From: Zygnema cylindricum | Lineage: Eukaryota > Streptophyta > Zygnematophyceae > Zygnematales > Zygnemataceae | Direction: 5' to 3' | Length of the DNA: 64,000 bases | Assembly (NCBI GenBank): GCA_037447655.1 | Contig: JBBHKE010002374.1 | Location: forward strand, 1 to 64,000 | In this document: positions 1 to 64,000 of the stretch, one piece after another | Layout: every line of letters begins with the position of its first letter | Position numbering within the stretch: the stretch's first letter is position 1 | The notes under the pieces: generated by a model | The model's database searches: none | What the model was told of the DNA's origin: nothing | The model's input: the letters and a program-made list of their open reading frames with translations, nothing else | Program-made: the position numbers and the translations under genes

Positions 1-92
1 AGCGATATATCGTACCAATATATCGATTATCGGGTACCCGAAAAAAGGTCCATATCGGTTATCGGCAAATCCTTACCGATACACAACACTAC
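1..92. repeat. Right end of a TIR (MITE-like) element, cut by the window edge
   Basis: The segment is rich in ATCGATAT-type motifs and ends in CGATACACAACAC, the same terminal sequence that closes the complete element at 63034-63461. The left end lies outside the window. It carries no coding potential. The match to the second copy is seen directly; calling it a MITE is inference from size, inverted ends and lack of genes. Confidence 0.5.
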
Positions 93-147
93 TAATAACG
101 ATTCACGGTGTAGTGGACTGTACAGTAAACCGTGTATCGCTATTAGT
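91..147. repeat. Palindromic repeat (hairpin)
   Basis: The left arm at 91-109 (ACTAATAACGATTCACGGT) is the near-perfect reverse complement of 129-147 (ACCGTGTATCGCTATTAGT). The loop contains TGTACAGT. Related motifs (AATAGCGATACACGGTGTAG-type) recur at about 352-398, 530-560, 45250 and 51295. Confidence 0.6.
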
Positions 148-364
148 GTTAATGTTTTTTTATATGTTCTTTTTGTTTTTTAAAAAGCATTTTTTATCCG
201 TACACATTTTTGTCGGACTATGGATCTGACGGTTGCGATTGAAGTGTAACATTCTCAGATTACAATTGGCGGTCTCAGATTGAAAATAGGACATGTGTGT
301 ACGGAGAAATTATGTTTTTAAGTGGCGAAAATTTTATTAACACTAATAGGCAATAGCGATACAC
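134..364. repeat. Small inverted-repeat element, about 230 bp
   Basis: The left terminus at 134-153 (GTGTATCGCTATTAGTGTTAAT-like) is matched in inverse orientation at 336-364, with a short GGCA-type insertion in the right arm. The interior is AT-rich and non-coding. It overlaps the hairpins on both sides, so the exact units are uncertain. Confidence 0.45.
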
Positions 365-398
365 GCTGTAGTGTACAGTACACCGCCAATCGCTATTA
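352..398. repeat. Palindromic repeat (hairpin)
   Basis: AATAGCGATACACGCTGTAG faces CACCGCCAATCGCTATT across a short spacer containing TACAGTACAC. It belongs to the same family as the hairpin at 91-147. A half copy lies at about 532-562. Confidence 0.5.
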
Positions 399-400
399 GC

Positions 401-3119
401 GTAGAAGTTTCTTTAGCGTATACGAATAATTAGCGTGGTTTACTCTAATTAGGAATTAGGGTTTTTTTAAATAGTGTGGACAATTCTATTTGAGAATAAA
501 AAAAAAAAAGCGGGACGTTATTAGCGTACACAACGCTAATAGCGATTGGCGGTGTACTGTAGTATTGGTTATGCGCAATATGGCCGGACTAAATGTACGG
601 ATAAGTTTCTTATTGCCGTGTCTTCCATTAGGTCACGTCGTTAACCACTTTTTATTTGCGTGGCTCATTCTGGTTGGTACCACGTAGGATAATATTCGAT
701 GCCTAAAATCTTGAAAGAATCTTCGAAGACAAACTGTGAACGCAATATCTGTACTGTACCAGCGAATTATAAAAGTAATTTATGTACGACACCGGTGAAC
801 TGTTGGTGGTAATTAATGACTCGTAATGCAGTATCTAAAATTACAAAAAAAAACGACAAAAAAAAGGAAACGGCAACTTTGATGGTGGGAGCGTGACGGG
901 ATAGTTTCGGCGGATTCGCATCATGGCCCATGCTAAGCACATAATAGCATCGTGGATATTTTATATTCTTTCCACGCGGCCCAATTTTACACGTTCGTTT
1001 CATTGTCTGCCAAGTTTCATTCGCCACACATTCTGATATGTTAACGACGTGGCGTCTCGGATAAAAAAATGCAATACATCTGACGGTCAATGTTTATGCC
1101 TAAAACCTTGGAGATTCTTCCGCAAAGATGTTATTCTTGCAGAAAAAAAATTAGTACAGACTTGTACCAAACGGTACGGCCCTAACTAAACATCCCTACT
1201 TTTTCACTAATGGAAGTCCGGCATTACAGTGATACCGGAACTGTTTTTCGGGGTTTTAGATTCCTGGTCGGTAAGCAGCTTCTTCCGTACAAATGGCATG
1301 AGAGGCACTGTTGCGTCACCTGTACTGTAGATGTAGACGCCCAAACCTATTTGGAGCTTAGTTCAAAAGTAGGCGTTTTTATGGTAGGCCTTTGGTAGGC
1401 GCACAAAGCTTGGCACAAAACTCGCGCAACGTGGGCATACAGTATGTGTGTGTGCTGTGCACACCCCTGTATGAGCGTACGAATCTGACGTATGCTCATA
1501 GTACAGCGCACGCTGCCTAACGAATTTTTTTAGCGAACTGACACGGCGTAGGATGACATTGCGCCGGAAAAAAAACCGGGAAAAAAAAAACCCCGCGGAC
1601 GAATTTGACGATAGTCCGGTCGTAAGTTGTGTTATGGGCTTTTCATGTGATATTCTTAGATTGTTACTTTCATCAACGACCGTCAAATCGTCCAAATCTG
1701 ACGGTTTAAATAAAAAGTCGCTCAAAACTCACAGAAAAATGATTTTTTTGTCTGTTTTTTTTTTCAAATTTAGACATTGTTGGTTACGGTTGGTTAACAA
1801 AAAAACCAAAAAAAATGAAAATTTTGTACTGTCCATTTATCTTACATTATTGTACTTTATACTCTTTGGTATCGTGGAAGTACGTGACATCATGATTAGT
1901 GCGCAAATCTGACACGGTGGTAACACTTTTCATTTCGCAAATCTTAGGGAACGTGACAAATCGTAATTATTGGCTTATTCATACGTCGTACATTAATTAA
2001 TTTTGTAATTTTTCGGTTACGGGCGGGCACGGTTAGTCCCGAGAAATCGAGTTTCGGTTAACTTTTACTTTCGTAAACGCCGGTCGGTTAACGGTTAACA
2101 ATTTTGGAGCGTGACATAACCCGGTCGGGCGTCGGTTACTCAGATTTTGAAACGGTCGGTTTCGGTTATGTAAAATTTTGACTTTTGCGACCTCTGCCTT
2201 GTATCCGTATACCTGTACATTCGTCCAAACCGAGTTTGGCGTGATCCAATCGAACCACGCGATTTTCAAAAACGATCAAACGATTTAATCCGTTTGCGAA
2301 TTAGTGGAACCGAATTTGCAGAAAACCGGTTCAGTTTTGTTTGAAACGATTTTGGACCAAAACCGGGCAGAACGCTTAGACATACGTCTACGCTATTATT
2401 TCAAAAAACAGTCCTTTTTGAAAAATTTATAAATATCTGGTAAATTTATAATAATAATATATAAATATTAATAAATTTAAAAAACCCTAAAAAACCCTAA
2501 AAACACAGAATCATCTATACAAGTTGTCTTTAAAACGTTTATCTCGAAGAAATAACCCTAAAAACGTCTGAAAAAAGTTGCACAAGGTCTGTGCAATTCT
2601 TAAAAGACGCAATCAAGACAAATTCGTCGTACAAAGATATTCCCAATGAACGACTTACCTAACAAAAGCAACATACAATATTACGCATTATAGACAAATC
2701 ATTATACAAAAATATTATTTCTCCAAAAAAAGTCCTCGTCCATCAAGCTTTTCCAATAATCGTACGGATATGTTTACGGATACGTTACAGGCAGTAATGT
2801 TTGCATCACTTATCCCCGAAACCACTCACACAACTCACATAAGCAACTCACTTGAAGCCACTCTCTCGAGCCTTTCACTTCGAGCCACGCAATCAAAACC
2901 CCTCGCTCCCAACTACCCATTCGAAGACCCTTGATGAAATAAAATGCTGAAAAGCACATTACCTTAGTTACCCAATCCCACCCACAAATGCCAAATACAA
3001 TTTTTCAACAACTAACTCCGATACACTCACTATAACCACTCAATTAACCTACGCACTTCAACCACTCATTTCTTGCCAACAAGACACCTATTGCTTACAT
3101 GTTACATTGCAATTGGAAC
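401..3119. other. Gene-free intergenic DNA
   Basis: No reading frame here has a recognisable domain. The open frames are short, low in complexity and open on both strands. The stretch contains A- and T-runs near 840-880 and 1560-1600, a CGGTT-rich stretch at about 2010-2340, and two CCCTAAA-like units near 2480-2510, too few to call telomeric. I see no convincing promoter, RNA gene or mobile-element boundary. Confidence 0.5.
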
Positions 3120-3263
3120 TGTTGAAAAGAGAGGTATTTCGTAGTCTTTCTTGTGGACTTACTGCAACCCTCATACTTGTCGTAGTCACTGAGGACCTGC
3201 ATACAGCCATGGCTGCCTGCTGCAGCTAGGAGACAGGCAGATCATCCAGGACAATTTTTCTGC

Positions 3264-3356
3264 AAAATATATATACTACTCCTTGTGGGACTTGATCCAG
3301 TGACCTCTGGATGATCACCGTACGGATCAGCCGTGCGCCTTATCCAGTAAGTCTTA
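3264..3356 (-). other. Antisense tRNA-like module (A box, B box, T4) in U3
   Basis: Read on the minus strand from 3356, the sequence has an A-box-like ACTGGATAAGGCG resembling tRNA-Arg D-arms. About 35 nt on is a B-box-like GGATCAAGTCCC. A TTTT run (plus-strand AAAA at 3264-3267) follows. Equivalent modules sit in the other LTR families. Whether Pol III uses it is inference. It is not a canonical tRNA because the arms do not pair fully. Confidence 0.6.
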
Positions 3357-3713
3357 AAGAAATCGACACATACATATGGCGCGATATTTATTTTAAGCTA
3401 TACCGCGCCAGACATTTCATTTAACTAATTACATACAATTTATGCATGGAAACATACCGGTCCGCACAAAATCTGGACCGCACAAAATATACGAATTAAC
3501 ATTTAATTTTGACGGACAAAATCAAATGTCTAGATTTTATCGAACGGCTAATAGTGGAGCCGAAATACCGGAATAGCCATTTGGCGATTTGCGGACCAGA
3601 TGTTGGTGGATGACATGTGGCAACATATGGTTGAACAACGGATATCACGGGAGGAGCAACTACGGCTCCGGAACTGACACGCGTCAGCGGAACGGCCATG
3701 CCGTACTATGGTC

Positions 3714-3750
3714 GTACAAGAAGTACAGCAGTACCTGTACCTTCTTGTAC
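3714..3750. promoter_or_regulatory. GTAC-rich palindrome in U3
   Basis: GTACAAGAAGTACAG is mirrored by CTGTACCTTCTTGTAC, giving a near-perfect hairpin with six GTAC cores. GTAC is the core bound by SBP-domain transcription factors of green plants and algae. A role in LTR transcription is inference. Confidence 0.45.
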
Positions 3751-4087
3751 TTTACAATCCTATGATTGGTCAAAGTACCTTAGAAGTAGGCTTAGAGAGG
3801 TAGCTTAGGACTTAGAATATTTTTGGTTTTCAAGCCTCTCTCCCAGAGTGCACTTGTATTTATGGACCAACTTTGGTCAGCCATAACTTAATGCTCAAGT
3901 GAGCAAATTCAGTGATTCTTTTTGCTGCGGACTCAAGGGAGTCGAGGCTACACGAGGTGTGGTTGGTCAAAGATTTTGTGTCCCAGGGTGGGAATTATTC
4001 ATTGTCAAAATCAAAAGTGCATATACTATCCTAGAGGCTTCACATAAGCTGGACATTCTGTGTACCAATGGAGGTCACAGAATTATA

Positions 4088-4102
4088 GGTTATGGGCCCA
4101 CC
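4088..4102 (+). other. Primer-binding site (initiator tRNA-Met anticodon region)
   Basis: GGTTATGGGCCCACC is the reverse complement of the anticodon stem-loop of plant-type initiator tRNA-Met. It directly follows the LTR. Internal (half-tRNA) priming is known for Drosophila copia and yeast Ty5. The ATG at 4092-4094 inside the site opens the Gag frame. Confidence 0.8.
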
Positions 4103-5250
4103 CTCTAGGGTGCCCATTTTTAATGGAACAGGGTTCATTTATTAGGAAACCATGATAAGGGGTGCACTAGTTGAAAAACGGCTATGGGGCATTGTGAGTG
4201 GTCGTGTGCGTCGGCCATCCGCAAAATTGGGAGTTCCACTAGGGTTTGGAGGATCTCGGTTCACAGGAGGATCTGCGGGGGCAGAGGCGGAAGAGGAGAA
4301 AGCATCGTGTCGGACATAGGGAAGGAGAAGGGGAAGGAAAAACTTACACCGTTGCATACTGGATCGGTTTTGGCAGCAGGTGTTCAAAAAACCGAGGCTA
4401 ATGATAGTGAAATCTAGGATTTCAACAAAATCGTGGCGACTCATTTTATTCTCGGGCATCTCACCCAGGCAGTGGCTACACCTCATCTTCATGTGGACAG
4501 GGCGAACGAGTTGTGGGAGGCACTTGTCAACATTTACAAGAGTGGTACAATTCAGCAGCAGAAGCTGGCAGATCAGAAGGTACAGGCTTATGGGTACAAA
4601 GGGGGAAAAATGTTAGATTTTTGTTATGACTTGGCCGGGTTATTTATGGAGTTAGAGAGTGCAGGGAAAAGGGAGACTGAGAAAGAGAAGGTGAATACTT
4701 TGTTGATGAAACTCCCAGATGATTATGAAAACATTGTTAGTATGGTTCAAGACTTGCCAGATCATCGATGGATCTGGAACTCCGTTGTGGGAATGATTTT
4801 GGTTCGGGAAAACACAATTGAGATTCGTAGAGGAGGAAAGAGTGTTCAGGCATTGGCTGCTGGAACTAATTGGGGAGACAAGGATTCCAAGAAACCTTAT
4901 GGAAACTTTGGTGGAGGGGGAAAAGGAAATCAATCGGAAGGATCTGGATTGAGGCCTCCGAATGGGCTTTGTCACTTTTGTAAGAAGCCGGGACATTACA
5001 TGACAGAGTGTACTAAACTGACAGAGTTGAGATTGAAGGAGGAACAGGTCGGAAAACCAGCCACAAAGAGAAAGAAGGCATTTTTGGCAACACAAGTTAT
5101 CGGAAAGGACTCCGATGAGGACGATGGAGAACTTCTCCTCAACGAGGAGCTGGAGGTGAAAGGTGAGCCGGAGATTCCAAGGAGGAAAAAGTGTGCTTTC
5201 GGTGGAGTAAGAGAAGCTCCTAAAGAAGGATGGATTATTGATTCGAAGCC
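4092..5250 (+). pseudogene. gag: Copia-A gag (broken)
   Basis: Gag is the structural protein that packages element RNA in cytoplasmic virus-like particles. The frame starts at the ATG in the PBS (MGPPSRVPIFNG) and meets a TAG at a position where Copia-D keeps Trp. The largest open stretch is 4433-5347, in another frame. It carries a CCHC zinc knuckle, CHFCKKPGHYMTEC, at about residue 180 of that frame (from 4970). A Lys/Glu-rich tail leads toward the protease. At least one stop and one frameshift separate the N-terminus from the body. The family assignment is firm; no intact protein can be made. Confidence 0.85.
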
Positions 5251-6686
5251 TCTATGCATAAGTGTAGAGAAAACCATTGTTTACCAAAATGAGAAAGATC
5301 CCTACTGTAGAGATAGAGTATGGGGATGGGAGAATAGTCACCACTAATTTAGTGGGATTTGTGGATCTGAGAGTCTTGGTTGATGGAAAGGCATCCATAG
5401 TCACTTTCTCTGATGTTCTTTTTATCCGAGAGTTGAACAAGAATCTTATCTCTACGTCGGTCTTAGATGATAAGGGTTTTGAGACTAGTACTAAGAAAGG
5501 AGTCTTTGTTGCTAGGTATGAGAATGAAGTGTACTTCACAGCTGAAAAGGGTAGCCAAGGAATGTTTAGGCTGAATTTGAGTCCTGGAAAGACGGGAGTT
5601 TACTATGGTGGTGTAAGTGATTTGATGATGTGGCATAAAAGATTGGGACATGTGCATCTAAATGGATTAAAAGATATGAAGAAAATGGGTGTAGTTGAGG
5701 GCATACATTTTGGAGATGATAAGACTTTGGATGAATGTAGTGGGTGTGCTCAAGGAAAAGCTCAAAGGTTGCCTTTTCCAAAAGCCACATCATATAAGGG
5801 TGAAAAGGTTTTAGATTTGGTTCACACTGACATATGGGGACCGGCTAAAGTGCCATCAGTTGGAGGGAAAAGATTTATGCTTACTATCACTGATGATTGG
5901 TCTAGATACTCTAGAGTATATTTCTTGAAAAACAAATCTGAGGCCTCGGCTTATTTTAAGGAATATAAATCATGGAGTGAAAAGCTTCATGAAACACCTA
6001 TAAAGAGAGTAAGAAGTGATAATGGGGGGGGATTCACTTCTAAAGAGTTTGAGGATTACTTGAAAGAGGAAGGGGTTCAACACCAAAAGACTGTCCCAAA
6101 GAACCCAAAACAAAATGGTGTAGCCGAGAGACTAAATCGGACATTAAGTGATAGTGCCCGTAGTATGTTGACGGATAAAAAGATAAGGAAAAGTATTTGG
6201 GCAGAAGCTATGAATTATGCTAACTATCTCAAAAATAGAGTCCTTACCTCAGCTGTAAAAGGTCAAACACCTTATGAAAGATGGACCGGGAGAAAACCTA
6301 ACATATCACACTTAAAGGTGTTTGGAAGTCAAGTGTTAAGTTTAAACACAGAAAAATCTGATTGGAAGTTAGATGCTAGAGGAAAGTTGGGATGCTTACA
6401 TGGGTATGATGAGAACGTAAAAGGGTATAGAGTTTACAATCTCGGTAGAGAAGACATAATTCTAGTAAAACACTTGGTAGTTATGGATGAAAGAAAATCC
6501 ATAGATCCCTTTAAGTATACTAAACCGGTCAGAATTAGAATTGAATCCCAAAGTGAGTTAGAGGCAGATTCTACTAACCGAACTCCGGTTCAGCCTGACT
6601 TTGCAGAGGAAGAGAAAAATCTGACCGAGAGTGATCCGCTTTTGGAGTCACATCTTCTAATTCAAACCGAGGAAGAAAACGAGTAA
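5230..6686 (+). pseudogene. pol: Copia-A protease remnant and integrase
   Basis: The protease active-site region near 5230-5260 reads IIDSKP instead of a D-S/T-G motif and is followed by a frameshift, so the protease is dead. From 5277 a 469-codon frame carries the GAG-pre-integrase domain with WHKRLGHVH and CSGCAQGK (HHCC zinc site), then the integrase core: HTDIWGP, RSDNGG and, further on, QNGVAERLNRTL with the third acidic residue. The integrase inserts element cDNA into nuclear DNA. The RSDNGGEY motif is altered to SDNGGGF. The frame ends at 6686 in a hydrophilic linker. Confidence 0.88.
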
Positions 6687-8505
6687 ATACGGGAAATGGA
6701 CGATGAACGACCGGAGAAGGACTCCACGGATAGGGGAGAAGGTGAAGTTGTTCGGCGGAACCCGAGATTACCCTCGATTCTCGCGTGAGAATTTGAAGGA
6801 GGAAGAAGAAGTAGCAAGAGACTTCAAGAGAGACAAGTGAACAACAAGGTAACTAAGCTATCACATTTGAGCGAACCCCAGACTTACTCAGAAGCAGTTA
6901 ATAGTCCGGAAGGTGGTAGATGGGTGACAACTATTAATGATGAGATGGCTTCCATTATGGAAGCAAACACTTGGGAGTTGGTGGATTGTCCTCCGGATAG
7001 AAAATCAATAGGGTGCAAGTGGGTGTTTAAGTTGAAGCTAAATCCAGATAACATTATCGAGCGATACAAAGCCAGATTATTAGCAAAGGGATTCACACAG
7101 AAGGAGGGGATCAATTATGAGGAGACTTTTGCTCCAGTTGTTAGATTCCCCTCCGTCCGGATTCTACTTAGTCTCGCGGCAGCGGAAGACATGGAAGTGC
7201 ACCAGATAGACATCAAAACCGCTTTCTTACACGGAGAATTGGAAGAAGAGATCTTCATGCGACAACCGAAAGGATTTGTGGAGAAAGGAGAGGAAAGCAA
7301 GGTGTGTAGATTGATGAAGTCCCTCTATGGACTAAAGCAAGCTCCACGCCAATGGAACAAAAAGTTGGACGAGTTTTTAACAAGTTTGTAAAATATCCGA
7401 ATTAGTTCGGATCATTCCATCTACTTATTTGAGGATGAGGAAGGTATAATTTTCATTGCCATATATGTTGATGATTTGCTTATGTTAAGTAAATCAATGG
7501 TGAAAATTAATAGATTGAAAAAGGATATAAAGAGTAAATTTGAAATGAAAGATTTGGGGGAGGCAAAATACATATTGGGAATTCAAATGGAGAGGGATAG
7601 AGAAAAGAAGACAATTAGACTAACTCAAAAGGAAGCAATTGGGAATATGCTTGAAAATTTTCAAATGGAAAAAACAAACAGATGTACAACTCCAATGGAC
7701 TTAAAGAAGGGGAATGAGGGGAGCTCAGAAGAGGGAGTCTTGATTTTGGATGATGAGCTAAGACCTAAGGAAAACAAGTTTATGCAAACTATTCCGTACA
7801 GACAAGTTGTCGGTAGTTTGATCTACTTTAGGAACTGTACTCGTCCTGATATAGCTGCAGCTGTGGGAGCATTAAGTAGGAGTCTGAATGATCTTAGGAA
7901 GAAAGATTGGGAAGCGGCCAAAAGGGTCATGTGGTATTTGGTAGGAACTTGAGATTTGTGGTTGCATCTAGGAGGGGATAATACTGATATCACTACTTCG
8001 AGTGATGCCAGTTATGGGGATGCTCCGATGAGGAGGTGTACTACTTGGAGTGATGCCAGTTATTGGGATGCTCCGATGAGGAGGTGTACTTCTGGGTATG
8101 TGTTGTATGTTGGGAATGGAGCTTGTTGTTGGAGCAGTAAGCAACAAAAGGTCATTACTCAGTCCACCATGGAGGCTGAGTATATTGTCTCTTGTTCGGC
8201 TGTGAAAGAGTTAATGTGTGTGAAATCTTTGCTTCAAGAATTGGGATACATGAAGAATGGAGTACAAAAGATATTTTGTGACAATCAAGCTGCGATTGCT
8301 ATTGCAGCAAACCCTAAGCATCATTTTAAAGCAAAACACATGGATATTCGTTTGAGCTTTGTAGGGAGAAAGTTGAGAATAAAATCATTAGTTTGGAATA
8401 TAGACCAGATGGTGAGATGGTAGCAGATATGATGACCAAACTGGTCCCTTCTCCTAAATTGATATTTTGTAGGGAGAAGGGTGGATTGAAGCAAAAGATA
8501 GACTA
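6687..8505 (+). pseudogene. pol: Copia-A reverse transcriptase and RNase H
   Basis: Copies element RNA into cDNA and degrades the RNA strand. Open segments at 6837-7391, 7476-7952 and 7956-8423 are in different frames. Visible motifs include GCKWVFKLKL, HQIDIKTAFLHGEL, LYGLKQAPRQW and YVDDLL (about 7466-7483). RNase H shows SDASYGD, STMEAEY and CDNQAAIA. Stops occur around 7389 and 7953, with a frameshift near 8385. A 48-bp tandem duplication at about 7998-8093 repeats the SDASY..MRRCT segment. Confidence 0.88.
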
Positions 8506-8506
8506 G

Positions 8507-8519
8507 AAAATAAGGGGAG
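8507..8519 (+). other. Copia-A polypurine tract
   Basis: AAAATAAGGGGAG abuts the 3' LTR start TGTTGAAAAG. This is the expected plus-strand priming site, and the same motif occurs before the B 3' LTR. Confidence 0.8.
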
Positions 8520-9491
8520 TGTTGAAAAGAGAGGTATTTTGTAGTCTTTTTTTGTGGACTTACTGCAGCCCTCATACTTGTCGTAGTCACTGAGGACCTG
8601 TAGGCAGCCATGGCTGTCTGTTGCAGCTAAAGGAGACAGGAAGTTCATTAATTACAGATTTTTTCTACAAAACATAGACTGCCCCTTGTGGGACTTGATC
8701 CGTTAACCTACGGATGTCCGCCGTACAAATTAGACGTCCGCCTTATCCCGTAGGTATTGAAGTAATCGATTCATGCATATGGCGCAATATTTATTTAAAG
8801 CTACACCGGGCCGGACATTTCATTTAACTAATTACGGGACAATTTATGCATGGAAACATAACGGTCCGCACGAAATTGGGAACGCACGCTATATACGAAT
8901 TAACATTTAATTTCGACTGACGAAATCAAATGTCCAGATCTGATCGAACAGCTCACACTGGAGCCGGAATGCCGGAAAAGCCGTTTCGCGGTTTGCAGTC
9001 CAGATGTTGGTGGATGACACGTGGCAACAAATGGCTGGACAGCGGATATCACGGGAGGAGCAACTACGGCTCCGAAACTGACACGTGTTAGCGGAACGAC
9101 CATGCTGTACTATGGTCGTACAAGAAGTACAGCGGTACCTGTACCTTCTTGTACTTTACAGTCTTATGATCAGTCGAAGTACCTTAGTAGTAAGCTTAGA
9201 CAAGTAGCTAAGGAATTAGAATATTTTTGGTTTTCCAGCCTCTCTCCCAGAGTGCACTTGTATTTATGGACCAACTTTGGTCAGCCATAACTTAATGCTC
9301 AGGTGAGCAAATTCAGTAATTCTTTTTGCTGCGGACTCAGGAGAGTCCAGGCTACACAAGGGTGTAGTTGGTCGGAGATTTTGCGTCCCAGGGTGGGACA
9401 TATTGATTGTCAAAGTCAAAAGTGCATATACTATCCTAGAGGCTTCACATAAGCTGATTATTCTGTGTATCAATGGAGGTCACAAAAAACA
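8520..9491 (+). repeat. Copia-A 3' LTR
   Basis: Pairs with 3120-4087 and keeps TG...CA ends. It retains an intact G-box CACGTG at 9018-9023 (CATGTG in the 5' copy) and the GTAC hairpin at about 9119-9156. The two LTRs differ by scattered substitutions, suggesting a moderately old insertion. Confidence 0.88.
8669..8759 (-). other. Antisense tRNA-like module in the 3' LTR of Copia-A
   Basis: On the minus strand it shows A-box-like ACGGGATAAGGCGG, B-box-like GGATCAAGTCCC and a TTTT run (plus-strand AAAA 8669-8672). It is homologous to the module in the 5' LTR. Confidence 0.58.
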
Positions 9492-9500
9492 AGAACAACG

Positions 9501-9571
9501 TGAAACTTTGTGAGCTCCATTCCCTGAGAGAATTCGCAGATCCAAAGAAGCTTATCTAGATAATGCCAACT
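9501..9571 (-). repeat. Solo LTR C1, left piece (interrupted by Copia-B)
   Basis: TGAAACTTTGTGAGCTCC through CCAACTCC matches the left part of solo LTR C2 (10584 onward). The sequence resumes at 17281 after Copia-B with the same order as C2. It lies about 5 bp beyond the TSD of Copia-A. Confidence 0.75.
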
Positions 9572-9576
9572 CCAAG

Positions 9577-10569
9577 TTTTGAAATTACTAAATTTATAGG
9601 GAATTTTCTAGGTCAAAATAGATTAGCGGAAAACGAGAAGAATCGTGCAGGCAGCCAGCCTCCACCCCTTCTCTCTAGCCCCCATACTTGTCCTAGTCAG
9701 TGAAGGAGAGAGAGAGTGGTGGAGCCATGGTTGCCTCGACTCCATACGCAGGACTGAAAAGTGACATAAGGTTGAGTCAAGCAGGACTCGAACCTCCGAC
9801 CAGTAGAGCGAGGCGTAGCCGTCAGCTCTAATCGGTCTATCATAGGAGTTCATTAGAATACATAGGGTGTGATAAAAATCTAAATTGTGTTATGATCCTA
9901 AATCTGATTAACGAAATGATGAATAAAAGAACATAAAAGTAAATACTTAAAGTGCAAACATGATCTCACACAAAACATATGAATCAGACATTTGTTTCGA
10001 CGACTAATATTAAATGTTGGTTTAGGATCCGACAACACATATCGCTGCCGAAATCCCAGAATGGTCACTTTGGCGGTTTTCAAACGTGGCGTGACCTAGC
10101 GACACGTGGAGAAATAACATTCGTCGGGAGAATTTCGGAGAATATAAGGACGAGTTAAAAGTGGACAAGCGTCCACTCAATGGCCTTGTTGTATACAAGC
10201 CGCACTAAAAATTGTACATCGGCCGTACTTCTTTTTTTGTACTTTACAATGATTTGATTCGATCGTACTATGGTAGATAGGGGTTGTGAGAGGGGTTTTG
10301 GGACTTAAAACCTTTTTGTTGAAAGTCACCTCTCACATTGAGAGTTTGAATAAATTACTATTTTTGCCACCCCATAACTAATCGGTTGGTTGGCTGTTTT
10401 CAGTAATTCTTTTTGCTACAAACTTAAGGGAGTCCAAAATACACAAGGGTGTAGTCAGATTGTCAATTTCTGTGCTTGGGCAGTAGAGGTTGTGGCAGGA
10501 AGTGGGTTAGTTTAAAACTACCTAGAGAATTCCTGAGTTTTGTAGTACAATGGAGGACACAAAATTGCA
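9577..10569 (+). repeat. Copia-B 5' LTR
   Basis: Aligns from TTTTGAAATT (TG mutated) to TTGCA with the 3' LTR, which keeps TGTTTAAATT. It carries the tRNA-like module, a G-box CACGTG at 10103-10108, GTAC motifs at about 10190-10250 and a GGACTTAAAACCTTTT version of the conserved motif near 10310. Confidence 0.88.
9757..9845 (-). other. Antisense tRNA-like module in Copia-B 5' LTR
   Basis: Minus strand: A-box-like GACCGATTAGAGCTGACGG, then a perfect B box GGTTCGAGTCC (plus 9784-9794), then TTTT (plus AAAA 9757-9760). Box spacing is close to that of real tRNA genes. This is one of the best B-box matches in the set. Confidence 0.65.
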
Positions 10570-10583
10570 GGTTATGGACCCAC
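10570..10583 (+). other. Copia-B primer-binding site
   Basis: GGTTATGGACCCAC directly follows the LTR end GCA. It differs by one base from GGTTATGGGCCCAC of the other elements. The ATG at 10574-10576 is the expected Gag start; its frame is severed by the C2 LTR inserted at 10584. Confidence 0.75.
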
Positions 10584-11887
10584 TGAAATTCTATGGGCTC
10601 TATTGCCACACAGAATTCGCAGGTCCAAAGGAAGCTAATCTAGATAGTGCCCACTCCAACTTGATATAAACCCAAATGATTGACCCCTTGAAAATCAGAA
10701 ACCCATTAAAACTTCACCCCTGTGAAGTAAGACTCTCTGTGTGCTCAGTTCCACCACAGAATGCAAAGTTAGAATATGAGATTTGGACACATTCCCCCAC
10801 TTTGACTTTCCCTTAGAAATGCAGCCACCCAGACATGCAAAAACTCTGATCGACTACACCCACTGTGTAGCTTGGACTCCCCTGAGTCCGCAGCAACAAC
10901 AATCACTGAAAATTGGTCAACTGAGTTCATAGTTATGGCTAGCCAAAGTTTGCCATTTATACAAGGTGCTCTCTGGGAGAGGCAGCTACCTACTAGAAAT
11001 ATTCTAAGTCCTAAACCCCTCTCTAAACCCTCTAGTACTGAGGTACAGACCAATCGCATTACTGTATAGTACATAAAGGTACAAATGCCGGTGTACCTTT
11101 TGTACGGTTATCGTACGACACGGCTTCAAAGTAAACACATGTTTTATTCGGATTCGCTCTTATAATCTCCGAAGTTCCTGCCTCCAAATCTTATCTCTCC
11201 ACGTGGCGCCAGGTCATGCCGCGTCATAAAATTGGTACCGTACAAGAAAGTACAAGTGCCGGAGTACATTCTGTACGTACATTGTACGATGTCGTCATAA
11301 TGCGACATTTCTCACTTCCAGATTTATTTTCTGCCGTTCGGGAAATTCCGTTATCCCGTAAGTTGTTGCCACGTGTCATCCGGAGTTGCGGAGTCCGAAA
11401 ACCGCTAAATTGTCCTTTCCGCGAGACCGGCGCTAACCACGGCCGTCCGATTGATATTGGTATTAAATACGAACCGTCGAAACAAATGTCCGTACTATTT
11501 GTTTCGTCCGGTACTAATAGTACAACTGTTTCTATGTCTTATAGACCGTAATCTAGTTAAATGGGAAAACCTACGTTTATTTGTTTAAATACATATCAAA
11601 CCCTATGTCACTTAGCACAAGTCCTAGACTAAACGGTGAAGGCTAACGGCTATTGTGACGGACGGCAGGTTCCAGGATCAAATCCTGGGTCCGTCACACC
11701 TTTTGGTAAATCTACGCAGATTCTACTACCTGTCTCTCTAGACAGCTTTGGCAGCCATGGCTCTGGCTTCCTCTTCAGCCTCCAGTAACTACAACAAGTG
11801 TGGGGGCTTGGAGAAGAAGTTAGAGGCAGACTGCCTCTGCTATTTTCCTATCCTAAAATAGACCTAGAAAATACTCAAATATCAACA
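10584..11887 (-). mobile_element. Solo LTR C2 inserted in Copia-B
   Basis: A 1304-bp LTR on the minus strand: read from 11887 it begins TGTTGATATTTGAG and ends TTTCA at 10584. It is flanked by a perfect 5-bp duplication CCCAC (10579-10583 and 11888-11892). There is no internal region, so it formed by LTR-LTR recombination. It carries G-boxes at 11200-11205 and 11370-11375, a GTAC-rich block at about 11241-11290 and a tRNA-like module. Confidence 0.88.
11622..11704 (+). other. tRNA-like module (antisense to LTR C2)
   Basis: A-box-like ACGGTGAAGGCTAACGG, a T-arm-like CCAGG-ATCAAAT-CCTGG stem-loop (B-box-like 11675-11685) enclosed by a 9-bp perfect stem GTGACGGAC/GTCCGTCAC, then TTTT at 11701-11704. 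The outer stem resembles an acceptor stem stacked on a T arm; the remaining arms are degenerate. Confidence 0.62.
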
Positions 11888-11892
11888 CCCAC

Positions 11893-12895
11893 CCTCTATG
11901 GTACCCATCATTAATGGATCTGGGTTCATCTATTGAGAATCCATGATGACAAGGGTTTTGTGCGAAAAATGATACTTGGGTATTGTCAGTGAACAACTGA
12001 AACGTCCACCTCTGGGAACTCCACCAGGATTTGGTAAAATAAGGTTATCTGCAGTAGCATTCGCTGCTGCAGAGGAGGTAGATGATGGGGACAGCAATGT
12101 GTCCGAAAAAAGGAAAGAAAAGGAGACACCTCTTGCTCCTATAACCTCGGCACCCAGAGCGACGGCCGTGAAAACCGCGGAAAATGATACCCAAACGTGG
12201 GAACACATCAACATGGCTGCCAAAAACTTCATTCTAAGACACCTCACTCATGCTTTGGCAACCACCCACCTTCACATTTACAAGGTCGAGGAGTTACGGG
12301 TGAGTTTGGTGGAAATCTATAGAGTTGGTACTATTCAGGAGCTGTAGTTGGCCTAACAAAAGTTAGGGAATTATATTTACAAATCGGTGAAGATATTAGA
12401 CTACTGTAATGATCTCTCTTATTTGTATATGGAGATGGAGAGTGCCGGGTGGACAGGTACAATGAAGATGAATGTAAACACTCGCATCATGCAGTTACCC
12501 AACGAGTATGAACGCATAGTGTAGCGAGTAGAGGAAACGACTAACAGTTCATGGAAGTGGAATACAATGGTCCGGATGATACTTGTGCTGGACAACACAA
12601 TGGAGATTAAAAGAGGGGGAAAGAGCATCTAAGCTCTAGCTGCAAAAGCAAATCGGTTGGGGAAGGATCTGAAGAAACCATAAAAAGGAGAGAGAGATCA
12701 GTTTGGAGGACCGAGGCCCCCAAAGGGTCTTTGTCATTTTTCCAAAAAGTCGAGACACTTTATAGCGGATTGTGTCAAGTTGTCACAACTGAGGCTCTAA
12801 GAGATTCGTGGAGGGGGTTCTTCCAAAGGGAAGAAGAAGTCACTTGTGGTCACAAAAGTGAAAGGAGAGACCCAAGAAGAGTCCTCTGAGGAGGA
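11893..12895 (+). pseudogene. gag: Copia-B gag (broken)
   Basis: Homologous to the gag of Copia-A and D: the frame resumes after the C2 insertion with the VPIINGSGFI-like block, and 11976-12347 holds an open piece ending at a TAG. A zinc-knuckle remnant near 12730-12775 reads CHFSKKSRHFIADC, so a Cys and the Gly before His are lost. Stops are scattered throughout. Function was structural capsid protein; none can be made now. Confidence 0.8.
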
Positions 12896-12897
12896 GA

Positions 12898-14501
12898 ATG
12901 GGGAGCTTCTTCTTGACGAGAGTTTGGAGGAGAAAGAGATCCCCTCGGAAACAGAAGTGTGATCTCATAGCATTTCGGGAAGCTCCACAGGAAGGATGGA
13001 TCATCGACTCAAGTGCATCCATGCATATGTGTCTTGATAAGCACCTCTTTACTAAACTGAGAAAGATCCCTACTATAGAGGTAGATTATGGGGATGGAAG
13101 AGTGGTTACTACACATCTAGTGGGGTCAGTAGGTCTGAATGTCTTAGTGGAGGGTAAGACTTCTATACTCACCTTCTCAGATGTACTCTACATTTCTTTG
13201 CTGAGTAAAAATCTTGTCTCTACGTTTGTGTTAGATGACAAAGTGTTTGATACCTTCACTAGAAAGGGAGTTTTTATAGCTAATTATGGGGATGAAGTCT
13301 GTTTCACAATAGATAAGGGTAGCCAAGGAATGTTTAGGTTTAACCTGAGTAATGAAAAGAAGAATGCTTGCTATGTTGGTGGTCCAAAGTTTATGATTTG
13401 GCATAAGCGGTTGGGGCATGTGCATTTTGAAAGCCAGAGGGAAATGAAAAAACTTGGTATAGTAGAAGGCATTTTGTTTGGGGGTAATGAAATGATTGAT
13501 GATTCTAGTGACTTAGCTCAAGGTAAGGCTCACAAACTTCCCTTTCCCATAGCTGCAACATATAGGGGTGAGAAAGTATTAGATCTAGTCCATAGAGATA
13601 TCTGGGGACCTGCAAAAGTACCTTCGGTCGGAGGAAAGAGATTTTGTTGACAATAACGGATGACTGGTCTAGAAACTCTAGAGTATACTATCTCAAAATA
13701 AAGTATAAAACACAAACTTACTTCAAAAAATATAAAGCCTGGAGTGAGAAGTTGCATGGAACCCCTAATAAGGGAATAAGGAGTGATAATGGGGGGGAAT
13801 ACACCTCTAACCAATTTGAGGAATACTTGAAAGATGAGGGAGTTCAGCACCGTAAATTTGTACCATATAACCCGGAAAAAAACAGGTTAGCTGAGAGGCT
13901 GAATTTAACACTGAGAGATAGTGTATGCAGTATGTTGGCCGACAAGAAAATAGGAAAGTGATTTTGGGCAGAAGCCATGAATTGTGCCAACTACGTTAAG
14001 AATAGAGTCTTTACAACAGTCGTAAAAGGAATGACACCTTATGAGAGATGGGCTAGAAGGAAACCAGATATCTTTCACCTTAAAGTACTCGGTAGCCAAG
14101 TTTACACTTTTAACACGGATAGGAAAAACAGGAAACTAGATGCTAAGGGAAAACTTAGATACTTTGTAGGATATGATGAGGATGTCAAAGGATATATAGT
14201 TTATTACTTAGCAAAGAAAGATATCATTTTTGTCAAACACCTAGTTGTCATGGGTGAAATGAAGTCATTTGACCCATTCAAATATACTAAGACTATAAAA
14301 ATCGGATTTGAGTTTGAAGGTGAGGAGGACTCTATCTTTCCCGAAAGGGACATGAGTGAAACAGTGATTACAGATTCACAGGAGATCCAAGATACACAAG
14401 ATCCACCGGAAACCTCACATATTCCTATGGACTTCGAGCAGACAAACAAGAGGAGGAACCGGAATCGGCTTTCATGGATAGGGGAGCCGATGAGACAGTA
14501 A
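12898..14501 (+). pseudogene. pol: Copia-B protease and integrase
   Basis: 12898-13650 holds a protease-like WIIDSSASMHMC (a Ser in place of Gly in the D-S-G motif) and the GAG-pre-integrase site WHKRLGHVH. The CxxC partner is degraded (DSSDLAQGK). 13644-13961 and 13977-14501 continue the integrase core with RSDNGGEYTS and a damaged AERLNLTL. A frameshift at about 13645 and a TGA at about 13960 break the frame. Confidence 0.85.
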
Positions 14502-16212
14502 GGAGAAATCTAAGACTTCCCTCCTTTCCTGCTTCAGAGTTTGAGGGAGGGAGAAGAAACAACAAAAGGATACAAGAAAAACAGGCCGCTCACAAGGTAA
14601 CTAAGCTTTTTCACCCAGATGAGCCTAAGTAATACTCTGAGGCAGTGAAGAGTCCGGAGAAAGACAAAAGGATTGGAGCCCTAAATGATGAGATGGCCTC
14701 CATCATGGAAGGAAATACTTGGGAATAGGCGACTGTCCTCCGGATAAAAAAACCGATTGGCTGTAAATGGGTGTTTAAACTCAAACTGAACGTAGATAAT
14801 ACCATTGAGAGATAGAAGGCTCGATTGGTAGCAAAGGGGTTCACCTAAAACGAGGGGATTGACTATAAGGAGACTTTTGCTTCAGTTGTTCGGTTCCCAT
14901 CAGTAATTATTCTCCTCAGTCTAGCGGCAGCAGAAGACATGGAAATACACCACATGGATATTAGGACTGCTTTTCTCAATGGTGAGTTTGAAGAAGAAAT
15001 TTTCATGCGGCAACCAGAGGGGTTCGTGGAGGAAGGAGAAGAGAGCAAAGTCTACAAGCTAATAAAGTCCTTATATGGACTAAAGCAGGCTCCCAGACAG
15101 TGGAATAAAAAACTAGATGAGTTTCTCACTGATCTAGATTATACCCCGATCAGCTCTGACCATTCTATCTATATGTTTAAAGATGAGAATGATGTCATTT
15201 TATTGCAATTTATGTGGATGATGTGCTTGTGTTAAGTAAGTCTTTGGAAATGATGAATAAATTAAAGAAAGATCTCAGAAGCAGATTTGACACTAAGGAT
15301 TTAAGGGAGGCAAGATAAATTTTGGTATTCCAAATAGAGAGAGAAAGGGGGAAAAGGATTATTGGACTTACTCAAAAAGAAGCAATAGGTATTATGCTTG
15401 AGAAATTCCGGATGGAAAAGGCAAATTGTTGTACCACTCCCATGGACTTGAAGAAAGTAAGTGATGGGAGTGTAGAAGGAAGCGTGAAAATCTTAGATGA
15501 TCAGGTGACTCTAGAGGAGAGAGAGTTTATGAAGTATATTTCGTATAGACAAGTCTTAGGAAGTTTGATCTAATTTATGAACGGTACAAGGCCGGACATA
15601 GCAACAGCAGTAGGAATCCAAAGTAGGAGTCTTAACGATCCTAGGAAAAGAGATTGTGAGGCAGCCAAGAGAGTTAAAAGTTATCAGGTAGGAACCAGAG
15701 AGTTATGGTTGCATTTGGAAGGGGAGCACAATGATATCATTAGTCTGAGTGTTGTCGGTTATGGAGATGTTACTATGAGAAGATGCACTTCTGGGTATGT
15801 GTTGTATGTTGGGGAAGGTGCTTGTTGTTGGAGCAGCAAGCAACAAAAGTTGGTTGCTCAGTCTACTGTGGAGGCTGAGTACTTGGCCTCTTGTTATGCT
15901 ATGAAAGAGTTGATGTGGGTAAAATCCTGGTAGCAAGAACTGGGGTATATGAAGGAGGGAGTGCATGAAGTGTTTTGTGATAATCAAGTTGCCATTGCAA
16001 TTGCAGCTAATCCAAAACATCATTTTAAGGCTAAGCATATGGACATAAGATTGAGTTTTGAGAGAGAAAAAGTTAAAAATAAGATTGTGAATCTTGTATA
16101 TAGATCGGATGAGGAAATGGTGGCTGATATGATGACAAAACCAGTGCCTTCTCACAAGTTCAAATATTGCAGAGAAAAATGTGGACTAAAACTGAAGCTA
16201 AAATATGACTAA
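14502..16212 (+). pseudogene. pol: Copia-B reverse transcriptase and RNase H
   Basis: Open pieces at 14939-15235, 15322-15573, 15577-15933 and 15949-16212. Motifs include HHMDIRTAFLNGEF, LYGLKQAPRQW, a frameshifted YVDD region near 15212, SRSLNDPRK and, in RNase H, QSTVEAEY, CDNQVAIAIA and HMDIRLSF. At least five lesions are visible. The last frame ends at 16212 just before the purine tract. Confidence 0.85.
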
Positions 16213-16225
16213 AAAATAAAGGGAG
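16211..16225 (+). other. Copia-B polypurine tract
   Basis: AAAAAATAAAGGGAG lies directly before the 3' LTR start TGTTTAAATT. Confidence 0.78.
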
Positions 16226-17280
16226 TGTTTAAATTACTCTATTTATAGGGTATTTTCTAGGTCTATATAGATTAGCGAAAAACGACAATTAAAGTGTAGG
16301 TAGCCTGCCTCCAGTGCTTCTCTCTAGCCCCCATACTTGTTGTAGACAGTGAAGTAGAGAGACGCTTCTCTCTAGCCCCCATACTTGTTGTAGACACTGA
16401 AGTAGAGAGAGTGTGGAGGAGCCATGGCTACCTCAGTTTGATACGAAGGACTGAAGAGTGACATAAGTCACTCTCAACAAAAGGCTGAGTCAAGCAGGAC
16501 TCGAACCTCCGACCGACAAAGCGAGGCGTAGACGTAAGCTCTAACCGGTTAGTCGTAGGAGTTCGTTAAAAGACATAAGGTGTGATAAATATTTAAACTG
16601 TGTTATGATTTATATCCGATTAATGGAATGACGAGTAAAAGAACATAAAACTAACTAATATATAGTGTGAACATGATCTCACACGAAACAAATAAATCGG
16701 ACATTTGTTTCGATGACTAATATTAAATGTTAGTTTAGGATCCGACGGCACATATCGCTGCCGAAATCCCTGAATGGTCACTTTGGCGGTTTTCGAACGT
16801 GGCGTGACCTGGCGACACGTGGAGAGATAACATTCGGTCGCGAGAATTCTGGAGAACATAAGGACGAGTTAAAAGTGGACACGCGTCCACTCAATGGCCT
16901 TATCGTATATAGGTCTTATAGAAAGTACATCGGTCGTAGTACTTTTTTTGTACTGTACACTGATTTGAATGGATCGTACTATGGTAGATAGGTTTTGTGA
17001 GATTGGTTTTTAGACTTAGAAACTTTTTGTAGACAATCACCTCTCTCATTGAGAGTTTGTATAAATTGGCATTTTTGACACCCCATAACTAATTAGTTGG
17101 TTGGTTGTTTTCAGTGATTCGTATTGCTACAAACTGAGGGGAGTCTAGAATACAGAGGGGTACAATCAGATTGTCAAATTGTTTGCTTGAGCAGTAGTGG
17201 TTGTGGCTGAAAGTGGGTTAGTTTAAAACTACCGAGAGGCTTCCAAAATTATGTAGTACAATGGAGGACACAGAATTGCA
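16226..17280 (+). repeat. Copia-B 3' LTR
   Basis: Starts TGTTTAAATT and ends AATTGCA at the TSD CCAAG. Contains a local direct repeat of the CTTCTCTCTAGCCCCCATACTTG block at about 16317-16390 that is single in the 5' LTR, accounting for much of the length difference. Confidence 0.88.
16479..16559 (-). other. Antisense tRNA-like module in Copia-B 3' LTR
   Basis: Minus strand: TAACCGGTTAGAGC (A-box-like), perfect B box GGTTCGAGTCC (plus 16497-16507), then TTTT (plus AAAA 16479-16482). It is the partner of the module at 9757-9845. Confidence 0.65.
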
Positions 17281-18430
17281 CCAAGTTGATACAATCCCAA
17301 ATGATTGACACATTGACTGTCAAAACCTTCAATTGAGCTTCACCCTTATAATCTCTGTGCTAAAGAAGACAATCTCTGTGCTTAGTTTCCTAAGTTTCAC
17401 CTTTGTGAAAGAAGACAATCTATGTGCTCAGTTCCCTAACAGAGTGCAATATTAGAATATGAGTATTTGGACACATTGCCTCAATTTGAATTTCCCTTAC
17501 AGATGCAGCCACCGTGGAATTCAAAATACGTGACCGACTACACCCGTATGTAGCTTGGAATCTCCTGAGTACGCAGCAAAAAGAATCACTGAGTTTGTTA
17601 CCCTAAGCAATTAGTTATGGATGGTCAAAGGTTAATGGTCAAAGTTGACCTATTGTACAGAAGCACTCTCAGAGAGAGGGGGCTACCTTCTATTTTTCTA
17701 AGTCCTCAATCCCTCTACAAACCCCTTTCTATTAAAGTGCGGCACCTCTCTCAAGACTGTACCGTACAGAAAAGTACAAGCGCCAGAATACATTTTGTAT
17801 GGCCACTCTTCGACATGGCCATAAATGTGACGCCTTGGTGTGATGCTTCCGAAGATTCCGCAAGTGAATGAGATGCTTCCATGTGTCATCATGTGTGACG
17901 CTGACCGCAAACCGCCAAACCGACCATTTTGCGATGCCGGCATGCACCATGGCCGTCCGATCGGTTACCAATATCTGATTTCGTTTGTTGAAATGAAATG
18001 TCGTTTCTTTAATTCCGTGCGGTCTAAAATTCGTGCGGTCTGGTTCATTTCTGTGTACAATCCGTACCGTAATTTATTAAATGAAACATATCGCGTTGTT
18101 CGTATTCATATAATTATCGTACCCTATATACTTTAGCATTGGTCTTGGACTAAGGGATAAGGCTAACGGCTACTGGCCACTCAGACGGACGGTAAGTACC
18201 AAGATCAAATCCTGGTTCCGGCAGTCCCTTTTGGTACAGAAAAAATTTAGCCTACTCTTTGTCTCTTTGGACAGCATGGGCAGCCATGGCTCTGACTCCC
18301 TCTCTAGTCTTTAGTGATTGCGACAAGTGCGGGGACTTGGAGAGTTAAGTAAGAAGTAGACTACCTTTGTTGTTTTCTCTTCCATTGTTTTTTTCCTATT
18401 TCAAACCTAGAAAATACATAAAATTCAACA
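17281..18430 (-). repeat. Solo LTR C1, right piece
   Basis: Continues the C-type LTR split by Copia-B, beginning with the TSD copy CCAAG and ending TTCAACA (minus-strand TGTTGAA start). With the left piece it totals about 1.22 kb, close to C2. It contains AGTGC/GTAC blocks, a GGCCGTCCGATC motif near 17951 and a tRNA-like module. The outer TSD (CAACG/CCATG) is poor. Confidence 0.8.
18145..18232 (+). other. tRNA-like module (antisense to LTR C1)
   Basis: A-box-like TAAGGGATAAGGCTAACGG, B-box-like AGATCAAATCC at 18201-18211, TTTT at 18229-18232. Homologous in position to the C2 module. Confidence 0.58.
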
Positions 18431-18470
18431 CCATGTACGTTCCAGCTCAACTAGCTAGGAATATTAAAAT

Positions 18471-19576
18471 ATTCTAAAAGCACAAAATCTGAAGGACGTA
18501 TGTACAAACGAACATATGCTAAAATGTGTACCAGTGTTAAGAGAATGTACAATTTATACGTACTTGTCAGGTCGTTATACCAACGGTTACGAAATCCTTT
18601 TCAAAATGATTTTTTTTATTTTATCATTTGCCATTATGTAATAACGCAAAGTCCTTCCCACGAAAGGAAAAGAAGCATCAGAGAGATATCCTTCGGAAAG
18701 ACCTTTTTGTCCCTTTCAAATTCAGCATGTACCAAGACACACGGTCTTTGCCAATTGGGAGGTCGACATCGTTCGTTCGTCGTAGATTATACCATTTTGT
18801 TTCCAGGTGTACCATAGACACGTCCGGTGTGTGGCAAGTATCCTACTTGGGACAGTTGAGGGGAGTATCTAGACACTACACAAACACAAAGTCTGCTTCA
18901 AAAACTCAAAATCGGATGGTCAAAATTTTCGCCCAATATTTTGGAGAATCTTGTCGAATCACCAGTGAACATGTAGTTAAAAAAGTAGAAAAGTAATAGT
19001 TCGGCTTAGGGTGAACCTCCACCAGAAAAAAAATGGGGTTCATTACTAGAAAAAGTACATTTTTGTACATGGTCGTACGACATTTTTTTTATATACATAA
19101 CATGTTTACTAGAGATTCGTCAAGATTCTCCAAACTTTTTGGCGACAAAGTCGGCCGTCCAATTATGTGTTTTCCCAGCTAGCGGTCAATTTATCCAGTG
19201 TCTAGCTAATCTCTACAAGGTGGAGACTAGTTTGACACAAGACGTGTAAAATATTTACACGTGGAAAGGTCACGTATGATCAACAAAGGATGTCAGATAG
19301 GAACCTTACATGTGGCATACGCCACCCGCCTTCAGACATAGGCCACGCGCCTTCAGACAAGCAAGAATAAAATGCAAAGAAAACCACCAAAAAATTTTTG
19401 TTGAAGAATGTGTTGTGACGCCTCCTCCACGATCCATTGAAATCTATAATTTGCTGCGGCTGTTTTTTATAACCGTTGTTACAACGACAAACACGGACGT
19501 ACAAATTGTACATTCACGTAATTTTATGTTACGACTAGTTGTACGGATACGAGCTCTGTTTATGTGCTTTTAGAAT
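18471..19576. repeat. Element with long imperfect terminal inverted repeats
   Basis: ATTCTAAAAGCACA at 18471 is mirrored by TGTGCTTTTAGAAT ending at 19576. A second strongly matching block pairs 18543-18590 (GAATGTACAATTTATACGT...) with 19467-19515. The arms are therefore about 110-125 bp. The interior has a 122-codon open frame at 18628-18996 without recognisable domains and no transposase motif. It is best described as a fold-back or MITE-like element; the superfamily is unknown. Confidence 0.5.
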
Positions 19577-21048
19577 CTTTGACTATGCTCGTAGTCAAAA
19601 CAAGAACCTACGTGCATCAAATCGAAAGAACGCACGTATGCGATAGATTCTTTGCTGACACGACCTAGTGGAAAAGTGAACGAAATATTACGGCAAGTAA
19701 ACGTATTCGTAAGATCACCATCGGCGTCTGATAGAGAAGATGCCTTAGTATAAAAAGGTACGTTTCAAGTAAGCAACCACACATTTTGCCTGATCGAGCC
19801 CCACCCTAACAGACCTGGAAAAACTGATAGTACAAGTAGAGGTCAACAATGTACGGTCTTATAATTGTTAGATAATATCGTTGCCGCAAATTGAGCATAA
19901 GATCCACTCACGCTAACTTTGGATTCATACAAAGGCAATATAGAGGTACGTTTGGTACGTATAGAGGTATGTTTAAAACGTTTAGTAATGAACTATACTG
20001 AATCTTGCGTTTTTCGGGCCTTGTGAACCTCCGCGGTCAGTTTCTTGCATTGTGAGAGATCCACGTCGACCCCCCATCATCATTTAGGGTTTTTTATCAT
20101 TTTATGTTTTTTTCTTATATAAAAAACACCAAAACACACCCTAAAAAACTCAACACGTGTGAACCCTAACTAGATACTCGGTAGGTATCTTGTCAATGGT
20201 GAACCTACGGCGCCTTTTCAACGGTGAAATGCGGGTACACACGGTTCACCACATCATGGAAACTTATAACATACCTTCTATGAAGGCACGTAGATCATCT
20301 ATGCATAATGGCGGCATGTTAACCAACTTAAATGGATGTCGCATTCGAATATGTTGTTCTCTCCGATGGTGGACTCATAAAACCTGTGGCATCAGATCGC
20401 TTTGCCGGAAAGGTACGGTAGTCCACAGTACTGTACTTGTCGGACGTGTTTTGTTCTTTCGTCTAGTCCACTACGTAATTTTAATTGTGCTCATACATCG
20501 GAATCCGAGTCTGTTGGTCCAATCTTTCTTGACAACATCCCATTTTTGCTAATCTTAATGACATTTGTTGCTGCGCACAAGTAGTTGCGTAAGCCTGTCA
20601 AAAAATGTACATTTTAAGTACATATTAGTACATTTACGCACTGTTGAGTTTAGATTTGACGGTCAATCCTTCAAACAACTTTAACTTGGGAAATATTGTA
20701 AGAACCAGTTAAAAAACTATCGCGCTTGCGAACTTCAACCGTCATAAAAAAACAACAATTCACATGGTCGGCCAAGATTTAGGAGTAACAAAACCACAAC
20801 AACCACATGTAAATAAAATTGTTGCACGAAAAAACTTTTTGGATTGAATTAGTCGCGCGTGACGACCCACGTATTTATCATTTACTTTCACCGATAATTA
20901 TACGTGGTTCATTTTTGTTATTATGTACGAAGTACATTTCATTTCTTGCAAGTAAATTTATCCATATCACTTCGTCCTTTAATTTGCAACGTATGGTGGC
21001 CTTCTTTTAAGCGTTTCACTATTTGTAGGGAAAACTTCCTGAAGAGCG
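19577..21048. other. Gene-free intergenic DNA
   Basis: Only short open frames, none with recognisable domains. Scattered GTAC motifs and TTTAGGG-like words near 20090-20160 do not form an array. No repeat boundary is clear until the LTR start at 21049. Confidence 0.45.
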
Positions 21049-22210
21049 TGTTGTCCTAAGCCATTTCTAGCCATGGATTCACCCTAGGAAGCACCACAGA
21101 CTACCCCAAAAACCGCCTACTTTGGATACACACAGAATTCAACAGAATTAACAAAGCAAGCTGAAACTACATTTACAGATATTATCTAGGCTATAAAATG
21201 ACCTCACAAGGTTTCAGACAAAAATAATAAACAGAGTGATCACATCATCTAGTCAAAGTTGCAAAAAAACAGTCTGCCAGAACTTTGATCAGAGAGACTA
21301 ACTTCACAATGAAGTAAAACAAAGACCAGGCAGAAAATAGACCTGAAAATCTGTGACAATATTAAAAATATAATAGAAACACACATGCAAAATTTCAGAT
21401 AATTCCGCTAACATATCTGAGAGTAATCCTCAGATAAAATCACCAAAAATAACCATAAACAGTTTTTGGAACAAAAAGTTCCTATGTCCTGAAATGACTG
21501 TGTCCTACAAATATATACAAGAGCTTACTGTTGAATGTACGGAGGCATACCATCCGTACGCTATCTACCAGCTACCTTTATTAATGTTGGTATACCCGAA
21601 TACTTCAAGGTATGTCAAAGTGAGTAAACCTACACTAATACTTAATACACAAAAAGACAAAACAATGTTCGACCAAATATTTACACGTACACACAATCTC
21701 ACAAAAATCCCCGTACTGAGTATCAACTTGATTAGTCACTTGAGGACGAAACCACGTCATGAACCGACATCACATACGTATGGTCCACTTGATACCTTAT
21801 CAAAATGCAATCCTTTGGAAATATCGGCGGACGCCGTCCGCCCTCCAAATGTACCACGGACCACTTGCCGAAATTAAACCGTACCGAACTTGCGTCCTTT
21901 GCAATAAATACGCCTCTCGCAAATAAAGTACACTTGTCCAAATAAGACGCTTCGTACTGGCGGCGTACATATTCAACATTTCGTAAATTTTACATCGGAT
22001 CGCTTCGCGATCCGCCGTCCATTTGTAAACGTATTCCGAGCCACTCAATTAATCCCTTTAATTTCAATCGTACAATTACTCCCCCAATCCACAAATCCAT
22101 GCGAACCTCCATTTGTACCACCACATTATTTCAGGTAATAATATACGCACGAACCGTCGCGTGCGCACAAAATGTGGCGTAAGTACGAAACTAACATTTC
22201 AAAAACAACA
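21049..22210 (-). repeat. Solo or truncated LTR of the G/H type (G3)
   Basis: The left end TGTTGTCC..CCATGG and right end TTTCAAAAACAACA correspond to the LTRs of elements G and H. Shared blocks include ACGGAGGCATACCA, TATACCCGAATA and CGCACGAACCGTCGCG. No internal region is attached. No target duplication is visible; the F' fragment starts at its right edge only. Confidence 0.72.
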
Positions 22211-22725
22211 TTTTGTATGTCACGGACTTAAAAAATAACTCTTTTTCTACATCACTTGTTAAAAGCAAAGGATTTGAGGTCACCCTTAAAGGGGGTAGGC
22301 AAGTTGTTAGCAAACTAAGTAAGGTAGCAATCACAAGAACTAGAGATGAAAGCAAAATGTATCGCATGGATATGGTTGATACTAAGGAAAATGATGTTCT
22401 CTACTCCAGTGTTTTGTGTGAAAAAGAGTTATGGCATAAAAGAGTAGGACTTGTTAACTATGGTAGTTTGAGGAAAATGGAAAATGCTGGCAAAGTAGAA
22501 GGTGTTTCTCTCACAGATCAACTCGTTAAGACTTGTGATGGATGCTCATTGGGTAAAATTCATACATTACCGTTTCCTCAAGAATTAGAACATCGTTCGA
22601 AAAGAGTACTTCAGCTCATACATTTTGATGTTTTAGGCCCGGATCAGGTGATTTCTGCAAAAGGAGTACGCTTTATGAGACGATTTTTCCAAATTTACAA
22701 AAAAATATTTTATGAAGGAGAAGAG
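22211..22725 (+). pseudogene. pol: F' element fragment: protease/GAG-pre-integrase region
   Basis: Open from 22213 to 22761. It aligns with 33496-34015 of element F: NNSFSTSLVKSKGFEV, LWHKRVGLVNYG and CDGCSLGKIH (both Cys of the zinc site are present here), then the start of the integrase core (HFDVLGPDQV). It is truncated on the left by LTR G3 and on the right by Copia-E. It is the 5'-proximal part of the first F copy. Confidence 0.8.
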
Positions 22726-23562
22726 TGTAACTCTGAGAACCTCAATAGGTCCTCAAAATAGGCAGCTCACACGAAGCCTCTAGGATAACCTTGACCCCTT
22801 TGTGTTTCAACAAGAATAGCTGCTACCCTAGCAAACAAAATCTCAGACCACCTTCACCCTTGTAAAGACAAGACTCCCTTGAGTATATAGCAAAAAGAAT
22901 CTCTGAATTTGCTCCCCTGAGTAGTAAGTTATGAAGGGTTAAAGTTGAGCTTTTGTACAGAAGCTCTCTAGGAGAGAGGGTCTATTCTATGAAAATTTTC
23001 GAAGTCCTATCTCTCTCTAAAACTTTATCAATTGAAGTACGGCACCAATGAAAACAGTGTAACGTACAAAAAGGTACAGGTGCCGATGTACTTTATGTAC
23101 GGCCATTGTACGATAAGGCCAAGAAGTCGACACATGTCATTTTTGGATTCGATCCTGTAATTCATGGAGATGTTGTAATCGAATGTGATTGTGCCACGTG
23201 TCAATTGACGTGACGTCAACCGTAATCCGCAGAAAACCTATTCCGCGATCTCGACATGCATTGCGGGCGTTCGATTAAACCGGAATTAAATCTTAGCCGT
23301 CATATATACTTGCGCAGTATTTGTTTCGCCTACAAAACAAAGTGTGCGATATCTATAGATAGATAGTTAAATCTACCAATCTAATGTCTTTCCACGTTTG
23401 GATAGCATAGGTGGCCATGGCTCTATCTCTCTCTCCAATTTTCAATGACTGTAACAAGTGTGGGAGTTGGAGAGAGGAGTTAGAGGTAGATTGCCTCTAC
23501 TTCTTTTTCTGCATTTTTATAAAACCTAGAAAATACTAAAAAAATAACCTTAAATTTCTACA
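22726..23562 (-). repeat. Copia-E 3' LTR (internally deleted)
   Basis: Minus-strand start TGTAGAAATT at 23562. Compared with the right LTR it lacks about 200 bp around 23350, precisely the interval that carries the tRNA-like module. TAGATAGATAG simple sequence lies at the junction. Confidence 0.82.
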
Positions 23563-25679
23563 CTCCTCTTATTTCTCTCGTCACTCTTTATTTTAAGACC
23601 ACACTTCTCCTTGCAGAAAAGTAGTTTTGGGGAAGGCACAGGTTTGGTCATCATATCTGCTACCATTTCACTATCTTGTTTATACTCCAAACTGATTATT
23701 TTGTTTTCTACTTTCTCCCTAACAAAGCTAAGTCTAATGTCCATGTGTTTGGGTTTAAAGTTATGTTTAGGATTGGAAGAAATGGCGATGGCAGCTTGAT
23801 TATCACAAAACACTTTTTGGACACCACTCTTAAGATGACCAAGCTCATTAAGCAAAGACTTGACCCATATTAATTCTTTTACAGCAAAGCAAGAAGCCAT
23901 GTACTCAGCCTCCATGGTGGGCTGAGCAATGACCTTTCGCTGTTTGCTGCTCCAGCAGCAAGCCCTATCACCCACATACAATACATAACCTGACGTGCAT
24001 CTCCTTATAGAAGCATCCATATAGCTGGCATCACTATTGTTCCCACCCAAATGCAGCCATAGATCTCTAGTCCTTATTAGATTTCTAAGTACTCTTTTAG
24101 CTGCCTCCCAATCTTTCTTAGTGGGAGCATTCAGAGTCCTACTAAGTACTCCTACAGCTGCGGCTATGTCCAAGCCGGTACAATTCATGAAATATATTAG
24201 GCTGCCCACTACTTGTCTATAATGGATTGCTTGCATAAATGTTTTCTCTTGCGGGCCTACCTCATCATCTAAGATTATAACTCCCTCTTCCACACTCCCC
24301 TCACTTCCCTTTTTTAATTTCATAGGGGTGGTACAACTATTAGCCTTGCTCATTTGGAATTTTTCTAACATGTTTCCAATGGCCTCCTTTTTAGTTGATC
24401 TTTTTATCTTTCTATCTCTGTCTCTCTCAACCTTAATTCCTAAAATATACCTTGCTTCTCCCATATCTTTCATCTCAAAATTTCCTTTTATATCATTTTT
24501 CAACTTATTTATTTTATCCATAGGTTTACTTAACACAAGCAAATCATCAACATAAATTGCAACAAAAATAATTCCTTACTCATCTTCAAACAAATAAATT
24601 GTGTGATCTGAGCTGATTCGAATATATCCCAAACCTGTAAGAAACTCTTCGAGCTTCTTTGTTCCATTGTCGGGGCGCTTGTTTCAGCCCATACAAAATT
24701 TTGATCAATCGACATACCTTGCTTTCCTCCCTTTGCTCCACAAATCCTTCGGTCTGTCACATAAAAATTTCCTCTTCCAACTCTCCATGTAGAAAGGTCG
24801 TCCTGATGTCCATCTGATGCACTTCCATGTCTTCTGCTGCCGCCATACTGAGAAGTATCCAAACCAAAGGAAACCTGACGACCGAAGCAAAAGTCTCCTC
24901 TTAGTCAATTCCCTCTTTTTGGGTAAATCCTTTCGCCACTAACCGAGCCTTGTAACGCTCAATGGTGTTATCCGGGTTGAGTTTTAGCTTAAATACCCAC
25001 TTACACCCAATTTGGTTCCTGTCAAGAGGACAATCCAGCGATTTCCATGTATCGGTCGCCATAATTGAGACCATCTCCTCATTAATGGTTGTCTTCCACC
25101 GTTTTCTCTCAGGACAAGTCATTGCCTCATTATAAGTTTGCGGTTCATCGGGGTGAGACAGTTTGGCTACCTTATTGTTAACTTGTCTCTCTTGCAGTAT
25201 TTTGCTACTTGTTCTTCCTCCCTCAAACTCGGTTGCCGGAATAAATGGCTCCCTTGGATTCTTCCGAACAATTTCTACTTCTCCCCTATCCCTTGATTCC
25301 GGGTCGATTTCCACCACGTCTTCCGTTTCGGTTGGAGTTGATACTAGGGTTTCATATTTGGGTCCTTCTCAATCTGATCTGTACCTGCAAGATCATCATC
25401 TTCTTGAAATCTTCGATAGATCATCTTCTTGAAATCTTCGATAGTTAGGAAGCTCAAAGTCATCAGAAATTTGTGACTCAAATCTGATTCTTATTGTCTT
25501 TGTATGCTTAAAGGGATCTATAGATTTCCCTTCATCCATAACCACTAGATGCTTTACTAAGATTATATCTTCTCCCTTGAGATCATAGAATCTATATCCT
25601 TTCTATATCCATCTTCATCATAAAATCTATATCCATCTTCATCATATCCTAGTAGTTATCATAGTTTTCCTTTTGGATC
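23550..25679 (-). pseudogene. pol: Copia-E reverse transcriptase and RNase H
   Basis: 25317-24901 carries GCKWVFKLKLNPDN and RYKARLVAKGFTQKEG. 24862-24530 overlaps the middle of RT with frame breaks. 24542-23550 is a long 330-codon frame with RT C-terminus, SYMDASIRRCTSGYVLY, QPTMEAEY, CDNQAAIAIS and HMDIRLSFVREKV. The YVDD region (near 24540-24560) is at a frame junction. Short duplications occur at about 25400-25443 and 25594-25640. Broken overall. Confidence 0.85.
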
Positions 25680-26822
25680 TAACATCCAGTTTGATCGATC
25701 AATGTCTAAACTTAACACTTGACTACCAAAAACCTTTCAGTGTGAAACATCTGGTTTTCGGCCTGTCCATCACTCATAGGGTGTTTGGTCTTTTACGACG
25801 AAGTAAGAACTCTATTCTTGAGATAATTTGCACTATTCATTGCTTTGGCCCAAAACTTCTTTCCTATCTTCTTATCGAATAGCATTCTCGTAGCACTATC
25901 ACTCAGTGTTCTATTTAATCTTTCAGCTACACCATTCTGCTCAGGATTTTCAGGAATTATCTTTTGGTGTTGCACTCCATCTTCTCTCAGAAAATCCTCA
26001 AACATGTTAGAGGTATACTCTCCATCATTGTCACTCCTTACTCTCTTGATTGGGGTTTCATGGAGTTTTTCACTCCATGCTTTATATTGTCTAAAACATT
26101 CCTCAACTTTTGACTTATTTTTCAAAAAATACACCTTGGAATACCTAGACCAATCATCAATGATAGTCATCATAAATCTCTTCCCCCCCTGGTGAAGGCA
26201 CTCTGGCCGGTCCCCAAATATCTGTGTGTACTAAATCTTGAATCTTTTCTCCCTTATAGGTGGTAGTTTTTGGAAAGGATGACGTGTATGCTTTACCTTG
26301 AGCACATCCACTGCAATCACTTAGATTCTCACTCTCACCGAACTATATCCCTTCCACTACTCCCATGTTTTTAATCTCACTTAACTTATCTAGATTCACA
26401 TGCCCAAGCCTCTTATGCCACAACATTATATCATGAACACCAGCATAATATAGTTTCTTCTTTTCATTGCTTAAAATCAGCCTAAACATCCCTTGGCTAC
26501 CTTTTTCAGCAGTGAAATACACTTCCTCCTCAAAACTAGCAGTAAAGACTCCTTTTCTACTGCTAGTATCAAAACCCTTATCATCTAATGCAAACATAGA
26601 GATGAGGTTTTTGTTCAGCTCCGGAATAAACAGTACATCGGAGAATGTAACTATGGATGTTTTTCTTTCTACTAACACTTTCAGATCTACCAATCCTACC
26701 ATAGTAGTAATGACTATCCTCCCATCCCCGTACTCTATCTCTACGGTGGGAATCTTTCTTATCTTAGTGAACAGGTGTTTATCCTTACACATGTGCAGGG
26801 GGGAACCTGAATCAACAATCCA
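25680..26822 (-). pseudogene. pol: Copia-E protease remnant and integrase
   Basis: The minus-strand frame near 26820 reads IVDSGSPLHMC, an intact-looking D-S-G protease motif, just behind a stop. 26792-26343 carries WHKRLGHVNLDKL. A frameshift separates the integrase core at 26173-25793, which keeps RSDNDGEYTS and QNGVAERLNRTL. The C-terminal part to 25680 is fragmented. Confidence 0.85.
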
Positions 26823-27947
26823 TCATGCTTCACCTTTCAATTCATCGAAATCACACTTCTGCTTTCGTGGAATTTCGACCTCGTTTTTCGCTTCCAACTC
26901 CTCATCTAATAGGAGTTCATTGTCCTTGTCCTTGGATTCCGCCTCATCTATTTGTGTCACAATGACCTTTTTCTTTCCTTTCAGGGTTCCACTGGTCTGC
27001 CCCTCTTTTAACCACAACTAGGTTAGCTTAGTGCACTCCGCCATATAGTGCCCTGGTTTCTTACAAATATGACACACACCCTTAGGAGCCCTTAGTCCAA
27101 ACTCCTCGGTTTGATTTTTTCGTCCCTCCCCTCTATAATTTCCAACCAGTTTCCTAGAATCATTGTTCCTCCAATCCGTCCCAGCAGCCAAGGCTTGCCC
27201 ACTCTTTCCTCCACTTCGGATCTCAATCGTGTTCTCCCGAATGAGAATCATCCCTACCACTGAATTCCATATCCACCTTGAGTTTGGCAAGTCCTGCACA
27301 CTGTTGACTATGTTCTCGAACTCATCAGGTAACTTCATGAGCAAGTAGTTAACCTTCATTTTTTTAGTTTCAACCTGTCCAACACTCTCTAGCTCCTTGA
27401 AAACTGTTGCGAGTTCATTACAAAAATCCAGCATCTTCCCCCCTTTGTAAACATATGCGTTTTTTTTCAGATCAACCAACTTCTGTTGCTGAATATTACC
27501 ACTTTGGTACATCTCAATGAGAGCCACCCAAAGATCAGATGCCCTCTCTGCCTGCCAATGAGGAGATGCAAGCCCTTAAGTAAGACGGCAGAGGATCAAG
27601 TGCTTTGCCGCCATGTTGTTCTAGTCTAAGGTATCGCTATCATTCTCCTCGTTCCTCGAAATAGGTGACATGAATGCCGAACTGGTTGGTATTGGTGTGA
27701 TCGTTTCTTTCTCCTTTCCTTTCTCCACCACCTCCCTTTCCTTTGTCTCCTCCGTTGGAGATTGATCTGCATCTTTGGTGAATCTGCTTCCTCTAAACCT
27801 TGAAGGAATGCCAAGGCTGGATGGACGCCTCACCCGTCCACTCACTATTCCCCAAAACCTTTTTTCACATAGAGCTTTTGTCATCATACTCTCCTAGTAT
27901 ATAAAGCCAGTTACATTAAAAATGGGCACCCTAGAGGGTGGGCCCAT
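26823..27947 (-). pseudogene. gag: Copia-E gag
   Basis: Starts at the ATG within the PBS (minus-strand 27947-27945, MGPPSRVPIFN) and soon meets a stop. Open pieces at 27887-27621, 27527-27018 and 27017-26823 cover the rest. The zinc knuckle CHICKKPGHYMAEC (near 27070-27025) is intact. The order and spacing match Copia-D gag. Confidence 0.83.
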
Positions 27948-27950
27948 AAC
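27937..27950 (-). other. Copia-E primer-binding site
   Basis: Minus strand GTTATGGGCCCACC, adjoining the LTR; complementary to the initiator tRNA-Met anticodon region. Confidence 0.78.
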
Positions 27951-28917
27951 TTCTAACTATGAGACCTCCATAGGTCCTCAAAATAGGCAGCTCACACAAA
28001 GCCTCTATGATAATTGTGACCCCTTTGTGTTTGAGCAAGAATAACTGCCACCCAGGCAAACAAAAACACTGACAACCTTCACCCTTGTAAAAGTAATACT
28101 CCTCTAAGTCTATGGCAAAAAGAATCTCTGAATTTGCTCCACTGAGCAGTAAGTTATGAAGGGTCAAAGTTGATCTTTTGTACAGAAGCTCTCTGGGAGA
28201 GTGGGTCTATTCTATCAAAATTTTCTAAGTCCTATCTCTCTCTAAATCTCTATCTACTAAAGTACAGCACCAATCATAATAGTGTATCGTACAAAAAGGT
28301 ACAGGTGCCGGTGTACTTTATGTTGGGCCATTGTACGACATGGCTAAAAAGTTCACACATGTCATTTTTGGATTCGATCCTGTAATTCATGGAGATGTTG
28401 TAATCCAATAAGATTGTGCCACGTGTCAATTGATGTCACGTTGACAGCAAACCGCAGAAAACCTATTGGGGGATCTCGGCATGCTTCGCGGCCGTCCGAT
28501 TAAACCATAATTAAATCTTAGCCGTCATAAATACATGAGCGGTATTTGTTTCGCCTACGAAACAAAGTGGGCGGTATCTGTTTCGGAATTTTTGTACGCC
28601 GTATAACAAAACTATATCTAAGTCCAAAAATCGTGTTAAATGAAAATAGCGTACACGTAAACATTTATATACCTATCAAACCCAATATCATATAACATTG
28701 GTATAGACTAGTGGCTTACGCTTCCGACTATTGGTAAATTGACAGACGGTAGGTACCTGGTTCAAATCCCAAGTCCATCAAGTTCTATTCTGGTAAATCA
28801 ACCAATCTAATGTCTTTCCTCGTTTGGATAGCATAGGCGGCCATGGCTCTATCTTCCTCTCCAACTTTCAGTGATTGCAACAAGTGTGGGAGCTAGAGAG
28901 AGGAGTTAGAGGCAGAC
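27951..28917 (-). repeat. Copia-E 5' LTR (outer end deleted)
   Basis: Aligns with 22726-23562 from GACCTCCATAGG-like sequence onward but stops in GAGTTAGAGGCAGAC, about 110 bp short of the true LTR start. Retains the G-box at 28420-28425, the GGCCGTCCGATT motif near 28490 and the tRNA-like module. Confidence 0.82.
28705..28780 (+). other. tRNA-like module (antisense to Copia-E LTR)
   Basis: A-box-like ACTAGTGGCTTACGCTTCCG and a perfect-type B box GGTTCAAATCC at 28759-28769. This copy lacks a clean TTTT; the tail reads TTCTATTCTGG. Confidence 0.58.
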
Positions 28918-31392
28918 GTTTCGATTCGAGAATTGAGATCAAACAACGGAGGGGAGTATATGTCCTATGAATTTAAAAGGTTTCTTTTGGATGAGGGTAT
29001 TAATCGGCAACTGAGGGTTCCAAATACGCCTCAACAGAATGGTGTTTCAGAAAGGTTAAATAGAACAGTTATAGAGAGTGCTAGATCCATGTTTGCATAC
29101 AAAAGTGTAGATTTAAAATTCTGGGCTAAGACCCTTAACTGTGCAGTTTACATAAAGAATAGGATTGCATCAAGATCAGTTAGCACTACACCATATGAGC
29201 TATGGACAGGTAGGAAACCTCACGTCAATCATTTTAAAGTTTTCGCAGTAAGTGCTTCATTCTTAACACATCACACAACACTTGGAAAATGGAACCGAAA
29301 GGCTTACCTGGTATTCTAATAGGATATGATGATAACTCTAAGGGGTGTAGGGTGTATGTATTTGATAAACAAAAAGTAGTTGTGTCAAGGAATATCATTA
29401 TAAAAGATGAAGGAGAATCGGCTGATTATTTCACCATGAAAGATAAACCGGCGGAAGAAAAATTTCAGGATTATGTCATCTTTGACAAAAAGAAGACAAT
29501 TTGCTTTTAGGTTCCTCAACAGCCACCTATGGAGACTTGCAGTTCCTCATCAGCCGCCTATGGAGACTCTCTCTACGGACACTCAAGTCCCTCTTACGGC
29601 TCCCTCGAAGCCAGCTACACCACTCTCGGAGAACACATATCCCTCTCCACGACAGACAAAGAACGCCAAACATCCATCGATCCAGACATCTGTCGATCTC
29701 CGCCTCAGAATTTCCGAGGGGAAAGAGATATAGCAACCGTCTGCAATCTGGATCGCACTTTGCATTCACTGCCGCCTCGGAGGAACCTCTGACCATTCGA
29801 GAGGCCTTCTCTTCACCGAAAAGAACTCGATGGATCGAGGCAGCAAATGACAAGATGAAATCCATCATGGAAGCTCAAACTTGGGAGTTGGTCGAGCTTC
29901 ATCTGAACAGAAAAGCCATCGCGAGTAGCTGGGTGTTCAAGGTAAAATTAAATCGGGATGGCACAATTTAAAGGTATAAAGCCAGACTTGTGGCCAAAGG
30001 TTACAATCAGAAAGAGGGAATTATTTCGAGCAGACTTTCTCTCCGGTTGTAAGATTTCCAACTGTTAGAATTTTGTTAAGTCTAGCTGCAATTGAGAATA
30101 TGGAAGTCTATCAGATGGACGTCAAAACAACCTTTATGCATGGAGAGTTAGAAGACACTATATATATGCAACAACCAGAAATGTATGAAGTAAAAGGAAA
30201 AGGGAAATTAGTGTGTCAACAGTTAAAATCCTTGTATGGGCTAAAACAGGCCCCTAGGATGTGGAACCTAAAGCTAGATGTGTTTCTAACCAAACTAGGT
30301 TTTAAAAGGATTAGTTCAGATCACTCTGTGTATATATTGCAAGGGGAGGATAGAATACCTTATATTGTTGTATATGTAGATGATCTACTACTTATTGGCA
30401 AGTCTATGAGTGAAATAAACCACATTAAGGAAGCCTTAAAATCAAGATTTGAGATGAAGGACCTCGGAGAGGCCAAGTATAATTTAGGAATACAAGTAGA
30501 GAGAGATAAGAACAAGGAAGTAATCATGTTGACTCAAAAAGAGGCTATAGGAAATATGCTTGAAAAATTCGAAATGAATGAAGTAAAAGGGTGTGTAGCT
30601 CCTATAGAGTTTAGACAGAAATTGGAGGGAGATGACTCAGATTCTAGTATTCTAGTCAGTGAAAGTCTAGATTCAGGGGAGGAGGAGTTTATGGCCTCTA
30701 AACCATACAGGCAGGTAGTAGGCAACCTCATCTATTTTATGAACTGCACAAGGCCGGATATCATAGTTGTTGTTGGTGTTCTAAGTAGGAGCTTGTAGAA
30801 TCCAAAGAAATCAGATTGGGATGCCGCAAAGAGGGTTCTCAGGTACATGGCAGGGACTCGGAACCTCAAACTTGTTCTCAGAGGTGGAGAAGTGAAACTA
30901 CAGACTTGGAGCGATGCTAGCTGTGGCCACATGCCTAACCGAAAGTCAACGACTGGTTTTGTCTTGCCGGTTGGAAATGGAACTTGTTGTTGGAGCAGCA
31001 AGCTTCTAAAGGTCACGGCACAGTCAACAATGGAGTGGAGTTGGAGTATATGGCTGCAAGATCGGCACTTAAAGAGCTCCTATGGGTGAAAGCACTTCTA
31101 CAAGAACTTGGGTACATGCAGACTTGACCTTAAGTCATTTGGTGTGATAACCAAGCTGCCATTACCATTGCCATTGCCTCCAATCCCTGCCATCACTTTA
31201 AAAGTAAGCACATGGATATCAGGCTACACTTTGTCCGAGAAAAGGTGCTTGCTAGAGTCATCAAATTGTGTTTTTTGGCTGATGAAAGAATGGTCGCAGA
31301 CATGCTAACCAAGGCTCTCTCTGCACCAAAGTTACAGTTTTGCAAAGATGCTATTCGACTAAGTGACTAGCTGAGACTAAAGCTTTAGGGGA
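28918..31392 (+). pseudogene. pol: F' element: integrase to RNase H and 3' end
   Basis: Continues F' after Copia-E. 28933-29319 carries integrase RSNNGGEY (D of RSDNGG changed to N) and QNGVSERLNRT. 29289-29510 and a Pro/Ser-rich linker follow. RT is at about 29790-30798 with QMDVKTTFMHGEL, LYGLKQAPRMW and YVDDLLLIG. RNase H is fragmented beyond 30799, with STMEWSWSIW replacing the usual MEAEY. It ends in CTTTAGGGGAG before the shared LTR. Several stops and frameshifts are present. Confidence 0.85.
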
Positions 31393-32375
31393 GTGTTGAA
31401 ATTAAAGCTTTGATCTCAGCAGATAAGAGTGTGAGGAGGATTTTAGGACTTATAATATTTTTTGTCTAAGTTCGATTGTAATATTTACCTTTATTAGTGT
31501 TACATTAGCAGATTGTTTTGTACATCTACAAGGACACGCGTCGGTATCTAAGACCTGTGCAGATATTCCGGAAGAGCGCCGACAACAACATACACGCGTT
31601 GACTATCGAACGAGCGAAGTCACATGATCGGACAGACAGATTTAAAAGCGAGCATTTGTGAACAATTAACTGTACAGTACCGTCGGTAACGAATCGAGTC
31701 GACGGACGAGATTCGTGCGGGGACCACAGGTGACCAAGCATAACTGTACGCACCCAGGTTGACCGTACTTTAGGACAACAATCGGGTAGACTGCGCGACT
31801 GACGATGACTAAGCAAAACCAACATTAGTTGTACGGCGTCGAAATTGAAAATATTTGAAACACATTGTTTTGTATTTTAGCGCATTAAAAATTAGTGTTT
31901 CGTCACTCAGATTACGGCTAGCGGAAATTAGGTTTTTAAAGTACCGTGAGTACAATGACTTAAAATTCTGGTACCTTGTCATTTTGTAGTGCAGTACGAT
32001 TGCGCCGGGTGTTAGTTGTTGATTAGTTAGTTAGTTCAGACATAGTCTCAGTGTATAAACTATAAAGTTTAGATCTGAAAAAATGTAATCTTCCAGTTTT
32101 GAGAATATGGAAACTTAGATGCAGTTTTTGGGAAACTTCCAGCTTCCGTATCTTATGGTTTACTGGACCGTTTATGTTGCAATTTTGGGAATTTACAGTG
32201 TGTATTGAGATCTAACTGTATGCTGATTTTGGTTGTAATTGGAGATGCGATTTTGATTCTGTAGTGTTCAAAAAACTGATGTTTTGTAGGATTCTTGTTA
32301 GCTTCGGTTGAAAAACATGTCTACTTCTACAACTAATGCTGCAGCTCCACCAGTACCAGTAGTTATAGAACAACA
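31393..32375 (+). repeat. LTR shared by F' (as 3' LTR) and F (as 5' LTR)
   Basis: Starts TGTTGAAATTAAAGC right after the F' purine tract and ends ACAACA immediately before a PBS-like GGTTATGGGCC. It aligns with 41288-42173. It carries TAGGACTTATAATATTTT at 31444-31460. I see no tRNA-like module. The F reading frame starts inside it (ATG at 32317). Confidence 0.75.
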
Positions 32376-32977
32376 GGTTATGGGCCTGTCTTTAAGAATT
32401 CCTATTGTTAATGGGCATAAATATGCTTAATGGGCGGATATGGTTGAGTCGTACTTTGAAACTGCGTTTTTGATGGAGATTCTGGAAGGATAACTTGATG
32501 AATCTGATCCAACTTGGGCGAAAAAGAATTCAGAGGCTCGAATTACAGTAAAACTATGTCTCTCGGAGTACCTGGTTATGTCAAGAATCAAAATGAAGAA
32601 GGTGATTGATATTTGGAAATCTCTTAAGGAGTCTTATGAGAAGGCGAACGTTCAAGAAGAACTTCTGTTGGCAGGAAAGATCTAGGACTACAAATACTCG
32701 GGGGGAACGATGGCCGAGTATACCGATAACTTTCGAGCTCTTAATCATGCGCATGTTTATGCTGGTGGTACCTTTCCTGAATTTCAGCAAGTTGCTTTGG
32801 TCATTAAAGGTCTAACATGATAAAGTTAGCTAGACACTTCAGTTAGCTATCAACATTATTTTGGAATAAGAGTCTACCTCAAAGGTTATTAATGGAGGAA
32901 AGCAAGTCGAGGCTTTTAACACAAATTTTGAGAGGAAATGTTAGTTTAACCAGTCAAAAAATCAGTTTAATCAACCT
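32317..32977 (+). pseudogene. gag: Copia-F gag N-terminal part (broken)
   Basis: ATG at 32317 opens MSTSTTNAAAPPVPV, followed by QQVMGLSLRIPIVNGHKYA and a TAA where a Trp codon context (YW) is expected. The next segments WADMVESYFETAFLMEIL and WAKKNSEARITVKLCLSEY resemble the copia Gag core (UBN2-type). Further stops near 32490, 32683, 32818 and 32945 break it before the zinc knuckle. Confidence 0.75.
32376..32386 (+). other. Copia-F primer-binding-like site
   Basis: GGTTATGGGCC (11 nt) at the position homologous to the PBS of the other elements. The ATG at 32380-32382 is in frame with the upstream ATG at 32317, so either could start Gag. Confidence 0.6.
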
Positions 32978-34147
32978 ATGAATCAGCTTAACCATAATCA
33001 GGGTAAGTTTAAACAGTTTAATCAAAGACAAAATAGACAGTCTTTGACCGCATGTTTTTATTGTTCGGAACGTGGTCATGGCTATAGATTCTGTCCTAAA
33101 GTGAAAAAGGCAAATAAAACATGTTTATATAGGTCGGGTAAGCAACAGAGTCCATTTAATCAAGGCTTCTCTGGAAAGCAATTTCAAACCAATTCTATGC
33201 TTTCTTCATCTGCTAATGAGGAGGATCAGTCGTTGAGCTTTAACAAACAGGATGAATCGAAACTATTTGCTATGGCGGCAGCAATGGAGGGCTCAAAGGA
33301 CGGCGGATGTATCATGGACACCGGATCATCGGCCCACATGTGCTGGAACATGTCGATCTTCACTAATCTCAAAGCTACACCTGCAAAGAATATTTACTAT
33401 GCATGTGGCATGAGTGATCAAACTAATGCTCAAAGTGATATCTCTCGGTTGGTAGATATAGGAGGGAAGTCAATTGAAAGAACACTTCACAATGTTTTGT
33501 ATGTCCTTGATTTCAAAAAGAACATTTTTTCTACATCACTTGTTGAAAGCAAAGGATTTGAGGTCACCCTTAAAGAGGGTAGGCAAGTTGTTAGCAAACT
33601 AGGAAAGGTAGCGGTCACAGGAACTAGAGATGAAAGCAAAATGTACCGCATGGATATGGCTAATACTAAGGAAAATGATGTTCTCTATTCTGGTGTTTTG
33701 TGTAAAAATGAGTTGTGGCATAAAAGACTAGGACATGTTAACTATGATAATTTGAGGAAAATGGGAAATGCTGGCAAAGTAGAAGGTGTTTCTCTCACAA
33801 ATCAGCCAGTTAAGACTTGTGATGGAAGCTCATTAGGTAAAATTCATACGTTACCGTTTTCTCAGGAATCGAAACATTGTTCGGAAAAAGTACTCCAACT
33901 CATACATTCTGATGTTTTAGGCTCGGCTCAGGTGCCTTTTGCAGAAGGAGTTTGCTTCATGGTCACATTTACTGACGATTTTTCCAGATTTACAAAATTT
34001 TATTTTATGAAGGAGAAAAGTGAAGTGTTGGAACACTTCAAACTCTACAAAGCTTGGGCGGACATATTACATGGAGTTTCGATTCTAGAATTGAGATCAG
34101 ACAACGGAGGGGAGTATATGTCCAAAAAATTTAAAAAGTTTCTTTGA
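32978..34147 (+). CDS. gag-pol: Copia-F Gag C-terminus, protease and integrase N-terminal half (389 codons, partial)
   Basis: The longest uninterrupted F frame. The CCHC zinc knuckle is at C26, C29, H34, C39 (CFYCSERGHGYRFC). The aspartic protease motif is DTGSS with D at residue 114. The GAG-pre-integrase site LWHKRLGHVNY is at about residues 245-255. Its CxxC partner reads CDGSS rather than CDGCS, losing one zinc ligand that F' keeps. The integrase core starts with HSDVLGS and reaches RSDNGGEY at about residues 373-380. It stops at a TGA just after, inside an 85-bp tandem duplication. A typical copia polyprotein would continue another 900 or so residues, so this is a fragment. Confidence 0.8.
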   Translation: MNQLNHNQGKFKQFNQRQNRQSLTACFYCSERGHGYRFCPKVKKANKTCLYRSGKQQSPFNQGFSGKQFQTNSMLSSSANEEDQSLSFNKQDESKLFAMAAAMEGSKDGGCIMDTGSSAHMCWNMSIFTNLKATPAKNIYYACGMSDQTNAQSDISRLVDIGGKSIERTLHNVLYVLDFKKNIFSTSLVESKGFEVTLKEGRQVVSKLGKVAVTGTRDESKMYRMDMANTKENDVLYSGVLCKNELWHKRLGHVNYDNLRKMGNAGKVEGVSLTNQPVKTCDGSSLGKIHTLPFSQESKHCSEKVLQLIHSDVLGSAQVPFAEGVCFMVTFTDDFSRFTKFYFMKEKSEVLEHFKLYKAWADILHGVSILELRSDNGGEYMSKKFKKFL

Positions 34148-34274
34148 TATGAGGGTATTAATCGGCAGCTGACGGTTCCATATACGCCTCGGAGGGGAGT
34201 ATATGTCCAAAAAATTTAAAAAGTTTCTTTGATATGAGGGTATTAATCGGCAGCTGACGGTTCCATATACGCCT
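34105..34274 (+). repeat. Perfect 85-bp tandem duplication in F integrase
   Basis: 34105-34189 and 34190-34274 are identical (CGGAGGGGAGTATATG ... CCATATACGCCT). F' has one copy at the equivalent position (about 28949). The length is not a multiple of three, so it shifts the frame. Confidence 0.92.
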
Positions 34275-34970
34275 CAACAGAATGGTGTTTCAGAAAGGCT
34301 AAATAGAACAGTTACAAAGAGTGCTAGATTTATGTTTGCAGACAAAAATGTAGATTTGAAATTATGGGCAGAGGCCCTTAACTGTGCATTTTATATAAAT
34401 AATAGGATTGCATCAAGACCAGTAAGCACTACACCATTTGGGCTATGGACAGGTAGGAAACCTCAGGTCAGTCATTTTGAAGTTTTTGGCAGTAAGTGTT
34501 TCATTCTTAACACATCACAAAATACTTAGAAAATGGAACCGAAAGGCTTACCGGGCATTTTAATGGGATATGATGATAACTCTAAGGGGTATAGGGTGTA
34601 TATGTTTGATAAAAAAAAAATAGTTGTGTCAAAGAATATCATTATAAAAGATGAAGGATAATCGGTTGATTATTTCACCATTACAGATAAATCGGGGGAA
34701 GAAAAATTGCAGGATTATGTCATCTTTGACACAAAGAAGACCATTTACTTTCAGGTTCCTCAACAACAACCTATGGACACTATATCCACGGACCTTCAAG
34801 TCCCTCTTACGGCTGCCTCGGAGCCAGCTGCACACTCTCAGAGGACACACATCCCGCTCCACGACAGACAAAGAACGCCAAGCCTCCATCGATCTCAGCC
34901 TCTGAATTTCCGGGGGGAAGAAGATCTAGCAACCGTCTGCAATATTGATCTCAATTTGCATTCTCTACCG
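34275..34970 (+). pseudogene. pol: Copia-F integrase C-terminal part and linker
   Basis: QNGVSERLNRTV-type sequence at about 34278, then 34332-34529 with LWAEALNCAFYINNR and LWTGRKPQVSHFEVFGSKCF. A TAG at about 34527 and a TAA near 34660 break it. The Pro/Ser/Thr-rich linker follows until G is inserted at 34976. Confidence 0.8.
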
Positions 34971-34975
34971 CCTCG

Positions 34976-36089
34976 TGTTGCCCATAGCCTATTTCAACCA
35001 TGGACTACTCTCGGAAGCACCAGAGACTACCCTCAAACAGCTGTGTTTCAGACAGCACAGATTGCTCCATAATGACCAAAATCCCCTCAAACTGCAAAAA
35101 TATGCAGTATACTATAGACACTACAAACTCTCAAAGTTACAACTAAATCCACTGAGGAACCTGAAAGATATAAGCTTCAGAGTTTCCCAAAAACAGCCGA
35201 CAACTTTACAAACTAACCACTCTGACTTCTCACACAATCTTACACAGATAACAGAATAGAATGAAACTTCGCACACATAAAGATTCTATATCAAAGAATA
35301 ACTTCACAAAGTATCACATGAAAACACCAAACTGAGTGATCACACCAACAGGTCAAAGATGCAGAAAACATTCTGCCATAGCTTTGATAAACATGAGTGT
35401 GATGATCAAAATGTTCTAAGTCCTACAAGTTATACTCAGACAGTTCACTAGTGAATGTACGGAGGCATACCAGACTTACAGTATCTACCATCTACCTAAA
35501 CTATTGTAAGTATACCCGAATAGTTCGAGGTATGTCAGACTGAACAGATCTAAACTAATAAACTAATTAGCAAAAAGACAACCTATGTTGTACATAATAT
35601 TTACACCCACATCTTCGCAATCTTCGTACGTCAAAAACAAGCTACCACTAAGCAACCACTAAATAAATATCATTACTCAAAATCTATACTAGTCATATTA
35701 TCCGCAGCCGCGTCAGCTGCTTTGTCCGTAGGGATCATATCAAATTAACCACAACTTAGTTAACTTATATGCGTCGCAGCTGCTCCGTACCGGCGGCGCG
35801 TATTCATCCAAAATAACCGCAGCTGCGTTGTCCTGTCTGCGACGCAGCTGCGCCGTATTGGGGGCGCCTATTTCAACATTTCGTTTATTCCACATCGGAT
35901 TGTTTCGCGATCTGCCGTCCATTTGTCAATGCTTGTTCACGCCACTCAATGAGTCTTTTACGTCACTTAAATTATATCTGTACGTTCGCTCCCCCAAACC
36001 GTGAATCAATTCGAACCTCCATATTAAATCCAATTAGCACTTACGCACGAACTGTCGCGTACGCACGAAACTGACTTTTCAAAACAACA
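34976..36089 (-). repeat. Element G 3' LTR
   Basis: Minus-strand start TGTTGTTTTGAAAAG at 36089, end at 34976 (plus TGTTGCCCATAGCC). Contains AAAATGTTCTAAGTCCTA (reverse of the conserved AGGACTTAGA motif) at about 35408-35425 and a cluster of CAGCTG hexamers at about 35704-35855. Confidence 0.85.
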
Positions 36090-36370
36090 CTCCCCCGAAA
36101 ATTTAGTTTCATGCACCCGGAAAATATGCAGCGTGTAACGCTATGATGCGCTAGTTCGACTTTGCTGCGCAGAATAGAATATTCAGCATGTTCTGTTATG
36201 CTACCATGCTACGCTAATTTGACATCGCACCATGCTACGCTAATTTGACATCGCAACCCTAGTAGCTGCTCCACTTTACCCTTAACTTCCTCCTCACAGC
36301 CTCATCTACTGAGTACTAAAGCTTTCAAATTCAAACACTCCCCTAAAGCTTTAGACTCATAAGTCCACTT
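36090..36370 (-). other. G internal 3' end with a fossil F-type PPT/LTR junction
   Basis: Next to the true LTR lies a purine tract (minus CTAAATTTTCGGGGGAG). About 245 bp further inside, the minus strand reads CTAAAGCTTTAGGGGAG followed by TGTTTGAATTTGAAAGC and GATGAGGCTGTGAGGAGG, matching the F-family purine tract and LTR start. Between them are GCTACGCTAATTTGACATCGC repeats. Confidence 0.68.
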
Positions 36371-37701
36371 TGTATGCAAATATTTCTACTCTAATAGAGA
36401 TACATACAACAACAAGAATGTAAAAATATTTAAAAATTCTCTTTCACGACCTCCACTATTCATCATTCAAAAATTTAGCAAAACCAACACATCACCACTG
36501 CTTATGCTGAAGTCGCCGTTTCCCATCCTTCGCATTCTTGAAAGCTGCCACTTTGGCAAATTCGTCTTGTAACAGCTCCCCCTCTGCCATAAATGCCAAT
36601 TTGTCCCTTCACTTATGCTATAACACTATCCAGTAAATCTTAATTTCCACTCGTAATCGTCACTTAGCCATAATATCAGATTTGTTGAAAATCTATTTTC
36701 TACACACAAACAATTGCTGCACATTCTCCCCTGTTAGATACTTCCACGCCATCCATTTCCTTAGATATATGTTATTGACGCTACTGTACCAAATTCTCAT
36801 AAAGTTTCCTGATAAATCGCTCAAGTCTCCCCATTTTCCCGTTACACATTCTCTCAGTGTTCCGGGTTGCGTTCTTCAGTGTGATCGATTTTGTAACATG
36901 TTTTTTCTCCAGCTGTTTTTCTGCAATCTGTCTCTTTTTCTAGTTTTCTTATGGCTTTTTCATCTGTTCATAGACTTTGTAATTTTTCCATGGTTTCCCT
37001 TCCCATTACCTCTATAAAGTGTAGTTTTCCTCACTAATTTTTTGTCTTTTTCCATAGATCTGCCACTTCTCTTTAGTGTATGTATTTTCAATATATTAAT
37101 TCTGATTCTCTTTTCAGTAAGGTGCTCTTTCCTTTTCCTTGTATTCTTTCTTATATTGCATATTCCTCCAAATTTATGACTTTTTTCCGCTCTCATGAAC
37201 CTTCTTCCTTAGCCTTATTTTCTTAACAGTTTTTGTCGGTTTTTCGCTGTGTTCAATAATTTTTTAACCCACAGTATTTTTCACTTATGATTTTAAGTCA
37301 CCATTTTGTGTAAATTCACTCTTTCATATCTTATCATCTTCTTTTTCCCTTTCTCTAAGTTATGTTTTCATTTCAGTGTTCTCGTTTTCTAACGAATATT
37401 TTTCAACCAATTTTAATATTTCTTCTTTAACTCCCCTTACTTCAGGAATCTCTTCTCCCTCTACGTCATTCTCACACACCAATTTATCACAAGAATAAGT
37501 CACACATACCGAGTCTTTTTCACTCTCTTCTTTTTCCTCACTATTTTCAGTGATAATAAATTTTCTAGTTTCTTCCGCTTCCATGTGCCCTTCACTTCCT
37601 CTGACTTCTCTAATTGTAGTTGCCGCTTCCTTTAGTAAGTTTGTGTCACTCACCAATCTGTCATAAGAAATATTGACAATAAACGGATTCTTTTGTGTCA
37701 C
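36371..37701 (-). pseudogene. Element G accessory reading frame, function unknown
   Basis: The first open piece, 37701-37360 (113 codons), is strongly acidic (Glu-rich) and shows a degenerate internal repeat: VNISYDRLVSDTNLLKE and, about 60 residues on, VTYSCDKLVCENDVEGE. A basic piece at 37196-36960 contains KFGGICNIRKNTRKRKE. H encodes recognisable counterparts of both at 59232-59050 and 58806-58621, so the region is a family feature rather than chance. I recognise no domain. It lies where pol should be. It may be a captured host sequence or a fast-evolving element gene; stops now break it. Confidence 0.5.
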
Positions 37702-37802
37702 CTCTTTCTCCTCATTCCGAACAATTCAAAAGGTCGGTAAATAAAGAAATTCGTCAACACACGGTGTATGCATTTTTTCATCTGTCTAGTCTTGTCTATC
37801 AC

Positions 37803-38567
37803 TCACGAAAAGCACTTGATTCCCTTCTTGTTGGGGGTCGGACTAGGTTGTGTCCCATCCATCTCTAAATTCCCTGCAGTTTTATACGATGGACATACCC
37901 TGAAGGTATGTCCTAAATCATTACAGTAAAAAAAATTCTTAGGCCGATCTCCGAACTCAGTATTACCTTTAATTTTTTGAAACTGAGACTTAGACTCCTT
38001 TATATTCCTTTCAGTTGATAAAACTTTTCTATTAGCCTCTTCATCTAAAACAACTAGTACAGCTATAGTTAAGCTCCAAACCTTTTTATCAATTAAAGTT
38101 AATCGATCTAGTGCACTCTTATATTCTATAGGTAGACTTCTCATTAACAAGATAACTTGTTGAGCATCTGCAAAGTTTCCTCGTGCCAAAACATTTTATG
38201 TAAATAATACTTGTAAGTCAATACAGTGTTTCTCCATACTACCTCCTACATACTTGTGTTCCACTATTTTGGTAACACTACTAAGCCAATGATATAAAGA
38301 CGTCTTTACATAGATACATTCTAAGCACTTCTATAATTCAGCTGCCTTTTTAAAACTTAGGTATGACATTGCCAAATCCTCAGTCAAGGAGTTCTTGATA
38401 ACCCTTAGACACTCATGATTTTTCCTTTTTCATCCATTTAATGTTTCGGCCAAGGTACCGTCCACCACATCCATTAGCTCCATCATCTCGAAGTAGCTCT
38501 CGAGCGCACACTTTTAGTAGTGATATTTTGATCCATCAAATATAGGTAGCGATGGGTGTGGGACCAT
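37803..38567 (-). pseudogene. gag: Element G gag remnant
   Basis: Starts at the ATG in the PBS (minus 38567-38565), reading MVPHPSLPIFDGSKYH before a stop. The open piece 38189-37803 carries LMRSLPIEYKSALDRLTLI, a Lys-rich linker and a zinc-knuckle-like FFYCNDLGHTFRVC. The first Cys is replaced by Phe; H has the same replacement. It resembles the F Gag (CFYCSERGHGYRFC). Packaging function is doubtful. Confidence 0.72.
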
Positions 38568-38571
38568 AACC
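38558..38571 (-). other. Element G primer-binding site
   Basis: Minus strand GGTTATGGTCCCAC, one base off the initiator tRNA-Met complement, immediately adjacent to the LTR at 38572. Confidence 0.75.
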
Positions 38572-39686
38572 TGTTGTCTATAGCCTATTTCAGCCATAGA
38601 CTACTCTCAAAAGCACCACAGACTTCCCTTAAACAGCTGTGTTTCAGACAGCACAGATTGCTCCAAAATTAAAAAAATCCCCTCAAAATACAACAATATG
38701 TAGTATGCTATAGACACTGTAAACTCCCAAAGTTACAGCCAAATCCACTGAGGAACTTGGAAGATATAAGCTTCAGAGTTTCCCAAAAACAGCTGACAGC
38801 TTTACAAACTAACCACTTTGACTTCTCACAGAATCCTACAGAGATAACAGAATAGAATGAAACTTCGCACACATACAGATTCTATACCATAGAATAACTT
38901 CACAAAGTATCACATGAAAACACCAAACTGAGTGATCACACCAACAGGTCAAAGATGCAGAAAACATTTTGCTATAGCTTTGATAAACATGACTGTGATG
39001 ATCAAAATATTCTAAGTCCTACAATTTATACTCAGAGAGTTCACTAGTGAATGTACGGAGGCATACCAGACTTACAGTATCTACCATCTACCTAAACTAT
39101 TGTAAGTATACCCGAATAGTTTGAGGTATGTCAGACTGAACAGATCTAAACTAATAAACTAATTAGCAAAAAGACAAACCTATGTTGTACATAATATTTA
39201 CACCCACATCTTTGCAATCTTCGTACGTCAAAAACAAGCTACCACTAAGCAACAACTAAATAAATATCATTACTCAAAATCTATACTAGTCATATTATCC
39301 GCAGCCGCGTCAGCTGCTTTGTCCGTACGGATCATATCAAATTAACCGCAGCTTAGTTAACTTATCTGCGTCGCAGCTGCTTCGTACCGGCGGCGCGTAT
39401 TCATCCAAAATAACCGCAGCTGCGTTGTCCTGTCTGCGACGCAGCTGCGCCGTACTGGGGGCGCCTATTTCAACATTTCGTTTATTCCACATCGGATTGC
39501 TTCGCGATCTGCCGTCCATTTGTCAATGCTTGTTCACGCCACTCAATGAGTCTTTTACGTCACTTAAATTATATCTCTACGTTCGCTCCCCCAATCCGTG
39601 AATCAATTCGAACCTCCATATTAAATCCAATTAGCACTTACGCACGAACTCTCGCGTACGCACGAAACTGACTTTTCAAAACAACA
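38572..39686 (-). repeat. Element G 5' LTR
   Basis: Pairs with 34976-36089 at nearly equal length (1115 against 1114 bp). By eye, differences are concentrated in the PBS-proximal 200 bp. Ends TTCAAAACAACA at the TSD. Confidence 0.86.
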
Positions 39687-39691
39687 CCTCC

Positions 39692-41287
39692 GAGGAACCT
39701 TTGACCATTCGGGAGTCCTTCTCATCACCGGAAAGAACTCACTAGATCGAGGCAGCAAATGACGAGATGAAATACATTATGGAAGCTCAAACGTGGGAGT
39801 TGGTGGATCTTCCTCCGAATAGAAAAGCCATCGGGAGTAAGTGGGTGTTCTAGGTAAAATTAAAATCGGATGGCATAATAGAAAGGTATAAGGCCATACT
39901 TGTGGCCAAGGGTTATAAACAAAAAGATGGAATTGATTTTGAGGAGACTTTCTCTCCGGTTGTAAGATTTTCAACTGTTAGAATAATGCTAAGTCTAGTT
40001 GCAATTGAGAATATAGAAGTCCATCAGATGGACGTCAAAACATCCTTTTTGCATGAAGAGTTAGAAGAAACTATGTATACGCAGCAACCAAAAATGTATG
40101 AAGAAAAGGAAAATGAGAAATTAGTGTGCAAACTGTTAAAATCCTTGTTTGGGCTGAAACAAGCCCCTAGGATGTGGAACCTAAAGCTAGATTAGTTTTT
40201 GATTGGACAAGGTTTTAAAAAAATTAGTTCAGATCACTCTGTGTATATATTGTAAGGGGAGGATAGATTACTATTTATTGTCGTATATGTAGATGATCTA
40301 TTACTTATTAGGAAGTCTATAAGTGAAATAAACCGCATTAAAGAAGCCTTAAAATCAAGATTTGAGAAGAAGGACCTCGGAGAGGCCAAGTATATTTGAG
40401 GAATACAAGTAGAGAGAGATAAGAATAAAAAATTAATCTTGTTGACTCAAAAACAGTCTATAGAAAATATGCTTGAAAAATTCGAAATGAAGGAAGTAAA
40501 AGGGTGTGTAACTCTTATGGAGTTTAAGCAGAAATTGGAGGGAGATGACTCAGATTCTGGTTTTCTAGCCAGTGAGAGTCTAGAGTTAGGGGAGGAGGAG
40601 TTTATGGCCACTAAACCATACAGACTGGTAGTAGGGAGCCTCATCTATTTTATGAATTGCACGAGGCCGGATATCGCAGCTGTTGTTGGTGTTCTAAGTA
40701 GAAACTTGCAGAATCCGAAGAAATCAGATTGAAAAGCTGCAAAGAGGGTTCTGAGATACCTGGCAGGAACTCGGAACCTCAAACTTGTTCTCGGAGGTAG
40801 AGAAGTGAAATTGGAGCGATGCTAGCTATGGTGACATGCCTAGCAGAAAGTCAACGACTGGTTTTGTCTTGCAGATTGGAAATGGAACCTGTTGTTGGAG
40901 CTGCAAGCTTCAAAAGGTCACGACATAGTCAACAATGGAGTCAGAGTATATGGCTGCAAGCTCGGCACTTAAAGAGCTCTTATGGGTGAAGGCACTTCTA
41001 CAAGAACTTGGGTACATGTAGACTGGACCTCAAGTCATTTGGTGCGATAACCAAGCTGCCATTGCCATTGCCTCTTATCCCAACCATCACTTTTAAAGTA
41101 AACACATGGATATCAGGTTACACTTTGTCCAATAAAAGGTGCTTGCTAGAGTCATCAAATTGTGTTATTTGGATGATAAAAAAATGGTCGCATGCATGCT
41201 AACCAAGGCTCTCCCTACACCAAAGTTATAGTTTTGTAGAGATGTTATTAGACTAAGTGACTAGCTGAGGCTAAAGCTTTAGGGGAG
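39692..41287 (+). pseudogene. pol: Copia-F reverse transcriptase and RNase H
   Basis: Continues F after G. 39902-40195 carries MAKGYKQKDGIDFEETFSPV-type RT sequence and HQMDVKTSFLHEEL. YVDDLLLI is at about 40288. 40439-40732 carries the RT tail and NCTRPDIAAVVGVLSR. RNase H is frameshifted beyond 40733. The purine tract CTTTAGGGGAG ends at 41287. Stops at about 40193, 40254, 40399 and 40731 make it inactive. Confidence 0.85.
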
Positions 41288-42173
41288 TGTTGAAATTAAA
41301 GCTTTGATCTCAACAAATAATAGTGTGAGGAGGATTTTAGGACTTAGAATATTTTTGTCTAAGTCAAATTGTAATACTTACCTTTATTAGTGTTACAGTA
41401 GCAGAGTATGTTGTACGTCTACAGGGAAACGCGTCGGTATCTAAGGCTTGTGCAGATATTCCGGAAGAGCGCCGACAATAACATACACACGTTGATTATC
41501 GAACGAGCCTAATCACAAGATCGGACGGGCGGAATTAAAAGCACCCATTTGGGAACAATTACATGTACGGAAAAACGAGTACCAGTTGTAACGAATCGAG
41601 TCCACGGACGAGATTCGTGCGAGGACCACAACTGACTAAGCACAACTATACGAGCCCAGGTGGACCGTACTTTTGAACAACAATCGCGTGGACTGTCGCG
41701 ACGGACAATGACTAAGCGAAACCAACATTAGTTGTACAGCGTCGAAATTGAAAATATTTGAAACACATTGTTTTGTTTTTAGCGCATTAAAATTTAGTGT
41801 TTCGTCACTTAGATTACGGCTAGCGGAAATTAGGGTTTTGAAAGTACCGTGAGTATATTGACGTACAATTCCGGTACCTTGTCATTTTGTAGTGCAGTAC
41901 GATAGCACCAGGTGTTAGTTGTTGATTAGTTAGTTAGATAAGACATACTCTCAGTGTATAAAGTTTAGGACTAAGAAAAAATGTATCATCCAGTTTTGAG
42001 AATATGGAAACTTAGAGGCAATTTTTGGGAAAATTCCAACTTCCTTATCTTATGGTTTACTTAACCGTTTATGTTATAATTCTGGGAATTGACAGTGCGC
42101 ATGGTGATCTGAATGTATGCTGATTTTGGTTGTATTTGGAGTTTGGAGTTTGATTTTGTAGTGTTCAAAAAAC
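41288..42173 (+). repeat. Copia-F 3' LTR, truncated by the assembly gap
   Basis: Starts TGTTGAAATTAAAGC and follows 31393 onward closely until the Ns. TAGGACTTAGAATATTTTT lies at 41338-41356. The final ~100 bp and any TSD are hidden. Confidence 0.85.
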
Positions 42174-42183
42174 NNNNNNNNNN
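42174..42183. other. Assembly gap (10 N)
   Basis: Ten ambiguous bases join the unfinished F LTR to unrelated sequence. The real gap length is unknown. Confidence 0.98.
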
Positions 42184-42448
42184 AGATTTTCAGATATATT
42201 TCCGCATTCCTTTGCAAGTGAAAATCTAGAAACGAGAATACCAAAAAAAAAAAAACAACCCTTCACTTTCAAAGTAGAAAGGCTGTGAAGGAGCTCTGAC
42301 TCTGAGAGAAGAACCACACCATGGAATGTTAGGGGTAGGTCTAGAAATCCTGCTTTGCCACGTGTAGAACATCTGATTGGCTGGTTGAGGTTCTCCAAAA
42401 CAACGAGTTTTGAATATTTAATCCTTTTAAACACTGGGAAACCCCACT

Positions 42449-43057
42449 ATGGATATACCAGCGTCATTTGTGGATGCTTTACTTGAAGGTTTAAGAAATC
42501 TTTTGGTAAAAGCCATCGGGTATTTCAGAGGCTTTCTTATAGTACGGTATACAGATTCACATTCTAACAAATCGCACGAAGTGGTGTTTCAGCTTGTAGA
42601 GGACGGAGAAGATACTCTTCTTTTCAAGAAGAAAAGTTTCTGCCACAGAGTTCGGCGGATAAAGCATCCGTACGCTTTCCCTTCAAAGCGCCCTATTTTT
42701 GAAGGGAAAAAATTTGAAAATCCTTCAGAGTGCACCGATTCGAAGTTTTTAGCTAAAATGAGAGAAGAGGGATTTGTAAAGAAGGATTGTCATTACATTG
42801 ACACGACGTTTGCCGAAATTATTCATTTCATGGCGAGATCTCTCCCGGATCCCGATTGGACCGGTTTGGTGGCAAAACGACAAAAAGACGGACTTACGAA
42901 AATTCGCTGTGACGGAATGGATGGAATCTGGAATCCGGACGCTTTGAAAAAGGAATTAAAACATTGCAGAGTGAAAGGAGGGGAAGGTTTGAAAGCAGAA
43001 ATTTGGTACAAAAGTGAACACGATGATTCCATTACCGAAAAAATTTGCCTTGTCTGA
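42449..43057 (+). CDS. Hypothetical protein, 202 residues, unknown family
   Basis: The only convincing non-transposon reading frame here. The ATG at 42449 follows an AT-rich leader with AATATTTAATCC; further upstream are CACGTG at 42359 and ATTGG (inverted CCAAT). The protein is rich in Lys, Asp, Glu and Phe, with no signal peptide or membrane segment. The central part shows IIHFMARSLPDPDW and GLVAKRQ (residues 124-145); Cys at 65, 95, 114, 154, 173 and 200 do not form a known zinc pattern. I do not recognise a family. A decayed relative sits at 54941-55240. The frame ends next to an A6 run (43038-43043), and an overlapping frame carries on in a coding-like way to 43250, so the real product may be longer. 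Confidence 0.6.
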   Translation: MDIPASFVDALLEGLRNLLVKAIGYFRGFLIVRYTDSHSNKSHEVVFQLVEDGEDTLLFKKKSFCHRVRRIKHPYAFPSKRPIFEGKKFENPSECTDSKFLAKMREEGFVKKDCHYIDTTFAEIIHFMARSLPDPDWTGLVAKRQKDGLTKIRCDGMDGIWNPDALKKELKHCRVKGGEGLKAEIWYKSEHDDSITEKICLV

Positions 43058-43250
43058 GGAATCTGAAATCTCCGAAAAAGATTTCGATGCCCGCTATGTT
43101 TTTAAGTCCGAGATCGAACGAGAAAAACTGACAAGAAAGTCCCGTTTTTTGTCAGGATGCAGACGTACTTTTAAACTGGGAACATCTTATTTTTTAGTAC
43201 GCACCGCACTCGACGAGAAATTAGTGCTTTTGGCGCTTTTGGGGCTTTAG
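43014..43250 (+). CDS. Probable C-terminal continuation of the 42449 gene in the next frame
   Basis: Open for 78 codons, overlapping the end of the previous frame. It is acidic then basic (KFALSEESEISEKDF, SEIEREKLTRKSRF) and ends in a Leu-rich tail, similar in composition to the upstream protein. A one-base change in the A6 run at 43038-43043, a sequencing error or a short intron would connect them. It is unlikely to be an independent gene. The cause of the break cannot be decided from the sequence alone. Confidence 0.42.
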   Translation: MNTMIPLPKKFALSEESEISEKDFDARYVFKSEIEREKLTRKSRFLSGCRRTFKLGTSYFLVRTALDEKLVLLALLGL

Positions 43251-44591
43251 GAATTTTGCAGTCGATCAAGGTCTTGCAAGCTATGGGGTACAGAAGTTTT
43301 TGGTTGAAGTAAATTTGTGTAGTTAACATAATGTAGTTAAATATAAAATTAGTGGGTGAAATCAGTTATGTTGTTCGAGCCAACCGGATGTATAGTGGAA
43401 AGTTTTCTGATTTCATATGTAAATCCTGCGGAACTATTTAATTCTGTGCTGCCATTCTTTTTTTACTGCGAACAATGATTTGATTTTGTGTCTTTTGCAT
43501 CTTCTTTCTGTGGTTCCTATTCATTTATTACTGTTCCAAAGTCCTGGTTTGTCATTTCCGCTCACTTTGTCTGATTTTCTGTCATTTATTTGCATTTTTT
43601 GAGTATTCTTTCCTGCCTCTCTGGCAATCGAATGGAAATCATTTTTTTTTAGCAGAGAACAAAGAGCCAAAAATTTACCAACACGAAATGTCGCTGAACG
43701 GAATTCAAATGCTTTGGAAAACAGAAAGTACATTCCACAATGTTGTTGTTTCACCTGCAAAAAGTTTCAAGTTGACTGCCCAACGCTATCAGTGGTAGAC
43801 ATTTCTCTCGCAGTCAAAGTAACTTCCGTCAACGTAGCTTCTGTCATCACATAAGTTTCCGTTTCTGGTCATGATCGGAAGGTGAGATTGCTAGCTATCC
43901 ATTGGCTGGCTCAAAAACAGAATCCAGCAGTCGGTCAATGAGTCAGAAGACTTTTCCTGCCTGAAAAATGTTCGACACCAATAGCGATGGGCATTATAGT
44001 GTTGATTGTACCAAAGTGGCTGACTGTGTACTGTCCTAGGATTTCTAACGAGCAACACCGGTTTTAAGCTCAGTCCTCGCTATACTTTTGATGAGTGGCT
44101 GCGGGTACTGAATGAGAATAGTTAAGTGGCGGAAAAAGGCCAAAAGGGGAAAAAAAAATGAAGGAGCCGAGTACCAGCTTCAATGATAGTGAGGATTCGG
44201 AGAGCCCAGGAAGCAGTGAAGACGAACAGGCAAAGAAAAACAGATGTCCTAAAATCCGCAACTTAAAAAAAAGGTGTAACCAATGAGGTGACACCATGAC
44301 CTAAAAAGGTACAATGGCTGGATGTTCCGTTTTCATCATTTGTAATATACAATCTACGTGGCGTCCAACTGTTCGCTTACATATATTCGTCGGCGGTACG
44401 ATTATAGGCAAAGATCCGCGGTAACAAAAAGCGTACGGCATTACGGATATAGATAAAGTTGCATATAACAAAAAATCTGCAAACACGGCACGATGAAAGC
44501 ATGAAACACGGCATGGAAAACGCGATTTAGCGTATCGCACGTGGCACTATTTCGCTCCATAATCGCACGAAAGACCTACCGTACATAAAGC
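43251..44591. other. Downstream region without recognisable genes
   Basis: The first ~200 bp may be the 3' untranslated region of the 42449 gene. Open frames at 43521-43760, 44070-44297 and 44301-44540 (minus) show no domain. A CAAACACGGCAC motif near 44480 recurs at about 45305-45335. Confidence 0.4.
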
Positions 44592-45212
44592 TACACCGCG
44601 AATCGTAATTAGAGTAATGAAAAAATTAGAGTAAAAAGGCCAAATAAAACAATTAGAGTAATTGACGCTAATTTATGTGATAGAGTTTTTCTAACGATGA
44701 AGTTTACTCTAATTTATTTAGTTATTCTATATTGGGTTATGTCGGCGATAATTATGTGCGCGATAATTATGAACACTAAATTACTTAATCGTACAAAATG
44801 TGTCAGTCCGGTATAGCATTGACGTCATTATGACGCTAATAACATTTGTCGCATGCAATGTCAGTTAATGTTCACACTGACGACGATGCTGTCGACGGAC
44901 GAGAGTTATGCGAACGACTTTTTTAGATGTGATTGATTTTTTTGTTTAGTGCGATTTCACGTGGGAGCGCGATTCTATTATATCATTATTTGTACCTTTT
45001 TACTTATAAAAGTACATTTAAGCATCGTTAGACGTCGTCAGTATTCCACACTATTTAAAAATGACTTATATTACAATTTTTTACGCTAAAAAAACCTCAC
45101 CTAAATTAGAATAATGAAAAAATTAGAATCGATTACTCTATTTGATGTGATAGAGTCGAAATTTCAAGCGACCGAATTAGAGAAATTTACTCTAATTATG
45201 ATTCGCGGTGTA
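44592..45212. repeat. Inverted-repeat (MITE-like) element, about 620 bp
   Basis: TACACCGCGAATCGTAATTA at 44592 and its mirror TAATTATGATTCGCGGTGTA ending at 45212 form 26-bp terminal repeats with few mismatches. AT-rich subterminal repeats of ATTAGAGTAA/TTACTCTAAT recur inside. No transposase frame. It may use a TA target; not certain. Confidence 0.6.
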
Positions 45213-45365
45213 AACAATAATAATAAAAGTTAGGCAATAACAATATTAGCGATACACGGTGTAGTCCACTTAAGTGTCAGCGTACGGAACAGAAAAGCAA
45301 AGCCACGCAAACACGGCACTGCAAACACGGCACAGGACATGCGCGGAAAACACGACACTAAATTT

Positions 45366-46255
45366 TGAAATTTTGTGGTCTCCATTGACCCACAGAATGA
45401 GCAGCCTATGTAAAGCCTCTAGGATAATATTTGCCCCTTCTACTTTCCCGCTGAATAAGCGCCGCCCAGGCACACAAATATTTTGACCACTCTCACCCTT
45501 GTGAGGACAAGACTCCCTTGAGTCAAACGCAAAAAGAATCACTGAATTTGGTCCCCTGAGCAGTAAGTTATGGCTGGTCAAAGATGACCTTTATAGTTAC
45601 AAGCTCTCTTAGAGAGAGAGGTACCTAAATATTACTAAGTCTCGGTCTGCCTACTCACGACTACCTACTACTAAACCCTAGTCCAATAGGAACACTATAT
45701 AGTATAAGAAGGTACAATGGACGATGTACTTATTGTACGACCATTGTACGACAAGGTCTACAAGGTGACACCTGCCAAATCGGAAGCCATGGTTCCTCCT
45801 CCCATCTTCTCCGGTATCAAATAATGTGGCGCCACGTGGCACCGCGTGACGCTATCTCCGTATGGCGCCAAAAAGCTCACTTCGCGTGGCGGCTATAATG
45901 CCGGCCGTCCGATCAAAATATATTTTACACGGTTCAGATTCGCGTACATGCAGAAATTGCTCCTTTTGGTTAGTCTGCTGTTAATTAGCTGTTGGGTTAA
46001 TGTTTATATATTTATGAAACCCGTCACGTGTATCGTTTCGTAACGCCTTAATGGTTAAGGCGTTAGGCTATAGAGAATATAGATGTCACAGGTTCAAATC
46101 TAGACATAGGCATCATTTTAGTAAAATACCCTTTACTCCAAAAACTGCCACTTTCTAAATATGGCGGCAGCCATGGCGCGCCTTTGATCCTCACTCTCTT
46201 TCTTTAAAGCAAAGCTAAAATAGGGAAGTGAACTATTAATTACCTCTTTTCAACA
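45366..46255 (-). repeat. Copia-D 3' LTR
   Basis: Minus-strand start TGTTGAAAAGAGG at 46255, end near TGAAATTTTGTGG at 45366. A G-box CACGTG is at 45833-45838, GGCCGTCCGATC near 45902, GTAC motifs near 45710-45750, a TATATAGTA motif near 45694 and a tRNA-like module. The purine tract on the minus strand (AATTAAGGGGAG) adjoins it at 46256. Confidence 0.88.
46041..46119 (+). other. tRNA-like module (antisense to Copia-D 3' LTR)
   Basis: A-box TAATGGTTAAGGCG resembles tRNA-Ser/Leu D-arms. B box GGTTCAAATCT is at 46091-46101 and TTTT at 46116-46119. GCCT and AGGC at the two ends could pair as part of an acceptor stem. Confidence 0.65.
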
Positions 46256-46268
46256 CTCCCCTTAATTC

Positions 46269-49183
46269 CTAGTCACTTTTCAATTTTAATCCACAGTTTT
46301 CTCTGCAATAAATAAACTTAGGGGAAGGCACTGCTGCTGTTGTCATCATGTCTGCAATCATTTCTCTATCAGTTTTATGAACCAGTTTAATAATTTTATT
46401 TTCTACCTTCTCTCTGACAAAGCTTAGTCTAATATCCATATGCTTAGTTTTGAAGTGATGTTTCGGATTAGCTGCAATAGAGATATCAGCTTGATTATCA
46501 CAAAAAACATTTTGAGTTCTAAACTTCATGAACCCAAGTTCTTCAAGAAGAGATTTAACCCACATTAATTCTTTGGTGGCAGCACAGGAAGTCATGTATT
46601 CAGCCTCCATAGTGGACTGAGCAACTACTTTTTGTTGCTTGCTACTCCAATAACATGCACCGGATCCAATTTGCAACACATATCCAGTCGTACACCTCCT
46701 TAAAGGCACATCTCCATAACTGGCATCACTCGAAGTGGTGATGTCAGTGTGCTCCCCTCCCAAATGCAACCATAATTCCCTTGTCCCCACTAGATACCTC
46801 ATCACCCTTTTGGCAGCCTCCCAGTCTCTCTTTCTTGGTTCATTTAGATTTCTACTAAGGACACCTACAGCTGCAGCTATATCCGGACGGGTACAATTCA
46901 TAAAATAAATTAAACTGCCTACAATCTGCCGATAAGGGATATTTTCCATAAATTTTCATTCTATCTCATCCATCTCATCATTAATGATCAATATTCCTCC
47001 CTCTTCACTCCCCTCACTCACTTTCTTCAAATCCATGGGAGTAGTACATCCGTTTGCTTTCTCCATTTGAAATTTTTCTAGCATATTACCGATTGCTTCT
47101 TTTTGAGTGAGTTTTATAATTCTATTCCCTCTATCTCTCTCCATCTGAATTCCCAAGATGTACTTTGCTTCGCCAAGATCTTTCATATCAAAGCTGCTTC
47201 TAAGATCCCGTTTTAGTTTGTTAATTTTATCTAAGGACTTGCTTAACACCAACAAATCATCCACATAAATAGCAATAAATATAACTCCATTCTCATCCTC
47301 AAATAAATATATAGAGTGATCTGAACTAATTCTGATATACCCCAAACCGGTCAGAAATCCGTCGAGCTTTATATTCCACTGTCGCGGGGCTTGCTTAAGC
47401 CCATAGAGTGATTTTATCAATTTGCAAACTTTGTTTTCTTCCCCACTTTCCACGAATCCTTCTGGTTGCCTCATGTAAATTTCTTCTTCCAACTCTCCGT
47501 GCAAAAAGGCAGTTTTAATATCCATCTGGTGGACTTCCATATCCTCCGCTGCGGCTATACTTAAAAGGATTCTAACAGAAGGAAATCTGACTACAGGTGC
47601 AAAGGTTTCTTCGTAGTATATCCCCTCTTTCTGAGTATAACCTTTTGCAAATAACCTAGCTTTGTACCTCTCAATGGTATTATCCGGGTTTAATTTAAGT
47701 TTAAACACCCACTTACATCCGATCGGTTTTCGGTCCGGTGGACAATCTACCAACTCCCATGTATTGGCTTCCATGATAGAGGCCATTTCTTCATTTATAG
47801 CTGTGATCCATCGGCTACTTTCTGGAGTGTTTATGGCCTCTAAGTATGTTTGAGGTTCATCTGGGTGAGACATCTTTGTGAGTTGGTTATTTACTTGTCT
47901 TTTTTGAAGTCGTTTACTACTTCTTCTTCCCCCTTGAAAATCAGACGCCGGTATGGAAGGCATCCTTGGGTTTCTTTTTGGGAGATTTTCAGCTCCCCTA
48001 TCTTCCAATTCCGGTGTCTCATCAAGTTCCTCATCGGTTTCCACTTCGTATTGTGGCGTTGCCTCGGGTGTTGTCCTTTCCTCCTCCTTTGGTAGATCTG
48101 CAGATTTTTCTTTTTCTCCCTCTTCCTTCTCTTCATTTTCAAAGTCAAGAAAACTGATCCGTTTCAAATCTGATTTTGACTTCCCTATTATATTTTGATG
48201 AATCAATGGACTTCTCTTCATTCATCACCACTATGTGTTTTACCAGAATTATATCTCTCTTTTTCAAGTCATACACTCGGTATCCTTTTGTGCTCTCATC
48301 ATATCCTACAAGATATCCTGGCTTTCCTCTCCCTTCTAATTCCATTTAGTCTTATCGGAATCCAAATTGTAGACTTGACTTCCGAACACTCTCAAACTAG
48401 ACAAATCAAGCTTTCTTCCTGTCCACCTCTCATACGGAGTTTCCTCTTTATTTGCTGAAGTTAGGACTCTATTTTTGATGAAATTAGCATAGTTCATAGA
48501 CTCCGCCCAAAACTGCAACCCTATCCTCTTATCAGTTAACATACTTCTGGACATATCTCCTAAAGTTCTATTCACTCTTTCTGCTACTCCATTTTGTTCC
48601 GGATTATAGGGAACAGTTTTCTCATGATGAATTCCTTCTTCTTTAAGATATTCTTCAAATTCCCTTGAGGTGTATTCTTTTCCATTATCACTTCTTATCT
48701 CTTTTATTGAGGTTTCGTGTAGTTTTTCACTCCATACTTTATACTCTTTGAAACATCTTAATACCTCTGACTTATGTCTGAGAAAGTATACTTTCGTGTA
48801 TCTAGACCAATCATCTGTGATGGTTAACATCCATCTCTTCCCCCCATGTGAAGCATACCTAGCAGGTCCCCAAACATCAGTGTGAACTAGTTCTAATACT
48901 TTCTCTCTCCTAAATATGGTTGCCTTTGGAAATAGAAGTCTATGAATCTTCCCTTGGGCACATCCACTGCAATCATCAAAGGTCTCATCATCCTCAAAAG
49001 TAATACCCTCCACTATTCCTTTTTTCTTCATTTTCTTTAATCTATCTAGATGCACGTGCCCCAACCTTTTATGCCAAAACATCATCTCACTTGCACATGA
49101 GTAGAGAACACTCTTTTCATTGCAAAGAACAATTCTGAACATTCCTTGGCTGCCCTTCTCAGCTATGAAATAAACCTCATTAA
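46269..49183 (-). pseudogene. pol: Copia-D integrase, reverse transcriptase and RNase H (three lesions)
   Basis: The best-preserved pol in the window. 49142-48336 holds FWHKRLGHVH, CSGCAQGK, HTDVWGP, RSDNGKEYTS and QNGVAERVNRTL. 48345-48145 holds the integrase C-terminal part. 48221-46956 holds the acidic linker and RT with GCKWVFKLKL, HQMDIKTAFLHGEL, LYGLKQAPRQW and YVDDLLVL. 46949-46269 holds RNase H with SDASYGD, STMEAEY, CDNQADISIA and HMDIRLSFVREKV. Two frameshifts (near 48340 and 48170) and one TGA (46956-46958) interrupt it. Upstream it breaks at about 49185, at the inversion, without a protease. Confidence 0.88.
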
Positions 49184-49203
49184 GCGCGCTTGCCGCTCTT
49201 TCA

Positions 49204-49218
49204 GGTTATGGGCCCACC
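49204..49218 (+). other. Copia-D primer-binding site, displaced by inversion
   Basis: GGTTATGGGCCCACC, identical to Copia-A. It lies about 1 kb from the 5' LTR and in the opposite orientation, so it cannot prime normal minus-strand synthesis of this copy. Confidence 0.8.
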
Positions 49219-50233
49219 CTCTAGGGTGCCCATATTTGATGGATCAGACTTTCTTTATTGGGAAATGATGATGGAGGGAGAACTATTTGAGAAGCATCTA
49301 TGGGGCATAGTGTATAGACAAATTCGATGCCCACCTCCACCTGGGTTTGGAGGGACACGTTTTTTTGGCACCTTCGCCTCTACAGTTGGTAGAACAACTG
49401 CCACCATCACCGAGGATGAAGATGAGGAAGGAGAGGAGATTATCATGGAAGGAGAAAAGGGAGGAATTTCAACTCAAGTGACACCATTGCCGAAGGCGAT
49501 ACCGGCAGCAGCACCACCAAAAACGGCGACAAGGGTTCAGACCGAAAGATCGGAGTATGAAAAGTGGAACTACAAAGACAAGGTTGCTAAGCTCTTAATT
49601 CTTAAAAGTATAGCAAAGGGCATTGCCATTCCCCTTATGCAAGTCAAATCTTCATCTCAGATTTGGATATCACTAGTTAACAAATATAAGAGTGGATCAT
49701 TGCAGCAACAACAGTTGGCCGAAAATAAGATTGCAGCTTATACTTATAAAGGAGGAAGTATGAATAATTATTGCAATGATTTAGGAGCATTATTTGGAGA
49801 GTTAGAGAGTGCAGGTAACTCATGGTCCGAGAGACAAAGAGTGAACACATTAATGATGAAACTACCTGAAGAGTATGAGAATATCATTAACCGATTGCAG
49901 GACATGGGAGATAGCAATTGGGATGACACAGTGGGAATGATTTTAGTGAAAGAAAGCACCATAGAACTTAGGAGAGGGAGTCCAAGTGTTCAAACATTGT
50001 CTGCAGGAGCTGATTGGCGGAAGCGTGATGAGGAGAGAGGGAAAGATCCTTATCGAAACTTTGGTGGAAGAGGACAAGGAGGTGGCAGATTTGATAGACA
50101 GTGGAGAGGAACTTCGCGAGGAGGATTATGTCACTTCTGCAAGAAACCGGGACACTATATGGCAGATTGTGTCAAACTTGTAGATCTTCGACTGAAAGAT
50201 GGTCAAGGAACCTCAAGGGATGGTCTCCATTGA
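49208..50233 (+). CDS. gag: Copia-D Gag (intact frame, 341 residues)
   Basis: The only complete Gag in the window. The ATG at 49208 lies inside the PBS and gives MGPPSRVPIFDGSDFLYWE, the typical copia Gag opening (aromatic residues then W). Residues about 25-50 continue with EKHLWGIVY; a Glu-rich low-complexity stretch follows. The UBN2-type core has LVNKYKSGSLQQQQLAE and LMMKLPEEYENIINRLQ. A Gly/Arg-rich segment precedes the zinc knuckle CHFCKKPGHYMADC at about residues 308-321. The last codons and stop come from the abutting LTR. An earlier in-frame TTG at 49190 is not a likely start. The inversion separates it from its LTR promoter. Confidence 0.82.
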   Translation: MGPPSRVPIFDGSDFLYWEMMMEGELFEKHLWGIVYRQIRCPPPPGFGGTRFFGTFASTVGRTTATITEDEDEEGEEIIMEGEKGGISTQVTPLPKAIPAAAPPKTATRVQTERSEYEKWNYKDKVAKLLILKSIAKGIAIPLMQVKSSSQIWISLVNKYKSGSLQQQQLAENKIAAYTYKGGSMNNYCNDLGALFGELESAGNSWSERQRVNTLMMKLPEEYENIINRLQDMGDSNWDDTVGMILVKESTIELRRGSPSVQTLSAGADWRKRDEERGKDPYRNFGGRGQGGGRFDRQWRGTSRGGLCHFCKKPGHYMADCVKLVDLRLKDGQGTSRDGLH

Positions 50234-51099
50234 CCCATAGAATGAGCAGCCTATGTAAAGCCTCTAGGATAATATTTGCCCCTTCTACTTTCCCGCTTAA
50301 TAAGCGCCGCCCAGGCACACAAATATTCTGACCACTTTCACCCTTGTGAGGACAAGACTCCCTTGAGTCAAACGCAAAAGGAATCACTGAATTTGCTCCC
50401 CTGAGCAGTAAGTTATGGCTGGTCAAAGATGACCTTTATAGTTACAAGCTCTCTTAGAGAGAGAGGTACCTAAATATTACTAAGTCTCGGTCTGCCTACT
50501 CACGACTACCTACTACTAAACTCTAGTCCAATAGAACACTATATAGTAAAAGAAGGTACAATGGGCGATGTACTTATTTTACGACCATTGTACGACAAGG
50601 TCTACAAGGTGACACCTGTCAAATCGGAAGCCATGGTTCCTCCTCCCATCTTCTCCGGTATCAAATAATGTGGCGCCACGTGGCACCGCGTGACGCTATC
50701 TCCGTATGCCGCCAAAAAGCTCACTTCGCGTGGCGGCTATAATGCCGGCCGTCCGATCAAAACATATTTTACACGGTTCAGATTCGCGTACATGCAGAAA
50801 TTGCTCCTTTTGGTTAGTCTGCTGTTAATTAGCTGTTGCGTTAATGTTTATATATTTATGAAACCCGTCACGTGTATCGTTTCGTAACGCCTTAATGGTT
50901 AAGGCGTTAGGCTATAGAGAATATAGAGGTCACAGGTTCAAATCTAGACTTAGGCATCATTTTAGTAAAATACCCTTTACTCCATAAACTGCCACTTTCT
51001 AAATATGGCTGCAGCCATGGCGCGCCTTTGATCCTCACTCTCTTTCTTTAAAGCAAAGCTAAAATAGGGAAGTGAACTATTAATTACCTCTTTTCAACA
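50221..51099 (-). repeat. Copia-D 5' LTR
   Basis: Nearly identical to 45366-46255 but lacks the last ~10 bases (TGAAATTTTG) that should join the PBS; the inversion breakpoint falls here. Ends TTCAACA at the TSD. Confidence 0.88.
50885..50963 (+). other. tRNA-like module (antisense to Copia-D 5' LTR)
   Basis: Same A box (TAATGGTTAAGGCG), B box GGTTCAAATCT at 50935-50945 and TTTT at 50960-50963 as in the other D LTR. Confidence 0.65.
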
Positions 51100-51750
51100 C
51101 ATTTATCTCCGTGGATACTTGTTGCGGTTGAAAGACAAGAATGCGCAAAATTCGAATCTTTGTTTCAAAAAGTGCGATGCAAAAAATGGTACAAAAGGGT
51201 TCTGAAGTGAAAAAAGAGTACAAAAGCCAAGAAGTGGAAATGTGTGCAAAGGGAAAAGATGTTGTAAGCGGCAAAAAAAACACCAACACCAATAGCGATA
51301 CAAGGTGTACGGTAGTAGACGACTAGGGTTTCGTGACATTGAGGACGTCTAAGGGGGGTGTTGTGACATTGTAGGCGTCTAAGGTTTTATGACATTGTAG
51401 TCGTGTAGGTTTTTCTGACATAGTGACATCATGCTCCGTGTGTCCACGTCAACATCACTAATTTTAAAAGTTATTTGTAGCTTCCCGATATTTATTTTTG
51501 TCTTTTTCACTTCCTTTTGCATTCAATTTACGCCCAAAGTCAAAATGAGCTGGCAAAAGAGGAAGACTCCAAACTGGAGTACATTCATTAGCGTCAATTG
51601 TGGCATGGTATTTAAACTTATTCGTACGGAAAAATATTTAATCTTTGCACATTCAATTTTGGAAGGAGACGGCAGAAAAAAAAAGATACTTCGCCACATC
51701 GTACAACACCAAAAAAACGGCAAACGCCAAATGCTAAACACGCTTACACG
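51100..51750. other. Gene-free stretch
   Basis: Holds short direct repeats of TTGTGACATTGTAGGCGTCTAAGG type at about 51330-51410 and a copy of the AATAGCGATACAAGGTGTA motif near 51292. Open frames are short and lack domains. Confidence 0.4.
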
Positions 51751-51870
51751 TGTAATTTTGTGACCTCCATTGGCCCACAGAATGTCCAGCTTACATGAAG
51801 CCTCTAGGATAACATTTGCCCTTTTGACTTTCCCACTGAATAAGTGCCACCCTAGCACGCAAATATTATG
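51751..51870 (-). repeat. Truncated copia LTR end
   Basis: TGTAATTTTGTGACCTCCATTGG and GAAGCCTCTAGGATAA match the PBS-proximal ends of the A and D LTRs, then similarity stops. A 120-bp remnant. Confidence 0.65.
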
Positions 51871-51938
51871 ATGCCAACGCAAATGACGTTTTTGTACGAA
51901 ATGAAGGTACATTCCCCAAATCGCGGCGAAGGTGCACG

Positions 51939-52796
51939 ATGGAATTCGAACCTTCATTCATGACCCTCGATCTAAATCTAAGTGTACATCAAAGTACAAT
52001 GAAATCTCGGTCAAACAAGACTTCGCCATGTGCGCCGTCAGAATTGCATTCGACGTCACGACCTAGAGATTTAATATTCATGGACGACGACACATTGAGC
52101 GACGAGTCAAACGTGAAACGTAGGATTGGCGACAACCGTGCGACGTTAAAATCTGAAATCGCAATCCATACCATTGAAACAAAATCATGGAACAGGAATT
52201 GTCGTTCCATTTCTTTGACAAATTTCTCGCAGGTACAGCGAAAACTTTTAACGGACGTGGACAATCTAAAACAATCAACGGTCGAGGACCATCCAGTCAG
52301 AGACGAATGAGGTTCATTTGAACAGACGTTAAAACCCACGTCGAAATTATCTATTTTAGAATCTTGGAGATTTACAAAACTAGAGATTGACGAATATGGG
52401 AGTCTCGAGCTCACAGATCAAGCGGATGAGCTCCACATGTTTACTGACGAGGAAATCGCATCGGATTCCAAAGTTAACATGGAAAACATTACAGCGTGTG
52501 ACGAAACATTTTCACATGCGAAAGTGGGAGAAAATTTTGAGACTTCCAAATCCCACGCAGTACAAGTTCACTGTACGAACGGATACGCGGAGTACGAGTG
52601 AAATTGATCAATGCGACTCTTTCAATTATGGGTGACTTCGAATCGACCCCAAAATATTTCAAACCAATCCTTTACGCGAACCCGTATCGCCGCAAACTCG
52701 AGTGGGAGTGTTGATTTTATTTTCGATTTTGGGCAATATCGGGTATTGCCGATTTTGTGTGATCGGCGTCACGTCGTGGAACAATACCATTTGTAG
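51939..52796 (+). pseudogene. Long frame interrupted only by TGA, unknown product
   Basis: From the ATG at 51939 to a TAG near 52797 a single frame of about 285 codons contains three stops, all TGA (52308, 52602, 52608). Composition is protein-like and acidic in the middle (LELTDQADELHMFTDEE). I recognise no family. The minus strand is also open at 52414-51989, which weakens the case. It may be a decaying gene or an exon set with missed introns. Confidence 0.3.
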
Positions 52797-53449
52797 GCAC
52801 AGAAGTCAGTATTTGGACGACATGGAGTTGTACGATAGCAACACATCATGTAGTTGTAAATATTTAAGTTCAAGTGAACAAGCATGCGTAGGCATTATTT
52901 CATTGGACCACATTAAAGAGTGTATTATTCATACAAAAAACATTAGAATACAAAAGACACACAGGACAAGAAGAAGGATAACCTTCATCCATTAATGCCA
53001 GAATAGCAGTTTAGACATTTGCAAGTAAGACAAGGAATAGAATTTGGCTTTATTAGAAAGTCTTTTGTAACACTTTGTCTTGACAAGACTATTTATTAAA
53101 GCTACCACTTTCCTGCAATTTTACTCTGTCTATTTGTCTACTTTGTCTCTTTGCTAAATACATCTCTCTGTTCTCTTTCCTATCTTTCCTATCTAATTAT
53201 TTTCTAATGACTCCCCAAGCCCCTCTGCGTGTTTTGACTTGTGGCTCGTCGATGCTGTCTGTGGCTACAAAGAACTCTCCCTGTTAGCTCGGATGACCAA
53301 CCTAGGGCAACACTCTCTTTGTGCTCTTCCGCTTACGCTCCATTGACCTCTCGTTTCTGTATCCTCTTGCCCTTCTCTTTCTACACGACGTCTATCCCCC
53401 ATTAGTCGGGAGCTTCCACGAAGTTTTTAACACCTTAACAGGTAGGAGA
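52797..53449. other. No recognisable gene
   Basis: AT-rich, then pyrimidine-rich (CTTTGTCTC-like) sequence from about 53100. No domain or repeat boundary identified. Confidence 0.4.
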
Positions 53450-53815
53450 AAATTTTTTGTTTTGTTTTTTTTTTTGAGTCATAAACTAAGATTTTTGAGC
53501 TTTTTGCTTTTTCGCAATTTGTTTTTTGGCCTTTTTTATTTTTTTTGCTCTTTTTTTTCCTTTTTTTTGTGTTTTTTTTTTTTTTTTATTTTTGTTTATT
53601 TATTTTTTTATTTACATTTTTTTTTTTTTTTTTTTTTGTTTTTTTTTTTTTTATATTTTATTTATTTTTTTTTTTTTTTTTTTTTATTTTTTTTTTTTTT
53701 TGTGTCATAAACTAATATTTTTTATCTTTTTGCTTTTTCGTAATTTGTTTTTTGGCTTTTTTTTTTTTTTTTGCTTTTTTTTTTCCTTTTTTTTGTGTTT
53801 TTTTTCTATTTATAC
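53450..53815. repeat. T-rich low-complexity tract with a duplicated unit
   Basis: Long T runs broken by single bases. The unit GTCATAAACTAAGATTTTTG...GCTTTTTCGCAATTTG near 53477-53535 recurs at about 53702-53755. Open frames here (Phe-rich) are artefacts of the T tract. Confidence 0.85.
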
Positions 53816-54940
53816 TTATGTATATTCACATTTATATTTACATTTATTATTGTGTTTCTTTTTGTCTTTATATCTTCTATATATTAATGAATTCTATTTC
53901 TTATTGTTTTTATTGTTATTAGTTTTTAGTTTTCGTTTGTAGTCTCTAGAAGATGAGTGGTGGCAAATTGTGTCGATGTGCAATTTTTGTAGCTAAAAAA
54001 AAACCATCTTATGTTTTTTTCTATTTGCTATATGTTTCTAGGATTTATACATTCTTCCAAATTATTTATTTGGTAAAATTTTGGTCGATTGATGTTCAAC
54101 GTTTTCTTTGAAGGTCAACCGTACAATGTAAGGAAAAATAATATAAAAATAATCAATACAAATAAGGAACCAGTAACCTTGCGAAATAAGTCAAAACACG
54201 ACTAGCATTTGATATAAATTGGTCACGAATTTTAAATTTAATTTTATGAAAATTTAGTTTCCATGTTCTGATTCCGGTTTATTGATAACTGGTAAAACCA
54301 GGTATGCAGGCGTATAAAAATGAAATCTAAAGAATCTTTATGTTTGACTAGAAAAACTTTTGCTTTACAGAATAGCTTGCCTTGATTTAAAATAAAAACT
54401 TAAAGTCGACTATGCTTTTACCTATTTTTTTTTAATTTTTTTGTTCTAAGATGTGGCTGTTGTTGTCAGTTCAACCACATCCAGGTTTCGTCCATTTAAT
54501 TTTTTTTTTTGTCTTTTTTGTGTCATTTTTCTCTTGTTTCCGCATGTTTCCGCTAGCATCATATGTTTTCATAACATCTCTTCCTTTTTTTGCCGCAATC
54601 GAAATTCATGGTGAATTGTTCAGTTATGCAGGCCTCATATTTTTTTTTACTTTTCTTTGTCCTTTTCCTCTCTTTTTGGTCATTTTCTCTTCTTCTCGCA
54701 GATTTCATCACGTTTTTCTATGGCATGTTTTCCATTGATTGCCGTAAACGGGATATATGCCGGATTGCTAAATTTTACGGAGGTCGAATCGGAGAGAAGC
54801 TCTTTAAGCTTGTATGCCAAAAACCTATACAGAACTGTACGGACTTTACCCTACGGGTAACCAATTACGAACAGGAGATGAGATCGTACAAATGTTGATT
54901 TTTACTATAGCAAAAAGGAACTTCTTCATCCCTTTATAAA
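53816..54940. other. No recognisable gene
   Basis: AT-rich sequence with further T runs. Phe-rich frames at about 54451-54738 are compositional. A segment at 54720-54900 is less biased but carries no domain I recognise. Confidence 0.4.
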
Positions 54941-55240
54941 GTGGAAGAGCACAATTATTTCCACAAACCTTGGGCAAAGACAGAAGTGACGCTCCCTCTT
55001 TTTTTCCAAACTAGGGTGTGTGAGTTCAAAAAATCGATCGTCATAGAAACGTTGCAAAGAACTGGACACGTGGCGGGTGACGTCACAAACCGCTTCGCTT
55101 TTATGAACTTAAGACAGTTTATCCACGTGATGGCATGTACCTTGCCTCATAATTCTTATGGTCTAGTGGCACAACAACAAGTGGCGCACTCATGATAACA
55201 GTTTGTAATGAGGGTATACGACAAATGGATGGACGACCGA
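54941..55240 (+). pseudogene. Relic related to the hypothetical gene at 42449
   Basis: Frame 54941-55195 contains FIHVMACTLPHN followed by GLVAQQQ, matching IIHFMARSLPDP...GLVAKRQ (residues 124-145) of the 42449 product. A shared Cys lies about 50 residues upstream, and a MDG tripeptide follows at about 55224 in another frame. About half the residues in the 21-residue core are identical. Stops follow at 55193. It shows that the unknown family has more than one member. Confidence 0.45.
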
Positions 55241-55900
55241 CAGTTTTGAAGTGTTCTAAGAACAATGAGTTGTTAATGGAGAGGATAATTATGTTGGATT
55301 TATGCAATCTCGGGCGATGCCTTTCGATACAATTTGGTACGGACAAACCTACACGATTTATTTATGTGACGTCACCGACTCACACGTGCGGAATTTGACG
55401 GACAACTCCATGTCAAAAAGTATAAAAAACAAAACAAAAGAAACACGGTTGTTTGTGGCTGAATAATGACACATGGCATTTTGTGATAAGACCACTCAAA
55501 TAGACATTTCACAGCGTAGTGAACACACAAAGATATCAAATGCATCCACGCATTAGAGATAGACATCTCACACAGAAGTTACATTCATAGAATTTAAGGA
55601 ATTCAGGCAATGACATTTATTCTGAGTCTTTCTGTACATAAAAAGAGATAACATTAGAACTAGGAGGATAATTCATCTTTATTAGTGTAGATAGTTCAAG
55701 AAAAAATTGTACTTTGTTGTCCAATTTTATTAATGAAATCAAAGCTGTCTAACCTGTCTCTCTCTAATCTACCTATGTATGCATTCTCCCTTCTCAAATC
55801 TAACCACAATGAATCTCTAAGGTCCACCCTAGCGGTGTATGTTTGGGATGCGATTACTTTAGCCTGAGGCCACAGGCTGCGTGATTGTCTAAAAATAATA
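55241..55900. other. Unassigned, possibly the 5' LTR of element I
   Basis: It precedes a PBS-like site and so could contain an LTR, but I find no matching partner downstream of 61900. No gene is visible. Confidence 0.3.
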
Positions 55901-55915
55901 GGTTTTGGGCCCACC
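55901..55915 (+). other. PBS-like site of element I
   Basis: GGTTTTGGGCCCACC differs from the initiator tRNA-Met complement by one base; the change turns the usual Gag ATG into TTG. Confidence 0.55.
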
Positions 55916-56485
55916 AATGTGTGGCCCTAGAGAGTTCAATTGTTTAGATTTACAGATTAGGAGATGTAGGGCTAGTGAGGCTTGCGAAAGGAGGAGTCCA
56001 AGAATCGCGTCACTTGACGATGCAAAGTCAACTCCCACAAGCTCTACATCAACAACAAAGCAAACAAAGGATCAGAAAGTGTTTGTGAGGGATCTAGGCA
56101 CAAAGACAGGATAGTGCATATCCTGCCCCACAAAGCCTTCGAGGGACTAAGTCACACAGGTGACACGGTCAGAGGAGACAGTGAAAAGGGAGCAAAGCCA
56201 GGATTATCGAGAAGGAGAGGACCATAGGAGATGTCACAAAATGGAGCATCCCAAGCTTAAATCCACAAACGTCAAAAAAATTCCGAAGTTTATTCTCTCA
56301 AGAATTAAACATGTTCGGAACTCACCTATCATCTCCTATGGGGCTAGGACGCCCATCATACCATTAACCGCCCACACCCTTCACACATTCCCAGCAACTG
56401 AGTCAGCAACCACACTCACCGTGTTGGTTCAGAAGGATTTGGCTCCATGGAGGAGCAAGGCGGTCAAGCAGTCAAAGGTCAAGAT
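55916..56485 (+). pseudogene. Element I internal region, part 1 (gag-like, degraded)
   Basis: Frames 55905-56114 and 56160-56480 are rich in Arg, Lys, Ser and Thr (RRCRASEACERRSPR, EETVKREQSQDYREGEDH) and continue beyond H at 61203. No zinc knuckle or pol motif is visible. Position after a PBS suggests the gag region of a non-autonomous element. Confidence 0.35.
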
Positions 56486-57601
56486 TGTTGTCCATAGCCT
56501 ATTTCAGCCATGGATTACTCTCGGAAACACCACAGACTACCCCCAAAACAGTTGTGTTTCATACAACACTGGTTACTCCACAATAAACAAAATCACCTCA
56601 AACATATCCAATAATTATTATATTTTAAACACTGTAACCTCCCAAAGTTATAGCCAAATCCACAAAGGCATTCAAAAGATATGAGCTGCAGAGTTTCCCA
56701 AAAACATCTGGCAGCCTACCAAACTAACGAGGTAGACTCCTCACAATATTCTATTGAAATAAAAAAACAGACTGAAATTACACACACATATAGTTTCTAA
56801 ATCATAGTATACATCCACAAAGTTTCACATCAAAGTAGCTGCCACAGTGATCACACTAACAGGTGATCACACTAACAGGTCAAAGTTGCAGAAAAATAGT
56901 CTGCCATTTCTTTGATTAACTCAGCTGTGGTACTCAAATTAATCTAAGTCCTACAAGTTAGACTCAAAGAGTTCACTACTGAATGTACAGAGGCATACTA
57001 GCCATACGGTATCTATCATCTATCTAAAATATTGTGAGTGTACCCGAATAATTCGAGGTATGTCAAAGTGAACAAATCTACACTAATAAACTAATTAGCA
57101 AAAAGACAAACCTCTGTTGTACATAATATTTACCCTGACACATTCGCAAAATCCGCATACTAGGCGTCAACTTGTTTAATTACTTTAGATCTTCTTATGA
57201 ATCTTCGTCCGCCAACTTCATTGATACGAATTGCAGTTGCGTTTTCCGATACCAGATCATATTTATATTATCCGCGAATGCGTCACCTACGTTGTCCTTA
57301 CGAATCAAATTAAAATAGCCGCAGTTGTGTTGTCTTTTCAGCGTCGTTGCTGCGCCGTACCAGCGGGGTGTATTTCGATATTTCGTTTATTTCACATCTG
57401 ATTGCTTCGCTATCCGTTGTTCATTTCTCAATTCTTGTTCACGCCACTAACCGAGTCCCTTACGTCACTTTAGTTTTATTCGTACGTTCCCTTCCCCATT
57501 CCGTGTATCCATTTGACCCTCCACATTAATTCCATTACGCACAAACTGTTGCAAGCGCACGAAATATCGCGTACGCACAAAACAAACTTTTCAAAATAAG
57601 A
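56486..57601 (-). repeat. Element H 3' LTR
   Basis: Plus-strand TGTTGTCCATAGCC to TTTTCAAAATAAGA. Contains a 16-bp tandem duplication GTGATCACACTAACAG at 56847-56878 that is single in the other LTR (near 60456). Confidence 0.85.
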
Positions 57602-57860
57602 CTCCTCGAAAAATTTGTTTCGTGCACCCAGAATGCAATATTCAACGTGTACTGCTATGCTGCGCCATTTTGACATCGCAGCCCAGTTTGAATACAATAT
57701 GCAGCGTGTATTGCTATGCTGCTATACTGCGCTAGTTTAACATTGTAGCCTCAGCAGTTGTTCCATTCTACCCTCAACTTCTTTTCAAAGCCTCATCTAC
57801 TGAGAACTAAAGCTTTCAAATTCAACACTCCCCTAAAGCTTTAGACTTAGTACTCCACTC
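57602..57860 (-). other. H internal 3' end with fossil F-type PPT/LTR junction
   Basis: Minus strand: CTAAAGCTTTAGGGGAG then TGTTGAATTTGAAAGC and CAGTAGATGAGG near 57785-57845, matching the F-family junction and the equivalent site in G. TGCTATGCTGC-type repeats lie between it and the LTR. Confidence 0.65.
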
Positions 57861-59232
57861 TGTCTGTAGATCTTTTTACTCTAATGAAGGTACACACAAA
57901 TGCAAGGACGTAAAAATAATTTAGAGATCAAAGATTTTCTTTCATAACCTCCACTACTCATTATTCAAAAACTTAGATAAAAAAAAACACATCACCATTG
58001 TATTTGTTGACGTCGCAAGTGTTCTTGCTGCCATTTCGCAACCTTCGCCTTTTTGAAAACCGCCCCTTTGCAAAATTCATCCTGTAACAGCTCCCTCTAT
58101 GTCATAAATGCCAAACTGTCTTTTCACCACTAATGTTATAACACCTCTCCAGTAACTCTGAATTTCCACCCGTATTCCTCACTTAGCCATGTTATCAAAT
58201 TTGTCAAAAAGCTATCTCCTAGACACTTTCATCAAACAATTGGTGCACCTTCTTCCCTTTTAAATACTTCCACGCCTTCCGCTTTCTTCGATATATGTTT
58301 CTTAAGTTACTGCACCAAATTCTCTGAAAGGTTCCTAAAATGTCGCTCACGTCCCTCTGTTTTCTTGTCACACATCTTCTCAATGTGCTGGTTGAGTTCT
58401 TCGGTGTGATCGATTTTGTAACATGTTTCTTTCCAACTGTTTTTCTGCAATCTGCATCTTTTTCTTATTTTCTTATGACTTCCTGATCTTTTCATAGACT
58501 TTGTAGTTTTTCCATGGTTTGCCCTCCCATTACCTCAATAAAGTGTGGTTTTTCTCACTAATTTTTAGTCTTTTTCCATAAATCTGCCACTTCTTTTAAT
58601 CGTATGCATTCTCAATATATTCATTTTAATCCCCTTTTCATTATCTGCTCTTTGCTCTTCCTAGTATTCTTTCTTATTTTCCATATTCCTCCAAATTTAT
58701 AACCTTTCCCGCTCTCATAAACCTCCTTCCTTAGCCTCATTTTCTCAACAATTTCTACAGGTTTTTCGCTGAGTTCAGTTATACATAAATCATCAGTATT
58801 TTCCACTTCTAGTGTTAATTCCCCATTTTGTGTAAATTCACTATTTTCTATCTCATCATCTTCTCTTATCCTTTCTCTAAGTTATGTTTTCAGTTTAGTG
58901 TTCTCTATATCCAAAGAATATTCTTCAACCAACTTTAAGTTTACTTTTTTGGCTCCTGTTTTTTCAAGAATCTCTTCTCCTTTGAAGTCAATCTCACACA
59001 CCAATTTATCACGAAAAGGAGTCCTACAAGCCGAGTCTTTTTCACTCTCTTATTTCTCCTCACTATCTTCGGTCACAATAATTTCTTTAGTCTTTTCCAA
59101 TTCCATGTGCCCTTCACCTCCTTCAACTTTTCTTATTTTAGTTACCTCTTCCTTTAGTAAGTTTGTGTCACTCACCAATTTTTCATAAGAAATATTGACA
59201 GCAAACGAATCCTTTTCTGTCACCTCTTTCAC
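57861..59232 (-). pseudogene. Element H accessory reading frame, unknown
   Basis: 59232-59050 encodes VNISYEKLVSDTNLLKEE and Glu-rich sequence. 58806-58621 encodes KFGGIWKIRKNTRKSKE. 58495-58307 is basic. They parallel the pieces in G in order and spacing. Stops and frameshifts prevent one continuous product. No known domain. Confidence 0.5.
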
Positions 59233-59329
59233 ATCATACTAAACAACATAGAAGGTCGGTAAGTAAATAAATTCGTCAACACACGGTGTATGTCTTTTGT
59301 CATTGGTCGAGTTGGGTCTCACTCACTAA

Positions 59330-60093
59330 AGCACTTGATTCTCTTCTTGTTCAGGGTCGAGCTAAATTGTTGTCCCATTGATCTCTAAAATTCCCTGTAA
59401 CACATGCACTTTTATAGGACGGTCATACCCTGGAGGAATGCCCTAAATCATTACAGTAAAAAAATTTCTTAGGTTGATCACCAAACTCATGATTACTTTT
59501 AATTTTCTCAAACTGAGACTTAGATTCCTTTATATTCCTCTCACTTGATAAGCCCTTCTATTAGCCTCTTCATCAATAACAGCTCGTTTAGCTACACTTA
59601 ATCTCCGATCTTTTTTACGAATTCAAGTGAATCAATGTAATGTACTCTTATATTCTTTAGGTAGGCTTCTCATTAACAAGAGAGCTTGTTGAGCATCTGT
59701 AAAGTTTCCTCTTGCCAAATCATTTTCTACAAAAAAATACTTGTAAGTCAATAGAGTGTTTCTTCATACTGCTTCCTACTTATATTCAACTATTTTGGTA
59801 ACACTACTAAGCTTATGATATAAAGACGTCTTTGCATACGTACATTCTAAGCACTTCTATAATTCAACTGCCTTTTTAAAAATTATGTATGTCATTACCA
59901 AATTCTTAGTGAATGAGTTCTTGATAACCCTTAGACACTCATGCTTTTTCTTTTTCCATCCATTTGATGTTTCGGCCAAGGTACCGTCCACCACATCCAT
60001 AAGCTCCATCATCTCGAAGTAGCTCTGGCACACACTCTTCCATAAGTGATATTTAGATCCATAAATTATAGGTGGCCATAGGTGTGGGCCCAT
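59330..60093 (-). pseudogene. gag: Element H gag remnant
   Basis: The PBS ATG (minus 60093-60091) opens MGPHLWPPIIYGSKYHLWK, continuing SYFEMMELMDVVDGTLAE, the copia Gag N-terminal pattern (F/YxGxxYxxWK, then DVVDG). The open piece ends at 59857. The zinc-knuckle remnant near 59440 reads FFYCNDLGHSS, with the first Cys replaced by Phe as in G. Confidence 0.72.
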
Positions 60094-60097
60094 AAAT
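60084..60097 (-). other. Element H primer-binding site
   Basis: Minus strand TTATGGGCCCAC next to the LTR at 60098, matching the initiator tRNA-Met anticodon region; the flanking GG is lost. Confidence 0.7.
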
Positions 60098-61197
60098 TGT
60101 TGTCCATAGCCTATTTTGGCCATGGATTACTCTCGGAAACACCACAGACTACCCCCAAAACAGTTGTGTTTCATACAACACTGATTACCCCACAATAAAC
60201 AAAATCACCTCAAACGTATCCAATAACTATTATATTCTAAACACTGTAACCTCCCAAAGTTATAGCCAAATCCACAAAGGCATTCAAAAGATATGAGCTG
60301 CAGAGTTTCCCAAAAACATGGCAGCCTACCAAACTAACGAGGTAGACTCCTCACAATATTCTATTGAAATAAAAAAACAGACTGAAATTACACACACATA
60401 TAGTTTCTAAATCATAGTATACATCCACAAAGTTTCACATCAAAGTAGCTGCCACAGTGATCACACTAACAGGTCAAAGTTGCAGAAAAATAGTCTGCCA
60501 TTTCTTTGATTAACTCAGCTGTGGTACTCAAATTAATCTAAGTCCTACAAGTTAGACTCAAAGAGTTCACTACTGAATGTACTGAGGCATACTAGCCATA
60601 CGGTATCTATCATCTATCTAAAATATTGTGAGTGTACCCGAATAATTCGAGGTATGTCAAAGTGAACAAATCTACACTAATAAACTAATTAGCAAAAAGA
60701 CAAACCTCTGTTGTACATAATATTTACCCTAACACATTCGCAAAATCCGCATACTAGGCGTCAACTTGCTTAATTACTTTAGATCTTCTTATGAATCTTC
60801 GTCCGCCAACTTCATTCATACCAATTGCAGTTGCGTTTTCCGGTACCAGATTATATTCACATTATCCGCGGATGCGTCACCTACGTTGTCTGTACGAATC
60901 AAATACAAAATAGTCGCAGCTGTGTTGTCTTGTCAACGTCGCAGCTGCACCGTACCGGCGGCTTATATTTCAACATTTCGGTCATTTTGCATCGGATTGC
61001 TTCGCTATCCGCCGGTCATTTCTCAATGCTTGTTCACGCCACTCACCGAGTCTGTTACATCACTTTAGTTTTATTCGGACGTTCGCTCCCCCAATTTGTG
61101 AATACATTCAAACCTCCACATTAAATTCCATTACGCACCAACTATCGCAAGCGCACGAAATCTCTTGTACGCACGAAACAAACTTCTCAAATCAATA
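60098..61197 (-). repeat. Element H 5' LTR
   Basis: Starts TGTTGTCCATAGCC and ends CTCAAATCAATA at the TSD. Pairs with 56486-57601. Confidence 0.85.
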
Positions 61198-61202
61198 AAG
61201 AC

Positions 61203-61940
61203 CGACAACAACGAGTCACACCGAGACGTGGATTCCAACAGCTTTCTATTTAAAAGTGCAAGCAGAGAAGGAGAAACAAGAGAGAGAGACGAGGTCAGAA
61301 ATTGAACTATCATTTGCAGACCTTGTGAAACTCCTATGAAGGAGGAAATACGCCTCCGTCATTTCAATGAAGAGCGTCATATCGCAGCACGCAAGGAGCA
61401 TATCGAGGAGCATACCACAGATCCAAAATCAGTAACAAACGAATGCAAAATCATCGCAAGACTCAACAGAAGCAAAATGGCTCTTGTCACCCGCTTAAGC
61501 GCAGAGGCTTACCAATGGAGATCTACAAATCGTAGCCAAGAAGTTGCAGGTGGAGAAGGCACCAATCGAGTTCGGTAGATGGAGATGACGAAACTGTAGT
61601 CAAGCATAGAGAAGGACCTCAACATCACCAACAATTGGTTGATCCCATCAAAAGTTCTGCAAAAAAGCAAATCCGGAACATTAACCCTTACAGGAGATCA
61701 CCGAGGACCAATGTTCACCAAAAGTAGCAATGCACAGTGCAATAGGGGAGGGAAAGCAATGAGAGGAGACATGTAACACGGTTACAAATTTGAGTACATG
61801 AGATCAGCGAGTGGGGAGGCTGCTATAGTTGCGAGGGCGGAGCAGCGCAACAACGATGTCACACTAGCGCAGCTTAGAAGCATAGCAGTCTAGTATAGTA
61901 GCAGAGCAGCGTAGCGGAGTAGTATAGCAAAGCAACATAT
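61203..61940 (+). pseudogene. Element I internal region, part 2
   Basis: Continues after H. The open frame 61336-61578 is charged (MKEEIRLRHFNEERHIAARKE). From about 61790 the sequence turns into GCATAGCAG/GCGTAGCGG-type repeats like those at the 3' internal ends of G and H in the same sense relative to the element. This supports I as an older relative of the G/H group. Confidence 0.35.
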
Positions 61941-63033
61941 TGTAGATTAATCTATATTGTTCTAGAATATAGTTTGGATTAGTAGTGATTGGTTGAGAAG
62001 GCCCACTTGTACATAAGTGTAGTACTTGGCTGACTAGCAAAGGCTTAGCAGTATTAGTTCAAAAAGCCTAGTCAAAGGTACCTCTTTTGGAAGTAGAATT
62101 CTACAACGAGCACTCACTCTTGTAATCTTTTCCCAATAAATAAATTTCCAACCCTTACAGTGTATCCCGTGTATCCCTGCTGTTGCCACGAGTGAATCCT
62201 TTATTGGGATATTCATGTGGTTGCTAACTATAACTCGGTGGTCCGAAAAACAACGTCTAAAAAACACGGAAGGAAATGAATAAGGGCAAGGGAGGAACAA
62301 CCAGCCAATGAAGTCGTCGTCGCTAACTCCCAACGCTAATATTTGACGTGGCTTTGACTTTGATTCAGAAAAGTACACGCGGTGCCAAACGCGGGACGAA
62401 AAGGCATATTGTGTCTGGTCAGCGTTTTCTACTAGGGTAAGGAACGATGGAAAATGTAGTTTTTTCGATCTAGCGATGAAAATTGAAACAAGTGAGAGTT
62501 ATGAAATTTTGGTGGATTTGTTGCATTTCACGTCATCTGAAAAAGCAATGGTGCGGCTTATGGAAATTTATTGTAAGGTGTGTTAATTAAAAAAAAATCC
62601 TTGTTTTTTCTTATATTGGGAATGCCGACCAGATTCACACGGCGGCGCCGACCATACGACGAATTACAGAATTGTATTGCATTGCTAAAATAGTAGATAC
62701 CAAAAATGCGCTTCTGTACTGCTAGAATTATAGATACAAAAACGCTTTTCTGTGAGAAATAAACCTTGTCTTATTTGCTTGTCATTTTCATTTGTCGCGT
62801 ACTGTATTCATCGTTATTACAGCCGAAAGCAAAATGTCGGCGCCCCTAAACTACAACTTTTAAACCAAAAATAAAATTTATAATAATATACTTTTCCCCA
62901 TGCTCATATGGCACGGCTTAACAATTGTTCAATACTCTAATAGAGGAGGTATCCAAATAATGTAGTGTACAAATTGTGTCAATAAAGCAGCTCGTTTTTA
63001 AATTTCTAAATGTGTCATTCGTACTACAGTTTA
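61941..63033. other. Unassigned
   Basis: May include the 3' LTR of element I, unproven. A short coding-like stretch at about 62475-62580 ends at AAGGTGTGT, a good splice-donor match, but is too short to support a gene. No other feature seen. Confidence 0.3.
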
Positions 63034-63461
63034 GTGTTGTGTATCGGGTAAAAATTTATCGCATTAAAGTAGATATTCGATATATCTAATATCGAACAGT
63101 CAAAGGGCTCAATATCGCTCCAGGACAAACAAAAGTCACAGCGACGCATTTTGTAGAAGGTGGCGGTCCGTTTAGTGATAGTACATTAAAATGTATGTTA
63201 AATAGCATGATAATCGTATGGAATATTCCAGCCCCCCCCCCCTCTTATCACACTGAGCACGCGCCAGGGGGGAGGGGTGGGGGGGCTCTTTTGAATATTT
63301 TTTTACCTAACATAACTTCGATATATCGCGATAGAAATACATCGAATGATTGGTCGACACATCGGTTAAATATTGTGAATCGTAAAACGACATATCGATA
63401 ATCGGATGCTCAAAATTAGGTACATATCGAATATCGGCAAGGGGCTTTCGATACACAACAC
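63034..63461. repeat. TIR element (MITE-like), 428 bp
   Basis: GTGTTGTGTATCG at 63034-63046 is the exact inverse of CGATACACAACAC at 63449-63461. Subterminal ATCGATAT motifs occur at both ends. The interior has an 11-base C tract (63232-63242) and a G-rich run (63267-63285, three G blocks). No coding capacity. A partial second copy is at 1-92. Confidence 0.7.
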
Positions 63462-63477
63462 AACTAAAGTTGATCGC

Positions 63478-63630
63478 TTGTTCGTAGTTGCGCTCAATAA
63501 AAGTGTTGAATTACTACATCTTCATGGGAAAGCGACAGACATCCTCACAAGAAAGCACACTCAACTTGGATTTCATAGAAAAAAACTCAGAGGAAAAAAA
63601 CGTGGAGATATTCAAACGTCGAATATGTGA
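63478..63630 (+). pseudogene. Possible relic of a copia RNase H C-terminus
   Basis: The frame contains VELLHLHGKATDILTRKHTQ followed by FHRKKLRGKK, similar to the common copia ending (ADILTK..., then F...REKLG). It is short, isolated and has no LTR or purine tract nearby. The rest to 64000 shows no feature. Confidence 0.3.
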
Positions 63631-64000
63631 GAATAGGGCTAATAGAGCTTCACTATGAGATTATGTATCCCAATTAGTGTCATATTTGTTAATTGAGCGC
63701 CAATGTTTTGTTGACTTTGGGTCAATGAACCCAAAATAGCATAACAAATAAATGTCTTATTCTGATATCGGTTCACTGTGTACTGTACAATAACGTCGAT
63801 AAATGTACATCAAGCCCGTACTAAAAGGTGTTCTAAAGTCGTATCCTTTATCTCTCGCCCAAAACCAATAGTGAAAAACTGCCATCGTTCTTGGAGTACA
63901 ATAAAAACAGTGTGCTAGAAATAATGAGCAAGTCTACATGACACAACATCGTGAATTATCTTAGTGTTACAAAATATTTGTGCAAAAGAACAATTCGTGT

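Follow-up and report, generated by a model that had tools for sequence, protein, structure and literature searches.

We found that LTRs of five Copia families in Zygnema cylindricum carry, in U3 and antisense to the LTR, a module whose anatomy is very probably that of a tRNA-type Pol III promoter. Judged from the sequence, the best reading is that the U3 of a Copia clade acquired, in a single capture, a tRNA-derived, outward-facing Pol III promoter, which would then have been kept and would work chiefly through recruitment of TFIIIC, TFIIIB and Pol III. The window analysed is a stretch of 64,000 nucleotides of contig JBBHKE010002374.1. The B box of tRNA-type (type 2) Pol III promoters has the consensus GGWTCRANTCC.

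All nine modules reported by the first-pass annotation are present where it placed them, and 9/9 are antisense to their LTRs. As it also described, TTTT closely follows every module except that at 28705 (8/9, 14-23 nt past the B box), and the background frequency of TTTT is 17% of 30-nt antisense U3 windows. The modules had been placed 140-330 nt from the LTR start; the distances come close to this, at 136-284 nt in the 8/9 modules with a settable start (those of E2a, Xb and E3b approximate; E2b left out, its start not being set). In 7/9 modules the B box is preceded, at a distance of 84-98 nt, by a TATA-like string; E1a and E2a have none with the pattern used.

Table 1. LTRs and antisense tRNA-like modules in the window (Zygnema cylindricum contig JBBHKE010002374.1)
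Feature	Position	Strand	Remarks
E1 5' LTR, Copia	3120..4079	+	TG start 3120; PBS 4088; end approximate, read from sequence
E1a module	3264..3356	-	B box 3288-3298(-)
E1 3' LTR	8520..9484	+	self-BLAST; end approximate
E1b module	8669..8759	-	B box 8691-8701(-); upstream TATA-like string, 98 nt from B box
E2 5' LTR	9577..10565	+	both ends approximate; PBS 10570
E2a module	9757..9845	-	B box 9784-9794(-), 10/10 match
Solo LTR Xa, in E2 PBS	10585..11887	-	CCCAC at both flanks
Xa module, antisense to - strand LTR	11622..11704	+	B box 11675-11685(+)
E2 3' LTR	16365..17272	+	83.8% to 5' copy; true start not set
E2b module	16479..16559	-	B box 16497-16507(-)
Solo LTR Xb	17280..18430	-	ends approximate
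Xb module	18145..18232	+	B box 18202-18212(+), AGATCAAATCC
E3 3' LTR (E3a)	22728..23562	-	module region deleted, seen in LTR alignment
E3 5' LTR	27954..28946	-	self-BLAST; PBS 27951(-)
E3b module	28705..28780	+	B box 28759-28769(+); without TTTT terminator
E8 3' LTR	45376..46255	-	self-BLAST, 97.8% to 50221-51100 (5' LTR)
E8a module	46041..46119	+	B box 46091-46101(+); TATA-like ~46003-46010; TTTT 14 nt past B box
E8 5' LTR	50221..51099	-	self-BLAST vs E8 3' LTR
E8b module	50885..50963	+	B box 50935-50945(+)

A plain scan for the A and B consensus sequences is weak proof: it gives 11 matches, as compared to a mean of 3.6 and a maximum of 9 in Markov resamples (n=100), and recovers 7/9 modules (missing 16479 and 18145) together with four other places. 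In the cross-family alignment (9 rows, E3a dropped), the antisense B box scores 9.17/10 and the next-best place 6.75, and none of 3000 column permutations reached the B-box value (maximum 8.58). The B box plus the tRNA variable-loop bases, a motif selected after the modules had been looked at, scores 13.33/15 (permutations 0/3000, maximum 10.92). The A box is only moderately supported (6.58 vs 5.94; 81/5000 permutations). In the LTRs of E5, E6 and E7 (six window copies), the antisense B box never exceeds 7/10, and neither strand exceeds 8.

The two LTRs of E1 are 87% identical (self-BLAST, 3120-4082 vs 8520-9487). The modules at 11622 and 18145 belong to solo LTRs of family X, within or adjoining E2. 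A palindromic 2.2-kb E2 LTR was considered and rejected; Xa is an inserted solo LTR, because it is flanked by CCCAC and because Xa and Xb are ~71% identical, as compared to 84% for E2a and E2b. The E3 3' LTR, the tenth in the window, has lost its module by deletion.

Across the five families, the LTRs can be aligned with each other, and the modules occupy one alignment position, as they also do in 20/20 cluster representatives. The alignment points to one ancestral module that is inherited, rather than five independent captures. Since the modules are homologous, the nine antisense placements amount to one inherited event. The first-pass annotation's view of a shared architecture rather than one recent copy thus stands in part: the module is older than any single family and is spread far beyond the window, but it is one homologous module. 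Separate Arg-like and Ser/Leu-like origins are not supported, as the families share that module. The module 5' halves best match Arg D-arms, and many 3' halves match iMet. Among the 20 representatives, the best match was iMet in 8, Asn in 6, Arg in 4, Lys in 1 and Gln in 1, within a host set of 34 sequences of 11 kinds, plus iMet, that is incomplete and contains no Ser or Leu tRNA; the match surpassed all 60 shuffles in 9/20. These matches do not single out one parent tRNA.

How widely is the module distributed in the genome? Our sample was the first 100 entries among 5,683 genome matches to an R-region motif outside the module; drawn solely from contigs C1-C41 and falling into 26 clusters, these LTRs are neither random nor independent. 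GGWTCRANTCC was found antisense at >=9/10 in 70/100 LTRs and at 10/10 in 40/100, as compared to 10 and 1 on the sense strand and 10 and 0 with one shuffle per LTR. In 69 of these 70 LTRs, the antisense B box precedes the R motif by 546-829 nt. An extended motif of variable loop and T-arm, fixed together with its search range after the modules and the B-box counts were known, occurs antisense at >=11/15 in 88/100 LTRs (sense 12, reversed 18); one of the 88 positives (L149) is probably a chance match. TTTT follows within 30 nt in 84/88 LTRs, at a median of 15 nt, over a background of 20.7%. Across 353 Mb, the anchored pattern gave 1157+1035 = 2,192 antisense matches, 0+0 sense matches and 3+2 in the reversed control; the placement of other copies is thus not random in orientation. 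Given roughly two thousand such sites, spread over many families, the module is probably used. A search of viral contigs with the R motif yielded 58 loci, all with matches of just 19-24 nt, and no relatives, and a plasmid search with one stretch of an E8 LTR gave no match.

Next, we consider how well the module is conserved and what it encodes. The expectation that the boxes exceed the LTR background holds for the immediate flanks, but the B box is only within the top 9.5% of U3/R windows in the 20 representatives, which had passed the motif threshold, a bias favouring the B box. In the same set, the A and TATA-like windows fall outside the 16 best U3/R windows. In a separate comparison, the B box scores 0.81, the TATA-like block 0.73 and the A core 0.70, and the sequences around and between them 0.35-0.43. 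In a 21-representative alignment, the TATA-like block, the B box and the A/D-loop region supply the most informative windows, followed by a CAAACC block. The identity of the terminator columns (0.44) is not raised, with 67% of windows equally good. TATA, CAA and poly(T) signals are known from plant tRNA genes, according to the available text of PMC11700998.

A conserved cloverleaf is absent across the modules. ARAGORN found no tRNA in them at default or 95%, and weak tRNAs in 4/9 at 80%, a setting run without a control; relaxed-mode tRNA finders may thus report LTR modules. The Rfam tRNA model gave 20.1 bits in Xa, below the gathering threshold of 29, and nothing in three other modules scanned singly, and 0/20 representative loci had a tRNA match at E<=10. 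A functional tRNA gene was accordingly rejected for the whole set, with the cloverleaf below the ARAGORN and Rfam thresholds. An RNA fold common to the nine window modules was likewise rejected (alifold 0.0). Single modules may fold, and the RNA may be under some constraint: 4/9 transcripts from the window beat shuffled sequences in folding (z -2.7 to -3.6), and the Xa module retains a T-arm and an acceptor-like hairpin. At least 5/7 acceptor-like pairs, as defined from Xa, are kept in 30/88 modules (L149 included), with 0-7 in slid controls.

The loss of the cloverleaf could also mean that the module is a fossil, a tRNA or tRNA-SINE that lay in the ancestral LTR, was inherited and is decaying, with the apparent box conservation reflecting family kinship. 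The missing terminator in E3b, the loss of the entire module in E3a, its absence by the extended motif (>=11/15) from 12/100 sampled LTRs, and the existence of LTR parts more conserved than the boxes all fit this explanation, which we regard as possible but unlikely: parts of the Pol III unit are conserved above their flanks (for the B box, 1.36 bits vs 0.58-0.82 in the terminator-side bins, 20 representatives), and the T-runs are kept in most of the motif-bearing LTRs despite the diverging transcript body.

For the captured and retained promoter, we propose the following scheme. The common ancestor of a Copia clade primed by half-tRNA-iMet would have acquired in its U3, in the antisense orientation, an old tRNA-derived sequence; a SINE may have been the source captured. 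The parts kept look like those of a type-2 promoter: the upstream TATA-like/CAA block, the A box, the B box with variable-loop bases, and the T-run. TFIIIC would bind the boxes and TFIIIB would occupy the TATA-like block, and Pol III would make an outward-reading RNA of ~85-100 nt that ends inside U3. The predicted RNA would be antisense to the U3 copy that the genomic RNA carries at its 3' end. It is rather probable that the LTR carries such an active Pol III unit. With antisense placement in 9/9 window modules and in every anchored match, the module is not expected to initiate the sense genomic RNA.

Because the modules have retained pieces of a promoter but no shared RNA structure, selection would most likely act at the DNA level, and we tentatively suggest that the selected effect is mainly factor occupancy. 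TFIIIC/TFIIIB occupancy would keep U3 accessible or stop the spread of silencing beside the element's own Pol II promoter. We infer that the module may also insulate, a role that the first-pass annotation had proposed. A regulatory role of the predicted antisense RNA is ranked second. In one doubtful version of it, the LTR-encoded Pol III RNA, perhaps descended in part from the very iMet used as primer for reverse transcription, would pair with the 3' U3 and control expression, copy number or reverse transcription.

It is improbable that the box-like blocks are Pol II transcription-factor sites, with the module working for the sense promoter alone. The U3 does contain other conserved blocks, the GCCATGGC palindrome and the G-box-like CACGTGG, which have no Pol III link and are conserved more than the B box. 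However, in tRNA numbering, positions 54, 57 and 59 are variable and 55, 56 and 58 invariant in 9/9 modules, as tRNA rules dictate; the variable-loop bases stand at tRNA spacing, and the T-run is located where a tRNA terminator is expected. Least probable is a landing pad, where Pol III factors would direct related elements to integrate beside LTRs, as Ty1 integrates at Pol III genes: Xa inserted into the E2 PBS, ~740 bp away on the upstream side of the E2a unit, and Xb occupies the equivalent position at the E2 3' LTR, but these are two insertions in a single window. Ty3 and Dictyostelium TRE5-A integrate at Pol III genes as well, in the available accounts (PMC8632968, PMC5391098).

If the proposed promoter is real, then a single LTR would host both the Pol II and the Pol III machinery in a coding Copia clade, and the elements would spread TFIIIC sites, along with short antisense RNAs, across the host genome. 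The LTR-borne TFIIIC sites could be tested as insulators, silencing triggers and integration targets.

The elements themselves are of coding type. E1 (~6.4 kb) has gag, integrase and RT domains in broken frames, and E8 (~5.7 kb) has gag and RT domains, also in broken frames, in a scan that covered E8 outside its integrase stretch. Both have a half-tRNA-iMet primer site, and the PBS GGTTATGGGCCCACC is complementary to the host iMet anticodon arm at 15/15 positions; the iMet sequence and the PBS look plant-like. The element protein matches listed are 27-56% identical and scattered among plants, animals and metagenomes, and the gag protein search gave no matches. In the available text of Neumann 2019 (PMC6317226), a 1/2tRNA-Met PBS is assigned to the Copia lineages Osser, Bryco and part of Gymco-II; our elements resemble them in the PBS, and that text describes these lineages with no mention of a tRNA-like LTR module.

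In the literature surveyed, as far as the available texts go, LTR Pol III promoters belong to miniature elements (Cassandra, Helenus) and foamy viruses. Foamy viruses have Pol III miRNA cassettes in U3 (PMC7693620); these encode defined hairpin miRNAs, whereas the Zygnema hairpin is confined to a subgroup and is not common to the families. Cassandra resembles our case in having a Pol III promoter long fixed in plant LTRs, but it is a TRIM, its promoter is 5S-derived, not tRNA-derived, and it transcribes the element itself (PMC10886601). With tRNA-type Pol III promoters, the module shares the B box and the T-run (8/9 in the window, 84/88 of the motif-bearing LTRs sampled). None of the open-licence PMC papers listed in our searches reports antisense tRNA-like modules in Copia LTRs; Kojima 2024 (PMC10886601) is nearest. 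As described in the available text of that paper, the LTR of Helenus/TRIMp3 encloses a tRNA-like sequence whose A and B boxes are conserved; the fungal Helenus is linked to Copia, its commonest primer type is the iMet anticodon loop, and its autonomous partners are reasoned to need Pol II. The Zygnema LTRs likewise contain tRNA-derived sequence with A and B boxes, the A box being weaker, and in both cases the promoter is retained and the tRNA function mostly lost. In contrast, Helenus elements are non-coding TRIMs of 311-1263 bp, whereas E1 and E8 are longer, have gag and pol domains and are thus no such short non-coding elements. Moreover, the Helenus box is treated as the element's own promoter, and the Zygnema module is antisense in every window copy. 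Relative to these accounts, in a comparison that leaves the foamy-virus orientation aside, the antisense orientation and the coding Copia context are new.

All nine tRNA-like modules that the first-pass annotation had placed in the U3 of Copia LTRs were borne out, and each lies antisense to its LTR. Their B boxes match GGTTCRANTCC with scores of 8-10 of 10, and a TATA-like string stands at the expected place in seven of the nine. The TTTT claimed to follow closely on all but the module at 28705 is present in those eight, 14-23 nt past the B box. When the ten LTRs of the five families (E1, E2, E3, E8, and X) were aligned, every module fell in the same alignment columns, except in the E3 copy E3a, where it is deleted; the modules therefore represent one inherited feature. 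With E3a dropped, the between-family identity was 0.81 in the B box, 0.70 in the A/D-loop core, and 0.73 in the upstream TATA-like block, as compared to 0.35-0.43 around and between these blocks, and it was not raised in the terminator columns (0.44). In a permutation test of the aligned motif that keeps the column conservation, the antisense B box scored 9.17/10, which none of 3000 permutations reached. The contrast was stronger for the extended motif, the B box plus tRNA variable-loop bases picked after the modules had been inspected (13.33/15 vs. a permutation maximum of 10.92), and weaker for the A box, whose score was reached by 81 of 5000 permutations. The antisense B box never exceeded 7/10 in the LTRs of E5, E6, and E7 (six copies).

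The window, contig C1791:1-64000 within the 352.8-Mb assembly, is packed with nested Copia elements, and nine of the ten frames scanned matched Pfam Copia gag, integrase, RT, or related domains.

Elements and other features of the window
Feature	Positions	Strand	Remark
E1	LTRs from 3120 and 8520	+	
E2	LTRs ~9577-10565 and ~16365-17272	+	
Xa	10585-11887	-	solo LTR
Xb	17280-18430	-	solo LTR
E3	LTRs 22728-23562 and 27954-28946	-	
E8	LTRs 45376-46255 and 50221-51099	-	
E4/E7, E5, E6			LTRs differ from the module-family LTRs
Run of 10 N	42174-42183		interrupts E7 3′ LTR
Minisatellite-like stretch	53422-53927		copies mostly at 8-14-nt steps
PBS-like string	55901-55915	+	1 mismatch; outside annotated elements

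Both solo LTRs of family X are inverted and lie at the matching place, directly behind the 5′ and 3′ LTRs of E2 (10570-11892; 17272-18430); Xa splits the E2 PBS and has CCCAC on its flanks. E8 (45376-51099, minus strand) contains an inversion between its 5′ LTR and pol: the PBS-gag block is on the plus strand (49184-50230; 49204 (+)), opposite to the RT and the two LTRs (minus strand). The LTR pair is 97.8% alike. At 22205-42173, E4/E7 resemble an internal-LTR-internal-LTR arrangement with one LTR in common near 31.4-32.4 kb; the first copy hosts E3 as a nested insertion, and the second E5, whose flanks read CCTCG/CCTCC. The PBS, GGTTATGGGCCCACC, has 0-1 mismatch in E1, E3, and E8 and two in E2, and is complementary at 15/15 positions to the anticodon arm of the host tRNA-iMet (six loci shown among nine matches). 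As far as the excerpted text of Neumann et al. (PMC6317226) goes, this half-tRNA-Met primer type occurs among plant Copia only in Osser, Bryco, and part of Gymco-II.

How widespread is the module? An R-region motif outside it matched the assembly at 2889+2794 places (reversed control, 10+5), and the first 100 listed of these 5,683 places, on contigs C1-C41, formed a module-blind, non-random LTR sample. An antisense B box of at least 9/10 was present in 70 of the 100 (sense, 10; shuffled, 10) and a perfect one in 40 (sense, 1; shuffled, 0); 69 of the 70 precede the R motif by 546-829 nt. With a search range fixed after these B-box positions were known, the extended motif reached at least 11/15 in 88 LTRs, vs. 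12 on the sense strand and 18 reversed, and TTTT followed within 30 nt in 84 of the 88 (background, 20.7%). The sample forms 26 clusters, and 21 carry the module, or 20 without the LTR L149, whose module is probably a chance match; seven of the 12 LTRs without a module belong to clusters whose other members have it. Random antisense/sense placement, named beforehand as the counter-case, is not what the genome holds: the B box anchored to GCCATGGCTGCC at 50-80 nt gave 2,192 antisense and 0 sense matches (reversed control, 5), the first number being slightly too high since a few of the listed places resemble another repeat.

The expectation that the boxes exceed the LTR background held for the B box against its local flanks. 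Among 20 representatives that had already met the extended-motif threshold, it carries 1.36 bits, vs. 0.58-0.82 in the terminator-side bins and 0.62-0.88 in those between the box and the A region. Measured against the whole U3/R alignment of these 20, the expectation held less well: the B box ranks no higher than the top 9.5% of windows, and neither the A nor the TATA-like window is among the 16 best, because several U3 blocks and the R region, which had itself served for LTR sampling, are more conserved. Within the U3 of the five families, some of the strongest conservation falls on two blocks, the palindromic GCCATGGC and the G-box-like CACGTGG (e.g., 3204-3217, 46166-46179). The alignment of 21 representatives (including L149) is most informative at the TATA-like block, the B box, and the A/D-loop region, with a CAAACC block next; the excerpted text of PMC11700998 describes TATA, CAA, and poly(T) as signals of plant tRNA genes.

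No cloverleaf is left in the modules. ARAGORN found no tRNA in them at default or 95%, and weak ones in four of the nine at 80%. The Rfam tRNA model gave 20.1 bits in Xa, and no match in three other modules scanned singly or in 20 representative loci. The window modules have no common RNA fold (alifold, 0.0), and four of the nine predicted transcripts fold better than shuffles. A subgroup retains a hairpin of the T-arm and acceptor-like strands (at least 5/7 pairs in 30 of 88 modules; slid controls, 0-7). In L067, L070, L099, L123, L125, and L158, a 6-7-bp acceptor-like stem immediately precedes the variable loop, as if a tRNA had lost the D and anticodon arms in between, and the best match of the 3′ half is the host tRNA-iMet, the element's primer. 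Overall, the best matches were Arg for 48/87 of the 5′ halves and iMet for 37/87 of the 3′ halves, in a tRNA set without many kinds.

Judging from this anatomy, TFIIIC would sit on the A and B boxes, with TFIIIB at the TATA-like block. Pol III starts some 25-30 nt downstream of such a block, and here its run would end at the T-run, still within U3, yielding a predicted RNA of ~85-100 nt directed out of the element. Relative to the R region and the presumed Pol II start, the unit would lie several hundred bp upstream, and it should not initiate the sense genomic RNA. An RNA-level role is kept alive by the frequent T-runs and hairpins. Because what has been retained is the promoter and not a common RNA structure, we favor a DNA-level role, in which the module may keep U3 open or insulated.

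Pol III promoters within LTRs are already known from Cassandra and Helenus/TRIMp3, as described in the excerpted text of PMC10886601, and from the U3 miRNA cassettes of foamy viruses, according to that of PMC7693620. By the Helenus description excerpted from PMC10886601, the window modules likewise place a tRNA-like sequence in the LTR; in contrast, their elements, with Pfam Copia domains, are not TRIMs, and the module is antisense. The open-licence literature searched gave no description of an antisense tRNA-like module in Copia LTRs.
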